NCBI RefSeq assembly: GCF_900105625.1
Contig: NZ_FNSD01000001.1
Span: forward strand, 2,976,001-3,040,000
Origin: Terriglobus roseus
GTDB taxonomy: Bacteria > Acidobacteriota > Terriglobia > Terriglobales > Acidobacteriaceae
Length of the DNA: 64,000 nt
Reading direction: 5' to 3'
Shown: positions 1 to 64,000 of the stretch, one piece after another
Layout of the letters: each line of letters opens with the position of its first letter
How positions within the stretch are numbered: position 1 is the first letter of the stretch
Notes under the pieces: model-generated
The model's database searches: none
Seen by the model: only the letters and a program-made list of their open reading frames with translations
Told to the model about the DNA's origin: nothing
Program-made: the position numbers and the translations under genes

Positions 1-60
1 GAGCGAATGCGTTAATTAGATGCTTGCCGGTCAGATTTCAGTGCAAATCCCTGCCGGATG

Positions 61-258
61 CTAACCCTTGATGATTGCCCGGTTCCATCGAACCAGGGCG
101 AAAAGCCAAACCAGTGTCGCAAACGCGACGGAATAATTGAACGTCTTCAAAGCCTCACGCCAGGTCAGAGGCGTGCTGAAGAAGTAGCCGGCGGCCATGC
201 TGGAGATCCAGGTGAACAACATCGTGGATAGCCATGTCTTGCCCGTCGGCTCCTTCAT
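61..258 (-). CDS. Small two-TM membrane protein, unknown function
   Basis: A 65-residue protein with two hydrophobic segments, about residues 10-28 and 40-58, and a basic C-terminus. It starts 9 bases after the iscS stop. A strong AAGGAG ribosome site overlaps that stop codon, so it is very likely translated from the iscS transcript. I recognise no family. The context suggests a membrane protein co-expressed with sulfur mobilisation, but that is only an inference from position. Confidence 0.7.
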   Translation of the reverse strand: MKEPTGKTWLSTMLFTWISSMAAGYFFSTPLTWREALKTFNYSVAFATLVWLFALVRWNRAIIKG

Positions 259-267
259 CGGGACTCC

Positions 268-1536
268 TTAGTGAGCGGTCCACTCGATCTTGGTCAGGTC
301 GATGCCTTCCTTCACCATCTCGTACAGCGGCGACAATTCGCGCAGCTTCAGGACGGTGTCGATCAGCTTGTCTGCGACGTAATCCACTTCTTCCTTGGTG
401 TTGAAGCGGCCAAGGCCGAAGCGGATGGAAGAGTGAGCGACGTCATCGCCCAGACCAAGCGCCTTGAGAACATAGGACGGCTCCAGCGTGGCCGAGGTGC
501 AGGCCGAACCCGAGGAGACGGCGATGTCGTTGATGCCCATCAGGAGCGACTCGCCCTCGACGTAGACGAAGCTCATGTTCAGGTTGCCGGGCAGGTGATG
601 GTCCATGTTGCCGTTTACTGCGGTGTAATCAATCTTCTCTTCCAGGCGCTTGCGCAGATAGTCGCGCAGGCCCGTAAGACGAGCAGTCTCAGCAACCATC
701 TCCTCGCCGGCCAGTTCGCAGGCCTTGCCCAAGCCGACGATGCCGGGGACGTTGAGCGTGCCCGAACGCATACCGCGTTCGTGGCCGCCACCGTCGATCT
801 GTGCGTTCAGCTGTACGCGCGGGCTGCGGCGGCGAACATACAGCGCGCCCACACCCTTCGGTCCGTAGATTTTGTGGCCGGAAAGCGACAGCAGGTCGAT
901 GTTGTCTGTCTGCACGTTGACCGGGATCTTGCCCACAGCCTGTACCGCGTCCGTGTGGAAGAGCACACCCTTTGCGTGGCAGAGCTTGCCGATCTCGGCG
1001 ATGGGGTTGATCACGCCGATCTCGTTGTTCGCGTACATGATCGTGACCAGGATCGTCTCCGGCGTCATGGCTGCTTCGATGTCAGCGACCGAGACCAGGC
1101 CGTCAGGCTGCACGGGCAGGTAGGTGACCTTGAAGCCGTTCTTTTCCAGGCGCTTGCAGGTATCCAGCACAGCCTTGTGCTCGGTCACCTGGGTGATAAT
1201 GTGGTTGCCCTTTTCGCGGTACATCTCCGCGACACCCTTGATGGCAAGGTTGTTGCCCTCGGTGGCGCCGCTGGTGAAGATGATCTCCTTCGGCGTAGCG
1301 CCGATGAGCTTCGCAATCTGCTCACGCGCCAGGTCCACACCCTGCTCGGCTTCCCAGCCAAACTGGTGATTGCGGCTGGCGGCGTTGCCGTAGATCTTGG
1401 TCATATACGGCAGCATGGCCTCAAGCACACGCGGGTCAAGCGCCGTAGTTGCGTGGTTGTCCATGTAGATGGGCAACTGAACGCCCTTATGTACGGGCGT
1501 GGACTCCAACAGTTCGATTTCGGTGGCGAGACTCAT
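268..1536 (-). CDS. iscS: Cysteine desulfurase (IscS/NifS, class V aminotransferase fold)
   Basis: Removes sulfur from L-cysteine as an enzyme persulfide and passes it to Fe-S assembly and other thiolation pathways; cytosolic. The 422-residue length fits. The PLP lysine is K222 in [10 protein letters not shown], and the mobile catalytic cysteine is C346 in SSGSACTSA, the group I (IscS-like) loop. The start ATG at 1536 has AGGAGA upstream. It lies 129 bases after an Rrf2-type regulator on the same strand, the usual isc layout, although no iscU or iscA is adjacent here. A 15-residue N-terminal extension precedes the usual start of the fold. Confidence 0.95.
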
Positions 1537-1628
1537 GCTTCATTTCTCCTGATCCATTACAGGCCAGCGGCCCGGTTGAGCAAAGGTACTGCGTATGTCT
1601 GTCTGCTTTTTGCGGAGCGCAGACTTGT

Positions 1629-1677
1629 CTAAAGAGCAATCTCTCGTCAGAGAGCGAATCTCTCGCTAAAGAGCAAT
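1629..1677. repeat. Direct and inverted repeats between rrf2 and iscS
   Basis: A 12-bp direct repeat CTAAAGAGCAAT occurs at 1629-1640 and 1666-1677. Between the copies, CTCTC (1641-1645), GAGAG (1650-1654) and CTCTC (1660-1664) can pair in two alternative ways. The cluster sits just after the end of the Rrf2 gene and about 100 bases upstream of iscS, so it could be an operator or an mRNA processing or attenuation structure. Confidence 0.45.
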
Positions 1678-2145
1678 GGAAACCAGGCCACCGCCAAGTG
1701 TCGCGGAAGGCTCTGCATCCGGAACTTCCGCCAGATCGGCGATGATGATGCCGGTCAGCAGATCCTTAATGCTGTCATTTACCTTGCGCAACGGCTCTTT
1801 GATGGTGCAGTGCCCGGCCAGGTCGCAGGTTCCGTGAATCGTGATGCAGCTGGTGATGAACAAGGGACCGTCGATGGCCCGGATCACCTCAAAAGCGTTG
1901 ATCTCGGTGGCAGGCCGCGCCAGCGCATACCCACCATTGGTTCCGGCGTGCGATTCGAGGATTCCCTGCCGGGCGAGAGTCTGCAGAATCTTCGCAAGCA
2001 GCTGCGGAGGAATGTGATACGCCTCGGCGATGTCCTTGGCGGACTGAGCACTTGCTGCGCCGGTTTTCCCGCTCAGTAGTGCCTGCTCCGCCAGGTACTT
2101 CAGCGCCATCAGGCCGTAATCCGCTTTTTTTGTCAGCCGCAGCAT
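1666..2145 (-). CDS. Rrf2-family transcriptional regulator (IscR-like)
   Basis: A 159-residue winged-helix regulator beginning MLRLTKKADYGL, the classic Rrf2 opening. The reading frame extends further upstream, but nothing there resembles the family, so the start is placed at 2145. Three cysteines spaced C-X6-C-X5-C, around residues 96-109, match the Fe-S cluster loop of IscR/NsrR-type members with slightly different spacing. It lies directly upstream of iscS on the same strand, which argues for control of Fe-S biogenesis. Whether it binds 2Fe-2S or 4Fe-4S, or senses iron, NO or redox, cannot be read from sequence. Confidence 0.9.
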   Translation of the reverse strand: MLRLTKKADYGLMALKYLAEQALLSGKTGAASAQSAKDIAEAYHIPPQLLAKILQTLARQGILESHAGTNGGYALARPATEINAFEVIRAIDGPLFITSCITIHGTCDLAGHCTIKEPLRKVNDSIKDLLTGIIIADLAEVPDAEPSATLGGGLVSIAL

Positions 2146-2230
2146 TCGAATAGGGCAAGGCCAGACGATATCCGACCAGTGCAGTCCTAAGTGTAGGCCG
2201 GAGGACAGGCGCTTGCAATGGCAAACAAGT

Positions 2231-2257
2231 GTTCTTTGAGAATAATTCTCAAAGAAC
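2231..2257. promoter_or_regulatory. Perfect 27-bp palindrome, candidate operator for the rrf2-iscS unit
   Basis: GTTCTTTGAGAAT (2231-2243), a central A (2244), then ATTCTCAAAGAAC (2245-2257): 13-bp arms with no mismatch. It lies 85 bases upstream of the Rrf2 start. The inner 15 bp, TGAGAATAATTCTCA, have the 7-1-7 layout seen in Fur-family boxes, although the bases differ from the classic consensus. A one-base loop and no T-run after it argue against a terminator for the preceding gene. Confidence 0.6.
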
Positions 2258-2285
2258 GAGCCCGAGAGGCTCTGGTCGCCGACCC

Positions 2286-2858
2286 CTAGAGCGCTTCCAG
2301 CGGCTCTGTCCCAATCCGATGAATCACGACCCACGCATACTGCGCGGCGGACAAAGGGGCTAGCCATGCGATCACGACAAGCAACCCGTGCCTCAAGTGC
2401 GAAAGCTCGGGCGTAGTCCGGACGGCTGTCACCATCACCAGCAGCATCGTGAAAATCTGGACCAGGGTGTTGGTCTTACCGATGGCGCTTGGCCGGAAAT
2501 CGCGCATGGTGTGCGAAAAGAAAAGCAGCGTGGCAATCAGCAGGATGCCAACGTCCCTCGCAAAAACCAGCACCGTCACGTAGAGCGGAACAAGCCCTAT
2601 AGAGGTTGCAGTCAGGAAGAGCGTGGATAGCATCAGCTTGTCTGCAATGGGATCCAGAAACTGACCAAGTTTTGTGCTCTGGTTCAGGCGGCGTGCCAGA
2701 CGACCATCCACGGCGTCCGTCGCGCCGGCAACGACGAAGATCAGCAACGCCACCTCCTCGTGCCGGTGCAGCATTGCCTTCACCAAGAAGGGGATGGCGA
2801 TGACCCGCACCAACGTCAGAAGGTTAGGCAGTGCGCGAGCTTGGCGAAGCAGCGTCAT
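2286..2858 (-). CDS. CDP-alcohol phosphatidyltransferase (PgsA-like)
   Basis: Integral membrane enzyme of phospholipid synthesis that transfers a phosphatidyl group from CDP-diacylglycerol to an alcohol such as glycerol-3-phosphate. At 190 residues with several membrane helices it has the family size. The signature DG-X2-AR-X8-G-X3-D-X3-D is visible from DAVDGRLARR through GQFLDPIADK, about residues 47-72. It is the most upstream gene of the minus-strand run into rrf2-iscS, separated by 140 bases holding the palindrome. The exact alcohol acceptor (PgsA or another) cannot be assigned from sequence. Confidence 0.85.
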   Translation of the reverse strand: MTLLRQARALPNLLTLVRVIAIPFLVKAMLHRHEEVALLIFVVAGATDAVDGRLARRLNQSTKLGQFLDPIADKLMLSTLFLTATSIGLVPLYVTVLVFARDVGILLIATLLFFSHTMRDFRPSAIGKTNTLVQIFTMLLVMVTAVRTTPELSHLRHGLLVVIAWLAPLSAAQYAWVVIHRIGTEPLEAL

Positions 2859-3051
2859 CGGTTGTTTTCAGTCGCCTCCATGAGCCGTTCGGCGGGTTTT
2901 GTTGCTTAGGTGAACCCTCCTAGTATGCAGCGCCAGCCACCTCTGCGCGGACAGTGTCTTTCAGTACAACCGACGTTGTAGGTGCAAGTCTGGTGCAACA
3001 GTGCCAGACTGCCATACAGTTTTTAATGTCGCTCTGCGACGCGGAGCAGCC

Positions 3052-3606
3052 TTGCGGATCACCTACCAATGGACAGAGCGCGAGTGGGATCAGGCGGTCT
3101 GCGTCGCCACGCGAAAGGCCACGCGTGGAACGGCCCTGCCCGGCATGGTTTACCCATTGATTGTGATCCCGCTGTGCGGGGCCGTCGGGGACCTGATCTC
3201 GCTGCTGCGCCCGCCGGGCAGAGCCAACCTAGCTGGGTCCATCCTGCCTTTATTGTTGCTGCTGTCGGCTATCACAGCCGGTATCCTGATCAGCGTGTCG
3301 CGACTTCGGCGACGACGCCAGCGGAACGGCGCCTCTCCCATGCCGGACGGAGTTCGGGAGATGGTATTGCAGGAGTCCGGCTGGCGTTTCCACGCGTTTG
3401 GTCCGCACGCAGATCCGTCAACACTCGAGCCGCTTCCGCAGCGTCTGCGGCCCTGGACCGAACTGCTGGATGCGCGGCAGGGAAGCGGCGTCATCGTTCT
3501 TTTGCACCGAGACGGATTCGAAGCAGTACCCGCCAAGTCGCTCACGCCAGAACAGGCAGGGCACCTGCATCGCCTGGTAATGAGGAAGCTGAAACCAGCC
3601 GCTTGA
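3052..3606 (+). CDS. YcxB-like membrane protein
   Basis: A 184-residue protein opening with a short beta-strand segment (ITYQWTEREW), then two adjacent membrane helices at about residues 35-55 and 65-85, then a soluble tail with a W-E-L pattern and strands ending in VPAKSLTPEQ. This is the YcxB layout. A TTG start at 3052 is preferred because GGAG lies six bases upstream and the protein then begins like the family. A GTG at 3001 would add 17 residues with a weak ribosome site. Function is unknown across the family. Confidence 0.65.
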   Translation: MRITYQWTEREWDQAVCVATRKATRGTALPGMVYPLIVIPLCGAVGDLISLLRPPGRANLAGSILPLLLLLSAITAGILISVSRLRRRRQRNGASPMPDGVREMVLQESGWRFHAFGPHADPSTLEPLPQRLRPWTELLDARQGSGVIVLLHRDGFEAVPAKSLTPEQAGHLHRLVMRKLKPAA

Positions 3607-3704
3607 TGACAATTGTGGAACGAACCGTTTGCTCTCACGCGAAAGCCGACGTACACTGAGAAGACGGCAGCGGCGGAAGCATCAGGCCCGGTCGTCACCT
3701 GCGC

Positions 3705-3781
3705 AGGCGCGTAGCTCAGTTGGTTAGAGCGCTACCTTGACACGGTAGAGGTCAGGAGTTCGAGTCTCCTCGTGCCTACCA
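3705..3781 (+). tRNA. tRNA-Val (anticodon GAC)
   Basis: A complete cloverleaf. The acceptor stem AGGCGCG pairs with CGTGCCT (3771-3777). The anticodon stem CTACC/GGTAG encloses loop TTGACAC with anticodon GAC at 3739-3741, reading valine codon GTC. The T-arm carries GTTCGAGTC and the 3' CCA is encoded at 3779-3781. Confidence 0.95.
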
Positions 3782-4397
3782 TTTCCTTTTCACAACCTAA
3801 GACAAGATGGTGCAAACCTGCCGCGCGATCGCTCAAGGGGTGTCCTTGCAAGCGTGGGCTTGCGCAATTGCAATTCGAGCGGAAGGTGCGGCCTGCTGAC
3901 ACTTGCCATCGTGATGAGTCTCTGAGAAAGAATTCTCAGAGGCAGTACACCGGTAACGGCGTCTGTGCGGACACAAGCCATACCGAAGTCGCCTGCCCGC
4001 AAGCGACGCACCGCAAAACCATGCACGGACCCCGCATGTGCGGCAGGGTTCCCTCTTCTCCTCCTTTGATGTGCAGTCGATCGGCACGACAGTGAGCCAT
4101 TCCATCTCGATGCCATGGACTGAAGGCAGCATGTTTTAGCGGAAGCTAGGTGTGGAGACTCGCCACCTGAGTCCTGCGTGAACCGCACACCAGCAGAACT
4201 GCCCAGCATCGCGATGCCTGCAACGAGGCCATCCCGGGAATCTGTACACTGGTGCGGCAAGCTTCCTCTCTTTCATTGTGGCATTTCTTCCCCCGGTTCT
4301 GCGTATGCTCCACCGCACGCGGAGGTTCGTGTCGTAACCCGAAGGGAAGGGTTCCTCTGTTGTCACTCGACTGCTTGCATTTCTTTCGTGGAGAGCC
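3782..4397. other. Long non-coding gap before the FG-GAP gene
   Basis: 616 bases with no supportable gene. Short frames here lack family features or ribosome sites. The only clear structure is the inverted repeat at 3920-3941. The region must also hold the promoter for the gene at 4398. Confidence 0.5.
3920..3941. repeat. Inverted repeat with 9-bp arms
   Basis: CTCTGAGAA (3920-3928), spacer AGAA, TTCTCAGAG (3933-3941), with no mismatches. It shares TGAGAA...TTCTCA with the 2231-2257 palindrome but has a four-base rather than a three-base centre between those half-sites. There is no T-run, so an operator is more likely than a terminator. Confidence 0.4.
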
Positions 4398-7289
4398 ATG
4401 ACTTCCCATCTGCCCCTGCCTGCCGCCCGCGTCCGATCCACGGTCCTTCGCCTGGCCCTTCGTCGCATCGCGATTCACAGCGTCGCTGTGACTCTCAGCG
4501 TCCTCTCCTGTGCAGTCGCCTTTGCAGCGAATGCAACGACGACATCGCTTGCCGCGCGTTCCGCCGAATCTCCTACAGCAAGTGTTGCTTCTGGCACAGT
4601 GGTCACGCTCACCGCGACGGTCCTCGCCGGTTCTACTCCCGTCACTACCGGGCAGGTGAAGTTCTGCGATGCTGCCGGTGCCTCCTGCGTCGACAACTAC
4701 CTTCTCGGCTCCGCGCAACTGACCTCATCGGGCGTAGCGAATGTACGCCTGAGGCCCTCCAGCGGCGCACACACTTATAGGGCAGTATTCGTCGGCACCG
4801 CAGCCAATAACGCCAGCGTCTCGTCGATCGCCAATCTGCAAGTCACTGGAGTCCAGGCCACCTCTACCAGCCTCACGCAGACGGGCGTGGCAGGCAATTA
4901 CACGCTCGCCGCTACCGTGGCAGGCACCGGCAGCGCCAACGCCCCCACCGGTATCGTCTCCTTTCGCGATGCCACCAACAACAACGCGGTGCTCGCCACG
5001 GCACCATTAGGCAGCGCCAGTCTCGCTCAGGCCTTCGCAACGCAGGTAGTCTATGCTGCCGGAACCTCTCCAATTGCCAGCGTCACTGCGGACTTCAACA
5101 ACGATGGCTTTTCGGACGTAGCGATTGTCAATAATCGCGATAACTCCGTTGGCATACTGCTGGGAAATGGCGATGGCACCTTCAGTGCTCAGATCCCTTA
5201 CGCCACCGGCGCCGGTCCGTCCTACGTTGCCGTAGGTGACTTTAACTCCGATGGAAACACTGATCTCACGGTCGTTAACTCAGGCTCGACCACTGTCAGC
5301 GTCCTCATCGGTAGAGGGGATGGCACGTTTCTCGCGCAGGCCACTTACGCCACTGGCAACATGCCTGTCTTTGTCACCACTGCGGACGTCGACAACGACG
5401 GCATTCTCGACTTGCTTGTCTCGAACTCGCTCGGCAGCAGCGTGAGTGTGTTTCTTGGCAAGGGTGACGGCACATTCAACGCGCAGACCGCGTTTCCTTC
5501 CGGTCTCGGCAGCCTCTCCATTGCTATCGCGGACTTCAACGCAGACGGCATTACGGACCTTGCAGTTACGAACTATCTTAGCAACACGGTGAGCGTTCTC
5601 ATTGGCAAGGGAGCCGGCGCCTTCAGCGCGCCCGCGACCTACCCGGTCGACAGTGGTCCGACTCCGATCATTGCTGCGGATTTCAACCGCGATGGCATCG
5701 TTGACCTTGCCGTCACCAACTACACCGCGAATACCCTGTCGATCCTCGCCGGCAAGGGAGATGGCACATTCAACACGCAGGTCACCTACCCCACCGGGAC
5801 CCAGCCCTATGCCATCGCCCCGGCCGATTACAACGGCGACGGGATCGTCGATCTCGCAGTCGCCAACTATGTCAGCGATAACGTCGGCCTCTTTTTCGGC
5901 AAGGGGGACGGTACCTTCGCGACACAGGTGACTTACGCCACGGGCGACGGACCCACCCCCGTCTCGACCGCGGACTTCAACGGAGATGGCATTGCCGATC
6001 TTGTTGCAGGCAATTATCACGCGAATACCCTGTCCATCCTGTTAGGGCAGCTTTCCACTACGGCAACGGCGTCTGCCGGCGGCATTTCCCCGGCCGGCGC
6101 TGGTACTCACATGGTCAACGCCAGCTATGGAGGCGATGCAATTTATGCTGCCAGCACTTCTAACTCCGTGCCCCTCACGGCCCAGTCCGTCGTTACGGCT
6201 CTTACTGCCTCGGCGAGCCCGGCTGTCAGCAAGTACGGACAGCAGGTTGTGTTGACCGCTGTGCTTAGCCCTTACGCAGCGCAATCTCTATCCACCGATG
6301 GCGAGCTCGTCACCTTTGGGAACGGGGCACAGCCTCTTGGCACTGCCACCCTGGCTAATGGGACTGCGACCTTGAATCTCACAGCACTGCCAGTCGGAGC
6401 GTCGTCCATCTCGGCCAGCTACCCTGGAGACGCGAACTTTCTCGCTAGCAATTCCACGAGCGTCTCCCACACGGTTTCGCAGCCCATCTCCTCACTCTCG
6501 GTCGCGGCGCAATCTCTGCCTCTCGGCACTGCGTCGGCTGCCTTAACCGCACAGCTCACTTACAGCGGCACCGTCGCTCCCAGCGCTCCGGTCAGCTTCA
6601 CCATCGACGCGGGAGCCGCCGTAACCGCCGCCTGCACAGGAGCAGCCTCGCCCCTTGTATGTACCGCGTCTTATCCGACCGGCTCGCTCGCCGCGGGGGC
6701 TCATACCGTCTCGGTGAGCCAGTCCGCTGCAGGCGTCTATGCAGCAGCCTCCGCCTCGGCGGCTCTCACCGTCGTGGCTTCCGATTTCACCTTCACAGCC
6801 TCCGGCACGACCTCGCAGACCATCACCGGCGGCGGCACTGCCAACTTCAGCTTCGCACTCAGCCCTGGAGCCATTGCGTATCCCGGCAACATCTCTTTCG
6901 CCGTCACTGGCCTGGCCACAGGCATGACTTACACACTGGCTCCCACTTCGGTGGCAATGGCTGCCGGCCCGCAGACCGTTAGCCTGGCGGTTCAGACCGT
7001 CAAGCTAACCTCTCAGGCCGATTCTGCTCCGGTCTGGATGCGCCGCTCCGGTGTGGCGATGGCTTCCTTCTTGCTGCCCTTCTGTTTCCTTCACCGACGC
7101 CGTAGGAATGTACGCCTGTTAATGCTCCTGTGCTGCGGCGTTCTGTTTACCTCAGCACTTACCGGTTGCGGCTCCGGGACCCCGGCGACCGTGCCAAGCA
7201 CATCAGTGACAAGCACGATCACCGTGACCGCCACAGCCGCTGGTTACGCCATACCTCACAGCTCAACCGTAACGCTTATCGTGCAGTAG
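4398..7289 (+). CDS. Secreted FG-GAP/VCBS seven-repeat protein with Ig-like repeats
   Basis: A 963-residue exported protein with a signal segment in the first 45 residues ending near VAFAANA. Ig-like (Big_3-type) repeats follow, then seven FG-GAP/VCBS repeats of about 49 residues at 5091-6050. Each repeat has a D-X-N/D-X-D-G-X-X-D calcium motif such as DFNADGITDL. More Ig-like repeats come after. Seven repeats suggest one closed integrin-like propeller. Near the C-terminus lie a hydrophobic stretch with HRRRR, a second hydrophobic stretch and a lipobox-like LTGC, then a short Ser/Thr-rich tail. Family knowledge points to a surface or secreted adhesive protein; the ligand is unknown. The long leader before it has no gene. 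Confidence 0.85.
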   Translation: MTSHLPLPAARVRSTVLRLALRRIAIHSVAVTLSVLSCAVAFAANATTTSLAARSAESPTASVASGTVVTLTATVLAGSTPVTTGQVKFCDAAGASCVDNYLLGSAQLTSSGVANVRLRPSSGAHTYRAVFVGTAANNASVSSIANLQVTGVQATSTSLTQTGVAGNYTLAATVAGTGSANAPTGIVSFRDATNNNAVLATAPLGSASLAQAFATQVVYAAGTSPIASVTADFNNDGFSDVAIVNNRDNSVGILLGNGDGTFSAQIPYATGAGPSYVAVGDFNSDGNTDLTVVNSGSTTVSVLIGRGDGTFLAQATYATGNMPVFVTTADVDNDGILDLLVSNSLGSSVSVFLGKGDGTFNAQTAFPSGLGSLSIAIADFNADGITDLAVTNYLSNTVSVLIGKGAGAFSAPATYPVDSGPTPIIAADFNRDGIVDLAVTNYTANTLSILAGKGDGTFNTQVTYPTGTQPYAIAPADYNGDGIVDLAVANYVSDNVGLFFGKGDGTFATQVTYATGDGPTPVSTADFNGDGIADLVAGNYHANTLSILLGQLSTTATASAGGISPAGAGTHMVNASYGGDAIYAASTSNSVPLTAQSVVTALTASASPAVSKYGQQVVLTAVLSPYAAQSLSTDGELVTFGNGAQPLGTATLANGTATLNLTALPVGASSISASYPGDANFLASNSTSVSHTVSQPISSLSVAAQSLPLGTASAALTAQLTYSGTVAPSAPVSFTIDAGAAVTAACTGAASPLVCTASYPTGSLAAGAHTVSVSQSAAGVYAAASASAALTVVASDFTFTASGTTSQTITGGGTANFSFALSPGAIAYPGNISFAVTGLATGMTYTLAPTSVAMAAGPQTVSLAVQTVKLTSQADSAPVWMRRSGVAMASFLLPFCFLHRRRRNVRLLMLLCCGVLFTSALTGCGSGTPATVPSTSVTSTITVTATAAGYAIPHSSTVTLIVQ

Positions 7290-7383
7290 TCGGGTATGGT
7301 GCGAGGCAAAGGGATCGCGTGCTTTGGGGGAAAGTACTTCTGGGATTTGAAAGCGAACATAAGCCAGGGCGAGAGCTCACATA

Positions 7384-7435
7384 TCGACCTTAGATAAGAG
7401 GGGAAACGCACGGCTTCCTTCTTATCTAAGGTCGA
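7384..7435. terminator. Bidirectional terminator hairpin
   Basis: TCGACCTTAGATAAG (7384-7398) pairs perfectly with CTTATCTAAGGTCGA (7421-7435) around a 22-base loop. It sits between the convergent FG-GAP gene (stop 7289) and M20 gene (stop 7442), so it can end transcription from both sides. No long T-run follows on either strand. Confidence 0.6.
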
Positions 7436-7441
7436 CGAATC

Positions 7442-8824
7442 TTATGGCGTTGTGATGAGCGTCACCAGGTTGTACATGAAGGTCTGTCCTTCGTAGAAGG
7501 ACTTAATCGGCAGGCGTTCATCACGTCCGTGGAATCGGATGTCGTCGCGGTTGTAAAAGAAGCCCTGCACGCCGTAGGTGGGGACTCCGAAGGTACGCAG
7601 CATTCTGCCATCCGTTGCGCCCACGACCATGATCGGCACCACGGGGACTCGAGGAAAGACCTTCTCTGTCGCCTGCTTCACAGCCTTAAGGACATCCGGA
7701 CGCATGGGCGAAGGCACACCGCCGGCGGATTCCCGTTCCGAGAGAATGGAAACCTCTGGATCGTCGACCACCTTCTTGAGTGTCTCCAGAACATACTGTG
7801 GCGAGTCTTCCGGCAGAACGCGGCAATTCACCGTGGCTTCTGCCAGTTGTGGCAAAGCATTTGCGGCGTGGCCACCGTTCAACATCGTAGCGACACAGGT
7901 CGTCCGCAAGGTAGAGTTCCAGTTCGGATTCGCTGCGGCAGCCTTCTGCATCGCCGCCTGATCGCCCGAGGGAATCTTCGCAAGTTCAGCGGCCATCGGC
8001 CCTTTTTCAATCTTCGCCATCTGTGTGAAATAAGCAGCCGTGACCTCATTGGTCTTCAAGGGAAAGCCGAACTTGGATAGCTTCTGCAGCGCGTCTGCCA
8101 AGCGATAGATAGCATTATCCGGTACCGGCATGGAGCTGTGGCCACCCTTGTTCGTCACCTTGAAGGTGTAGGTGATCACATACTTTTCGCTAACCTGCAG
8201 GTCGTTCGAGGCCTTGATTTTGTTACCCATCTCGCCCCACCCGCCTTCATTCAGCGCGAAGTCCGCTTTTAGCAGATCTGGATGTTGCTTCAGAAGCCAG
8301 TCGACTCCGTTGTACTTTCCACCTTCTTCATCTGCGGTGAGCGCTACGATGATGTCGCGGTTTCCCTTATAGCCCTCACGCTTCAAGCGAATGATGGTCT
8401 CAAGCCAGATGGCTGCCTGAGACTTGTCATCGCCCACACCGCGGCCATAAAAGTACCCATCCTTCTCGTTCAAGACAAATGGATCCATGTTCCAGTCTTC
8501 GCGCTTGGCTTCCACGACGTCGGTATGCGCGAGCAATAGCAGCGGCTTCATCGAGCCGCTGCCATGCAGTCGTACAACCAGGTTGTGCTTGTTGGGTACA
8601 GGCCCGCCAACGAAGATGTCGCCTTCAGGAAAACCTGCTTCCTTCAACCGGCGAAGAGCGATGTCCGTGACCAGCGTGGTTGATCCAGTCTGCGTTGCTG
8701 ACTTCGCCTCAACAAACTCTTTGAAAATGTCGTGCGCCATCCGCCTGTCTGCGTCGGGTGTGGCCTGTGCGTGGACCGGAGAAAGAGTGCTGAGAAGGAG
8801 CAGGCCTGAGAGAGCAAGTTTCAT
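7442..8824 (-). CDS. Exported M20-family metallopeptidase
   Basis: Zinc-dependent exopeptidase or amidohydrolase, 460 residues. A signal peptide (MKLALSGLLLLSTLSPVHAQ) fixes the start at 8824; the frame runs upstream but without signal character. Metal-binding landmarks are LLLAHTDVV, the GRGVGDDK segment with its bridging aspartate, and TADEEGG with the catalytic glutamates. The dimerisation-domain motif GGHSSMPV is present and a late metal site lies in the FHGRDE region. It is convergent with the FG-GAP gene and opens the peptide-processing island. Substrate is unknown; family members remove C-terminal residues or split dipeptides. Confidence 0.88.
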   Translation of the reverse strand: MKLALSGLLLLSTLSPVHAQATPDADRRMAHDIFKEFVEAKSATQTGSTTLVTDIALRRLKEAGFPEGDIFVGGPVPNKHNLVVRLHGSGSMKPLLLLAHTDVVEAKREDWNMDPFVLNEKDGYFYGRGVGDDKSQAAIWLETIIRLKREGYKGNRDIIVALTADEEGGKYNGVDWLLKQHPDLLKADFALNEGGWGEMGNKIKASNDLQVSEKYVITYTFKVTNKGGHSSMPVPDNAIYRLADALQKLSKFGFPLKTNEVTAAYFTQMAKIEKGPMAAELAKIPSGDQAAMQKAAAANPNWNSTLRTTCVATMLNGGHAANALPQLAEATVNCRVLPEDSPQYVLETLKKVVDDPEVSILSERESAGGVPSPMRPDVLKAVKQATEKVFPRVPVVPIMVVGATDGRMLRTFGVPTYGVQGFFYNRDDIRFHGRDERLPIKSFYEGQTFMYNLVTLITTP

Positions 8825-9332
8825 ACGCGGTAATGGTCCTCGAACGAAGGGTGCAGAGCGCGGAGCGCTGGTTGAACGGCGCTGCTGGAATGGCAACAGA
8901 TGGAGGTGTGAGCATGACGCTAGCACAGGAGGTTCATCGCGAGTCCTCAGAAGTTTCTATCAGCACTCAAAAAAAACTAATTAGACACGCGACACCATTG
9001 TCCTTATGCTCAGGTCCATACCCGAACAATGTTTACCCGTTGAGCTTCGCAACCGAAGTCTCAACGACTCTTCTTTTCGCCGCCAAAGCTCCCTTGGAGG
9101 GAGCTTCTACCGCAGCGCGGATGTTTGTTCCGAAGTCCTTCTTTTGCCTGTTGAATTCGTAGCGTGTCTTCCGATGCGAGCGTCTTCGGACTGCCCTGTC
9201 TTCTGATCGCAGTTGTCGCGTAGCCATCACGCACTCTTTACGCTTCGAGCGCACTCTTGGCTCTATGTGTTCGCCGCTGCCGCGATTCAACATGCTGTCG
9301 CAACGCAAAATTCCAGTTGTTCCCGGAGGGAA
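8825..9332. other. Divergent intergenic region with tandem hairpins
   Basis: 508 bases between the M20 start and the TonB receptor start, without a supportable gene. It should hold both promoters. Two hairpins are visible. The first is GTTGAG-CTTCG (9039-9049) with CGAAG-T-CTCAAC (9054-9065) around CAAC. The second is AAGCTCCC (9086-9093) with GGGAGCTT (9099-9106) around TTGGA. They lie 230-290 bases ahead of the receptor start and could be part of a long leader or a small RNA. Confidence 0.4.
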
Positions 9333-12281
9333 ATGTTGAAGCGTTCCATTCTGAGCACGATTCTCGCTCTGCCACTCGCAGCCATCACACTTCACGCACA
9401 GCAATCGGCGATTCTCGGCAAAGTGGAAGATGCCAGCGGCGCTGCCGTTGTCGGTGCGCAGATCACCGCAACCACTGAAGGAGGTGCGACGTTTCACACG
9501 GTCTCCGACAGGACCGGCCTGTACCAGTTCCCGAGCCTCGCGGCCTCTAACTTCTCGGTGAAGACCGAAATGCCTGGATTCTCCACTGTCGTGGAAAAGG
9601 TGACGGTGCTTGTGGGGCAGTCGGTCACTGCGAACTTCACACTGAGCGCGGGTAATAGTACCCAGGTAGAAGTAACTGCGGACATTGCAACCATCGACAC
9701 CACGACGTCGCAGGTGTCCGGAAACATCGATCCGCAGACGATGGCGAAGATTCCGCTCAACGGTCGTAACTACATGGATCTGGCGACACTGATCCCGGGT
9801 ATCCGACGAAACGCGATCACCAACTACAGCCCACTCGGTTCACTGAACGGCGGGCGCCAGCAGTTCAACCTGGATGGACAGCAGGTAACGGCTAACGGGG
9901 CTGACTCGAGTTTCGGTCAGGCGCAATTCAGCCGCGACGCACTTGCGCAATTCCAGATCATCACCAATCAGTTCGATGCGACCCAGGGCCGCGCCTCGCA
10001 ATTGGTGATGAACATGCAAAGCAAGTCCGGCGGCAATAGTATTCACGGCACGCTCTTCGGCTACTTCCGTAATGACGTGTTTGACGCGAAGGACCCGATC
10101 ACGAAGACGGTTCTGCCGTTCTCCGATCAGCAGTATGGCGGCACGTTGGGAGCCCCCATCATCAAGGACAAGCTGTGGGTCTTTGGCTCTTACGAAGGTG
10201 AGCGAAGGCCCCAGCAGACGAACACAACCCTGATCGGCTTTACTGCGGGGCAGCTTAACTATTCGCTCAGCAACGCGTTCACTACTAATGAATATCTCTT
10301 TCGTGGTGACTACCAGCCGAGCAGCAAAGATCACATCTTCGTCCGCTACTTCAAGTACAGCCAGAAGCTGCCCGACCAGCTGCCGACCGGTAACTCTTCC
10401 ATCAGCCGCCAGTACTCAAGCACGTTGCAGGACTACGGTTACATCGGTTCGTGGACACGCAATATCTCATCAAATTTCGTGAATACGCTGTTTCATGGCT
10501 GGTACTACCAGGAGGGCGTGAACACGCCGCTGGTACCCAGTATGCAGATGACGTTCCCGACCCAGGTCATTGGTTCGGCGTATAACTATCCGTCATACCT
10601 CCCGGTGTCGAATTTTCAGTTTCGCGATGATGCTTTCTGGCTGAAGGGTAAGCATAGCTTCAAGTTTGGCGCGGAGTACCTGTTCGTTCGGAACGTGGGA
10701 TCCTTCCCGCAAAACGCTCGCGGAACGGTCACAATCAGCACCGATCCAACCAAGTTTGCAACGCCGCGTACCTGGGATTCGGTATTCCCGAACCAGTTGG
10801 ATCCAACCACTTGGGACTACGCGGCAATCAGCCCTTATGTGACCTCGTATACGCAGGCGTTTGGCAACTTTGATGTCAACATCAAGCGTAACCAGTTAGG
10901 TTTTTGGATTAACGACGACTGGAAGATCGCACCTCGTGCAACGCTGAACCTAGGCGTTCGCTACGACAACGATCTTGGTTTGATCACTGCGGGCAATAAC
11001 ACGGTCAATGGCATCGCTACTCCTAAGAACGGCAACAATTGGAACTTCGCGCCACGCCTTGGTTTCAACGCCGATATCTTCGGTACGGGCAAGACCGTGC
11101 TGCGTGGAGGAGCAGGCATCTACTTCGCCGAAATCAATGCGAATCAGTCTATCGATGCGCAGGTCTTCAATGGCGTAAATACGGTGCAGGCCGCCGCCAC
11201 CATCGGCCCTGGCTTTAGTCTCTTAAAGCCGTTCGGCGCCATCGATCCGAGCAGCTTCGTTTCGAATCCACAAAATGTCTATCAATCGATCCAGGTGAAT
11301 GATGCAAACATTCGCACACCATGGTCAGGACAAGCGACGATCGGTATTCAGCAGGAATTGCCGTTTAAGACGACTGTCTCACTGGATTACGTTCAGTTCC
11401 GTATGCACCACGAGTGGGGGCGGTTCGATGCCAACAGCGTCTACGATCCCAACACCGGCTGGAATCAGGCGAACTACACGGCAAGTTCGATCGTCCGCGT
11501 ACAGCCCAACACGCACTACTCAGTCATCCAGACTTTCAAAACGCCGGATTACATCGCAAACCAGCTCAAGCAATTGATGTTCAGTGCACGGAAACAGACC
11601 CAGTTCGGTCTAAGCGCAATGGTTTCGTATACGTATGGCTTGCAGAAGGACAATTCAGGCGGACCGTTCAGCTACGCCTCAAATCCCTACAACTACGCAA
11701 ACGAATGGGCGAATTCCGTAGATGACCAGCGTCACACACTGGCAATCACGACGGACTACCAATGGAAGTGGGGCATCCGTGGCGGCATCGTGTATCGTTA
11801 CGGTTCTGGTCTCGCCTATGCCACCAGTGTTTCGGCGACACCCCCAACCGGACTGGTGCAGAGTGCCAGCGCTAATCGCAGCTTCTGCGTTCGGGGCGTC
11901 GGAATAACGGGCGCATTGCCTGGTTCGGTCTGCTCGAAGCTCTCCGCGACGCAGACTTATAACCTTGCAACCGCGAGGCTCTATAACCCTGCAAGCCACA
12001 ATCATTACGACGCCGCAACCGGTCTAACAACAACGGATCGTAACGGCTTCCGTGCTTTGCCGATTGAACGAGTCGATGCGAACCTCGCAAAGATCTTCAC
12101 GATCAAGGACCGCTACAAGGTCACGACATCCGTGGAGGCCTTCAACCTGTTTAACCATTCCAACTATGGTTCTTACAACACGAATATCAGCCTCGCGAAC
12201 TACGGGACGCCGACCTCAACATCCGGCGTGCTTGCCTTCTATGCTCGGCAACTGCAGTTCTCGGCTCGTTTGGATTTCTAG
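9333..12281 (+). CDS. TonB-dependent receptor, Oar-like with carboxypeptidase-regulatory domain
   Basis: Outer-membrane receptor of 982 residues. It has a signal peptide, an N-terminal Cna_B-like domain (AILGKVEDASGAAVVGAQI), a plug region (PLNGRNYMDLATLIPGI), and a long barrel ending in aromatic phenylalanine (SARLDF), as needed for barrel insertion. The start at 9333 is chosen for CGGAGGG just upstream and for the signal peptide; the frame runs further up without either. It heads a plus-strand series with an amidohydrolase and two M20 enzymes, so it probably imports or binds their substrate. No TonB box was identified with confidence. Confidence 0.88.
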   Translation: MLKRSILSTILALPLAAITLHAQQSAILGKVEDASGAAVVGAQITATTEGGATFHTVSDRTGLYQFPSLAASNFSVKTEMPGFSTVVEKVTVLVGQSVTANFTLSAGNSTQVEVTADIATIDTTTSQVSGNIDPQTMAKIPLNGRNYMDLATLIPGIRRNAITNYSPLGSLNGGRQQFNLDGQQVTANGADSSFGQAQFSRDALAQFQIITNQFDATQGRASQLVMNMQSKSGGNSIHGTLFGYFRNDVFDAKDPITKTVLPFSDQQYGGTLGAPIIKDKLWVFGSYEGERRPQQTNTTLIGFTAGQLNYSLSNAFTTNEYLFRGDYQPSSKDHIFVRYFKYSQKLPDQLPTGNSSISRQYSSTLQDYGYIGSWTRNISSNFVNTLFHGWYYQEGVNTPLVPSMQMTFPTQVIGSAYNYPSYLPVSNFQFRDDAFWLKGKHSFKFGAEYLFVRNVGSFPQNARGTVTISTDPTKFATPRTWDSVFPNQLDPTTWDYAAISPYVTSYTQAFGNFDVNIKRNQLGFWINDDWKIAPRATLNLGVRYDNDLGLITAGNNTVNGIATPKNGNNWNFAPRLGFNADIFGTGKTVLRGGAGIYFAEINANQSIDAQVFNGVNTVQAAATIGPGFSLLKPFGAIDPSSFVSNPQNVYQSIQVNDANIRTPWSGQATIGIQQELPFKTTVSLDYVQFRMHHEWGRFDANSVYDPNTGWNQANYTASSIVRVQPNTHYSVIQTFKTPDYIANQLKQLMFSARKQTQFGLSAMVSYTYGLQKDNSGGPFSYASNPYNYANEWANSVDDQRHTLAITTDYQWKWGIRGGIVYRYGSGLAYATSVSATPPTGLVQSASANRSFCVRGVGITGALPGSVCSKLSATQTYNLATARLYNPASHNHYDAATGLTTTDRNGFRALPIERVDANLAKIFTIKDRYKVTTSVEAFNLFNHSNYGSYNTNISLANYGTPTSTSGVLAFYARQLQFSARLDF

Positions 12282-12365
12282 CTGAACGTAAAGCTGTCCT
12301 TTGCCGGGGTCGAACGTGCCCTGGCAAGGGACAATCGTTTTTCGCCGTTCGCTTCAGGAGATTGC

Positions 12366-15300
12366 ATGCTGTCGGTTCGTCTTGCCGGTTTCCATTCTGT
12401 GCTTCCTTTGTCTTTTGCCATTGCCGCCTGCACCATGCCGGTCGCTTCTGCGCAGTTTGAGAAAGCGCCCGGAAAGTCTGTGATCAAGTCCGTCGCTGTG
12501 ACGGAAGGGACCAACATGGCTGCAACGGTCTCACCGGACGGCAAGACCATCGTGTTTGATCTGCAGGAGACACTCTGGTCTCTGCCGATTGGTGGTGGTA
12601 CAGCAAAGCGCCTCACCGATCCGTTTCTTGAACCGGCGCGCCCAGACTGGTCACCAAAAGGTGATCTCATTGCCTTCCAGGGGTATAAGGGGGGGCAGTT
12701 TCATATCTGGGTTATGAAGCCTGATGGCACTGGCGTACGCCAGTTGACCAATGGTCACGGCGATGATCGCGAGCCTCGTGTGTCGCCGGACGGAACAAAG
12801 GTCGCCTTCGCCTCAGATCGAGCGATGAAGGGTAATTACGACATATGGGTTGTAGATATTGCAAGCGGCGCCTTGACGCAAAAGACATCCACAGAAAAGG
12901 AAGAATACGAACCGACCTGGGCACCGGACGGCCAGAGCATTGCCTTCGTAAGCGGCGTGGGAATTGCACGCGGTCATGGCGCCAGTGTCTCGGGTGTCGA
13001 CATCGAATCGGTGAACGCGTCGGGTGCGATCAAGCAAGTTTACAGCTTGCCCAAAGCAGATGGGGGCGCGGAAGCGGCGGCGCCGCACATCGAGTCTCCT
13101 TCGTTTTCTCCTGACGGAAAACTGGCATTCACCCTTGTTGGCGCGGGCAAGAGTGAACTGGTGGTGGACGGTAAAAAGGTCGGAGAAGCTGAGGATGTCT
13201 TTCCGTTCTATGTCTCGTGGCTTCCCGGTGGGAAGGCTCTCTACACCGGGGATGGCAAGATCCTGGTCACGGACCTAACTGCGGACAAGAGCACCAGTAT
13301 CCCTTTCTCCGCAAACTTCGACATCAACCGTCCGGGTTACCGTCATCGCATCTATGACTTTGATTCGACCGCCCCGAAACAAGTGAGGGGCATTCTGCAT
13401 CCACAGCTCTCGCCGGATGGCAAACAGGTGTTGTTCGAAGCGCTGAATCAGCTATGGCTTATGCCATTGGGCGGAAAACCCGAAGCGATCACCAGCGACA
13501 CCTACTATAAGCAGGACGCATCGTTTTCACCTGACGGAAAGAGCATCGTCTTCAGCACCGATGCGGATGGTTTCGAATCCTTACACATCATGGATCTGTC
13601 CACGAAGCGAGTGCGACGCGTCACCCACAGCACGGGTGACGCAGCGGAGGTTAGCGCAAAGTGGTCACCGGACGGCAAGTCCATCGCATTTCTTGATCAA
13701 GAGAGCGCGACCTTCGTTGCCGATGTTGCTACGGGTGATACGAAGGAAGTCCTCAAGGAGTTCTTCTATCCGTCGGAGCCGAGCTGGTCGCCTGACAGTA
13801 AGACCCTGACGATGGCGGTGTTGAAGCCTTTCAACATGCGTTTCCGGGAGGGCCTCAGCGAGATACTGACACTTGACCTTGCAACGGGAAAATACGTACT
13901 GACGCCCGCCGCTCCGGATAACACGATCTTGACGCGGGGTTTGAACGGCCCAACGTTCTCTCCGGATGGCAAGCAGATCGTCTTCGTGATGGATGATTTT
14001 TTGTGGACCATGCCGGTCGACGAGAAGGGCATACCCTCCGGCTCGGCTGTGCAATTGAATCATGAGAATTCTGACTCGCCGACTTGGAGCGGTGACTCGA
14101 AGACGATCCTCTATCTCTCCAATACAAAGCTGCACACGATCGCAGCGAGGCCGGGTGCGGTGCCCACGGCTGTGCCCGTGGACCTGACTTATCAACGCAA
14201 GTTGCCCACCAGCAAGGTCGTCATCTACGCCGGGACGTTCTGGAATGGCTTAGGTGCTGAGACCACGAAGGATGTCGACATCACCGTCGTAAAAAATCGC
14301 ATCGTCAGCATCAACCCACATAGCGCCAATGCGGCCAAGGTCGCGGGCATAGACAAGTACATCGACGCCCACGACAAGACCGTCATGCCTGGATTGTGGG
14401 AATCGCATAATCATATGTACGGAGCGATCCAGGAGGCAGGGGATGCAGGCGGCCGTCTCTGGCTTGCCTACGGTTTCACCACCCTCCAATCACAGGGCGA
14501 TGAGGGGTATCTGCAAGAAGAGATCAAAGAATCCTTCGCGGCAGATGCCCGTGTCGGGCCCCGCTATTTTGCTTCGGCCGAGATCTTCGATGGTGAGCGC
14601 ATCTTCTATCCCACTAACCGGGCAATCCATGGCGATGCTCAGATTCAGCGGGAGTTCGAACGGGCGCAGTCGCTCGAAGTCGATAACTACAAGACGTATG
14701 TGCGCTTACCCCACGAGCAGCAGGCGAAGTTCGTGGATTTGGCACACAACAAGGCGGGCGTTTGGATTGCTTCGCACTACGGTCTGCCCGGGCTGACGTA
14801 CGGAATGGATGCGATGAGTCATGTGTCGGCAACGTCTCGCTGGGGCTATGCGTATACGCGTTCGCTCAGCGGCGTGACCTACGGGGATGTGCGAACGCTC
14901 TTTCCTGCTGCGGACATGGCTATGATTTCTACAGCGTTCGCATCGACCTCACTGTACTCGCTAGACCCGACCATAGCCGACGATCCACGGCTGCAGGCGC
15001 TCGACCAGCCATGGGCCTTGAAGGCGCTGAAGACCACACGAGATCGAATGGTGAAGACGAGCCCCACTGTCAACTCAGAAGCATTGAAGCGTGAGGATGA
15101 GACGTTAATCGCTTTGATGAAGGCCGGTGGAAAGATCATGGCCGGCATCGACTCGTTTAGTCCGGGGTTGATGATCCCACTGGAGATGGGTATCCGCGCA
15201 GAAGCTGTCAACGGTATGAAGCCATGGCAGGCATTGCAAACGGCAACCATCATCCCTGCGCGCGCGTTCGGGTACGGCAAAGATCTCGGCTCGCTGGAAG

Positions 15301-15440
15301 TGGGGAAAATAGCGGATCTTGACATCGTTGACGGTAATCCGTTGGGGAACATTAACGATATGACCAAGATCGCAGGCGTCATGGTCAACGGTCGCTACTA
15401 TACCCAGGCCGAACTCCAGGCCCCGTTCAAAAAGAACTAA
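12366..15440 (+). CDS. Exported propeller-amidohydrolase (TolB/WD40-like repeats plus amidohydrolase)
   Basis: 1,024 residues with a signal peptide ending near ASAQF. Residues about 35-610 hold many PD-G-K/T propeller repeats of the tricorn/TolB type (SPDGTKVAFASDR, SPDGKSIVFSTD). Residues about 620-1020 form an amidohydrolase barrel. The first metal motif is GLWESHNHMYG (H-X-H), with later histidines in VWIASHYGLPG and an acidic site in AGIDSF. The start has CAGGAG upstream. It follows the TonB receptor by 84 bases. Family members cleave cyclic or linear amide bonds, and the propeller probably gates or binds the substrate. It is paralogous to the protein at 18638-21736. Confidence 0.88.
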   Translation: MLSVRLAGFHSVLPLSFAIAACTMPVASAQFEKAPGKSVIKSVAVTEGTNMAATVSPDGKTIVFDLQETLWSLPIGGGTAKRLTDPFLEPARPDWSPKGDLIAFQGYKGGQFHIWVMKPDGTGVRQLTNGHGDDREPRVSPDGTKVAFASDRAMKGNYDIWVVDIASGALTQKTSTEKEEYEPTWAPDGQSIAFVSGVGIARGHGASVSGVDIESVNASGAIKQVYSLPKADGGAEAAAPHIESPSFSPDGKLAFTLVGAGKSELVVDGKKVGEAEDVFPFYVSWLPGGKALYTGDGKILVTDLTADKSTSIPFSANFDINRPGYRHRIYDFDSTAPKQVRGILHPQLSPDGKQVLFEALNQLWLMPLGGKPEAITSDTYYKQDASFSPDGKSIVFSTDADGFESLHIMDLSTKRVRRVTHSTGDAAEVSAKWSPDGKSIAFLDQESATFVADVATGDTKEVLKEFFYPSEPSWSPDSKTLTMAVLKPFNMRFREGLSEILTLDLATGKYVLTPAAPDNTILTRGLNGPTFSPDGKQIVFVMDDFLWTMPVDEKGIPSGSAVQLNHENSDSPTWSGDSKTILYLSNTKLHTIAARPGAVPTAVPVDLTYQRKLPTSKVVIYAGTFWNGLGAETTKDVDITVVKNRIVSINPHSANAAKVAGIDKYIDAHDKTVMPGLWESHNHMYGAIQEAGDAGGRLWLAYGFTTLQSQGDEGYLQEEIKESFAADARVGPRYFASAEIFDGERIFYPTNRAIHGDAQIQREFERAQSLEVDNYKTYVRLPHEQQAKFVDLAHNKAGVWIASHYGLPGLTYGMDAMSHVSATSRWGYAYTRSLSGVTYGDVRTLFPAADMAMISTAFASTSLYSLDPTIADDPRLQALDQPWALKALKTTRDRMVKTSPTVNSEALKREDETLIALMKAGGKIMAGIDSFSPGLMIPLEMGIRAEAVNGMKPWQALQTATIIPARAFGYGKDLGSLEVGKIADLDIVDGNPLGNINDMTKIAGVMVNGRYYTQAELQAPFKKN

Positions 15441-15466
15441 AGGCATCTCGAAAGGAAATCGCTTCC

Positions 15467-16894
15467 ATGATGACAAGCAGCCGAATCGTCGCGACGTTGG
15501 CCGTTGTCTGCACGATGTTGAGCCCGGGGACCGCACTTGGGCAATCGAAGAAAGTGGATTGGAACATAGTCAATCAAGAAGTCCTCGAGAACTTCACCTC
15601 CCTTATCAAGATCGATTCGAGCAATCCTCCGGGCAACGAAACGGAGGTGGCGAAGAGGCTCCAGGCAATCCTTCAGAAGGAGGGCATTGAGTCTCAGCTT
15701 GTAGGGGCAGAGCCAAACCGGTTGAGCCTGATTGCGCGTATCAAGGGGGATGGGTCGAAGAAGCCAATCCTGGTGTTGGGCCACACCGATGTTGTGGGCG
15801 TGCAAAAGGAGAAGTGGACGGAAGACCCCTTCGGCGCAAAACTGGTCGATGGTTTTATCTGGGGGCGCGGGACCATCGACGATAAATCGGTCGTAACAGG
15901 CGCGCTGATGAGCATGATTCTATTGAAGCGCAATCACGTTCCGCTGACTCGGGATGTGATTTTCGTTGCGGAGGCAGGCGAAGAAGGTGGCTCTCCCAAT
16001 CGCACCTTCGGCATCAGCTATATCGTCGATCACAATTACCCCGACGTCGATGCAGAGTATTGCATCACGGAGGGTGGCAACTTCTACTCGGAAAAAGGCA
16101 AAGTTGGCTATCAGTTGGTGCAGGTCTCCGAGAAGGAAGGCCGCGGCGTAAAACTGGTTGCCAATGGCATTGCGGGACATGGGTCTATGCCCAGACTCGA
16201 TAATTCCATTGTTCATCTCTCGGCCGCTGTCGCGAAGGTTGGCGCCTGGCAGCCGCCGATGGAACTGACGCCAGTGACGAAGATGTTCATCGACGGCATG
16301 CAGAAAGTTACACCGCCGGATGAGGCCGTTCGCTATCGCGATCTGTCTGATCCAGCAAAGACGCAGGCCGCACAGGACTGGTTCCGGGCCAATGATATCC
16401 GTATGAACTCAACCATCCGCACCAGCATCAGCCCTAACATCATCGCGGGTGGATTTCGTTCCAACGTGATTCCGTCCGAAGCAACTGCGACGTTGGATAT
16501 CCGCGCCATTCCTGGCGAGGACATGGCGAAGATTCTGCAGTCGATGAAGCATCTCATCAACGATCCGGAAGTGAAGATTGTGACCCCGCCGAAATGGCCT
16601 GCTGAGACCCCTTCGTCTTCAGTTGACACGGAACTGTATAAGGCGCTCACGACGATCCAGGCAAAAGACTATCCCGGTGCAATTACGATACCTGGCATGT
16701 CGACCGGCGGCACTGACATGAAGCCGCTCCGTGCGCACGGCCAACAATGCTACGGCATTGGACCGGAGACTCCGAAGGAGGACCTGGTCACTCATGCGAT
16801 GCACAGCGACAACGAGCGTATCAAGGAGACGGCACTTTACGACTTTGTTAGATACGAGTACGACGTGGTGGAAGCCATGGCAGCAAAGAAGTAA
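15467..16894 (+). CDS. Exported M20-family metallopeptidase
   Basis: 475 residues; the signal peptide ends near TALGQ. M20 landmarks are VLGHTDVV, GRGTIDDK, EAGEEGG and the dimerisation motif GHGSMP. It starts 26 bases after the amidohydrolase stop with AAGGAAA upstream, so the two are almost certainly co-transcribed. It is related to, but clearly different from, the M20 enzyme at 7442-8824. I infer a second hydrolytic step on a peptide or N-acyl amino acid in the periplasm; substrate is not determinable. Confidence 0.9.
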   Translation: MMTSSRIVATLAVVCTMLSPGTALGQSKKVDWNIVNQEVLENFTSLIKIDSSNPPGNETEVAKRLQAILQKEGIESQLVGAEPNRLSLIARIKGDGSKKPILVLGHTDVVGVQKEKWTEDPFGAKLVDGFIWGRGTIDDKSVVTGALMSMILLKRNHVPLTRDVIFVAEAGEEGGSPNRTFGISYIVDHNYPDVDAEYCITEGGNFYSEKGKVGYQLVQVSEKEGRGVKLVANGIAGHGSMPRLDNSIVHLSAAVAKVGAWQPPMELTPVTKMFIDGMQKVTPPDEAVRYRDLSDPAKTQAAQDWFRANDIRMNSTIRTSISPNIIAGGFRSNVIPSEATATLDIRAIPGEDMAKILQSMKHLINDPEVKIVTPPKWPAETPSSSVDTELYKALTTIQAKDYPGAITIPGMSTGGTDMKPLRAHGQQCYGIGPETPKEDLVTHAMHSDNERIKETALYDFVRYEYDVVEAMAAKK

Positions 16895-16909
16895 GTAACT
16901 GGTTCAGCA

Positions 16910-16933
16910 AACGGCACCCTGCGGGGTGCCGTT
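16910..16933. terminator. Intercistronic hairpin
   Basis: AACGGCACCC (16910-16919), loop TGCG, GGGTGCCGTT (16924-16933), with 10-bp perfect arms. It lies between the M20 and M20D genes. Without a T-run on plus it may attenuate or stabilise the mRNA rather than end it. Confidence 0.5.
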
Positions 16934-16966
16934 CACGCAAGAGAGATACATCACGAGGAGAGCACG

Positions 16967-18421
16967 ATGATGCAAGACCGGTGGATCGTTGCAGTTGGTA
17001 TGGTGGCTTCTTTCGGGATCACGGCGGCGAGAGGGCAAGTTGACCTTCATCGACAGGCGATCGAACTGGTCAACGAACAGTCGTCGAAATACAAGGCTGC
17101 TTCGCGCACCATCTGGGAGTATGCGGAACTCGGCTATCACGAGGAGAAGAGCTCAGCCCTGCTGCAGAAAGACCTGCAGGAGGCCGACTTCACACTGCAG
17201 AGCGGCGTCGCCAACGAGAAGACGGCTTTCATTGCAACCTACGGAACAGGGAAGCCGATCATTGCAATCCTTGGGGAATTTGACGCCTTACCGGGTCTAT
17301 CGCAAGCAGATCAGCCGGATCGCAAACCAGTCGTAGCCGATGGGGCAGGGCATGGGTGTGGGCACAATCTTTTGGGTGCCGGCGCTGCCCTGGCTGCAGT
17401 CGCCGTGAAGGAAGCGATGCAGAAGAATCACCTGAAAGGCACCATCCGCTACTATGGCACACCGGCGGAGGAGGGCGGGGCAGGAAAGCTCTACATGATG
17501 CGTGCAGGGCTTTTCAAGGACGTGGACGTGGTACTGCATTGGCATCCGCAGGATCGCAATGCTGTTTTGAACGGAGGCACGCTTGCCATTACTTCCGCTA
17601 AATTCACGTTTCACGGTATCGCGGCCCATGCGGCAGCCGCGCCCGAGCGTGGGCGCTCCGCACTGGATGGCGTGATGCTGATGGGCACGGGTGTGGAGTA
17701 CATGCGCGAGCACGTACCTGGCTCGACGCGAATGCACTATGTCATCACCAAAGGTGGCGCAGCAGCGAATATTGTTCCGGATCTAGCGCAAATCAGCATG
17801 GTGGCGCGCAGCCCATCCAGCGATACGCTGGCAGGCGTTTGGGAACGTGTTGAGAACGTTGCGAAAGGCGCCGCATTGATGACGGGCACTACCGTTGACG
17901 TGGACGTGGACGCGAGCATGAGTAACATCCTCCGAAATGACGCACTGGCAGCCTTGGCTCAGAAGAACATGAACGAAGTTGGCGGTTACACTATGACGCC
18001 ACAAGAACAGACGTTTGCCTTGGAACTGCAGAAAAGCCTTCCCCAGGGAGCAGCGCCACCACTCTCCCTATCGAGTGAGATCGTGCCGTTAGCTGTGTCG
18101 CAGGCCGCGGTTCCGTCTGCATCCACTGACGTCGGAGATGTGAGCTGGAACGTTCCGACTATCGGCTTTGTTGCGGCGACGTTTGTCCCAGGCGTGGCAC
18201 CTCATACGTGGCAGGCAACGGCATCGGCAGGCATGGCGATCGGACAGGACGGCATGATGGTAGCCGCTAAGTCGATTGCGCTGACAGCTCTTGATTTGCT
18301 CACGCACCCGGATTTAGTCGCGGCTGCGAAGGCCGATTTCGACAAGGAACTTGCGACGAAAAAATATATCTCAATCGTTCCAATGGATCGTAAACCCGAC
18401 CCGAACTATCGGGGTAACTAA
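16967..18421 (+). CDS. Exported M20D amidohydrolase (AbgB/IAA-amino acid hydrolase type)
   Basis: 484 residues with an N-terminal signal (to about ARGQ). The M20D features are GHGCGHNLLG with the metal-binding cysteine, GTPAEEGGAGK with the catalytic glutamates, HWHPQDRN, and GGAAANIVPD. M20D members hydrolyse N-acyl or N-aroyl amino acids such as p-aminobenzoyl-glutamate, or related dipeptides. The start has GAGGAGAG upstream. It is the last gene of the plus-strand series and is followed by a strong terminator. Compared with AbgB it carries an export signal, so it would act outside the cytosol. Confidence 0.9.
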   Translation: MMQDRWIVAVGMVASFGITAARGQVDLHRQAIELVNEQSSKYKAASRTIWEYAELGYHEEKSSALLQKDLQEADFTLQSGVANEKTAFIATYGTGKPIIAILGEFDALPGLSQADQPDRKPVVADGAGHGCGHNLLGAGAALAAVAVKEAMQKNHLKGTIRYYGTPAEEGGAGKLYMMRAGLFKDVDVVLHWHPQDRNAVLNGGTLAITSAKFTFHGIAAHAAAAPERGRSALDGVMLMGTGVEYMREHVPGSTRMHYVITKGGAAANIVPDLAQISMVARSPSSDTLAGVWERVENVAKGAALMTGTTVDVDVDASMSNILRNDALAALAQKNMNEVGGYTMTPQEQTFALELQKSLPQGAAPPLSLSSEIVPLAVSQAAVPSASTDVGDVSWNVPTIGFVAATFVPGVAPHTWQATASAGMAIGQDGMMVAAKSIALTALDLLTHPDLVAAAKADFDKELATKKYISIVPMDRKPDPNYRGN

Positions 18422-18590
18422 CGTTTTTCTTTGATCGGACGCAAGAACATCCGTCAAATGAGTGAAACATTCTGGTGAGCCTATCGGTAGATTGGGAAAG
18501 TAACCGCAGCAGTCGACATTTCAGCAAGTCGCTGTGAATCTGTTTCTACTCATCCGGCTCAGGCCATTATGTTGGACCGGTCATAAAGGT

Positions 18591-18625
18591 AGCCGCCGCC
18601 AACATTCGTTGGCGGCGGTTATTTT
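18591..18625 (+). terminator. Rho-independent terminator of the plus-strand island operon
   Basis: CCGCCGCCAAC (18593-18603), loop ATTC, GTTGGCGGCGG (18608-18618), then TTATTTTA. It lies between the convergent M20D gene and the amidohydrolase that stops at 18638. Confidence 0.85.
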
Positions 18626-18637
18626 ATTGAATCCGGC

Positions 18638-21600
18638 TTACTGTGAGCAGACGTTATTCTTTGGAACGTCTTTCGTGAACGGTGCAGCAACTTCGTCCAC
18701 GCTTTGCAGTTTGCCGTTGACTGCGACGCACTGGACCTTCGCCACGTCATCAATCGCTGTCAATGGATCACCGCCGACGATGATCAGGTCCGCAAGTTTG
18801 CCCGGCTCCAGCGTGCCCAGATCTTTACCATAGCCGTAAGCTCTGGCTGCCATCGAGGTTGCCGTGGTCAATGCCTCCCATGGCTGCATGCCGCCGTATT
18901 TCACCTGGGCGCGAAGATTCAGGTGAAGACTGGTTGCGGGGATATCGAGTGGGGAATCCGTGCCGGCGAGAACGATGCCGCCGGTATGTAAGTCATTTGC
19001 TACCGTCGACTCTTCATCGCGAAGATGGACATAGGCTGCCTTCTGATCGCTTGCCTTTGCAGTGTTGAACGCGGTCACTACGCGGCCATGCTCCCAAGGC
19101 GGCGCTACAGCCTGGCGCGGGTCGCTGACGATGCCCGCATCTTCCGCGTACTGCGCCTGCGCGAACGTTGTGGAGATCGTCCACATGCCGCTCTTCGCCA
19201 GCAGCGTCTGCACGTCACCGTAGGAGTGGCCAGAGAGCGATCGGGAATAAGCCCATCCGAAACGGGACGTGGCCGAGAGGTGCGACATGCCGTCCTCACC
19301 CAGTGCTACGGCTGGCAGCAGGTAATGGCTCGCGGTGTCCACGCCCATCTGCGTGTGCGCGAAGTCGATGCCCTTCTTCGCCCATGCAAATGGCAGGCGG
19401 ACGTACAGCTTCACCATGTCGAAGTCCAGCGCCTTCAGCCGCAGGAACTCGCGCTGCAACTGCTCCTCGCTGGTGGTCGCAATCATCATGGGATAGTAGA
19501 CGCGCTCGCCATCGACTGCCTCACCAGTTGAGAAAGTGCGTGGTCCGACGGCTGCACCGGAGCGATAGCTCTCGTTGTGTTCCACGCTGCGATAAGCGTT
19601 GTCTGCAATGCCGCGTGTGGTGGTAACACCGTAGCTCAACCACAGTCGGCCCATGCGTGCGCCGTAATAAATGCCGTTATCGCTGTCGGGGTGTGCGTGG
19701 TTCTCCCAAAGGCCCGGCAGGACGGTGCTGTCCGGCGCTTCAATCGTGCGTGTGATGCCAGCCGGTGGAGTTGCCTTGTGCGGCCCAACACTGGTGATGC
19801 GGTTGTCCGTGACGACGATATCGACGTCTGTCAGCAAACCCGGCCCGGTACCCTGCCATACCTTGCCTGCATGGATAAGCAGCTTCTGCTTCGGCTTCGC
19901 GAAGGTGTAGGTCAGCGGCATGGCAACAGGCGTGACCTTGCTCGTCGCACGGTCCAGCAACTTCAGCTTGCCGTTATTCAGGTACAGAATCGTCTTCGAA
20001 TCTGCACTGACGGACGGAGCATCCGTGGTCTCGTCATTGAGCTTTACAGCTTTACCTGTGGGGTGCCCGTCGGCGTCAACAGGCATTGCATAGAGCAGGT
20101 CATCCAGAACAAAGATCATCTCCTTGCCATCGGGTGTGTACGTCGGGCCGTCTTCCGTGCGGGTCGTTACAGACTCGAAGGGTGCCGCCGCATACCAGTG
20201 TTGCTTTAGCGTTGCGATGTCCACAGTGAGGATTGCGCTTGTGCCTTCACGGAAGCGCTTTGTATACGGGCGAATCGTGGCGATGGCGACTGTCTTACCG
20301 TTTGGGGAGAATGACGCGCGACCCGGGAAGAAGGTTGATGCCGCAAGTGGCTTCACCATGCCGCTGGCGACGTCTGCCAGTAAGGTGGCACCGGTCTGGT
20401 CCTGGAAGGCCATCCACTTGCCATCGGGTGACCAAGCCGGCATAATCTGCGCGGTCTGCTGCGGCGCCAAGCGCTTGTCGCCGGCATCGGTAGCTTCGCT
20501 CATGCTGTGCAGGTAAATGTTCTCGATGCCATCGCGATCACTGATGTAGGCCAGCTTGGTTCCGTCCGGGCTCCACGCGGGACCTTGCTTGTAGAACGTA
20601 TCGTTGGTGATGGCCTTTGGTGTGCCTCCCACGGGCATGACGTAGAGCTGATTCAGCGCGACGAAGGCAACGCTCTTACCATCGGGCGAGAGCGCCGGCG
20701 CGTAGATGCCCTTCACCTGCTTCGCGACTGTTGAATCGAAGTTGTGGACCTTATGCGGAAACCCGTGCGGCTGGTAGGGAATTGCCGCCGTGAAAGAAAT
20801 CTCCGACTCCATGCCGCTGCTGACGTCCATCTTCACGATGTGGCCGCTGCCCGTATACACCAGCTGCGTCGGCGAAAGCCATACAGCCGGGAACGGAAAC
20901 ACGTCCTTCGACTTTGCAACGGTGGGGGAGCCTTTGCCGTCAGTGCCCACGATCTTCATCAGTCCCGTGTTCACGGCGCGTGGGTCACTTGCTTCGAACT
21001 CGATATAGGCCAGGTGCTTCGCATCAGGCGACCACGACGGCGCTTCAACGCGGTTCGCTCCACCCACCTTCAGCAGCTCCACCTGCTTGCCGTTGGCGAC
21101 ATCGATTGCCTGAACGGAGGTGGCTGTGAGACCGACACCGCTTACAAAGGCGATCTTTTTACCGTCGGGCGACCACGACGGGCCGAACTCGTCCGCGTCG
21201 CTTTTCGTGATCTGCGTCGGCTCACCACCGGCAACGGGCACGGTCCAGATGTCATACGAGCCTTGCGATGATCCATCCGCACCGGTCTTAAACGCACGGT
21301 CGCTGGTAAAGACGATGGTTTTGCCGTCAGGGCTGATACGCGGCTCTCGATCGTCACCGTGACCGAAGGTTACCTGCTTCAAGCCAGTGCCATCCGGTTT
21401 CATCGTCCAGATATGAAAGGTGCCGCCCGCATAGCACTGCAGCGCAACGATGTCCCCAACCTTGGACCAGTCCGGGTGTGACGCTTCCTGGAAAGGCTGG
21501 GTCAGCCGCTTTGCCGTTCCACCTGCCATGGGTAGTGAGTAGATGAGGCCCTGAAAGTCAGCGAGAATCGTCTTGCCGTCCGGCGAAACAGTTACCTGGG

Positions 21601-21736
21601 CATTAGTGGCTTCGCTGATCGTGATGGTGCTTGCATCGGACTTGGCAGCGGGCTTCGTAGGTGCGGCATACAAACCGGAAGCGGAAACGGCAGCAAGTGC
21701 AAGACTGGCAAGGGCGCTGCTTAGATCGATCTTCAT
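18638..21736 (-). CDS. Exported propeller-amidohydrolase, paralogue of the 12366 gene
   Basis: 1,032 residues with a signal peptide (to about LYAAP). The architecture matches the protein at 12366-15440: propeller repeats, then an amidohydrolase barrel with GLWENHAHPDS as the H-X-H site and AGTDSP as the acidic site. The two share blocks such as GGTAKRLT and GHGDDREPR. It ends in NNVCSQ, with a terminal cysteine the other copy lacks. It follows a TonB receptor on the minus strand by 93 bases, mirroring the receptor-amidohydrolase pairing on the plus strand. Probably a related substrate with different specificity. Confidence 0.88.
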   Translation of the reverse strand: MKIDLSSALASLALAAVSASGLYAAPTKPAAKSDASTITISEATNAQVTVSPDGKTILADFQGLIYSLPMAGGTAKRLTQPFQEASHPDWSKVGDIVALQCYAGGTFHIWTMKPDGTGLKQVTFGHGDDREPRISPDGKTIVFTSDRAFKTGADGSSQGSYDIWTVPVAGGEPTQITKSDADEFGPSWSPDGKKIAFVSGVGLTATSVQAIDVANGKQVELLKVGGANRVEAPSWSPDAKHLAYIEFEASDPRAVNTGLMKIVGTDGKGSPTVAKSKDVFPFPAVWLSPTQLVYTGSGHIVKMDVSSGMESEISFTAAIPYQPHGFPHKVHNFDSTVAKQVKGIYAPALSPDGKSVAFVALNQLYVMPVGGTPKAITNDTFYKQGPAWSPDGTKLAYISDRDGIENIYLHSMSEATDAGDKRLAPQQTAQIMPAWSPDGKWMAFQDQTGATLLADVASGMVKPLAASTFFPGRASFSPNGKTVAIATIRPYTKRFREGTSAILTVDIATLKQHWYAAAPFESVTTRTEDGPTYTPDGKEMIFVLDDLLYAMPVDADGHPTGKAVKLNDETTDAPSVSADSKTILYLNNGKLKLLDRATSKVTPVAMPLTYTFAKPKQKLLIHAGKVWQGTGPGLLTDVDIVVTDNRITSVGPHKATPPAGITRTIEAPDSTVLPGLWENHAHPDSDNGIYYGARMGRLWLSYGVTTTRGIADNAYRSVEHNESYRSGAAVGPRTFSTGEAVDGERVYYPMMIATTSEEQLQREFLRLKALDFDMVKLYVRLPFAWAKKGIDFAHTQMGVDTASHYLLPAVALGEDGMSHLSATSRFGWAYSRSLSGHSYGDVQTLLAKSGMWTISTTFAQAQYAEDAGIVSDPRQAVAPPWEHGRVVTAFNTAKASDQKAAYVHLRDEESTVANDLHTGGIVLAGTDSPLDIPATSLHLNLRAQVKYGGMQPWEALTTATSMAARAYGYGKDLGTLEPGKLADLIIVGGDPLTAIDDVAKVQCVAVNGKLQSVDEVAAPFTKDVPKNNVCSQ

Positions 21737-21829
21737 CGCGGAACGTGCTCCTGATTATTTGGGGTCTGTAAAGGAAGAAGGCGACACGTGCGAGACATCA
21801 ATCGCGCGTGCCGCCAGTGTACTCGTGCC

Positions 21830-24800
21830 CTAGAACGAGAAGCGGCCGATGAACTGCAGCGAACGTGCCTGGTATTCGAACGGCGCGCCGGACGATGCAG
21901 TTGCGGTGCCATAGGCAGTTGCGCCCGTGCCATTGGTGGCAGTTGTCGCAAAGTTACCAAAGTTGGAATGATTTGCCAGGTTGAAGGCTTCGATCGCAAC
22001 GATCGCGCGGTAACGCTCGTGTAGCTTAAAGCTCTCCTGCAGCCGCACGTCCACGCGCTGATACGGCGTGCCACGGAAGCCGTCACGCTGAATCACGTAA
22101 TAGCCGTATGCCGTATCGTTGTAGACCTTCGACAGCGGTGCGTAGATCTTGGTGCACGTGGTGGTTGGGCACGCACCGTTGAAGGTGGGCGCAACCGGCG
22201 TTACACCTGCGGCGAAGGTGCGTGTGCTGCCGACATAACCGTTCACCGAACCGCCAGACGATGTGGCAAATGCCAGACCCGATCCGAAGTGATAGAGGCT
22301 TGAGAGTGACAGGCCGTACTTCCACTGGTACTCGCCATTCACCGTCAATGTATGACGCTGATCGTCTGTGCCATTTGCCCATTCCTGTTGAAGACCCGGC
22401 TTAAAGGGCTTGTTCGGATATGAGAATGCTCCGTTTGTGGAGTTCTTCGTGCGACCCCACGTGTAGGCAAGTGCACCGGTGAAGCCGTGTGCTGCGGCAT
22501 GCTTGATGCCAACCTGCAACGCGTCCGCAATGACGCCCGCTCCCGGCATCGTGGCGAAGTTACGCACGGATCCGCCGAAGAGATTGTTGCAGACTGCCTT
22601 TGCTGCGGCTCCGTTTGGGTTCCCATTATTCGGTGCACCCGTGGCCAGATTTGCCACACTGTCGAGCGTGATGCCACCGTTGCCACAGACTCGGCTCCCG
22701 TACTGTGCCGCGGTAATTGCAGCGGTTGGATTCAGGTTCCGCTGGGCGTTCGCTGGATCCTGGAGCAGGTTACCGCTCAGTGCAACGAAGTCGTCGTACA
22801 CACGCATGTGAACGAAGTCAGCAGACATGGTCGTTTTATATCCAAGCTCCTGCTGTGCGCCAAGGGAAAGTTGCAGGGCATAGGGCGTCTTCGATCCACG
22901 CAGCACTGGCTGCGGCGAGCTTACATATCCTGCAGGGTTCGCTGCGGGATTCTGACCCGCAAACGGACTGGGCAAAGTAAGCGGTGTGGCCGTCGAACCG
23001 GAAACTGTCGCCTGCAGAGCTCTCGACGTGCTGCTGTAAAGCTGCTCGTCGATGATGGCGTTTGCCACCTGATCCGCAAAATACAAACCGCCGCCGCCGC
23101 GAATGGCTGTCTTGCCCCGGCCGCTCGGGTCATAGGAGAAGCCAAGGCGTGGCGCGAAGTTTGCGTTCGGATTGGAGTTGGGTGTCAACAGACCGGCAGT
23201 CGGCACGAATGACGTGTTGTACGCGCCAAGATCGTTGTCATAGCGAACGCCAAGGTTCAGTGTCAGGTTCGAGAGAATCTTCCAGTCGTCCTGTGCCCAG
23301 ACCCCGATGATGTTCCGCCCGATGCTGATGTCGTAACTGCCGAAGGCCTGTGTGAAGATTTCACCGCCGCCGCAGTACGAATTAATGGCCGAATAGTTCC
23401 AGGTGGCTGGATCCAGCGTGCCATTGGGGAAAAACGAGTTGTACAAGGTCTTCAACTGTGCCGAGGTATAGCTGCTGTACGCGGCTGCCGCCGTGCAAGT
23501 GGTCAGCCCGCCGCGAAGGTACTGCGGGAAGGTGCCCCCATGCAGTGTATGAAGATACTCGCCGCCAAGCTTGAAGCTGTGCTTGCCCTTCACCCAGAAC
23601 AGGTCGTCGCGATACTGCTGCGTATATTGGCTGAAAACTTCGGGCTGGTTGTAAGGCTCGCCCACGGTCGCCAGTGGTAGCGTCAGCACGATGGACTTAT
23701 TGTCATAAAACGGCAGGATCTGAAACTGGAAGTAGTGGAAGCCCGTGTGAACGTCATTCACCATGTGATCGTTCACGTTATGATTCCAGTCGAAGACATA
23801 GCCCGACGAAGATACGGTCTGGCTGTAGGACTGGCTGGGGTCACTCCCCCCGACGAAGCTATTGTTTGAGTTGAAGGCATCACCGCGAAGGAAGAAGTGA
23901 TTGCGGTCGCTGCGCTGGTAGTCTACGCGGCCCAGATACTCATTGTTCTTGAGAATGCTGGGGTGCGTGAAGACGCTGCCCACACCGCTGGTGACAAAAG
24001 GACTGATCGAGGTTGTGTTCGGCTGATGTTCTCCTTCGTAGGATCCGAAGAACCACATCTTGTCCCGTTTGATCTTGCCACCGAGTGTGCCGCCATACTG
24101 CTGATCGGCGAAATCCGGGACGACATTCGCAACCGTCGCACCAAGCACATTCTTGTTGTATTTCAGGATCGGATCGGCCTGGTTGAAATAAGAGTTGCGG
24201 AAGTAACCGAAGGCGCCACCGTGGAGGGCGTTGGTTCCCGTCTTGCTTTGAAGATTGACGTAGATGCCGGCGGAGCGGCCGCTGGTTGCGTCGAAGCGAT
24301 CGGTGATGATCTGAAATTGCGAGATGGCATCCTGCGAAACCTTAGGCTGGCCAAAGCTTGATCCCACCGAATCCTGCGAGTACTGCAGGCCGTCGAGCGT
24401 GATCTGGAACTTTCCCGTCTCCGCGTCGCCTGCATTGGTCGACTGGCCAGAGGCTGCGGGTGTGTTGCCGAAGGAGTTTGCCTTGATACCGGGAATCAGC
24501 GCGGACAACTGCACGTAGTTGCGGCCGTTCACCGGGATGTCCTGTACCTCCTGCGGAGTCACATTGCCCGCGACTGCTGAGGAGGTGGTATCGATCGCAA
24601 CCTCGCTTGCCTGTACTTCCACCACGGTGTTCGAGGTGGCCGCCGACAGGGTGATATCCACCGTTGCAAGCTGACCAACCAGCAACAGGATCTTCTGCTC
24701 CACCGTGCCGAAACTTGGGGCGGAGACTGTGATGAGGTAGTCGCCTGCTGTGAGGGACGGCAGAAGCCATGTGCCCTGGCCACTGGACTTCGCATGGAAC

Positions 24801-24952
24801 TCGGCAGCACCAACCTGCTTCACGTTGATCGTGGCGCCAGAAACCACGGCACCACTGGCGTCGACCACTTTACCCGTCAGGCCGGTCTGTTGCGCCACTG
24901 CGGATGCTGCGGAGAGGAAAACAATCGGTGCAACGCGGCGGAGCATCTTCAT
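21830..24952 (-). CDS. TonB-dependent receptor, Oar-like with carboxypeptidase-regulatory domain
   Basis: 1,040 residues with a signal peptide ending near AVAQQ. The N-terminal Cna_B-like domain reads TGLTGKVVDASGAVVSGATI. The plug contains PVNGRNYVQLSALIPGI. The barrel ends QFIGRFSF with the terminal phenylalanine typical of outer-membrane barrels. It lies upstream of the second propeller-amidohydrolase on the same strand and downstream of the lyase-like gene, so the three may be used together. The 333-base gap ahead suggests its own promoter. Confidence 0.88.
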   Translation of the reverse strand: MKMLRRVAPIVFLSAASAVAQQTGLTGKVVDASGAVVSGATINVKQVGAAEFHAKSSGQGTWLLPSLTAGDYLITVSAPSFGTVEQKILLLVGQLATVDITLSAATSNTVVEVQASEVAIDTTSSAVAGNVTPQEVQDIPVNGRNYVQLSALIPGIKANSFGNTPAASGQSTNAGDAETGKFQITLDGLQYSQDSVGSSFGQPKVSQDAISQFQIITDRFDATSGRSAGIYVNLQSKTGTNALHGGAFGYFRNSYFNQADPILKYNKNVLGATVANVVPDFADQQYGGTLGGKIKRDKMWFFGSYEGEHQPNTTSISPFVTSGVGSVFTHPSILKNNEYLGRVDYQRSDRNHFFLRGDAFNSNNSFVGGSDPSQSYSQTVSSSGYVFDWNHNVNDHMVNDVHTGFHYFQFQILPFYDNKSIVLTLPLATVGEPYNQPEVFSQYTQQYRDDLFWVKGKHSFKLGGEYLHTLHGGTFPQYLRGGLTTCTAAAAYSSYTSAQLKTLYNSFFPNGTLDPATWNYSAINSYCGGGEIFTQAFGSYDISIGRNIIGVWAQDDWKILSNLTLNLGVRYDNDLGAYNTSFVPTAGLLTPNSNPNANFAPRLGFSYDPSGRGKTAIRGGGGLYFADQVANAIIDEQLYSSTSRALQATVSGSTATPLTLPSPFAGQNPAANPAGYVSSPQPVLRGSKTPYALQLSLGAQQELGYKTTMSADFVHMRVYDDFVALSGNLLQDPANAQRNLNPTAAITAAQYGSRVCGNGGITLDSVANLATGAPNNGNPNGAAAKAVCNNLFGGSVRNFATMPGAGVIADALQVGIKHAAAHGFTGALAYTWGRTKNSTNGAFSYPNKPFKPGLQQEWANGTDDQRHTLTVNGEYQWKYGLSLSSLYHFGSGLAFATSSGGSVNGYVGSTRTFAAGVTPVAPTFNGACPTTTCTKIYAPLSKVYNDTAYGYYVIQRDGFRGTPYQRVDVRLQESFKLHERYRAIVAIEAFNLANHSNFGNFATTATNGTGATAYGTATASSGAPFEYQARSLQFIGRFSF

Positions 24953-25285
24953 CGTGCAGGAACCTCGCTCAAAACAAAGTCAATACTTCGTGGGCTGGGT
25001 GCGACGGAAAGACATCAGCTTGAACTGCGTTTTCATTTACAGCGATGAGGCGGTGGGACAGGATGGATTTCTGAACAGAAGGTCGCTTGCAAGGCGAATG
25101 CCCGGACGAGAGGAACGCCACAAGCTGCAGAAAGGATCTGCAGGTGTAAAGGCGGATATATCTCTTTCGGATCGTGGAGTCCGAAGGATGATTAGTGTAT
25201 GGACCGAACTATAAACGAAGATCTCGCGCGGCGTCTACATATCTGTAACAAGTTGGTCGCGCGAAAAGCAGTTGGCGCAATGTGT
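24953..25285. promoter_or_regulatory. Upstream region of the second TonB receptor
   Basis: 333 bases without a gene. A short inverted repeat, TTCGGA/TCCGAA around TCGTGGAG (about 25166-25185), may be an operator. No clear terminator for the lyase gene was seen. Confidence 0.35.
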
Positions 25286-26788
25286 CTACAACAGTTGCGC
25301 CTGTGCGGCCTTCATCAGATTGGACTGTTTCGCTGAGAGGTACTCGCGTTCCGCGTTGAGCCAGTTGGCATCTCTCTCCAATTGTGATGCCGCTCGTTGC
25401 AACTCGGGCTCTAGTGCAGACTTTGCAGGACCACCCTCAATACCTCGAACCGCGATAAAGTTTTCTGGATCCAGAGCGAGTTGAACCGTGGCGTAGGGCA
25501 CGTCGAAGCCTGCGGCAATTACGTCGCGATGAACGTCCAGCGCAAGCGCATCGTTATCGTCGGAAGTTGCATGACGCACGGAACGGGAGACGATGCCGTG
25601 TGCCTGATGGAAGGACATGCCAGTCGATCGAACGAGCGTATCCGCAAGCTCCGTTACGGTCAGGAAGCTGGTGCCCGCGCGGGTTCGCATCCGCTCGACG
25701 CTGAACGTCGCTTCGGACAGCGCACCAGCCAGCAACGTTGTTGACCGCTCCGCATCCGCGAAGGCGAGCGCGACCAGTGGCTGCAGCGAATCTTCGCCGT
25801 CATTCATATCCGTGAAGGGGGTGTTATGCAATGAGCCGAGGACCGACTGCGACTCCGTCAATGCACGTGATGCAAGGATGCGCGTGTGTTCCAGCGGAAC
25901 TGGATTACGCTTTTGCGGCATGATACTGCTGATTTGGACATAGCCTTCAGAGAGGCGTAGATAGCCAAACTCCGCAGTGGACCACAACAACATCTCCTGC
26001 GTAAATCGGCCCAGTGAGAGCATCGCCGTAGCCAGGACGCTGCATGCCTCCGCGACGTAATCCACTGATGCGATCGCACCGTAAGAGTTCGTGACAAGCC
26101 CGCGGAATCCCAGCGCCTCCTCGGTCATATGGCGATCGATGGAAAACCCTGTAGTTGAAATGGCGCAGGCGCCCAGAGGAGAGCGATTCACCCGCGCATA
26201 ACAACTGATGACACGTTCCGCATCGCGCTCCATCACCTCGATGTAAGCCATCAGAAAGTGTCCCAGCGTCGTTGGCTGCGCGGGCTGGTTATGTGTGTAG
26301 GCCGGCATGATGGCGTCGCGGTACTTCTGAGCGAAACCAAGAAGGGTTTGACGCAGCGCAAGCGCACTACCGAGTAAGTCCAGCAGGCGTTGCCGGAGCG
26401 TCATGCGGTACATCGTCAGATCGAGATCGTTGCGGGAACGCGCGGTGTGTATGCGCCCGGCATTGTCCGCTCCAGCGGCTTTCGCGAGTTCGGTCTCCAC
26501 ATAAAAGAAGAGATCCTCGACCGAGCCGTCATAGCGAACGGCGCTGATCGCTGCAAGATCGAGGGAGAGAATTGCGCGCAGGCACGCGGCCGCCTGTTCC
26601 TGCGACAGAATGCCCTGCTTCGTCAGCATCAGGACATGAGCCAGGTCGCACTCAATGAGCGATGGAAGAAAGAGTCGCTGCGCATCCGCGAAGACGTGCG
26701 CGAGAACCGTATCGCGGTAGACGTCTGCCGGAAACTTCGAGGTGCTTTCAGCGTTTCCGCCGTTGCCGGTTGTGTCGTTCGATCGCAA
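25286..26788 (-). CDS. Argininosuccinate lyase-family C-N lyase, divergent
   Basis: 500 residues of the fumarase/aspartase/ASL superfamily. The ASL-type motif ARSRNDLD and the catalytic serine loop SSIMPQKRNPVPLEH are clear, so an elimination that releases fumarate from an N-substituted aspartate is likely. Other ASL blocks differ: SPLGACAISTTGF replaces the usual GALAG segment and NTPFTDMNDGED the usual YNKDMQEDKE-like segment. A TTG start at 26788 is preferred because GGGAGAG lies five bases upstream; the frame can run to 26887, overlapping the receptor stop. Set among receptors and hydrolases rather than arginine genes, it is probably catabolic, comparable to EDDS lyase; this is inference. 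Confidence 0.75.
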   Translation of the reverse strand: MRSNDTTGNGGNAESTSKFPADVYRDTVLAHVFADAQRLFLPSLIECDLAHVLMLTKQGILSQEQAAACLRAILSLDLAAISAVRYDGSVEDLFFYVETELAKAAGADNAGRIHTARSRNDLDLTMYRMTLRQRLLDLLGSALALRQTLLGFAQKYRDAIMPAYTHNQPAQPTTLGHFLMAYIEVMERDAERVISCYARVNRSPLGACAISTTGFSIDRHMTEEALGFRGLVTNSYGAIASVDYVAEACSVLATAMLSLGRFTQEMLLWSTAEFGYLRLSEGYVQISSIMPQKRNPVPLEHTRILASRALTESQSVLGSLHNTPFTDMNDGEDSLQPLVALAFADAERSTTLLAGALSEATFSVERMRTRAGTSFLTVTELADTLVRSTGMSFHQAHGIVSRSVRHATSDDNDALALDVHRDVIAAGFDVPYATVQLALDPENFIAVRGIEGGPAKSALEPELQRAASQLERDANWLNAEREYLSAKQSNLMKAAQAQLL

Positions 26789-26870
26789 CGTTTCTCTCCC
26801 AGAGTGATGGTTCAAAGAAAGAACGACCGGGACGCTGCAAAGATCTGCCGCCTCCCGGTCGCAACATCCG

Positions 26871-29756
26871 TTAAAAGCGAACTGCAAAACCCCACTGAAC
26901 GATGCGAGCTTCCAAGACCGTGCTGCGAACGGTGTTGATAGCTCCCGTTCCGACTCCGGCGTTACCGTTGGCCGCCTGCGATAGCGCGAAGTTGTACGGT
27001 GTGGTTGCCTGCGTCACGGTCAGGCCGGTGATGTTCTGGTGGTTGAAGACATTATTGGCTTCAAGTAGGAACGACGGCTCCAAACGATCCCAGTACTTTC
27101 CGAAGGTGCGGGTATACCGTGCGTCGAATTGGTAGATGTTGGGTGACCGGAATGTGTTGCGACCGACGAAGGCAGGGCGCTGTACGGTGCCGGCAGACGA
27201 ATCGCCGTTCAGCGTTCCAGTCGACGTCGTCAAGTTCGCCTGGTCGCCCGAAGACAGGTTGGCCAGGATTGCGAAGCGATTACCATTCGCAATGGTGTTC
27301 AGGAAACCGCTGCCATAGTGGAAAGTAGGTTCCAGCACAGCCGTCATGTTGAAGGCGCTAGGACGATTAACCAGTGAGTTGCCGCGGTCGCGCTTGTAGT
27401 TGGTAGTGTCCATCACGGTAGTGCTCTGCTCGAAGGTGTTGACCTCTGGAGCATCCGTAATCGTGTGCGACCAGGTGTAGTTCGCGTTGAACTGCAGACC
27501 GTGGATTGGGGACATCGTGTAGTTGAGCACCAGCGCGTTGAAGCTGCTGTTAGCGCCGGACTGCACACGATTGATTTGATTGAAGCGCGGGTCAGGTTTT
27601 GTCGTTGCCAGGTTCGTATTAAATACCGGCCGTCCGTCCGCCAGCGTACCCACCGGGTTCTGCAGGTTGATATTGCGCAGATACATCAGATTGCGGCCGT
27701 TGGAGAGGATGTAGCCGACAGTCAATGAGCTACGCGACCCAAGCTGCTGCGTCAGTTGTGTGTTGAAGTTCCACGTGTACTCGTTCTTGATGTTCGGCGA
27801 AACGGTCAGAACGTTCTGCAGAGCCACGGCGCCGGTTGCGCTGGGGATGTTCGGGTACGCGGGGGCGCCCGTCTGCGTGGGCTGGAACGTGTAGCTGTTG
27901 ATACGGTTCGAGCCATCCGAGTTCAGGGCATTGAACCAGAGATTAGTCGGCGTCTGCTGATAGAAAATACCGGCCGATGCCTTAAAGACAGTTTTCTCTG
28001 TCGCTCGGAACGAGAAGCCTAGGCGCGGAGCAAAATTACCGCCGGGTACATTGAACGACCAAGAGTCGGCGACCGGTGCATTCGGATTCGCACTGGGTGC
28101 CTGGAAGCGATCGTAACGTAGACCACCCACTACAACTAGTCGCGGCGCAACTTGCCAGGTGTCTTGCGCGTAACCGCCGTAGAAGAGTGATGCGTAGCCA
28201 ATACCCGTTGTGTCTGTCTGCGAGGTGAACGAATTGTAGGACCGTGGATTTACACCGCTCACCGCCTGCTGATAGGCGGCGATCGAGCCAAAGGTGTAAA
28301 CGTTGGAGCTGGCCACACGCTGCCGCTGTTGAAGGGCCGCAAGCGTGAAGCCTGCCTTGATGGCATGCGATCCACGGACGTAGGAGATATTCTCCGATCC
28401 GTTAGGCGAGTGTTCGTAGTAAGTGGTGCCGCCGGAGGATGACGCGCCCATGGTGACTAGGTTGGTGATTGTGACCGTGGGAGCGGTGCTTGGTGTCGCG
28501 GCGGAAGTAACACTGGAGCGCAACGGCAGTGAGATGCGGAACTCATTCAGTAAGTGATCGCTTACGGTGGTGATGAGCTGACCGCCGAAGACGTGCGCGC
28601 GATCTTTGAAATTCGCGCCCGTCGAACGCAGGTTGATGCCGCCGACCTGCGTGTTGTACGGGAAGTCGTTGACGAAGTAGTTGTAGCGAATCATCGCCTG
28701 ATTCTTTTTGTTGATGGTCCAGTCAAGACGACCGAGAGCGAATTTGCCGCTGAGGAGACCGGGCGCCGCTTGCAGCTGGTCTGCGGGGATGCCGAGCGCG
28801 TTGATGGTCGCTTGTGTGACGGTGACCGGCGATGGGCTGCCGCGCTTTACCTGCTCATACGAACCGAAGAAGAACAGCTTGTCCTTGATGATGCGTCCGC
28901 CCAGGTTTCCGGAATAGTCACGCAGTTCAAGGTTTGGCTTCGCAGACCCGGTGGTGCTTAGCAAGGGATACGCCGTTGCATCTACCCAACGCTGCACGAA
29001 CTGGAACATGCCGTGATATTGGTTGGTGCCGTTGTTCGAGATGACGTTGTAAACATTGCCCGTCGTCCATCCATACTCGGGCGCGAAGGAGTTCGCGACT
29101 TCTTGTACTTCCTTCACGAAAATGGTTCCCACCGGGAAGAAGCGCAGGCCGATGCGGTCGCTCTCGGTATTGAGCATGCCGTCCATCTGGTAGTTAATAC
29201 GGTCCAGCAGACCATTCGTGTTGATGGTGCGGGGAATGCCCAGTTCTGCGTTTGGGTGCCCGGACACGCCTGGCTGAAAGATGATGAAGTTGTAGGGATT
29301 GCGCGAGGTCAAGGGGAGATTCTCCACTTCACGCGAATCCAGTGTGCGCTGGATGTTCAGATTTGTGGGATCGATGCTGACGTTATCCGCGACTACGCTT
29401 ACGGAAGATCCAACTTCTCCGACTACCATCTCGCCATCAATTGCGGATTCCGAACCGGCGTTCAACACAACATCTTTCACTGTTAGAGAAGAGAATCCAG
29501 GTGCCGAGAACAGAACGGTATATTCGCCGAGTGGCAAATTGATGAGTGTGTAGAGTCCGTTGCTGCCCGTCGTCGCTGTCTTCGTGAAGCCGATTGCGGA
29601 ATTTGTGACGGTAACGGTTGCATTGGCAATCGCGGCGCCACTTGGATCCAATGCGCGGCCGCGTATGGTTCCATTAACAGACTGTTGAGCCAAAGCCGCA
29701 GGAACAGCCGACAGCATCAACGCGGAAGTAATGACCGTGCGGGAAAATCTCGACAT
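26871..29756 (-). CDS. TonB-dependent receptor, Oar-like with carboxypeptidase-regulatory domain
   Basis: 961 residues with a signal peptide ending near ALAQQ. The N-terminal Cna_B-like domain is GTIRGRALDPSGAAIANATV. The plug shows LTSRNPYNFIIFQPGV. The barrel ends in WGFAVRF. The start has CGGAGGCAG upstream. It lies 126 bases after the ROK regulator and 82 bases before the lyase-like gene, all on minus, which suggests regulated co-expression. It is distinct from the other two receptors in plug and barrel sequence. Confidence 0.88.
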   Translation of the reverse strand: MSRFSRTVITSALMLSAVPAALAQQSVNGTIRGRALDPSGAAIANATVTVTNSAIGFTKTATTGSNGLYTLINLPLGEYTVLFSAPGFSSLTVKDVVLNAGSESAIDGEMVVGEVGSSVSVVADNVSIDPTNLNIQRTLDSREVENLPLTSRNPYNFIIFQPGVSGHPNAELGIPRTINTNGLLDRINYQMDGMLNTESDRIGLRFFPVGTIFVKEVQEVANSFAPEYGWTTGNVYNVISNNGTNQYHGMFQFVQRWVDATAYPLLSTTGSAKPNLELRDYSGNLGGRIIKDKLFFFGSYEQVKRGSPSPVTVTQATINALGIPADQLQAAPGLLSGKFALGRLDWTINKKNQAMIRYNYFVNDFPYNTQVGGINLRSTGANFKDRAHVFGGQLITTVSDHLLNEFRISLPLRSSVTSAATPSTAPTVTITNLVTMGASSSGGTTYYEHSPNGSENISYVRGSHAIKAGFTLAALQQRQRVASSNVYTFGSIAAYQQAVSGVNPRSYNSFTSQTDTTGIGYASLFYGGYAQDTWQVAPRLVVVGGLRYDRFQAPSANPNAPVADSWSFNVPGGNFAPRLGFSFRATEKTVFKASAGIFYQQTPTNLWFNALNSDGSNRINSYTFQPTQTGAPAYPNIPSATGAVALQNVLTVSPNIKNEYTWNFNTQLTQQLGSRSSLTVGYILSNGRNLMYLRNINLQNPVGTLADGRPVFNTNLATTKPDPRFNQINRVQSGANSSFNALVLNYTMSPIHGLQFNANYTWSHTITDAPEVNTFEQSTTVMDTTNYKRDRGNSLVNRPSAFNMTAVLEPTFHYGSGFLNTIANGNRFAILANLSSGDQANLTTSTGTLNGDSSAGTVQRPAFVGRNTFRSPNIYQFDARYTRTFGKYWDRLEPSFLLEANNVFNHQNITGLTVTQATTPYNFALSQAANGNAGVGTGAINTVRSTVLEARIVQWGFAVRF

Positions 29757-29784
29757 GTACTGCCTCCGAATGAGTTAGCTACTT

Positions 29785-29797
29785 GAAATGCCATTTC
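29785..29797. promoter_or_regulatory. Short perfect palindrome upstream of TonB receptor 3
   Basis: GAAATG-C-CATTTC, a 6-1-6 palindrome 29 bases upstream of the receptor start. It is a possible operator for the neighbouring ROK regulator, on position alone. It is short enough to occur by chance. Confidence 0.3.
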
Positions 29798-29882
29798 GTG
29801 CGGCCACGGTTCGTTGTTTTGGTAGGTTCGTGTCGCCACTAGGTCGATCTTGTCGTCGTCTGCCGTTTCTCGGCTCGTGTCG

Positions 29883-31157
29883 TCAACAGAAAAGGCCGGC
29901 CTCGATGGCCGCAAGTGACAAGGAAATCGCGCCGAACAGCTGTGCCTGCTTGCCCAGGCTGGATATCCGCAACACTGTTTGCGCAAGCTCGTTTTTGCGC
30001 AGGAAGTTTTCGGTGGATGTGCGCAGAATCTCGTGCGACCCCACACCACCGCCCAGTACGACCAACTTAGGGTCATACAGTAACCCCAGGATGCTGATCG
30101 CGTCCGCGAGAATCCGGGCTGTAGAGTTGACGATTTCAAGGGCCAGTGCGTGACCATCGCGTGTGGAGTCACCCGCCAGGTCGAAGATCTGCGACGCGCG
30201 CAGCCTCTGCAGGGAACCCTCATGCAGGCCTTCACGTAGCAACGCTGCTTTCCAGGTATCTTCGATACCTGCTCCACCGATAATCCGCTCCAACTGACCG
30301 GTCTCGTTCAGGCGCATGGTTTCGCGAGGCATACCCGCGACTGGCAGATACCCAATTTCGCCCGCGGACCATGTTGCCCCGTGGTGCAGTGAACCTTCTA
30401 CATAAATGCCCGCGCCGACTCCGGTGCCCATGGCAATAAAGACAAAGTCGCGTGCATCGTGCGCGATGCCGCGGGATCGTTCTCCCACTGCCGCCAGGTT
30501 CACATCGTTTTCTACAGCCGCCTGGACGCCCAGGTCTTTCTCCAGCAAAAATTGCAGGGGCACATCGTTCCAATCCTGCAGGTTCGGAGCGGCCTTCACC
30601 ACGCCATTGCGAACATCCGTAATTCCCGGGGCACCAACGGTAATGTGTCGAACGCGACCAACGGCATTCGCGCTCTCTGCCATGGTCGTCAGGCCCTCGC
30701 GCATCTGGGAGACGACGGCTCCGGGGGTCTTACGGCCTGCCTTCAGACGCGCTTCCCAGGTAGCAACAGTCGTGCCATGCAGATCTGCAAGCATCATGCG
30801 CAGATAGGTGCCACCGATGTCCGCACCCGCAACGTAGGCGTGCGATGCGTTGAACTGCAACAGATCCGGTGGGCGTCCGCCCGATGATTTTCCTTCACCG
30901 ATCGGTTCGACCAGACCGTATTCAGCAAGTTGCGCAACGGCTGCTGCGACCGTAGGAGCCGAGAGTCCGGAACTGCGTACCAGGTCTGCCTTGGAGCAAG
31001 GGCTGCTCTTCCGCAGCAACCGCAAAAGCGCACGGCAGTTCGCCTCACGCAGGTGCGGTGGCCGCGCCGCTTCTACGGCATGGGGCTCGCCGGGTGCGGA
31101 AGGACTCAGGGGCAGCAGGGTAGGAGGCATCGTGTGAACCGAGTTTATAAGGAACAT
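29883..31157 (-). CDS. ROK-family transcriptional regulator (NagC/XylR type)
   Basis: 424 residues. An N-terminal winged helix (LVRSSGLSAPTVAAAVAQLA) with a typical GGRPP wing is followed by a sugar-kinase-fold ROK domain with GADIGGTYLRMM and GTGVGAGI. The CXCGXXGCXE zinc motif that most ROK proteins carry is missing; the region after EIGYLPVAG has no cysteine cluster. Starts at 31157 and 31130 are both possible and neither has a strong ribosome site. It heads the minus-strand island and is the likely regulator of the downstream receptor and lyase. Most ROK regulators sense sugars or amino sugars. Confidence 0.85.
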   Translation of the reverse strand: MFLINSVHTMPPTLLPLSPSAPGEPHAVEAARPPHLREANCRALLRLLRKSSPCSKADLVRSSGLSAPTVAAAVAQLAEYGLVEPIGEGKSSGGRPPDLLQFNASHAYVAGADIGGTYLRMMLADLHGTTVATWEARLKAGRKTPGAVVSQMREGLTTMAESANAVGRVRHITVGAPGITDVRNGVVKAAPNLQDWNDVPLQFLLEKDLGVQAAVENDVNLAAVGERSRGIAHDARDFVFIAMGTGVGAGIYVEGSLHHGATWSAGEIGYLPVAGMPRETMRLNETGQLERIIGGAGIEDTWKAALLREGLHEGSLQRLRASQIFDLAGDSTRDGHALALEIVNSTARILADAISILGLLYDPKLVVLGGGVGSHEILRTSTENFLRKNELAQTVLRISSLGKQAQLFGAISLSLAAIEAGLFC

Positions 31158-31212
31158 TCACAAAGTCCAGAAGTTTATTGTGCTTGCGTCTCCGGACGGT
31201 TGCCGATGCATC

Positions 31213-31626
31213 ATGGATGGCATGAGTCAGGGCCACTTTTTCGACATTTCGGCGCTCACCGCCACGTTGCCAGCAACGGCAGAAACCATGCTGCGGGACA
31301 TCCGGTTAACCGACGAGGTCGCCGCCAGCTGTCGTATCTTCCGCGTCTATCGTCCAGCGCCGCTGCACTTTCATACTGCCTGCGATGAGTATCTGTACGT
31401 TTTGCAGGGCCGGGGCCGCATACAGATTCAGGACGAGGTGCGCGAAGTTGGGCCGGGAGATCTCATCCACTTCAAGGTCCGCGTGGTCCATGGGACACCC
31501 GAAATCCTTGAACATCCCTTCGTCTTTCTTGCCATCGATACGCCACGTCGACCGCCAGAAGACGTCCACTTCGTTAATCCCGCGGACGGCGACGCGTTGA
31601 CCTTCATCGCATCGCAGGACTACTGA
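31213..31626 (+). CDS. Small single-domain cupin
   Basis: 137 residues. The cupin motif 1 region reads PAPLHFHTACDEYLYVLQG and motif 2 reads GDLIHFKVRVVHGTPE, giving a likely metal site of three histidines and a glutamate. It ends RRPPEDVHFVNP. It diverges from the ROK regulator across a gap under 60 bases, so the two may share control. Start 31213 or 31222 is likely; the longer frame from 31180 lacks support. Function is unassigned; small cupins of this kind are often isomerases or regulators of carbohydrate pathways. Confidence 0.7.
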   Translation: MDGMSQGHFFDISALTATLPATAETMLRDIRLTDEVAASCRIFRVYRPAPLHFHTACDEYLYVLQGRGRIQIQDEVREVGPGDLIHFKVRVVHGTPEILEHPFVFLAIDTPRRPPEDVHFVNPADGDALTFIASQDY

Positions 31627-31690
31627 ATCAACGCAAAAAAGTTCGAACAAAGTACACACCGGATGCGTAACTGCAGGTGAGGAGATCCTT

Positions 31691-32536
31691 ATGCGTACGT
31701 TGTCAGCCCTAGTTGTTACTGCCTCTCTCGCTACCGCCGTCACTGCTGTCGCGCAGGGGACCTGGGAAAAGACCTATAACGTCAGCGGTCGGGCCGCTGT
31801 GCAGGTCAGCGTAGACAACGCATCGGTGACCATGCGGAGTTGTGGCGAGTGTCGCACGGTTCGCATCCATGTGGACGCGCACGAGAACGACCTGTCCCGT
31901 TGGCATGTAACAGAGATGCAGGGCGGCAACGTGGTGCACTTCGATCTGAAGCGCCGAGAAAACGACAGTTTCTTCATGGGCTGGCATGGGCGCTCGCCGG
32001 AAGTGACCGTGGATCTTCCTACTGAATCTGACGTGGAACTGCGCTCTGGCAACGGCGCCCTGCAACTGGCGGGCGTGCACGGCTCCATCGAAGTGAAGAC
32101 GGGCAATGGAGCCGTCCAGATCGACGACGCGAAGGGGGCGCTGCGGATCACGAGCGGTAATGGCGCGATAACGGTACATCGTGCAGACGGTACGCTGACC
32201 GCGGTCAGTGGCAACGGAGCTTTGACTCTTGAAGGCCGGCTGTCCCAGATGGACGCGCGGTCGGGCAACGGGTCAGTTCGCATAGCTCTGGAACCTGGCA
32301 CGAATTTCACGAGTAGTTCGCGTGTCTCGACGGGGCATGGTGGCATCTCCATGACTGTCCCGCGTGATTTGAGAGCCGATGTTGACCTGTCTACTGGCCA
32401 CGGCCCGCTCCACTGCGACCTGCCGTTGATGAGTCAGTCCTCTTCTGATCGCCACGTCCACGGCGCAGCAAACGGCGGAGGCCCCTCGCTCTCCCTACGC
32501 TCCGGGGCCGGTGGCATTACGCTGAACGCCCGCTAG
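31691..32536 (+). CDS. Exported DUF4097-like beta-helix protein
   Basis: 281 residues with a signal peptide ending near AVAQG. The middle contains five G-N-G units (SGNGALQLAG, TGNGAVQI, SGNGAITV, SGNGALTLEG, SGNGSVRI) spaced about 20 residues apart, then GHG variants. This is the regular rung pattern of a short right-handed beta-helix as in DUF4097 putative adhesins. The start has GGTGAGGAG upstream. It lies 64 bases after the cupin. A paired C-X-X-C (CGEC) near residue 40 could form a disulfide. Cell-envelope location is likely; the role is unknown. Confidence 0.75.
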   Translation: MRTLSALVVTASLATAVTAVAQGTWEKTYNVSGRAAVQVSVDNASVTMRSCGECRTVRIHVDAHENDLSRWHVTEMQGGNVVHFDLKRRENDSFFMGWHGRSPEVTVDLPTESDVELRSGNGALQLAGVHGSIEVKTGNGAVQIDDAKGALRITSGNGAITVHRADGTLTAVSGNGALTLEGRLSQMDARSGNGSVRIALEPGTNFTSSSRVSTGHGGISMTVPRDLRADVDLSTGHGPLHCDLPLMSQSSSDRHVHGAANGGGPSLSLRSGAGGITLNAR

Positions 32537-32559
32537 CACCGTTTCGCGAAGGGCTCGCG

Positions 32560-33357
32560 TTGCGTCTAACGGATGTGCCTACGGCTCAACAAGCCGCCCT
32601 TTTCCCGGATGCCTCACGGCCCGAGCGGCCACTGCTCTTCCGCGATCTGCAGGAGATACAGGACCGCCTGCTGACGTGGTGGGGCGAGCCGCCAGCGCCA
32701 CGAGAGGTGTGGGATCCGCTTACCCAACTCATCTACTCTCTCTGTTCCTCACGAACGAAAGATGCAGAATCGCAGGCGACGATCCTCGCTCTTCGAGAGC
32801 GCTTTGGTGGTTGGCCGAGCGGGCCTAACAGTTGGGACGAGGTGCGGTGGGAGCGGCTACGCGATGCGTCGGTTGCCGAGATTGAAGACACCCTGCGGCT
32901 GGCGACCTTCCCGGATCGTAAGGCCGTGCAACTCAAGCGCACGCTGGAGCGGATCACCGAGCGAGTCGGTTCGCTCTCCCTGGCCTTTCTCGCAAAGTAT
33001 CGGACCGACAAGGTGCGCGCCTGGATTGAAGAGCTACCTGGCGCGGGTGTGAAGGCGAGCGCGGCGGTCGTCAACTTTTCTTCGTTGCGCCGAAGGGCGA
33101 TCGCAATCGACGGCCACCATCAACGCATCGCCATTCGGCTTGGCATTGCACCTGCCAACGCAACCGCTCGGCAAGTGGAAGCCACACTTGTACCTCTGAC
33201 ACCCGTCGGTTGGACCGCGATCACGATGGATGAGCATCACACACTGGTGAAAAAGCTGGGCCAGCGCGTCTGTTCGCTGCGTGAAGCACACTGCACTCGA
33301 TGCCCGTTGCGCGAAGTCTGCCTTACGGGTTCTGCGGCTGCGACTTCACGATCTTGA
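32560..33357 (+). CDS. Endonuclease III-like DNA glycosylase (HhH-GPD, 4Fe-4S)
   Basis: 265 residues with base-excision repair glycosylase/AP-lyase features. The helix-hairpin-helix segment LPGAGVKASA carries the lysine (K165) used for lyase chemistry. IDGHHQR carries the conserved aspartate (D184). The C-terminal cluster loop C238-X6-C245-X2-C248-X5-C254 matches the Nth 4Fe-4S loop exactly. It begins with TTG at 32560, 23 bases after the DUF4097 stop. It is longer than E. coli Nth at the N-terminus. Its 3' end overlaps the end of the convergent bicupin gene by 35 bases. Confidence 0.88.
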   Translation: MRLTDVPTAQQAALFPDASRPERPLLFRDLQEIQDRLLTWWGEPPAPREVWDPLTQLIYSLCSSRTKDAESQATILALRERFGGWPSGPNSWDEVRWERLRDASVAEIEDTLRLATFPDRKAVQLKRTLERITERVGSLSLAFLAKYRTDKVRAWIEELPGAGVKASAAVVNFSSLRRRAIAIDGHHQRIAIRLGIAPANATARQVEATLVPLTPVGWTAITMDEHHTLVKKLGQRVCSLREAHCTRCPLREVCLTGSAAATSRS

Positions 33358-34192
33358 TAATGAAGTAATCGAGCTGCTGCCCGGACGTGAGCACGAACTG
33401 ATGCGGCATATTCGCTGGGATCGTAATGACGTCACCATTCGTCAGGTGAACACGCGTTGCGCCGTCGATGGACGTCCCTTGCTGCTCGCCCTTGCCACTA
33501 ACGCGCATACCGACGCCAGTTCCGCCGACCAGGAAATCGGCCTCGCCCTTCTCGACAACGAAGACGTCATCCTGTGTTTCGTGAAATTCAATGGCGCCAC
33601 TCTTCTCGCGGTGATAACCGTAGAGGATGTGATCACCGAAGTTGGCCTTGTGCTGTAGGCCTTCTGGCGGCGTGCCGTTCGGCCAGTGGATGACGCCAAC
33701 CGGCATGCCCTCCATCTGCGGCTGCGGCGGGACAGTGTCTTCTTGTTTCACCCGTCTGATCACCAGATACGTGATCTTCTCGCCGGGTTTGGTTAGGTAT
33801 TGGTGGACCATGCCGGCGGGGATTGTGATGACGTCGCCCTTCACCAGGTGAATAGTCGTCGCGCCAGAGATGTCGGTGCCAAGCTTCTCTCCCGACCCAG
33901 TCGAACGCATGCTAACGCCGGTGCCACCTACGCGAAAATCTGACGATCCACTCTGTATCAGGAAGATGTCGTCCTTAGCGTCGTGCGACTCCGGTGTTCC
34001 AGGCGCGCCATCGTGAACATAGATCCCAAGTGTGTGATCGCCGAAGTCCGCCTTTCCCTTGAGCCCGTCTGGAGGCATGCCTCCCTTCCATAGCACCACG
34101 CCTGGTGGGAGCGTCGATGTCGTCTGTGCTGGTAGAACAATCCCCAGGGAGAGAGCAAGGCAAAACGCAAGATTATGGGCTCGTAAGTGCAT
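33323..34192 (-). CDS. Exported bicupin protein
   Basis: 289 residues with a signal peptide (to about VLPAQ) and two similar cupin halves, about residues 30-150 and 165-280. Each half has an opening GVVLWKGG/GVIHWPNG, an H-X-X-X-D-D-I/V-F motif (SHDAKDDIF, FHETQDDVF), a VGGTGV segment and GDVITIPA-M-P/V-H-Q. The halves clearly arose by internal duplication, and both keep metal-ligand histidines. Export is unusual for metabolic cupins. Substrate is unknown. The gene is convergent with the endonuclease III-like gene. Confidence 0.75.
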   Translation of the reverse strand: MHLRAHNLAFCLALSLGIVLPAQTTSTLPPGVVLWKGGMPPDGLKGKADFGDHTLGIYVHDGAPGTPESHDAKDDIFLIQSGSSDFRVGGTGVSMRSTGSGEKLGTDISGATTIHLVKGDVITIPAGMVHQYLTKPGEKITYLVIRRVKQEDTVPPQPQMEGMPVGVIHWPNGTPPEGLQHKANFGDHILYGYHREKSGAIEFHETQDDVFVVEKGEADFLVGGTGVGMRVSGKGEQQGTSIDGATRVHLTNGDVITIPANMPHQFVLTSGQQLDYFIIKIVKSQPQNP

Positions 34193-34349
34193 CCGAGTCG
34201 CTCCTCGCCATGAGTGGGTGATTCAGGGTTAGTTGACACGTAAAGTGTAGACCGTGCCGGGCTACGTCCATCTGCGAGGGACTTGGAGCGAGCAGAACGC
34301 GGGATGGTGAAGTCAGGATTTTGTTCGGAGATAAGGGTATGCTGAGTTA

Positions 34350-35540
34350 ATGCGTCTGCCTAGCCTGAGCGTTCGCTTGCATGATCTCGTGTTCCGGTTG
34401 CCGGCGACGCCAGTGCTGCGACTGCCGCAAGTGGCGAAGATCCGGATGTTCCGGCTCCGAGGAGTAGAGGAATGGGTACTCATCGCCTCGATATTCGGCT
34501 ACCTTGCGATCTGTGTGGCGGTCTACTTCGGCTACGTGCGGTCCTGGATCGAGGGCGACTCGATCGTCCGCATCGGTGCGGATTCTGACCGATACTGGGC
34601 TGCTGCCAAGGCTGTCGGCGAATTAGACAGTGACAAGCTGGTGAGTTTGACGGGGAACTTCCTTGGACCCGTTGCAATCGCTTATCTGTTCCGCGATGGC
34701 ATCTTCGTGATGGTTTTCAATATCTTGCTATTCGGCCTTGCACTTAAAATAGCAGCGTCAATTCCCAACCTATACAAGGTGCGATTTGCGTGCTTGATGT
34801 TACTGAATGCGGAGTTGTTGCCAAGTATAACCACGCTGAACAAAGAGATAATCGCTCTGTTCGCATCAGTCTTGGCTGCGAAATATCTAACGTCGGTGCG
34901 GCCAACGAAATTGCTGCTTTTCTGGATGTTTTTGTTCGCTTTCCTTGCTCGATGGGAACAGGCATTCGTCCTCGCCCTTTTCTTTTTGCAACGCCTATGT
35001 TTTCGTCGCAGACCGAAGGCTGCTGTGTGGTTGTTGATCGCAGCCATCACGCTGGCTTATCCCATCGCGTTTAAATTGCTGGGGGTTAGTAGCTCGTTAT
35101 TCGATGCGATCCTGGCAAATGGTGGCCTTATCACCTCACTGAATCAGATTCAGGAGAACTTTGGCTTCCCGCTTGTGCTCGCGCCTAAAATCCTGATGAA
35201 TCTCGCTGGGCGCCTTGCCAGCCTAGGTGACTACATCAGCGGGTCCTTTCTTGCAAATGGCTTGGACGACCCACAGCAGCAACTATTTCAGCCGCTTGGA
35301 TGTCTTGCGTACATGATTGTTTTTGCCTGGGCGTTTTGGAAAGGTCGCTACCGCATGGATCGCCCCTTGATCCTGCTTGCTACACTCACGCTAATCATTA
35401 CGGCGGCTACTCCATTTATCCAGCCACGTTATGTATATGGTCCCTACACGCTTGTTTGCCTCGAGTTGTGCCTGCCTCGAGTTAGACGAAGTGACGGCGC
35501 GTACCTTCGACAACCTGACCGACTGGAGTTGTCTAAGTGA
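34350..35540 (+). CDS. Polytopic membrane protein, unknown function
   Basis: 396 residues with about eight to ten hydrophobic segments (for example VLIASIFGYLAICVAVYFGY, IFVMVFNILLFGLAL and VWLLIAAITLAYPIAF). It has a short NKE motif in LNKEIIALF and an extramembrane GADSDRYW segment. Layout resembles polysaccharide polymerases or glycosyltransferase-like membrane proteins, but I recognise no diagnostic motif. The middle is visibly more AT-rich than its neighbours. Its stop overlaps the start of the carboxylesterase gene (GTGA), so the two are translationally coupled. Confidence 0.65.
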   Translation: MRLPSLSVRLHDLVFRLPATPVLRLPQVAKIRMFRLRGVEEWVLIASIFGYLAICVAVYFGYVRSWIEGDSIVRIGADSDRYWAAAKAVGELDSDKLVSLTGNFLGPVAIAYLFRDGIFVMVFNILLFGLALKIAASIPNLYKVRFACLMLLNAELLPSITTLNKEIIALFASVLAAKYLTSVRPTKLLLFWMFLFAFLARWEQAFVLALFFLQRLCFRRRPKAAVWLLIAAITLAYPIAFKLLGVSSSLFDAILANGGLITSLNQIQENFGFPLVLAPKILMNLAGRLASLGDYISGSFLANGLDDPQQQLFQPLGCLAYMIVFAWAFWKGRYRMDRPLILLATLTLIITAATPFIQPRYVYGPYTLVCLELCLPRVRRSDGAYLRQPDRLELSK

Positions 35541-37000
35541 GCAGCCACTGTTCATCACGTCGCAAATTCCTGGCCATGCTAGCGGCCATGTCTGTGGCGC
35601 CCCCTACTGGAGAGGCTGTCACGGGCAATGGAGTAGAGATCGCGCTCGGCATTCCCTACGCGCAACCGCCCGTGGGCACACTGCGTTTTAGCGCGCCCGT
35701 TCCGGTGCGCGAAGGCACTCCCAGCCTCCACAAGTTGCCTCCACCTGCCATGCAGTCGGGTCGAGCTGGCTGTAGCGAAGATTGCTTGTATCTGAACGTC
35801 TATGCACCGGATCTGGCTACGCAGGGGGCGGGACCATTCCCAGTGTATGTATGGATTCATGGAGGCGGCTTCACTGGCGGAAGTCCGAACGACGTTAATG
35901 GAAGTGTCTTCGCGAAACAGGGCATTGTCTGCATTACTGTGGCGTATCGTCTCGGTATCTTCGGCTTTCTGGACTGGTCGCCGCTGCTCGGGCCCGATTA
36001 TGGAGACAGCGCAAACAATGCAGTTCGCGACCTCATCCTTGCCCTGAAATGGGTGCAGAAGAATGTCCGTGCCTATGGTGGCGATCCATCGCGAGTCACC
36101 ATTGGTGGCGAGTCTGCCGGGGCCAAGCTGGTGGCATCGTTGATGGCCATCGAAGAGGCGAAGCCTTTGTTCCGTAGCATGATCAGCGAGAGTGGCGGCG
36201 GCGAACGAATTCTGGACACGGCTACGTCGGCCCATGTGACGGAGGCCTTTGCGGCGCAGCTGAAGGACCGCACGCCGGGCGGCATCCAGGCCGCCAACGC
36301 AGCAGCGCTGCTCCAGGCGCAGGTAGCCATGACCGATGCGTGGCCCGCCAATTTTCCCCTGCGTACCGAAGCAGATGGGGCGCTCCTGCCGCATCGCATT
36401 TTGCCCGCAATCGCGGCGGGGAACACCAGCGGCAAGCGGCTCCTGATCGGTACCAACCGTGACGAGAATGCGCTCTATCTTGGCGAACATGCGGCCGAGC
36501 CAATCAAGCAACAGCGTCTGGCGAATGCTACCGAGGCGGAGTTCAACGCGCAGCTTGCGCGCTATCGCAAGCTGTACCCAACGATGTCGACGGCCGACAT
36601 CAACATCCGCGCGTTGACCGCGGAAGAGTACTGGGTGCCCAGCATCCGTGTGGCGCAGGCGCATGCCAAAGGTGGAGGGTCTACCTGGTTCTATCGGCTC
36701 GACGAGGCTGCGGCCACTGGACCGCACAAGGGTCTGAGCTATCACTCCTACGATCTGGGTTACGTGTGGGAGACGCTCTCCGCAGCCGAACCGCCCTCCG
36801 CGCATGTGCTGGAACGGCAGATGCACGACGCCTGGGTGGCATTCATTAAGGGCGAGCCGCCTGCTGCAAGCGGACTTCCTCCGTGGCCGAAATGGGATCC
36901 GCAACAGCGTCCGACCATGCTGTTCAACAGAACCAGCACGGTCGAGCGGCAGCCTTTCGAGTCCGAACTGCGACTGTGGGACAACTTCAGGTTCGAGTAG
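35537..37000 (+). CDS. Tat-exported type B carboxylesterase
   Basis: 487 residues of the alpha/beta-hydrolase carboxylesterase/cholinesterase family. The nucleophile elbow is GGESAGA (serine about residue 191). The oxyanion segment is WIHGGGFTGG. The acidic member is in GTNRDENALY and the histidine lies in GLSYHSYDLG. The N-terminus SSRRKFLAMLAA matches a twin-arginine signal. Start GTG 35537 overlaps the previous gene's TGA. It is convergent with the GH43 gene, eight bases apart, and both could act on plant-derived esters and glycans; that link is inference. Confidence 0.88.
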   Translation: MSSHCSSRRKFLAMLAAMSVAPPTGEAVTGNGVEIALGIPYAQPPVGTLRFSAPVPVREGTPSLHKLPPPAMQSGRAGCSEDCLYLNVYAPDLATQGAGPFPVYVWIHGGGFTGGSPNDVNGSVFAKQGIVCITVAYRLGIFGFLDWSPLLGPDYGDSANNAVRDLILALKWVQKNVRAYGGDPSRVTIGGESAGAKLVASLMAIEEAKPLFRSMISESGGGERILDTATSAHVTEAFAAQLKDRTPGGIQAANAAALLQAQVAMTDAWPANFPLRTEADGALLPHRILPAIAAGNTSGKRLLIGTNRDENALYLGEHAAEPIKQQRLANATEAEFNAQLARYRKLYPTMSTADINIRALTAEEYWVPSIRVAQAHAKGGGSTWFYRLDEAAATGPHKGLSYHSYDLGYVWETLSAAEPPSAHVLERQMHDAWVAFIKGEPPAASGLPPWPKWDPQQRPTMLFNRTSTVERQPFESELRLWDNFRFE

Positions 37001-37008
37001 TCTCGCCG

Positions 37009-38553
37009 CTACTTCGGCAGATAATGTGCCCAGTTGAAGTCCACTGCGCCCGCTCCCTTGTCTGTACCTGTTGTGTAGGCGAACAGTGCCGGTCGCGAGC
37101 CCTTCCACCAACTGAAGGTAATCTTCGTCTTCGGCCCAAGTACTATGAAGTGCGCGCCGCCGTCCATTGAATAGGAATACTGCACCTCGTCCTTGCTCAC
37201 CTCAAGCCGCAATTGCAACGTCGCATCACGCACTTCCGGCCCGTCGACGTGATTTGTTGTGCTGGTATAGCGCAGCGTACGTTTGCCTCCGTCCTGCACG
37301 ACTTCTAACCCACTCCAGGATTTCTCAAGCATCGCCAGGCCAGCGTGCACACCATCGCTCATGCGCGATACGCTGGCTTCCGTCGTAAAGGTGAAGGACT
37401 CGTCCTGCATCTGCTGCGTCAGCGTGTTGTAGGCGGTCAGCAGATCCGTTGCGGGCAGTGGCTTCAGCCTCAGGAAGCCAGGCCGAGCACTCAGCGACCA
37501 TCCCGGCACAGGATTGTGGTTCCACTCCCATTGCTGTCCGAGCACTGCACTGTGAAACTCATCCGAGGTTTGCGGCTTCACTGCGGAAGGCGGCACATTC
37601 TTCACGAGAACATCACCCGCCACAACCGGTTCACCGTTGTTGCCCATCACTGGCCAGTCATCTTCCCAGCGCACCGGCTCCAGGCGAACGATGCGTCCGT
37701 GTGCGCCGCGCGACTGGAAGTGCATGAACCAGCCATCACCCTCCGGAGTCTCGACCCAACCGCCCTGGTGCGGGCCGTTGATGTCCGTGCTGCCCTGCGC
37801 CAGCACCACCTTCCGTTCGTACGGACCGTAGATGTTCCTCGACCGCAGCACCACTTGCGCTCCGGTCGAGACGCCGCCGAATGGAGCGAAGATGTAGTAC
37901 CAGCCGTTGCGCTTATAGAGCTTCGGGCCCTCCAGCGTTTTCAGGTTCACTGGGTCGCGGAGGATCTCTTTGCCGTCGTCAAGAAGCGTCATGCCATCTG
38001 GAGACATTTTGTGCAGGATCAGCGGACCGGCGCCCGTGCGTGAGTGGATTAAGTAAGCCTGGCCGTCGTCATCCCAGAAAGGGCACGGGTCTTCGAGTTT
38101 TGGTTCCTGAAGGACTGCAACCGGCTCTGACCACGGACCAGTGATCTTCTTTGCCGTCGTGACATAGATACCCTCGGTCGGCGTCGGAAAGTAGATGTAG
38201 AACAGACCGCCATGTTTGCGGATGGCAGGGGCCCAGATGCCTTTGCCGTAGCCGTTTGCGCCAACCTTCGGGTCGGGGTCCTTGAAGTCGTAGATCGGGC
38301 TCATGTCCAGCCGGTTCACCGCATGCGCGATGATCTTCCAGTGCACCAGGTCGGTCGACTCCAGAATGGGCAGACCGGGCACGTACGAGAACGTCGAAGC
38401 CACAAGGTAGTAGTGACTGCCGTCGCGAATCACGTCTGGATCCGAATAGTCGGAGAACAGAATCGGATTCGTAAACGGGACCCTGCGCTGCTGCGCCGTC
38501 ATAGAGCCAGCGAAAAGTCCAAGGGTGAGGGCCACCATGGTACGAAGTGTCAT
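37009..38553 (-). CDS. Exported glycoside hydrolase family 43 (beta-xylosidase/arabinofuranosidase type)
   Basis: 514 residues with a signal peptide ending near MTAQQ. The five-bladed GH43 propeller starts NPILFSDYSDPDVIRDGSHY with the catalytic-base aspartate in YSDPD. The acid glutamate lies in LEGPKLYKRNG and the pKa-modulating aspartate region is LEDPCPFWDDDG. A C-terminal beta-sandwich (about residues 330-514) is typical of xylan-acting members. The enzyme should release xylose or arabinose from hemicellulose side chains in the periplasm or outside. No sugar transporter is adjacent. Confidence 0.88.
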   Translation of the reverse strand: MTLRTMVALTLGLFAGSMTAQQRRVPFTNPILFSDYSDPDVIRDGSHYYLVASTFSYVPGLPILESTDLVHWKIIAHAVNRLDMSPIYDFKDPDPKVGANGYGKGIWAPAIRKHGGLFYIYFPTPTEGIYVTTAKKITGPWSEPVAVLQEPKLEDPCPFWDDDGQAYLIHSRTGAGPLILHKMSPDGMTLLDDGKEILRDPVNLKTLEGPKLYKRNGWYYIFAPFGGVSTGAQVVLRSRNIYGPYERKVVLAQGSTDINGPHQGGWVETPEGDGWFMHFQSRGAHGRIVRLEPVRWEDDWPVMGNNGEPVVAGDVLVKNVPPSAVKPQTSDEFHSAVLGQQWEWNHNPVPGWSLSARPGFLRLKPLPATDLLTAYNTLTQQMQDESFTFTTEASVSRMSDGVHAGLAMLEKSWSGLEVVQDGGKRTLRYTSTTNHVDGPEVRDATLQLRLEVSKDEVQYSYSMDGGAHFIVLGPKTKITFSWWKGSRPALFAYTTGTDKGAGAVDFNWAHYLPK

Positions 38554-38651
38554 GCAGCCATAATGACAGGTCTCGCATGCTCTCTTGGCCGGGCGACTAG
38601 CTCCGTGTAGTCGGACGCACGCGAGGAATTCTTACGGTAGACAAAAATGAC

Positions 38652-38692
38652 AGCGGCTGACTGCAACACTTGCGATGTTGTAGTCAGCCGCT
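38652..38692 (-). terminator. Rho-independent terminator of katG
   Basis: A 17-bp stem (38652-38668 with 38676-38692, one G-T pair) around loop CTTGCGA, starting AGCGGCTGACT. On the minus strand it is followed by TCATTTTT. It lies just after the katG stop. Confidence 0.88.
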
Positions 38693-38715
38693 GCCGCTTC
38701 GATAGACGAGGTCGC

Positions 38716-41058
<2,343 letters not shown>

Positions 41059-41104
41059 TCATCTCACAGGGTTCGACTGTAGCACCGCCTGAGAGATAGT
41101 TCCA

Positions 41105-41141
41105 ATACGTATGCGACATCATTCATATAGTCTTTACCTAT
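41105..41141. promoter_or_regulatory. Candidate OxyR binding site over the oxyR start
   Basis: The right unit ATAGTCTTTACCTAT (41127-41141) has the ATAG...CTAT ends of the OxyR consensus. A weaker unit (ATACGTATGCGACAT, 41105-41119) lies exactly 22 bases upstream, the E. coli spacing. The site covers the oxyR ATG and a TATAGT -10-like element (41126-41131), which suggests autorepression and control of divergent katG. Confidence 0.5.
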
Positions 41142-42084
41142 GGAAGTTCACCAGCTGCGCTACGTGTGTGCCGTAGCCGAAACCGGCAGTTTCAGCCGCG
41201 CTGCGGAGCGTTGCCAGGTCGCACAACCCTCGCTCTCCCAACAGGTGATGAAGATCGAGGAGGAACTGGGTACGAAGCTGTTTGATCGACTCGGGAGAGG
41301 TGTCCGTCTCTCGGAATCAGGGCGCGCTTTCTTACCCCACGCGCGCGCCGTGCTTGAGCGGCTTGACCTCGCACGTGCCAGCGTCGCTTCGAACAACGAC
41401 GGCGTCTCTGGCAGCGTCACGCTCGGGGCGATCCCGACGATCGCGCCCTACCTCGTCCCTGGCTATACGTCATCGTTCACTAAGCAGTATCCCGACGCCC
41501 GTCTGAGGATCGTGGAAGACACCACGCCGGTGCTGATCGAAGGCTTGCGCGATCTGTCGATTGACTTTGCGCTGCTTGCGTTGCCGCTTCGTCACAAGGA
41601 TCTCGATCTGCATCCGATACGAACGGAACCCCTGTTCGCAGTGCTGCCGCGTACGCACGCACTGGCAAAGAGCGAGTCGCTCTCGCTCGCGGAGCTTCGC
41701 GGCGAATCGTTCGTTATGCTGCGCGATGGCCATTGCTTCCGCGACCTGAGCCTCAGCATCTGCGGCAGTGCACGTGTGAATCCAAACATTGCCTTTGAGA
41801 GCGGTCAGTTCAGCAGTGTTCTGGGCATGGTCGGCGCAGGCATCGGCTTGTCGCTGGTGCCGGAGATGGCCGTTGAGCCGACCGCATCGTGCCGCTTCGT
41901 CCTCATTCGGGACAGCAACGCGGTCCGGACGATCGTCCTCGCCTCGTTACGAGGCAGGAACTTCAACACTGTGCAGCAGGCGCTTGCAACTTGGATGGAA
42001 CCGAAAGCAGAGACGCGTCCAAACCGACGTCCGAGCAGCGGAGCAACTGAGAGACAGTCCTGCGAGACTTCGGCACATCCGTAA
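41140..42084 (+). CDS. oxyR: LysR-type peroxide sensor OxyR
   Basis: 314 residues. N-terminal LysR helix-turn-helix (FSRAAERCQVAQPSLSQQV) and a substrate-binding-fold sensor domain. The redox pair is C199 and C208 (DGHCFRDLSLSIC), at the same positions and spacing as E. coli OxyR, so disulfide sensing of hydrogen peroxide is expected. It diverges from katG. No ribosome site precedes the ATG, and a TATAGT element ends nine bases upstream, so the mRNA may be leaderless. The last 25 residues are a polar extension beyond the fold. Confidence 0.93.
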   Translation: MEVHQLRYVCAVAETGSFSRAAERCQVAQPSLSQQVMKIEEELGTKLFDRLGRGVRLSESGRAFLPHARAVLERLDLARASVASNNDGVSGSVTLGAIPTIAPYLVPGYTSSFTKQYPDARLRIVEDTTPVLIEGLRDLSIDFALLALPLRHKDLDLHPIRTEPLFAVLPRTHALAKSESLSLAELRGESFVMLRDGHCFRDLSLSICGSARVNPNIAFESGQFSSVLGMVGAGIGLSLVPEMAVEPTASCRFVLIRDSNAVRTIVLASLRGRNFNTVQQALATWMEPKAETRPNRRPSSGATERQSCETSAHP

Positions 42085-42216
42085 GCGCGAAAAACAGGTA
42101 TCTTTCCACTTCCATGTTGCCTCTTGATCAATCGCACCCTGCCGCAGTTCGTAACCTTCATGACAGGAAACATACCGATCGAAAGGATTTGACGACCTTC
42201 TACGCGCCGCACTAGC

Positions 42217-42981
42217 ATGGCGTCCATGAAGAGGCGTGACTTTGTGAAGGGGCTGGCCGTCGCGACGGCAACAGCCGGAACTGCACTCGGCCAACAGAAG
42301 ACACCACCGCAGGCGCAGAATCCCGCGCCGGCAGCCAATGCGACCGACCAGGGAACCATGGCGGTGAATCCCGCCGCCGCATCCAGTCCTGCGGCACAGC
42401 AGCGTGTGCGGCAGCTTGGCGAGTTCCACACACCGAATATTCCTCTCTCGCAACCGGATGTCGTTGCCACCACCGAGACGCGTTACTTCACGCCGGTGCG
42501 CTACGCCACTCTTGTGCATCTGTGCGAGATCCTCATGCCTGCCAGCAGCGACTATCCCAGTGCTGTGAAGGCAGGCGCTCCGGAGTTCCTGGATTTCTAT
42601 CTCGGTGCTGCTCCAGCCGACCAGCAGAAGATGTACAACGACGGACTCGACCGGCTGAACGCTGACACCATGAAGCAGTTCAAGGTCGCCTTCGCCAAGG
42701 CCGATCCGAAGCAGGCAGACGCTGTGATCCGTCCTCATCTGAAGGGCTGGATGAACGATCATCCGCCGCGTGAAGTGCACGTGCGCTTCGTCAACCTGGC
42801 GCATCGCGACATTCGCACCGTTACGATGAACTCGACTGCGTGGGCCATGGCGGCTGACGCTGCCGGTGAGCGCACGCCCGGTGTTGGCCTGTATTGGAGC
42901 CCTATCGATCCGGGCATCGACACTTGGGTCAAGCACGGTGTTGCACAGGCTACGCCGACCACGAAGCACGCTCACAGCTAA
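42217..42981 (+). CDS. Gluconate 2-dehydrogenase subunit 3-family protein, Tat-exported
   Basis: 254 residues. The N-terminus MKRRDFVKGLAVATATAG is a twin-arginine signal; a Pro/Ala-rich linker (about residues 25-60) precedes the helical domain with RYATLVHLCEILMPAS and GAPEFLDFYLG, typical of the small subunit of membrane flavin dehydrogenases. Starts at 42217 or 42226 are equally possible. It precedes the GMC subunit and cytochrome subunit in order. In related complexes this protein escorts the flavoprotein through the Tat system and helps form the active enzyme. Confidence 0.88.
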   Translation: MASMKRRDFVKGLAVATATAGTALGQQKTPPQAQNPAPAANATDQGTMAVNPAAASSPAAQQRVRQLGEFHTPNIPLSQPDVVATTETRYFTPVRYATLVHLCEILMPASSDYPSAVKAGAPEFLDFYLGAAPADQQKMYNDGLDRLNADTMKQFKVAFAKADPKQADAVIRPHLKGWMNDHPPREVHVRFVNLAHRDIRTVTMNSTAWAMAADAAGERTPGVGLYWSPIDPGIDTWVKHGVAQATPTTKHAHS

Positions 42982-43064
42982 GCACGCACAAAGCCGGGCA
43001 TTTATAGCCAGGCATGCAGCTAACAGTCCCGCGGGTTCGCGACAAGAGAGAGCAAGAAAAGCGC

Positions 43065-44633
43065 ATGGCACAAAAGAAGGTTGACGTCCTCATCATCGGC
43101 TCCGGTCACACCGGCGGCATGGCTGCGAAGATCCTCACGGAGAAGGGCATCGCATGCACCATGCTCGATGCCGGTCCGATGCTGAACTTTGAGAAGTATC
43201 GCGAACTGAAGCCTGCGTCGCAGCTGCCCTTCCGCGGCCTCGGCACGCCTGGCCGCAATCCGCATATCTACCAGTCCAGCGAGTTCAACGAGAACCAGTG
43301 GGTGGACGAGAAGGTCATTCCGTACTCGCATCCGGCAGACCAGGTCTACAACTGGGTCCGTGTGCGCAGTGTCGGTGGCCGGTCACCCTTCTGGGGCCGC
43401 CAGTCGTTCCGGCACAGTGACTACGAGTTCAAGAGCAAGGACCACGACGGCTTCGGTGAGAACTGGCCGATCTCCTACAAGGATCTGGCACCTTACTACG
43501 ACCGCGTGGAGGAGATCTTCCGCGTTACCGGATCGACCGAACACCTGCCGCAGTATCCGGACGGCAAGTTCATCGAGGACAAGGCTCCGTGGTCCGGCGC
43601 GATGCAGCGCTTTGTGGATGCCGGCAAGAAGCACGGTGTTCCTGTCACCAAGCCACGCTCCTCGCAGGGCCGCGACGGCCTGGCGTCGTCACTGAACCTG
43701 CTGCTGCCGGACGCTGTGCAGACAGGCAAACTCACCACGATCCCGAATGCCATCGTGCGGCAGATCACCGTGGACAAGAACACCGGCCTCGCAGACGGTG
43801 TGGTCTTCGTGGACCGTCACTCACACCGCGAGATGACGCTGAAGGCTCGCGTGATCATCGTTGCAGCCGGCACGCTGGAGACGACCAAGCTCCTGATGGC
43901 TTCCGAGATCTGCAACTCCAGCGGTGCGCTGGGCCACTACCTGACCGACCAGATCTACGGCGCAGGCATCATCTGCAGTGTGCCGGAAGCACGCGACGGC
44001 AAGAGCCGCGGCATCACCGGCGGCGGAGCCCTTATCCCAGGCTTCCGGAACCTCGAGACCAAGACGGACGGTTTCCTGCGCCGCTACGCAGTGAATGTTT
44101 CCTGCAGCAACGGTCCGTTCGACGCGCGTGCGCTGCCTTACTACGGTGCGGAGCTGGACAGCAAGCTGGCGAGCTACAACGGCAGCAGCTTCTCGACCAA
44201 CATCATGGGCGAGACGCTCGGTCACTATGAGAACCACGTCACGCTGAACAAGCAGGTGCTGGACGCGTGGGGCATGCCGACGTTGAACATCTCCACGAAG
44301 TACACGAGCAACGAGACCAACATGACGAAGGACTACATCGACACCATGGCCACCATGGCGACCGATGCGGGCTTCGACATCCTGGTGAAGAACTACGAGT
44401 TCAACCCGCCGGGCTTCTCCATCCATGAGCAGGGCACCGCTCGTATGAGCGCGGACCCGAAGAAGGGTGTCGTCAACCAGTGGAACCAGACGCACGACAT
44501 GAAGAACGTCTTCATTACGGACGCCAGCGTCTTCGTCAGTGCAGGCTGGCAGAACCCGACGATCACCATGTGTACGCTGGCGATGCGTGCGTCGGAGTAT
44601 CTGGCGGAAGAGATGCGTAAGGGGAATGTGTAG
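43065..44633 (+). CDS. GMC-family FAD oxidoreductase (dehydrogenase large subunit)
   Basis: 522 residues. The FAD dinucleotide fold opens VDVLIIGSGHTGGMAAKIL. A GMC-type segment RSVGGRSPFWGRQS follows, then the C-terminal catalytic histidine region GFSIHEQGTARM and VTDASVF-like FITDASVFVSAGWQNP. The start at 43065 is chosen because the protein then begins directly before the FAD fold with a purine-rich ribosome region ahead. It has no signal of its own, consistent with piggy-back Tat export by the upstream subunit. Oxidises an alcohol or sugar; the substrate is not evident. Confidence 0.9.
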   Translation: MAQKKVDVLIIGSGHTGGMAAKILTEKGIACTMLDAGPMLNFEKYRELKPASQLPFRGLGTPGRNPHIYQSSEFNENQWVDEKVIPYSHPADQVYNWVRVRSVGGRSPFWGRQSFRHSDYEFKSKDHDGFGENWPISYKDLAPYYDRVEEIFRVTGSTEHLPQYPDGKFIEDKAPWSGAMQRFVDAGKKHGVPVTKPRSSQGRDGLASSLNLLLPDAVQTGKLTTIPNAIVRQITVDKNTGLADGVVFVDRHSHREMTLKARVIIVAAGTLETTKLLMASEICNSSGALGHYLTDQIYGAGIICSVPEARDGKSRGITGGGALIPGFRNLETKTDGFLRRYAVNVSCSNGPFDARALPYYGAELDSKLASYNGSSFSTNIMGETLGHYENHVTLNKQVLDAWGMPTLNISTKYTSNETNMTKDYIDTMATMATDAGFDILVKNYEFNPPGFSIHEQGTARMSADPKKGVVNQWNQTHDMKNVFITDASVFVSAGWQNPTITMCTLAMRASEYLAEEMRKGNV

Positions 44634-44660
44634 CTTGCGCGGTGCGATTGCGTGACTCGG

Positions 44661-44822
44661 AAGGGCACAGCCTCAGCTGTGCCGAAAGGGCCTTGCAAGC
44701 TCGTCGGCTTTAGCCACTAAGGTACGCTTTTCTTATCCGTGTTGAGGACGAGAATGCTCAACCTCAGGGGCTAAAGCCCGTTCCGTAGAACTCCGTTATG
44801 GCATGGCTGAAGCTATGCCCTT
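44661..44822. repeat. Composite of REP-like palindromes
   Basis: Several inverted repeats in a row. GGCACAGC/GCTGTGCC is at 44664-44683. GGCTTTAGCC (44706-44715) pairs with GGCTAAAGCC (within 44768-44779) and encloses GTTGAG/CTCAAC. GGCATGGCT/AGCTATGCC is at 44800-44819. The layout resembles a bacterial interspersed mosaic element between the GMC and cytochrome genes. Confidence 0.6.
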
Positions 44823-44826
44823 CCGA

Positions 44827-45564
44827 ATGGTGAAGATGCTGACCTTTCCCGCAATACGATCTCTGTTCCTCCTGATCGCGACAGTCGCTGTGATGCCGCT
44901 CGCGCGTGCGCAGGACGCTCCTGTAGGGCCGCCACCGTCGACCGCTCCCGCTCCAGGGACGGTCGCTTCGTCGGGCGCGCCGACGATTGCCAGCCCGCCC
45001 CCCGGGCCGGGGCAGCCGATCAGCTTCAGCCACAAGAAGCACATCGGCGACGCGAAGATGGGCTGCAACGACTGCCACGAACCATCACGCAACGGCAGCA
45101 CGCTTGCCATGCCGCAGCCGACCAAGTGCATGCTCTGCCATGCGGCCATCGCGACCGACAAGCCGGACATCAAGCGGCTGTCCGACATGGCCAAGAACGA
45201 GGAGAACGTGCAGTGGGTGCGCATCTACCGCGTGCCGTCGTTCGTCACCTTCAGCCACAAGACGCACGCGGCGGCGCAGTGCCAGGACTGTCACGGTCCG
45301 GTCGCCGAGCGCGAGGTCATGACGAAGGAGAAGGATCTGTCGATGGGCGGCTGCATCAGCTGCCACACGCAGAAATCCGCTCCGACAACCTGCGACACCT
45401 GCCACCAGCTCAACTCCGTGCAGCTCCATCAGCCAGCCATCGAGTCTGACTCGCGGCTCGTCGCGATGCTCATGCGGCAGAGCAATACGGTGAGTCACTC
45501 GCTTCGGCAGTTCCTGGCTCCCATGGCGATGCCGGGGACGCTCGCAGCAGGGCTGACGCGCTGA
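44827..45564 (+). CDS. Exported pentaheme c-type cytochrome
   Basis: 245 residues with a signal peptide ending near PLARAQ and a Pro/Ala-rich linker. Five C-X-X-C-H haem sites follow: CNDCH, CMLCH, CQDCH, CISCH and CDTCH. Paired FSHKKH/FSHKTH segments supply axial histidines as in class III/c7 cytochromes. It probably takes electrons from the preceding GMC dehydrogenase. The frame opens at 44803, but that ATG lies inside a REP-like palindrome, so 44827 or 44836 is more likely. The gene ends at the border of a ten-C tract. Confidence 0.85.
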   Translation: MVKMLTFPAIRSLFLLIATVAVMPLARAQDAPVGPPPSTAPAPGTVASSGAPTIASPPPGPGQPISFSHKKHIGDAKMGCNDCHEPSRNGSTLAMPQPTKCMLCHAAIATDKPDIKRLSDMAKNEENVQWVRIYRVPSFVTFSHKTHAAAQCQDCHGPVAEREVMTKEKDLSMGGCISCHTQKSAPTTCDTCHQLNSVQLHQPAIESDSRLVAMLMRQSNTVSHSLRQFLAPMAMPGTLAAGLTR

Positions 45565-45570
45565 GGGGTA

Positions 45571-45690
45571 CCCCCCCCCCGGTTTCCGCTAAAAATTAGA
45601 AAACAAAGGACTTGACGTTTCCCTTTTTGGCAAAAATTAGATTCCAAAAGGGTTGCGGGTAAAAATTAGATAACAAGGACTTAGGGCAAC
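45571..45690. repeat. C10 tract and three AAAAATTAGA repeats
   Basis: Ten cytosines (45571-45580) follow the cytochrome stop. AAAAATTAGA then occurs three times (45591, 45631-45641 region, 45661). Copies 1 and 3 extend similarly into AACAAAGGACTT/AACAAGGACTT. The rest of the 304-base gap (45565-45868) holds the terminator below and no gene. Confidence 0.6.
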
Positions 45691-45695
45691 GAACG

Positions 45696-45723
45696 AAGGC
45701 CTCACCGTTCTCGGTGAGGCCTT
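45696..45723. terminator. Strong terminator hairpin
   Basis: AAGGCCTCACCG (45696-45707), loop TTCT, CGGTGAGGCCTT (45712-45723), with 12-bp perfect arms followed by a T-rich stretch. It lies between the cytochrome and the convergent acyltransferase. Confidence 0.88.
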
Positions 45724-45868
45724 TCTGTCTGTATCTCTATTCTACCAACTTCGGGGCGAAATGCGCTCAGTGTAAGTGATTGAAATAAAGCTGTTTAAAC
45801 GATTTACCTCTTGACACGTACTTCTCGCGGCTAAGGCCGACACGGTCCTGAAGGGACGGCATCCTGGG

Positions 45869-47002
45869 TCAGCGAGCAACCTCCTCGATTCCGACTTCCA
45901 GCCGGGATCGAGTCTGCTTCGGGAAGATCCTGTCCCGCAGGCGCAGCATCGGAATCTCGACAAGCTCTGACATCACGATCCCAAGCGCGATGCCGATCGC
46001 CATTTTTATCAGGTCTACAACCAGAGGAGACAGGGTATGCGGCAGCCGGGCCAGAAGCCTGGAGATCGGATCACCAACCGAAACGTGCCACAGGTAGATG
46101 CCGTAGGAGTACAGGCCAATCCACGCGACCGATCGATAGACAGGGTTTTTCCTACCCAGCGTGGGAGAACTGCGATACAGCAGCAAGAGAGTGGCGACAC
46201 CAAGCAAATCCAGCGAGTCGTATAGGACAGCGCCAAGTCGCGGATACCGAACCAGAGCAGCCTGATACACGAGCCATCCAGCGATCACCGTTACCCAGAC
46301 TGCTCGTGAGCTCTGAAGCCTTGCAAAGTGGTGCGGCCAGAAGTGAAACAGCATGGCAATCAGCACGCCGAACAGAATCCCAGTCATGCGGTACTGGGAG
46401 GGCAAAAAGACCGGGACGCCACGCGAGGATTGCACATCGCGGAAGACAGAGAGTCCGGCAGCAAGCGCCGCCAAGCCCAGAAACATATGACGCTTACTGA
46501 CTTGGCGAGCCACGCCTACCGCGATCACCGCAGTGAGGAAGAGGTAGGCGTGTTCCTCGACCGCCAGGCTCCAGGTATGCGCGACGCCGCCGATGTAGTT
46601 CTGAATGTTGAGGATGTTCCCCCACATCTGCACAAGAGGCCGGTGCCCGGTCAAAAGAATGATCAGGATGAAGACATAGTACTGAGGCCAGATCTTGAGG
46701 CCGCGCCGGATCAGGAACCGCTTCCAGTCCAGCGAGTGGCGTTCCTTCCACTCGCGCATCAGCAATCCGCCGACGAGGAAGCCGCTCAGTACAAAGAAGA
46801 TCGCAACGCCGACCGCGCCTTCGAAATTTTGAGGATAAAGGCGTCGAAAGGGCGCGAGAAGGAGGGAGCCCTCGTGGTAATCCACAACGAGGAGTATCGC
46901 GATGCCTCGAATGAAATCCAATTCGATCTGACGTTGTGGTTTGGGGCCGGATCGTTGCATGGAATCAGGGCTCAGGTTGAACCGGTCGTCCACGCTATCC
47001 AT
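45869..47002 (-). CDS. Acyltransferase 3 family membrane protein (OafA/YrhL-like)
   Basis: 377 residues from the ATG at 47002; a TTG at 47035 would add 11. About ten membrane helices. The family opening DFIRGIAILLVVDYHE carries the catalytic-type histidine, followed by FFVLSGFLVGGLL, RRGLKIWPQYY and TWSLAVEEHAYLF, all acyltransferase-3 hallmarks. It transfers an acyl group, often acetyl, to a cell-surface glycan or small molecule. No glycan biosynthesis genes are adjacent, so the acceptor is unknown. Confidence 0.87.
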   Translation of the reverse strand: MDSVDDRFNLSPDSMQRSGPKPQRQIELDFIRGIAILLVVDYHEGSLLLAPFRRLYPQNFEGAVGVAIFFVLSGFLVGGLLMREWKERHSLDWKRFLIRRGLKIWPQYYVFILIILLTGHRPLVQMWGNILNIQNYIGGVAHTWSLAVEEHAYLFLTAVIAVGVARQVSKRHMFLGLAALAAGLSVFRDVQSSRGVPVFLPSQYRMTGILFGVLIAMLFHFWPHHFARLQSSRAVWVTVIAGWLVYQAALVRYPRLGAVLYDSLDLLGVATLLLLYRSSPTLGRKNPVYRSVAWIGLYSYGIYLWHVSVGDPISRLLARLPHTLSPLVVDLIKMAIGIALGIVMSELVEIPMLRLRDRIFPKQTRSRLEVGIEEVAR

Positions 47003-47143
47003 AGGTTGTTTGTACCACGGAGCAAAACGGAGCAACCTTGGTGGAAGCGGCGCTCGTGAGATCGATCAAATCAAAAGATAAAGTGAGTGCATAAGACTCA
47101 CATAGTATGCATCCGTTATGCTAAGCTCTGCGTCAGATGTAGT

Positions 47144-47204
47144 GAGCCGTACTACCGCAGCGACTGCGATCCGGCTCGACAAATCTTGCACAGGAGCCTG
47201 AGCC
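47144..47204 (+). promoter_or_regulatory. Structured 5' leader of hsp20, possible RNA thermometer
   Basis: GAGCCG (47144-47149) can pair with CGGCTC (47172-47177), enclosing CGCAG-CGA-CTGCG (47156-47168). The same GGCTC can instead pair with GAGCC (47200-47204), next to the AGGAG ribosome site (47192-47196), hiding it. This gives two alternative folds. Confidence 0.35.
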
Positions 47205-47735
47205 ATGACCATCACGCGATTTACCCCGTTTTCTGACGTTGCCGTTCTTCAGAACCGCCTGAACTCGATCTTTCACGATTTCGACCGACCGCAGAACGCC
47301 GCGGATGGCGGCGAGAGCCTGAGCGCCGGATCGTTCGTGCCGGCAGTCGACATCTATGAGGACGCGCAGAAACTGGCGCTGACCTTTGAGGTCCCCGGTA
47401 TCAAGCCGGAGGATGTGGATGTCCGCGTGGAAAATAACACGCTGACCGTCCGGGGCGAGCGCAGCTTTTCGAACGAAGTGAAGGAAGAGAACTTCCGTCG
47501 CATCGAGCGCCGCTTTGGATCGTTTGTTCGCAGCTTCACGCTGCCGCAGACCGTGGACACCGAGCAGGTGCGTGCGCATGCCGAGAACGGTGTACTCGTG
47601 ATCGAGCTGCCGAAGAAGCTTGCGGCACAGCCGAAGCAGATCAAGGTTGCAGTGGGGACCGCTACACAGGCGAAGCAGGTGGAGGCGCAGGTGAACCAGC
47701 CTGTAGCCGCCGGCACGGAGCAGCAGGCCGCCTAA
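47205..47735 (+). CDS. Small heat-shock protein Hsp20 (alpha-crystallin type)
   Basis: ATP-independent holdase chaperone of 176 residues. A short N-terminal arm (FSDVAVLQNRLNSIF) is followed by an alpha-crystallin domain from about residue 45 (VPAVDIYEDAQKLALTFEVPGI) to about 140, with ENGVLVIELPK and a C-terminal IKV motif for oligomer contacts, then a Gln/Ala-rich tail. CAGGAG precedes the ATG. It is about 800 bases from clpB on the same strand; together they form a disaggregation pair, separated by a DUF1275 gene on the other strand. Confidence 0.93.
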   Translation: MTITRFTPFSDVAVLQNRLNSIFHDFDRPQNAADGGESLSAGSFVPAVDIYEDAQKLALTFEVPGIKPEDVDVRVENNTLTVRGERSFSNEVKEENFRRIERRFGSFVRSFTLPQTVDTEQVRAHAENGVLVIELPKKLAAQPKQIKVAVGTATQAKQVEAQVNQPVAAGTEQQAA

Positions 47736-47759
47736 GGCGCCTGTCGTGTAAGGAGTTGC

Positions 47760-47784
47760 GCGAGGGCTGCCGGCCAGCCCTCGT
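47760..47784. terminator. Hairpin between hsp20 and DUF1275 genes
   Basis: CGAGGGCTG (47761-47769), CCGGC, CAGCCCTCG (47775-47783), with 9-bp perfect arms between convergent genes. No T-run is present. Confidence 0.45.
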
Positions 47785-47790
47785 CGCGGC

Positions 47791-48465
47791 TCAGGCTTCG
47801 GTCGTCTCGGCGCGCCGTAGCAGGTAACCGGCAACGAAGAAGAGCAGGGCAGCGATCCAGAAGGCATGATTCTGCAAACGATGCGCGGTCGTACCACCGA
47901 TGGCCGCTCCGCAGAGGAAGCCGGCGCAGGTCAGGCCGACGATCCTGAACTCGGAGGCGCCACGCACCGCGGTGGAGTGTTCCGGTGGGAAGACCGCATC
48001 GAATGCGCCTACGATCACAGCCCGAAGGTTGCCGGTCATGAAGGCGATGTTGAAGGGGATGTCGCCTACTTTTCGAAGGACAGTGACGAGTATGCCTCCA
48101 CTGACAGAGAGAGTGATGACCAGCACATTCGAGTGGAGCCGGCCGGCAAAGAGGCCGGCCAGGAGAAGTACGGTGGCCTGTAGCAGCATGGTGACGGGCA
48201 TCACGAGGGAGCGCTGCCATCGCAGCATAGACTTGCCAGCAAGTACACCGGCGGCAAAGCCCAGCAGCGGAACCATGTGGCGAAAGACTTCGCCGGTATC
48301 GTGCGTTGCGACCGAGACGCCCAGCAGCACCAGGTTTCCTGTCATCGCAAAGGCAAAGACGCCGCCATGCAGGATGTAGACAAGCGCGTCGGTCAGGCCG
48401 CTGGACATGGCCAGCAGCACGACGGACAGGATAATCCCACGGGTTTGTGGAAGCGGAGCGGGCAA
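47791..48465 (-). CDS. DUF1275 (YoaK-like) membrane protein
   Basis: 224 residues with about six membrane helices. The family opening SVVLLAMSSGLTDALVYILHGGVFAFAMTGN and the repeat-like FMTGNLRAVIVGAFDAVF in the second half support the assignment. A much longer frame extends to 49698 but runs antisense to clpB. A TTG start at 48465 with GGAGGG twelve bases upstream gives the normal family size. Function of the family is unknown. It diverges from clpB across 90 bases. Confidence 0.8.
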   Translation of the reverse strand: MPAPLPQTRGIILSVVLLAMSSGLTDALVYILHGGVFAFAMTGNLVLLGVSVATHDTGEVFRHMVPLLGFAAGVLAGKSMLRWQRSLVMPVTMLLQATVLLLAGLFAGRLHSNVLVITLSVSGGILVTVLRKVGDIPFNIAFMTGNLRAVIVGAFDAVFPPEHSTAVRGASEFRIVGLTCAGFLCGAAIGGTTAHRLQNHAFWIAALLFFVAGYLLRRAETTEA

Positions 48466-48555
48466 CGGTTTTGTGGTCCCTCCAAAGGCGCGGCAGCCAG
48501 TAGCTCCGTGCAGCAATGATTTCAGAGATTTTGCGCGAGAGGGTGAAGAGGACGT

Positions 48556-51195
<2,640 letters not shown>

Positions 51196-51213
51196 TCGCT
51201 CCCGAAGTGAACC

Positions 51214-51249
51214 AGAAGTCCCGCCACGAGTGATCGTGGCGGGACTTCT
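51214..51249 (+). terminator. Rho-independent terminator of clpB
   Basis: AGAAGTCCCGCCACGA (51214-51229), loop GTGA, TCGTGGCGGGACTTCT (51234-51249): a 16-bp perfect stem, 18 bases after the clpB stop and followed by TTTG. Confidence 0.88.
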
Positions 51250-51370
51250 TTGCGCAATGCACGATTCACTTTTTCAAATTACCCGAGTCGATCCTGTTCA
51301 GCTGCCCCTAGGTGATCCAGTCTTGGCAGCCCGAGTCGTCGAGCAGTCCGCATGAGTTTCCGGTCACGAT

Positions 51371-52699
51371 CTACTTCAAGATGGCGGTCACCGGTTTGCC
51401 GTCCATGCCGGTCTGCGGCAGGCCGAGGATCTGTGCAATGGTGGCGGCCACGTTCAGGTTGGGGAAGGGTGGCTGCTCGCCTGCGTGCGGCTTGATGGCG
51501 GCACCTTCTGCGATGAAGATCTCCTGCATCAGCGGGCGGGTGTTGGGGTAGCCGTGTGCGCCGGTCTGGTTTTCGGTCGGCGTTGTGCCCGGCTTGATCT
51601 CACTGAACTTCCAGTCTTCCTTCGCATACGCCAGCACATCGAAGGCCGTGGGATTCGGCTTGCCCGCGTCGTGCGGCGTTGGCCAGCCCTGGGCGCTGAT
51701 CTCGGCGTCGGTGGGCACCGTGTCGGTGGCGGGGGATGCGGCGAAGGCTGCGCGGATCTTTGCGGAGAGCTCCGGAGTTGCGTGCGCTTCGTAGATGTAT
51801 GCGGCTCCGCCTTCGGCAAGTGCGGTTGCTTCGGAAGGCTTGATGCCGGCGTCGCGCAGGATCGCGTTGGGATCGGCGGTGTGGTGCACGCTGCTCTGGC
51901 CGTGGTCGCTGACGATGAGGAACGTCGTTCGGTCGAGGTCGCCTGCGTCCTTCACAGCCTGCACGACTTCCGCAACCCGGTCGTCCAGGAAGGCTGCGGT
52001 AACGACGCCGGCCGGCGTGCCGTAACCATAGGTGTGCTCGGCCGAGTCGAGCGCCAGCAGGTGCAGCAGCGTCAGGTTCGGGTGGTGGTGCTTGATCGTG
52101 TAGGCCGCTGCACGCGTGTAGATGCGGTCGCGCGAGGGCTGCGACGCCTTACGGAAGTTGTCGAGTTCAGCCTGCGAAAGGCTGCCGTCGGCGAGCATCT
52201 CCTGGATGAGTTTGCTGTCGCGCTCGGGCTGCTCGAAGAAGCTGTAGTCGATGCCGGCGTGTTCGATGGCGACCCAGTCCATCTCTGCGGTAGTCATGCC
52301 GGCAGCGTGTGCGGCTTCATAGACGGTGGGGACGCGTACGAGCTGGGATTTGGGTGCGTGAAACTCGACGGTGATGGGGCCGCCGGTCCGCTGCCCGGTG
52401 ATCTGGCCATTGGCGATCAGGCCGTGCTTCGCCGGTGTGACGCCAGTGACCATCGCGGTGTGATTCGGCCAGGTGACCGTGGGGTTTACGGGCTGCATGC
52501 TGGAGGCGTAGGCGCCGTTCTGCATGAGGGCATGAAGGGCCGGAACGGGCAATAGGGGATCGTGCAGCAGCGATGCGCCGAAGGCGTCCAGGCTGATGAC
52601 GACGACCATGGGCTTGCGCTGAGGTGTCTGTGCGGCGAGGGTGGTGGCGGCAAGGCAGAGCGCGGCGACAGTGGAGAGCAGCTTCTTCATGCGGGTCAT
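51371..52699 (-). CDS. Exported nucleotide pyrophosphatase/phosphodiesterase-like protein
   Basis: 442 residues of the alkaline-phosphatase superfamily (type I phosphodiesterase). A signal peptide ends near TLAAQ. Metal and catalytic sites are VISLDAF (D38), NPTVTWPNHTAMVTG with the threonine nucleophile (about T76), LDSAEHTYG, SDHGQ and GAHGYPN, the full two-metal set. It should hydrolyse phosphodiester or pyrophosphate bonds outside the cytosol. Substrate could be nucleotides or phospholipid head groups. It stands alone on minus after the FucP-type transporter. Confidence 0.88.
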   Translation of the reverse strand: MTRMKKLLSTVAALCLAATTLAAQTPQRKPMVVVISLDAFGASLLHDPLLPVPALHALMQNGAYASSMQPVNPTVTWPNHTAMVTGVTPAKHGLIANGQITGQRTGGPITVEFHAPKSQLVRVPTVYEAAHAAGMTTAEMDWVAIEHAGIDYSFFEQPERDSKLIQEMLADGSLSQAELDNFRKASQPSRDRIYTRAAAYTIKHHHPNLTLLHLLALDSAEHTYGYGTPAGVVTAAFLDDRVAEVVQAVKDAGDLDRTTFLIVSDHGQSSVHHTADPNAILRDAGIKPSEATALAEGGAAYIYEAHATPELSAKIRAAFAASPATDTVPTDAEISAQGWPTPHDAGKPNPTAFDVLAYAKEDWKFSEIKPGTTPTENQTGAHGYPNTRPLMQEIFIAEGAAIKPHAGEQPPFPNLNVAATIAQILGLPQTGMDGKPVTAILK

Positions 52700-52784
52700 T
52701 GAATCACACAGAGATTGCGATTGTGTTGCCGCGGATGGTGTCTCTGCGCGTTCTGATGGGCGAGGCTCGCAAGTCGCAAAACAA

Positions 52785-52827
52785 ATGGCTTCAGCCTTGG
52801 AGGGGGTTCCCTCGCGGCTGAAGCCAT
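52785..52827 (-). terminator. Terminator hairpin of the FucP-like gene, REP-like stem
   Basis: ATGGCTTCAGCC (52785-52796) pairs with GGCTGAAGCCAT (52816-52827). On minus it is followed by TTGTTTTG. The stem core GGCTGAAGCC resembles the palindromes at 44800-44819. Confidence 0.65.
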
Positions 52828-52849
52828 CGTTCTTGTGAAAACGTGTTCC

Positions 52850-54169
52850 TTAGATCTGTTCCTTCGGAAGGGCCGGGTACATCGGCTTGCGACCATTGGC
52901 AGCGAAGCCATAGATCGCGATGTACACGTAGCAGACCGCGGGGATGATGAAGGCGTGCTGGTAGCCCACATGGTCGGCGACCTTGCCGTAGACATACGGA
53001 ATGATGGCGCCGCCGACGATGGCCTGTACCAGCAGGCTGGATCCCTTGCTGGTGAGCTCGCCCAGGTCCGTCAGGCCCAGCGCGAAGATGCTGGGGAACA
53101 TGATGGAGTTGAAGAAGCCAACTGCGAGGATCGTGTAGACCGCCGTGTTGCCGTGGGTCAGGACGCTGGTCAGGACCAGTGCGCAGGCGACTCCGCCCGC
53201 CAGGCCGAGGAGGGTGCCGGTGCGGACGCGCTGCAGTATGGCCGAGCCGATGAAGCGGCCGATCATCGCGCCGCCCCAGTAGTAGGGAACCATGCCCGCG
53301 GCCTGCACGGCCGTCATGCCGCCCACGCCGGGCTGGCCGAAGTAGCCGATCAGGAAGCTGCCGATCGAGACTTCTGCGCCGACGTAAACGAAGATGCCAA
53401 GAGCACCCAGCAGCAGCCAGGGCTGATTCCAGATGCTGGCGCCGAATCCAGCGATGGGCCGGTAGTCGACCGTCATGTGTTCGCTGGTGTCGAGTCGCAC
53501 GGAGGCCAGCAAGCCGGCCAACACCAGCAGGATGCCGGTGATGACAAGGTAAGGCATCGTCACGGTGGAAGCTTCGTGCGCACGGTAGGCGACGCGCTGG
53601 GCATCCGACAGGCGGCTGACTTCAAGCGTGCTCATCGCGGTGACACCAGCCAGAATGGTGACACGGCCGATCCACGGAGCAATGGTGGTGCCAAGCGAGT
53701 TGAAGGCCTGTGACAGGTTCAACCGGCTGGAGGCGGTGGCCGTCGGTCCGACGCTGGCGACGAACGGATTCGCCGAAACCTGCAGGCAGGTGATGCCGGC
53801 GGCCAGGACCACCTGCGCCGCCAGGAAGATGGGATATGACGCCAGGCGCGCAGCAGGAATGAACAGGACCGCACCGGCAGCGGCGACGACGAGTCCGACG
53901 ACCATCGTCTGTTTATAGCCGCGGTACTCCACCAGTTTGCCCGCGGGCATCGCGAACAGGAAGTACGAACCGAAGAACGCCGTCTGAATCAGCGCGGCTT
54001 CCGCAATGCTGAGCTCGAAGATGCTCTTCAGGTGCGGAATCAGGATGTCGTTCATGCAGGTGAGGAAGCCCCACATGAAGAAGAGCGTGGTCGCGATACT
54101 CATCGCACGGTAGTCGGTGCTCTTGCGACCGTAAAAAGAAGTGGTGGATGTGGTGGTCGAAATGGCCAA
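52850..54169 (-). CDS. MFS sugar:H+ symporter, FucP family
   Basis: 439 residues with twelve membrane segments. The FucP-type opening FFMWGFLTCMNDILIPHLK and the segment LQVSANPFVASVGP, with SSRLNLSQAFNSLGT, are hallmarks of the fucose/glucose-galactose porter family. A TTG start at 54169 with AAGGAAGC seven bases upstream is preferred; a GTG at 54211 has no ribosome site. Imports a hexose or fucose with protons across the inner membrane. No sugar kinase or isomerase is adjacent, so the substrate remains open. Confidence 0.88.
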   Translation of the reverse strand: MAISTTTSTTSFYGRKSTDYRAMSIATTLFFMWGFLTCMNDILIPHLKSIFELSIAEAALIQTAFFGSYFLFAMPAGKLVEYRGYKQTMVVGLVVAAAGAVLFIPAARLASYPIFLAAQVVLAAGITCLQVSANPFVASVGPTATASSRLNLSQAFNSLGTTIAPWIGRVTILAGVTAMSTLEVSRLSDAQRVAYRAHEASTVTMPYLVITGILLVLAGLLASVRLDTSEHMTVDYRPIAGFGASIWNQPWLLLGALGIFVYVGAEVSIGSFLIGYFGQPGVGGMTAVQAAGMVPYYWGGAMIGRFIGSAILQRVRTGTLLGLAGGVACALVLTSVLTHGNTAVYTILAVGFFNSIMFPSIFALGLTDLGELTSKGSSLLVQAIVGGAIIPYVYGKVADHVGYQHAFIIPAVCYVYIAIYGFAANGRKPMYPALPKEQI

Positions 54170-54318
54170 AGTGTGGGCTTCCTTCTGGGCCGCAGGTGCG
54201 CGGCGCTGCACTTTAAAGGGTATCGTGTGCGGGCGGATGCGTCACGAATGCAACACGGAATTCGTCCGTGGTGGCCGTACATCGCGCGATCTGCGGCGTG
54301 CGAATGCCCCGTGTAAGG

Positions 54319-55365
54319 CTAGGAGAGCCACTTCAGCAGCCGAATCACACCCATCCCCGCGGGTTTGCGGTGAGCCGAGACGTCCGTGCGGCCGTGGATC
54401 TCTGTGCGGTGGTCGCGATAGTGGGCGTAGGCCTTCAGCAGCATCTGTTCGTTGGTCAGGGTGGGCTGCCAGCCCAGTTCGCGCTTGATGGCCGTCGTGT
54501 CGAAGACGAAGCTCTCCGCGATCATCTTGTAGTGATACGGCCCCAGCGGCGAGATGCGCAGCTTGTGCGCGGCCATCATGGCGGCGATGGTCGGCCCCTT
54601 GGGCAGGGAGCGCACCTTGCTCCGGCTGCCGCCCGCCGCAATGACGCTCTCGTAGACAGCGCGCATGCTCTTCACATCGTCGCTGCCCGTATGGAAGAGG
54701 CCGCTGCGTCCGTACTGCGCACCCAGGATGCAGGCGGTTGCGAGGTCGTCGCCGTAGATGAACTGGTACTGGTTGCCGCCATCGCCCACGACCCACACGG
54801 TCTTGTGGTCGTCCATGAATTCGTACAGGATGGCCAGCAGGCCGAGTCGGCCTTCGTCCATGATGGTGGGGCAGCGCAGAATGACGACGTTCAGGTCGTC
54901 GAAGAAGGCGCGCAAGCGCACCTCTGCCTCCAGCTTGGAGCGGCCGTAAATCTCGATGGGCGCGGGAATGTCCCGCTCTTCGTGCACCGGATGGCCCAGG
55001 TTCGAGGCCCACAGGCAGTTGGTGGACACGAACACAAACGGCTTCACGCCGTGCTGCTTTGCCAGTTCCGCCAGCAGAACCGTGGCGTCCACGTTGCTGG
55101 TCCACAGCAGCTCTTCGTCCAGATGCATGCCATGCGCGAGCTGGGCCGCGGCGTGGAAGATGGCGTCAAAGCGATGTTCTGCGAAGATCTGCTCCATGCG
55201 CACACGATTGCGAAGGTCGCCGCGAATGCTGGTCAGACCGGGCAGGCCGGCGTCTTCATCCACCTCAAGGTCAATGTTGACTACGGTGTGGCCTTCGCGC
55301 AGCAGCCGCCGCTTCAGGATGCCGCCAAAGAAGCCGGATGCGCCGGTGACAAGATAATGAGCCAT
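54319..55365 (-). CDS. NAD(P)-dependent epimerase/dehydratase (extended SDR)
   Basis: 348 residues. The Rossmann motif is VTGASGFFGGILKRR, the catalytic Y-X-X-X-K is YGRSK, and VFVSTNCLWAS supplies the serine/threonine. The C-terminal part binds the substrate (FVFDTTAIKRELGWQP is typical of extended SDRs). It probably modifies a nucleotide sugar or a related alcohol. It lies downstream of the FucP-like gene's start with about 150 bases between, and no polysaccharide cluster is visible. Confidence 0.87.
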   Translation of the reverse strand: MAHYLVTGASGFFGGILKRRLLREGHTVVNIDLEVDEDAGLPGLTSIRGDLRNRVRMEQIFAEHRFDAIFHAAAQLAHGMHLDEELLWTSNVDATVLLAELAKQHGVKPFVFVSTNCLWASNLGHPVHEERDIPAPIEIYGRSKLEAEVRLRAFFDDLNVVILRCPTIMDEGRLGLLAILYEFMDDHKTVWVVGDGGNQYQFIYGDDLATACILGAQYGRSGLFHTGSDDVKSMRAVYESVIAAGGSRSKVRSLPKGPTIAAMMAAHKLRISPLGPYHYKMIAESFVFDTTAIKRELGWQPTLTNEQMLLKAYAHYRDHRTEIHGRTDVSAHRKPAGMGVIRLLKWLS

Positions 55366-55413
55366 CGAGATCTATTGTCCCATTGCCGTGTTCAAGCGAT
55401 GCAGCAGGCCAGA

Positions 55414-55818
55414 CTAGGGCTTCTCCACGTCGCCTTCGAGCTTCCTCTCAATCGATTCTGCCGTAGCTGCTTCATCCGGAAAAAGCTTCTTCAGTGCATG
55501 CAACAGCTTGTCTGGTGCATAGCCTTCGACGTGCGCATCGCATGGCGCATCGTCATCCACGGCGTGGCCGGTCAGGACGAGCTTGATGTCCGGATGGTGC
55601 GCCCTTACGGCTTTCAGGAATCTGCTGACGAGGTCGTCATTGCCGGCGCTTACCACAATGCCGTGGATTCCCGGGAAGCGCTCAATCGTCGCTTCGGCTT
55701 CCGCGATGGAGTAGGCGGTGATGACGTTGAACTTTGCGGTCTCAATGACCAGCTTGCGGCTTGAGATGCTGCCGGCGAACTCACGATCGACGACCAGAAA
55801 ACAGGGGCGTAAGAACAA
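55414..55818 (-). CDS. Degenerate receiver-domain protein
   Basis: 134 residues with the alternating strand-helix pattern of a CheY-like domain: FLVVDREFAGSISSRKLV, ITAYSIAEAEATI, GIVVSAGNDD, IKLVLTGHAV. The aspartate normally phosphorylated at the end of strand 3 is replaced (VVSAGN). The first acidic cluster is reduced to one aspartate. The conserved lysine is not obvious. A TTG start at 55818 has GGAGGT seven bases upstream, so it is well supported as expressed. It may act without phosphorylation. Confidence 0.65.
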   Translation of the reverse strand: MFLRPCFLVVDREFAGSISSRKLVIETAKFNVITAYSIAEAEATIERFPGIHGIVVSAGNDDLVSRFLKAVRAHHPDIKLVLTGHAVDDDAPCDAHVEGYAPDKLLHALKKLFPDEAATAESIERKLEGDVEKP

Positions 55819-55848
55819 GGGAGGGACCTCCGTCCGTTGGATGCAACT

Positions 55849-56718
55849 CTACGCCTGCTGCACGCACGCGATCCGCTCTATGCCCTGCAGGTCGGCGACA
55901 TAGTGCTGATTCTTACCCGTCTTCAGCAGTTCATCCAGTGCAGCGGTGCGGCCTGCGGTTTCCAGCAACTGCCAGCCCCCGGGTACGAGGTGCTGCGAGG
56001 CTTGTGGGATGAGTCGACGCAAGATGTCGAGACCATCTTCGCCGCCGAAGAGTGCGAGGTGCGGCTCATGCAGAACCACCTGCCGGTGCAGCGTCGAGGC
56101 TTCCTGCTGCGGTATGTATGGCGGGTTGGAGACGATCAGGTCGAACGACTGTCCCGCAACAGCGGCCATCAGATCCGATTCCAAAAAAACGATGCGATCT
56201 GCGCCCAGGCGGGCGGCGTTGGTACGAGCTTCACGTAATGCAGCCGGAGAGATGTCGAGAGCGGTGACAGAGCTCTTCGGATACTCCAGCGCCAGCGTGA
56301 TGGCGAGGATGCCGCTGCCGGTGCCGACATCCGCGATCTTCAGCGGAGCGTTGCGATCGGGGTAGAGCCGCAAGACCTCTTCGACGATGTGTTCCGTCTC
56401 AGGACGGGGGATCAGCACATCCGGCGAGACGAAGAAGTCCCGGCCGAAGAACTCCTGCGATCCGCGCAGGTGCTGGATGGGCACCGCGCCGCGACGCTGG
56501 GCAATCATGCCCTGGAACGATCCGGCCTCTTCCTCGCGCAGTGGGCGATCCGGCTGGGCCAGCATCTGCACACGGGTAAGGCCCGTTGCAATCTCAAGGA
56601 TCTGCTGGGCATCGCGTGCGGCGTTCTCGCGCAGGTCATCGCTCATCGCGAGACGCGCCGTGCCGAAGGTCAATGCAGACTGAACCGTTGCGCCTTTAAT
56701 CGTAAGAGGATCGTGCAT
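55849..56718 (-). CDS. prmC: Peptide chain release factor N5-glutamine methyltransferase
   Basis: 289 residues. Methylates the GGQ glutamine of release factors using S-adenosylmethionine. The SAM site is IADVGTGSGILAITLAL and the catalytic NPPY motif lies in LIVSNPPYIP. An N-terminal helical domain (RGSQEFFGRDFFVSPDVLIPRPETE) is typical. It begins two bases after the prfA stop, the common prfA-prmC operon. The first 24 residues could be replaced by an internal ATG at 56646. Confidence 0.95.
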   Translation of the reverse strand: MHDPLTIKGATVQSALTFGTARLAMSDDLRENAARDAQQILEIATGLTRVQMLAQPDRPLREEEAGSFQGMIAQRRGAVPIQHLRGSQEFFGRDFFVSPDVLIPRPETEHIVEEVLRLYPDRNAPLKIADVGTGSGILAITLALEYPKSSVTALDISPAALREARTNAARLGADRIVFLESDLMAAVAGQSFDLIVSNPPYIPQQEASTLHRQVVLHEPHLALFGGEDGLDILRRLIPQASQHLVPGGWQLLETAGRTAALDELLKTGKNQHYVADLQGIERIACVQQA

Positions 56719-56720
56719 GC

Positions 56721-57794
<1,074 letters not shown>

Positions 57795-58046
57795 GGGCGA
57801 ATCTCCTCCTGCGGTGAGCAGGGCAGTCACAGATCAGAATTTTGGGAAGCGAAAAGTGCGCGAAACGCGCGGCTGCGTCGGGGAGACGTAGCTAGGCAAA
57901 GCCGAGACGGGCGGCCGCTGAGCGGGAGGAATTCACCGAATTGGACAGGGCGCGCACCATGACTCTTATTCGATGATAGCGCGTGCGGCCGGATGCAGCG
58001 CAGGGAACCGCATCGCGGCGGCAGGCGGATTCACGGTCTTGCTGCG

Positions 58047-58238
58047 TTAGATCGCGCGGATCAGCCGCACGGGCAGCGTGAACAGTGCCGAGATCAGCTC
58101 CAGCACACCCTCGACCGCGATTCCAACAACGCGGAAGGGCAGCAGCAGAAGCCACACGACGGGGTACAGCACCAGCGCGATCAGAGCGAGCGGCCAGCAC
58201 AGGACGAACAGAACGCAGAATAGGAGTAACTTGAGCAC
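58047..58238 (-). CDS. Small two-TM membrane protein
   Basis: 63 residues, almost entirely hydrophobic in its first 35 residues (LLLFCVLFVLCWPLALIALV and VVWLLLLPFRVV), with a more amphipathic tail. A GTG start at 58238 with GGAGGG four bases upstream gives this form; the frame can extend to 58364 but would overlap the divergent hydrolase gene. No family is recognised. It is likely a real small membrane protein given the ribosome site. Confidence 0.6.
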   Translation of the reverse strand: MLKLLLFCVLFVLCWPLALIALVLYPVVWLLLLPFRVVGIAVEGVLELISALFTLPVRLIRAI

Positions 58239-58336
58239 GGCGCCCTCCAGGAAGCTATACGCAGACGCGAGACAATTGTTCCACCTGCGATTTGCGACGT
58301 CCAACAGGACAGTGACGAGAAAAAGGAGAACCACAC

Positions 58337-58942
58337 ATGCCCATCGACCCGAAGACGACCGCACTGCTGCTGATCGAGTACCAGAACGACTTCGTGAGTG
58401 AAGGTGGCGCGCTGCACGCCGGCGTGAAGGGCGTGATGGAGTCCACGAATATGCTGGCGAACACGCAGAAGACGCTGGAGGCGGCCCGAGCCGCCGGTGT
58501 GACGATCATGTTTGCACCCATCAGCTTTGCCGAGGGCTACCGCGAGATCACGCCACGGCCGTATGGCATCCTGAAGGGCGTTGTGGACAGCAATGCCTTT
58601 CGGCGGGGTACCTGGGGCGCCGAGATTGTCGATGCGCTGCCGCGGGCCGAAGCCGACATCGTCATCGAAGGCAAGCGTGGCCTGGATTGCTTTGCCAGTA
58701 CGAATGTCGACTTCATTCTGCGGAGCCTGGGAATTCAGCACGTTGTCGTAGCCGGATTCCTGTCCAACTGCTGCGTGGAATCGACGGGCCGCAGCGCGTA
58801 TGAGCGCGGCTTTCACGTCACGGCGCTGTCGGACTGTTCTGCGACATTGTCCGAGGAGGCGCAGCGCATGACCTTCGAAGTCAACCTGCCGATGTTTGCC
58901 GAGATCAAAACGCACGACCAGTTTCTATCGGAGCTGGCGTAG
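58337..58942 (+). CDS. Cysteine hydrolase, isochorismatase-like family
   Basis: 201 residues. The catalytic triad is visible: D18 in IEYQNDF, K113 in IEGKRGLDCF and the nucleophilic cysteine C146 in FLSNCCVEST. Members hydrolyse amides or vinyl ethers, including nicotinamidase, N-carbamoyl hydrolases and isochorismatase. AAAAGGAGAA precedes the ATG. It sits next to, but is probably not functionally linked with, the DNA ligase; a role in NAD salvage is possible but not shown. Confidence 0.88.
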   Translation: MPIDPKTTALLLIEYQNDFVSEGGALHAGVKGVMESTNMLANTQKTLEAARAAGVTIMFAPISFAEGYREITPRPYGILKGVVDSNAFRRGTWGAEIVDALPRAEADIVIEGKRGLDCFASTNVDFILRSLGIQHVVVAGFLSNCCVESTGRSAYERGFHVTALSDCSATLSEEAQRMTFEVNLPMFAEIKTHDQFLSELA

Positions 58943-58944
58943 CG

Positions 58945-59009
58945 GCAGATGCGGGTTAGCCAACCCGGTGGGGGGTGGTGCATCTGCATAAGAACGCTAT
59001 GGCGTTCTT
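58945..59009 (+). promoter_or_regulatory. Hairpins in the ligase translation start region
   Basis: GCAGATGC (58945-58952) pairs with GCATCTGC (58980-58987), enclosing GGGTT/AACCC. Next, AAGAACGC (58990-58997) pairs with GCGTTCTT (59002-59009) around loop TATG, which is the proposed ATG at 58999. Confidence 0.45.
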
Positions 59010-60945
59010 TCTCCAACTCGCACAACTGGCCGATGAGCTCGCTGCAACGTCCAGCAAGCTGAAAAAGCGCGCGGCGATCGCGGCGGGCATTCTTGCGGCG
59101 CGCGATGCGGGCGATACGCAGGACGCAGGATTATTTGCGCTCTATCTTTCGGGTGAACCGTTCAGCGAGGCTGATACACGCAAGCTGAATCTGGGCGGCG
59201 CCATTCTTTCAAAGACGATTCGGGAGATCGTGAAGCCGACAGAGGCGCAGTTCACCGCGGCGTGGCGGCGGCATGGCGATCTGGGCGCGGCGGCGGGCGA
59301 TCTGTTTGCGGAACTGGGCCATGCACCGGAACCCACGCTGACGCTGCGCGAGATCGAGGCGGCGTTTGCGGCGATTCCTGCTGCGAAGACGACGGCAGCG
59401 CGGCAGGAGATTCTTGCCGGTCTGCTGCAGCGATGCTCGCCCGTTGAGGCGAAGTACCTCATCAAGCTCATCAACGGCGATATGCGGATTGGCGTGAAGC
59501 AGGCGCTGATTGAGGAAGCGATTGCCGTCGCCAGTGAACAGCCGCTGTCTGCACTGCGCAATGCCGTGATGCTGGAGGCGGACCTGTCGCAGGCCACACG
59601 CATGGCATTTGCTGGCACGCTGGGTGAAGCGCGCATGCGTCTCTTCCATCCGCTGGGCTTCATGCTGGCGTCGCCGGTGGAGACGGCTGCTGAAGCCGTG
59701 AAGCGATTTGCCTCCAAGCCCGATGCCGCACGGGATGCCGACATCTCCGGAGCACCCGCGAGCGATGCGGAACCGGGGCCGCACATCGTCGAAGAGGATG
59801 AGTCGTCGCTCGAAGACCCTGATGTGGAGCATGTACCGGTGGAAGCAATCCGGCTGAGCGCGCAGGTCGAGGACAAGTTCGACGGCATGCGGGTGCAGCT
59901 GCACTGCGGCGACGCAACGCAGCCGGGCCGCGTGGCGCTGTACTCACGCAATCGCGAAGATGTGACGGTGAGTTATCCGGAGATTGTCGAGGCCTTTAGC
60001 CGCATCGACACGGCGGTGCTTCACGGCGATGCGCAGGGAGTCATACTCGACGGGGAATTGCTGGCGTGGGACGTGCGCACAGACCGTGCGATGCCGTTTG
60101 CTGTACTGTCGCCACGGATTGGCCGCAAACGCGTTTCGAATGACATTCGTGTGAGCACGCCGGTTGTCTTCATGGCCTTTGACCTGTTGTTTGCCGGTGG
60201 AGAACTGTTGCTGGACCTGCCGCTGCGCGAACGTCGGCACCGGTTGGAGGCGCTGGCGACAAAGGTTGGCGCAGTCACACGTTCGCCGCTGGAGCTGCCG
60301 GCGCCGATGCCCTCGGGCGGTCTGTTCGCTGATGAGGGAGCGCTCGTGCCCGACGGCGAACAGCGGTTGAAGCTATCGCAGATTGTCGAGGCGCACTCGG
60401 CCGAGGAGCTTGATCGGACCTATGTTGCAGCGCGTGATCGCGGCAATGAAGGCGTGATGATCAAGGCGAGTGAGTCGCTCTATGTGCCCGGCCGTCGCGG
60501 GCTGAGCTGGATGAAGCTGAAGCGTACGCTGGACACGCTGGATGTCGTCATCACCGGTGCGGAATATGGCAGCGGACGCCGGTCGCAACTGCTCTCCGAT
60601 TACACCTTCGCGATCCGCGGACCGGAGGGATCGTTGCTGAATGTCGGCAAGGCGTATGGCGGCCTCACGGACGTGGAGATCGTTGAGCTGACGCAGTGGT
60701 GCAAGGAACATACGCTGGAAGACACCGGCCATTTCCGCACGGTGGAACCGCTGATCGTGCTGGAGATCGCCTTCAACAATGTCATGCGCAGCGATCGCCA
60801 CGCCAGTGGCTTTGCGCTCCGCTTTCCGCGCATTGTGCAGATCCGGCAGGACAAGCCAACCGCAGAGATCGATACGCTGGAGCGGGTTGAAGAGATCTAC
60901 CAGTCGCAGCCAGACAAGCCATTTGAGACTTCGGAAGGGCAGTGA
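58999..60945 (+). CDS. ATP-dependent DNA ligase
   Basis: 648 residues. The adenylation lysine is K293 in VEDKFDGMR (motif I); motifs LDGELLAWD (III), FMAFDLLF (IIIa), EGVMIKASES (IV) and SWMKLKR (V) follow. An N-terminal DNA-binding domain (MRIGVKQALIEEA) and a C-terminal OB fold complete the archaeal/viral-type layout. An acidic low-complexity linker, about residues 244-284, separates the N-terminal and nucleotidyl-transferase domains. It seals nicks in repair, alongside the NAD-dependent LigA every bacterium has. The start at 58999 fits the family; a GTG at 58975 lies within a hairpin loop. Confidence 0.9.
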   Translation: MAFFLQLAQLADELAATSSKLKKRAAIAAGILAARDAGDTQDAGLFALYLSGEPFSEADTRKLNLGGAILSKTIREIVKPTEAQFTAAWRRHGDLGAAAGDLFAELGHAPEPTLTLREIEAAFAAIPAAKTTAARQEILAGLLQRCSPVEAKYLIKLINGDMRIGVKQALIEEAIAVASEQPLSALRNAVMLEADLSQATRMAFAGTLGEARMRLFHPLGFMLASPVETAAEAVKRFASKPDAARDADISGAPASDAEPGPHIVEEDESSLEDPDVEHVPVEAIRLSAQVEDKFDGMRVQLHCGDATQPGRVALYSRNREDVTVSYPEIVEAFSRIDTAVLHGDAQGVILDGELLAWDVRTDRAMPFAVLSPRIGRKRVSNDIRVSTPVVFMAFDLLFAGGELLLDLPLRERRHRLEALATKVGAVTRSPLELPAPMPSGGLFADEGALVPDGEQRLKLSQIVEAHSAEELDRTYVAARDRGNEGVMIKASESLYVPGRRGLSWMKLKRTLDTLDVVITGAEYGSGRRSQLLSDYTFAIRGPEGSLLNVGKAYGGLTDVEIVELTQWCKEHTLEDTGHFRTVEPLIVLEIAFNNVMRSDRHASGFALRFPRIVQIRQDKPTAEIDTLERVEEIYQSQPDKPFETSEGQ

Positions 60946-60949
60946 GAAG

Positions 60950-60976
60950 GGCAACCCAAAGGTTGCCGTCTTCTCT
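60950..60976 (+). terminator. Terminator after the ligase gene
   Basis: GGCAACC (60950-60956), loop CAAA, GGTTGCC (60961-60967), followed by GTCTTCTCTT. Confidence 0.6.
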
Positions 60977-60992
60977 TAAGGATCAAAGGCTT

Positions 60993-61028
60993 GGGTGCCC
61001 CACCTTTGCTCGCAAAGAACGGGCACCC
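60993..61028. repeat. Palindromic intergenic element
   Basis: GGGTGCCC (60993-61000) pairs with GGGCACCC (61021-61028); inside, CTTTG (61004-61008) pairs with CAAAG (61013-61017). It lies between the convergent ligase and lipoprotein genes. Confidence 0.5.
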
Positions 61029-61075
61029 GGAGGATCACTTCACCTTTTATCGTCGCTTAGGCGAAGCAGTAGCCG

Positions 61076-62095
61076 TTAGCGCTCTGCGACCTGTGCGGTG
61101 CCAGCGTCTGCGGGCTGTACGGTCAGGTCGTCTTCCAGGCGGAAGCGAACCAGCGATTCTGCGGGAATCACGATGTCGCGATTGCCTGTTGCACCCGCCA
61201 GCAGCGTGCCGAGGCCACCGCCTGCGAGTCCGCCGACAGCGAGCCCAACGCCACCTGTTGCGAGTCCGCCCACCAGCATGCCTACGCCCGCCGTGCCGCC
61301 GATAAAGGCTGCCGAACGCTTGCCCTTGCCCTTCTTGCTGGCAACGAAGTCAGCTGTCTCAAGCGGGTAGACCTTGCCGTTGAAGACAATCGAAGTCAGA
61401 CGCAGTTCCAGGATCGAGCGGCCCTTGAAGTGACCGCGACGATGCGCCGCGTCGACTACGCCACGCACGTTCGTGCCGCGCGGCAGAATGACATTGCCGT
61501 CGCGCGAGACGCCCTCAGCGAGCACGCCGGTGAAGCGCTCGCCTGGTGCCGCGTGCTTCACGTCGATGCGCTGATTGATACGAATGGCAAGGCTGGTGCC
61601 TGCAGGGATGGTGACGTTCGTCGGCACAAAGTTCGCAGGCGCAGCGTACGTGTTGCCATCCGCCGCGGGGGCCACGGGCGCACTGTAGGGGCGCGCGTTG
61701 GGATCGGTTGCTGTGCCTGGCTCGGCCACGGCTGCCGCCTGAACCATCACGCCGGGCTGCTTATAACGAGCGGCGTGGCGCGGCTGTGGATGCTGGCCGT
61801 TGCTCCAGTCGGGCAGGCCGGTAATGTTCTGGGTTCCGGCGGGTGCCGTGGTCTGCACCATCGTGGGCTGCGCAGTGCCGGGGGCGGGCGCGCTGACCAT
61901 GGTGACGGTCGTGTTGCCGGCGCCGTCAACGTAGATCACCTCTTCGGGCTGACCGCTCGTTGCGACATCCTTCTTCGCCGCATCAATTGCGCTCTGCTGC
62001 TTGCTGCAGCCGGTGGCAAGGCAAACGACCAGCGAAAGTGCGGCAACGGGCTGCTGCCATGCTCTAAAAGACAGAAAGTTATTGCGAGAGATCAT
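61076..62095 (-). CDS. Lipoprotein with glycine-zipper segment
   Basis: 339 residues. A lipobox LATGC (cysteine about residue 30) follows a hydrophobic signal. The start at 62095 has CCGGAGGAA upstream; the longer frame lacks a signal. After a proline/alanine-rich linker, a domain IPAGTSLAIRINQRIDVKHA with GTNVRGVVDAAHRRG follows, then a glycine-zipper stretch (GGTAGVGMLVGGLATGGV, about residues 260-300) able to span or insert in a membrane. Such proteins sit in the envelope; function is not established. Confidence 0.8.
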   Translation of the reverse strand: MISRNNFLSFRAWQQPVAALSLVVCLATGCSKQQSAIDAAKKDVATSGQPEEVIYVDGAGNTTVTMVSAPAPGTAQPTMVQTTAPAGTQNITGLPDWSNGQHPQPRHAARYKQPGVMVQAAAVAEPGTATDPNARPYSAPVAPAADGNTYAAPANFVPTNVTIPAGTSLAIRINQRIDVKHAAPGERFTGVLAEGVSRDGNVILPRGTNVRGVVDAAHRRGHFKGRSILELRLTSIVFNGKVYPLETADFVASKKGKGKRSAAFIGGTAGVGMLVGGLATGGVGLAVGGLAGGGLGTLLAGATGNRDIVIPAESLVRFRLEDDLTVQPADAGTAQVAER

Positions 62096-62244
62096 GTCGT
62101 TCCTCCGGGGGAGACCGCGCCGGAACACGGCGGCAGGAATCTCAACCCTGCGCGTGGGATGCGCGGCGGGAAAACGAACGCTGCCCGACATAGTGAAGTT
62201 CGCTGATAATTTTGTTGACGCCGCGCCCGCCTACAACCTTCGTG

Positions 62245-63603
62245 TTACGCGGAGAAACGGACCGCGCCGTTCACGATCGTGACCGACACGCGGCCAAGCA
62301 TCGGGGCACCGTGGAAGGGCGTGTTCTTCGACTTTGAGCGCGTCGTCGCAACATCGTAGGACCACTGCTGCGCAGCATCGAAGACCACCAGGTCAGCCGG
62401 TGCGCCGACTGCAATCCGGCCCACATCATGGCCCAGATCGCGCAGGCGGAACTTCTCTGCCGGTGCCGACGTGAACAGCGCCAGCACCTTCAGCAGCGGC
62501 ATGCCATGCTCGCCATGCAGGATGCGCAGCGATGCACCAAGGGCAGTCTCAAGTCCGGTGATGCCGTTGGGCGCACGCTCGAACTCCACGTTCTTTTCGT
62601 GCTCCGCGTGCGGTGCGTGATCAGTTGCAATCACGTCCACTGTCCCGTCAAGAATCGCCGCGATGCATGCGTCACGATCGCTCGCGGCGCGCAGCGGCGG
62701 GTTCATCTTGAAGTGTGTGTCGTAGCGGCGCGAGCGTTGTGCTTCGTCGCCGGCAATGGCTTCATCGGTGAAAGCGATGTGGTGCGGAGCCACCTCGCAG
62801 GTCACATGCAGACCGCGCTGCCTGGCTGCGCGGATTGATTCAAGCGCCTTTGCCGTCGACACGTGTTGCACATGCAGATGAGGCTTCAGTTTGTGTTCGC
62901 GTTCGATCTTTTCGAGCAACGCAATGTCGCGATCCACAATGCTCGACTCTGCCTCGATCGGCATACCGCGCAGACCGAGACGAAACGCGACCGGGCCAAA
63001 GTTCATGCTGGCGCCCACGGTCATGCGCGTGTCTTCGGCATGCTGCGAGATCGGCAATCCAAGCCGCGCAGAGGCGATCAACGCCTGCTCCATCATGCTG
63101 TCTGCAAGGACTGGCTTGCCATCATCGGTAAAACCGATGGCACCTGCTGCGGCCAGCGCGGCATAGTCCGTCAACTCGCCGCCCATGCTGCCGACCGTCG
63201 CCGCGGGCATTGCGAGCACACGAGCCGACGAGCCACGCGCGGGTGACTGTACAAACTGAAGCCACTCCACCGTGTCAGTGACGGGCACGGTGTTCGGCAT
63301 GGCGACCACTGTTGTCACGCCGCCTGCAACTGCTGCGAGCGTGCCGGTCGCGATGGTCTCTTTGTGCGTCTGGCCCGGCTCGCGCAGGTGCACGTGCATG
63401 TCGATCAGGCCCGGCGCAATGGTCAGGCCGGCGCAGTCGATCACCTGTGCTCCGGTGTCCTTCGCCAGTTGATCCAATTCGCCCGCGCGACCGGAGTAAG
63501 TCATCTGGGTGACGAGACCGCCTTCTATGAAAACATCGCCAAGATCATTCAGGCCGCAGCCGGGATCGACGACGCAGCCGCCGCGAAGAAGTATGGCACT
63601 CAT
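62245..63603 (-). CDS. pyrC: Dihydroorotase (type I)
   Basis: Third step of pyrimidine synthesis, converting carbamoyl-aspartate to dihydroorotate. 452 residues; metal site DMHVHLREPG, HVQHVSTAKAL, and the late acidic site ATDHAPHAEHE. The ATG overlaps the pyrB stop (ATGA), so translation is coupled. Its length and motifs match the class I enzyme that can pair with aspartate carbamoyltransferase. Confidence 0.96.
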   Translation of the reverse strand: MSAILLRGGCVVDPGCGLNDLGDVFIEGGLVTQMTYSGRAGELDQLAKDTGAQVIDCAGLTIAPGLIDMHVHLREPGQTHKETIATGTLAAVAGGVTTVVAMPNTVPVTDTVEWLQFVQSPARGSSARVLAMPAATVGSMGGELTDYAALAAAGAIGFTDDGKPVLADSMMEQALIASARLGLPISQHAEDTRMTVGASMNFGPVAFRLGLRGMPIEAESSIVDRDIALLEKIEREHKLKPHLHVQHVSTAKALESIRAARQRGLHVTCEVAPHHIAFTDEAIAGDEAQRSRRYDTHFKMNPPLRAASDRDACIAAILDGTVDVIATDHAPHAEHEKNVEFERAPNGITGLETALGASLRILHGEHGMPLLKVLALFTSAPAEKFRLRDLGHDVGRIAVGAPADLVVFDAAQQWSYDVATTRSKSKNTPFHGAPMLGRVSVTIVNGAVRFSA

Positions 63604-64000
63604 GCGTTTGTCTCCGGTCGCAGGGCACGGTCCAGCAGCGCCATGCGGATGGCGAGGCCGTGCTTCACCTGCTCTTCAATGGCGGATTGCGGGCCATTGG
63701 CCACAGCAGAATCAATCTCAAGTCCACGCACCATCGGCCCGGGATGCATCACGAGGGTTTTGGGTGCAATACGCGCAAGCCGCTCCGCATCGAGTTGATA
63801 GCCCGCGATGTAATCGGCGGTATCAATATCGAGACCGGCAAGGCGCTCGCGCTGGATGCGCAGCATCATGGCCACGTTCGCCTGCGAAAGTGCGTGCTCA
63901 AAGTCGCGCTCAATCGCAACACCCGGTGAGATGGAGAGCGCTTCCTTCGGGCAAAGCTCGGGCGGTCCGCACAGGATCACACGCGCACCCAGCCGCGGCA
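63600..64000 (-). CDS. pyrB: Aspartate carbamoyltransferase catalytic chain, 3' part
   Basis: The C-terminal part of the enzyme joining carbamoyl phosphate and aspartate; the frame stays open to the right edge of the window, so the N-terminus lies outside. Visible family signatures are LVMHPGPMVRGLEID and the C-terminal helix QSAIEEQVKHGLAIRMALL. It is immediately upstream of pyrC with a four-base overlap, the conserved pyrBC order. Confidence 0.93.
   Translation of the reverse strand, partial: PRLGARVILCGPPELCPKEALSISPGVAIERDFEHALSQANVAMMLRIQRERLAGLDIDTADYIAGYQLDAERLARIAPKTLVMHPGPMVRGLEIDSAVANGPQSAIEEQVKHGLAIRMALLDRALRPETNA

Follow-up and report, generated by a model that had tools for sequence, protein, structure and literature searches.

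Judged by gene content here and in related genomes, the 24-kb stretch at positions 7442–31157 is three neighboring gene modules, not one pathway. It lies in the window, the whole 64,000-nucleotide stretch of DNA that was analyzed. Module C, which consists of a ROK regulator, an Oar-like receptor, and a lyase of the ASL/fumarase superfamily, is the old core. On balance, we favor the reading that the three modules merely sit side by side and that core C takes part in the salvage of amino-sugar conjugates with release of fumarate. Modules A and B are separate sets of a receptor and exported amidases, probably for peptides.

ORF calling and profile searches confirmed ten genes within 7442–31157. 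The genes and a hairpin are listed below.

7442–8926, minus strand: M20a, exported M20 hydrolase (NF006596, 618 bits, cut-off 349)
9213–12281, plus strand: OAR1, Oar-like receptor, module A (PF25183; ORF start uncertain)
12366–15440, plus strand: PAH1, exported propeller-amidohydrolase, module A (PD40 and Amidohydro_1)
15467–16894, plus strand: M20b, exported M20 hydrolase, module A (PF01546)
16967–18421, plus strand: M20D, exported amidohydrolase, module A (TIGR01891, 264 bits, cut-off 154)
18581–18630, no strand: terminator-like hairpin between the converging arms (inverted repeat)
18638–21736, minus strand: PAH2, exported TolB-like propeller and amidohydrolase, module B (PD40 and Amidohydro_1)
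21830–24952, minus strand: OAR2, Oar-like receptor, module B (PF25183)
25286–26887, minus strand: ASL/fumarase-superfamily lyase, module C (PF00206, 1e-44, and ASL_C2)
26871–29756, minus strand: OAR3, Oar-like TonB-type outer-membrane receptor, module C (PF25183 and PF13620)
29883–31157, minus strand: ROK-family transcription regulator, module C (PF00480, 8e-42, and HTH_24)

The genes named in the first-pass annotation were all found in their places by ORFs and family profiles. Its pairing of receptors with exported amide hydrolases was borne out by the families and by signal-like N-terminal stretches, judged by eye, in M20a (from an internal Met), M20b, M20D, PAH1, and PAH2. PAH1 and PAH2 were 48% identical over residues 16–1023. 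M20a is divergent from OAR1 and is tentatively placed in module A by position only. The ROK protein had an N-terminal wHTH plus the ROK domain. The OAR3 and lyase ORFs overlapped by 17 nt. The conserved part of the lyase began near ORF residue 49; its start codon is uncertain, and the true start is probably about 45 codons inside the ORF. A terminator had been proposed near 18.6 kb, where the arms meet. The hairpin at that point was present, a 23-nt inverted repeat (78% complementary) with a T-rich run after its second arm, but a consensus scan made no terminator call there (0 found). The minus arm was no evident single operon: OAR2 lies 333 bp from the lyase, and in the nearest relative (G011) the homologues of the two genes are separated by a 302-aa ORF on the opposite strand.

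The comparison set comprised 100 related genomes and the window's own genome (101 in total, with 19 genus members). At E ≤ 2e-108 the lyase was found in 22 of the 101 genomes, including 17 of the 19 genus members; the next best match was at 4e-63. ROK and OAR3 homologues lay next to the lyase in 15 of the 22 relative loci. A large PIG-L (LmbE-type) deacylase lay within 10 kb of the lyase in 18 of these loci, and an APC permease did so in 13. No PIG-L or ROK was nearby in 20 ArgH control loci, which were all from acidobacterial relatives and 18–20 kb long, whereas the 80 named lyase loci described below came from several phyla and varied in length. At the genome level, all 22 genomes with the lyase also had PIG-L (21 by threshold and G096 by the HPDDE motif); with that threshold, PIG-L was found in 30 of the 79 genomes without the lyase. 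These 30 lyase-free genomes, with or without the permease, indicated that PIG-L also has other uses. In the window genome, the orthologues of the large PIG-L (G000:C1, about 3304911–3307976) and the permease (G000:C1:3269622–3271001) were each about 0.3 Mb from the lyase. Likewise, neither was beside the core in G011. In G010 PIG-L adjoined the permease, but the lyase was on another contig. The window genome also contained a sister set, in which PIG-L and permease genes precede kinases and a GH4 glycosidase.

In some cases (cluster c7, G039, and one locus of G070) the ORF caller had chosen an antisense ORF at the lyase, so the presence of neighbors in the 80 named loci was scored again by tblastn. 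With author-set thresholds of 60–150 bits and neighbor families assigned from single representatives, large PIG-L was found in 39 of the 80 loci (HPDD in 38 of these 39, and HPDDE likewise in 38), a sugar-type binding protein in 37, ROK in 34, PfkB in 17, and BadF in 12; 60–70-bit matches account for a few of the PfkB and BadF counts, and many of the loci, being from related rhizobia or paenibacilli, are not independent cases. Of the 57 named loci that have 6 kb of sequence ahead of the lyase and 3 kb behind it, 25 lacked PIG-L (26 if the L117 fragment is discounted). In nine named loci, large PIG-L was missing but an Amidohydro_2 enzyme was present. The M20 and PAH reference proteins of the window were in none of the 45 largest neighbor clusters shown. 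The first-pass annotation had proposed peptides or N-acyl amino acids as the substrate. The frequent companions of the lyase, namely PIG-L, a permease or ABC importer, ROK, and sugar kinases, point instead to an amino-sugar conjugate.

Six representatives of the large PIG-L scored over the PF02585 cut-off. The proteins in lyase loci were mostly about 780–980 aa long, and two that were scanned had no NCBIfam match at 1e-10. A passage in one published account (PMC4101496) states that most known LmbE-like/PIG-L members de-N-acetylate GlcNAc-containing substrates. With a hydropathy threshold of 1.6, chosen from the results, a signal-like segment preceded PIG-L in 7/7 SBP_Fe, 4/4 SSS, and 3/3 other TonB/APC loci, and in 1/22 SBP1 (sugar ABC) loci. 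From these segments, PIG-L looks secreted or cytosolic depending on the transporter type.

In the predicted order of steps, the TonB receptor would carry the conjugate into the periplasm, where the exported large PIG-L would strip off its N-acyl group. The APC permease would bring the free amine inward. In the cytosol, the ASL-type lyase would deprotonate the dicarboxylate half, so that the amino-sugar half is expelled and fumarate is freed. The amino sugar would then be phosphorylated, presumably by the accompanying kinases, and the ROK protein may sense the sugar. The ROK–receptor–lyase set looks like a piece of a widespread and apparently undescribed bacterial route for N-acylated sugar conjugates. 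No account of the ROK–receptor–lyase–PIG-L gene set was recognized from titles and abstracts in a search that had most subscription journals outside it. Such a route would re-assign argininosuccinate-lyase-scoring proteins of rhizobia, bacilli, acidobacteria, and marine proteobacteria to a common sugar-conjugate pathway.

The chemistry of the lyase was considered from its sequence. PF00206 (1e-44) and ASL_C2 place it in the fumarate-releasing superfamily, as the first reading of the sequence had it. SRN, TH, and SSIMPQKRNP motifs were conserved, the last in 100 of 100 lyase-family sequences. In the ASL superfamily, the active site is shared between subunits and would not be visible in a model of a single chain. 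The window lyase scored 342 bits with NF005218 (PRK06705), and three relative lyases scored 321–455 bits, all below the cut-off of 883. The closest solved relatives were EDDS lyase (6g3d and 6rx8, E 5e-66) and bacterial ArgH (2e9f, 9e-65). Both cleave C–N bonds, as enzymes of the ASL branch usually do. This kinship lends some plausibility to a substrate of the N-(1,2-dicarboxyethyl) aspartate type, such as an amino-sugar or Amadori-type aspartate or an EDDS- or aspergillomarasmine-like chelator, and we regard C–N cleavage of this kind as possible though not likely. However, EDDS lyase has Gln at the position of His199 of the lyase, a residue conserved as His in all 100 family sequences, and a chelator alone leaves PIG-L, ROK, and the sugar kinases unexplained.

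Within the amino-sugar conjugates, the boldest substrate candidate is glucosaminyl-malate, the bacillithiol core. The lyase would then be a malyl-glycoside lyase, releasing both fumarate and glucosamine from glucosaminyl-malate in an elimination like that of fumarase, and PIG-L would be a bacillithiol amidase or GlcNAc-malate deacetylase. We think this version unlikely. A small PIG-L homologue was near the lyase in 3 of the 80 loci; the one scanned matched BshB2 best, at 123 versus a cut-off of 195. The listings of the literature searches showed no bacillithiol breakdown route using a lyase. If the malyl-glycoside reading were true, the pathway would scavenge the most widespread bacterial thiol class in soil and sea, also in bacteria that do not make bacillithiol-type thiols. 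A bacillithiol-type substrate would reveal how carbon and sulfur from such thiols re-enter their cycles. A role of the lyase in bacillithiol synthesis was rejected, because the distribution of BshC (98 of 101 genomes) does not track that of the lyase (22 of 101).

The first-pass annotation had read the stretch as a single two-armed island, with one periplasmic pathway for peptides or N-succinyl/N-acyl amino acids and the lyase as its last step. The physical adjacency of the three modules, the paralogy of the receptor–propeller sets in A and B, and the adjacency of B and C in G011 as well agree with it. Nevertheless, the arms occur independently in relatives, the very pattern that it had named as decisive against the island. 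Module A was absent from the corresponding site of the nearest relative, and the genus had no close counterpart of it. No ORF across the 22 relative lyase loci had PAH1, M20b, or M20D as its best BLAST match. M20D matches occurred in 7 of 101 genomes, own genome counted (E ≤ 1e-80), and M20b had no match among the other 18 genus members (E ≤ 1e-100). PAH1 matches outside the own genome (E ≤ 1e-200) were 45–48% identical and nearer to PAH2. PAH2 homologues were found in G002, G007, G008, G011, G015, G017, and G051. They adjoined OAR2 homologues in the first four, and in three of these (G002, G007, and G008) the lyase was far from the module B pair. Across phyla, the lyase retained PIG-L, ROK, and sugar-type transporters. 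On the module comparison we rejected the one-island pathway, which we now hold to be very improbable. Gene adjacency in one genome can hint at a pathway that relatives break up.

Signals for joint control and for acquisition of the stretch were also searched. A CTTTGTAAAG dyad was upstream of ROK in 8 of the 15 relative loci having a ROK gene, and no CTTTNNAAAG match was upstream of ROK in the other 7 or in the window. The window genome had two CTTTNNAAAG matches in 520 bases around the PIG-L start, and the sequences sampled ahead of OAR3, ROK, and the permease contained none. In a weight-matrix scan of 198,864 window-genome positions, none of the CTTTNNAAAG-type sites ranked top. No operator common to the core, PIG-L, and permease was found. 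Exact copies of the last 14–24 bases of tRNA-Val occurred only once in the window, so tRNA-borne site-specific integration was unsupported. OAR3, a gene of the old core, has a GC content of 0.562, as low as that of module A, so acquisition cannot be concluded from low GC.

The score of the lyase over the NCBI argH cut-off (TIGR00838, 331.1 versus 279.5 bits) might suggest a second argininosuccinate lyase, serving arginine synthesis or salvage. This reading was rejected as very improbable by the tree, in which ArgH formed one separate clade (20/20, support 1.0) with the lyase outside and the own genome's other homologue (G000:C1:4647858, 31% identical to the lyase) inside, by residues (ArgH HH and L-P-L-x-Y-x-x-D-x-Q changed to FF and T-P-F-x-D-x-x-D-x-E in 94–100% of 100 lyase-family sequences), and by the sugar-type neighbors identified.

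Compared with known systems, the lyase resembles ArgH in superfamily, in profile score, and in the fumarate-side motifs (SRN, TH, and SS-x-MPQK-x-NP), but differs in clade, in several other conserved residues, and in its context of PIG-L, ROK, and sugar-type transport. EDDS lyase is its best solved relative by sequence, with the difference at His199. The partner enzyme resembles PIG-L, MshB, BshB, and TkDAC in its PF02585 score and HPDDE motif; unlike known LmbE-like deacetylases, it is large and often has a signal-like segment. The bacillithiol pathway (BshB/Bca, GlcN-malate) would provide a natural amino-sugar malate conjugate. Amino-sugar regulons of the ROK/NagC/Mlc type similarly have ROK beside a receptor or ABC transporter together with sugar kinases, whereas the set described here includes an ASL-type lyase and a large PIG-L.

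All ten genes named in the first-pass annotation were present in G000:C1:2976001-3040000 of the 4.8-Mb genome, with families as named there. A terminator had also been placed near 18.6 kb, where the arms converge. A suitable repeat lies there, and a consensus terminator scan made no call on it:

18581-18630, between the converging arms: inverted repeat (23 nt) with a T-rich tail

A large FG-GAP/Ig-like protein (window 4398-7289) adjoins the ten-gene stretch.

Counting the window's own, 22 of 101 genomes carry the lyase at E<=2e-108; beyond these, the best matches drop to 4e-63. The lyase was present in 17/19 genus members, and a 67% identical lyase occurs in CALMOM010000054.1 ('uncultured Terriglobus sp.'). 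We compared 22 relative lyase loci, two of them from G070 and three on contigs of <=9.3 kb. Homologues of ROK and the receptor OAR3 adjoined the lyase in 15 of them. By best BLAST match, PAH1, M20b and M20D were at none of the 22 loci, and OAR2-PAH2 was near the lyase only in G011. In G002, G007 and G008, OAR2 and PAH2 homologues formed an adjacent pair a long way from the lyase; in G015, G017 and G051 a PAH2 homologue was away from the lyase, with no adjacent OAR2 homologue recognised. Outside its own genome, PAH1 had matches of 45-48% identity at E<=1e-200, which, where compared, were closer to PAH2 than to PAH1. Within the genus, M20b had no match at 1e-100, and M20D matched only in G008 and G017 (38-39% identity).

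The stretch resolves into three modules: A (OAR1-PAH1-M20b-M20D), B (OAR2-PAH2) and C, the core (ROK-OAR3-lyase). Module A adjoins tRNA-Val (region at window 3705-18600). The nearest relative, G011, lacks module A at the corresponding position; there a different receptor occupies the interval from tRNA-Val to PAH2. No repeat of the tRNA-Val end was found. The GC content of the module A genes was 0.546-0.575, versus about 0.59-0.61 in most surroundings; low values also occurred outside it (OAR3, 0.562; OAR2, 0.578; lyase, 0.582). The arms had been read as a single pathway for an amide-type nutrient. They occur independently in relatives, an outcome that the first-pass annotation had itself named as refuting it, and that reading is wrong; the underlying observation is correct, and its point of interest is the lyase core.

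A dyad, CTTTGTAAAG, was common to the ROK upstream regions of G002, G005, G006, G008, G012, G015, G017 and G051 and is a possible ROK operator. The region upstream of the window's own ROK gene did not match it.

A large PIG-L (LmbE-type) deacylase lay <=10 kb from the lyase in 18/22 relative loci; two of the other four (G004, G009) are on contigs <9 kb. An APC permease homologue was equally near in 13/22. In G000, the PIG-L orthologue is near C1:3304911, matching the G003 protein in two parts of one open frame (62% and 60% identity), and the permease orthologue (73% identity) is at C1:3269622. They are 34 kb apart and about 0.3 Mb from the core, so this genome has the whole set, scattered; both genes are likewise dispersed in G011. 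None of the 22 lyase-bearing genomes lacked PIG-L (21 had a match at 1e-120, G096 was recognised by motif), and 30 of the 79 without lyase had it too. Divergent PIG-L/permease pairs with no lyase near were seen at G018:C2:91696-96070 and G010:C1:8543-13144; G018 has no lyase anywhere, and that of G010 is on a different contig. A second PIG-L set without lyase, at 4028-16022 of L083 (G000:C1:571000-590999), comprises a LacI-like regulator (by eye), PfkB, OAR, PIG-L, APC permease, PfkB and a GH4 glycosidase. Sets resembling it occur in G002, G051 and G052.

The best 80 of at least 592 confirmed lyase relatives span acidobacteria, bacilli, rhizobia, other alphaproteobacteria, Woeseiaceae, Chloroflexi and others. 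In these 80 loci, tblastn detected PIG-L in 39, ROK in 34, the sugar-type binding protein SBP1 in 37, MalF in 40, PfkB in 17, BadF in 12 and an Fe-type binding protein in 10. HPDDE was present in 38 of the 39 PIG-L-positive loci, the remaining one (L117) being a 130-aa fragment. For the one BadF scanned, NagK was the best NCBIfam match, under its cut-off. Three layouts recurred among the 80: PIG-L/ROK/SBP1/MalF/MalG/lyase/ATPase/PfkB, ROK/SBP/ATPase/permease/PIG-L/lyase/BadF and SSS/PIG-L/lyase. At 20 ArgH loci, all from acidobacterial relatives, neither PIG-L nor ROK was matched. In two Paenibacillus loci (L106, L109) the lyase has a creatininase-family gene and a small PIG-L beside it, the latter resembling BshB2 in L109; L161 has a small PIG-L homologue near it.

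On a simple hydropathy score whose threshold was picked after seeing the results, a signal-like hydrophobic stretch preceded the PIG-L domain in 7/7 SBP_Fe-transporter, 4/4 SSS and 3/3 other TonB-receptor loci, only 1/22 SBP1-transporter loci, and one of two leftover loci. Since the stretch varied with the transporter, deacylation seems to precede import for some transporter types and to follow it for others. This pattern fits PIG-L working on the conjugate ahead of the lyase. The best solved matches of the bacillal binding protein were a pyridoxal-phosphate binder and 4r72, which we take to be the hexose-phosphate binder AfuA; both suit an anionic ligand.

Characterised LmbE-like enzymes are described as mostly de-N-acetylating GlcNAc-containing compounds (PMC4101496). 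This chemistry, with the L083 set in which PfkB and GH4 replace the lyase, points to an amino-sugar conjugate, the likeliest class being an amino sugar joined to a malate- or aspartate-like group. GlcN-malate is the only natural conjugate of this kind that we can name, and is an unlikely substrate. Bacillithiol and its derivatives are described as the most broadly distributed low-molecular-weight thiols (PMC6282198). Against GlcN-malate, the distribution of bacillithiol genes does not follow that of the lyase (BshC is in 98/101 genomes), and no thiol-linked gene was recognised, without a search by name, among the recurrent lyase neighbours. Nine lyase loci with Amidohydro_2 and no large PIG-L (L105, L110, L115, L130, L135, L138, L141, L147, L161) also count against it; perhaps their substrate is a variant one, or another enzyme does the deacylation.

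The lyase groups apart from ArgH: in a tree of 120 sequences, 20/20 ArgH formed a single clade (support 1.0) that excluded it. It keeps S151-R152-N153, T198-H199, S320-S321, K326 and N328 (ORF numbering), presumably the fumarate-side residues. Further ArgH-conserved residues are altered in the family (HH to FF; LPLxYxxDxQ to TPFxDxxDxE), which, from the ArgH literature, we assume to be on the leaving-group side. EDDS lyase has Gln at the position of His199, whereas the lyase family has His; the intact His199 hints at a leaving group that has to be protonated, for instance the oxygen of a sugar.
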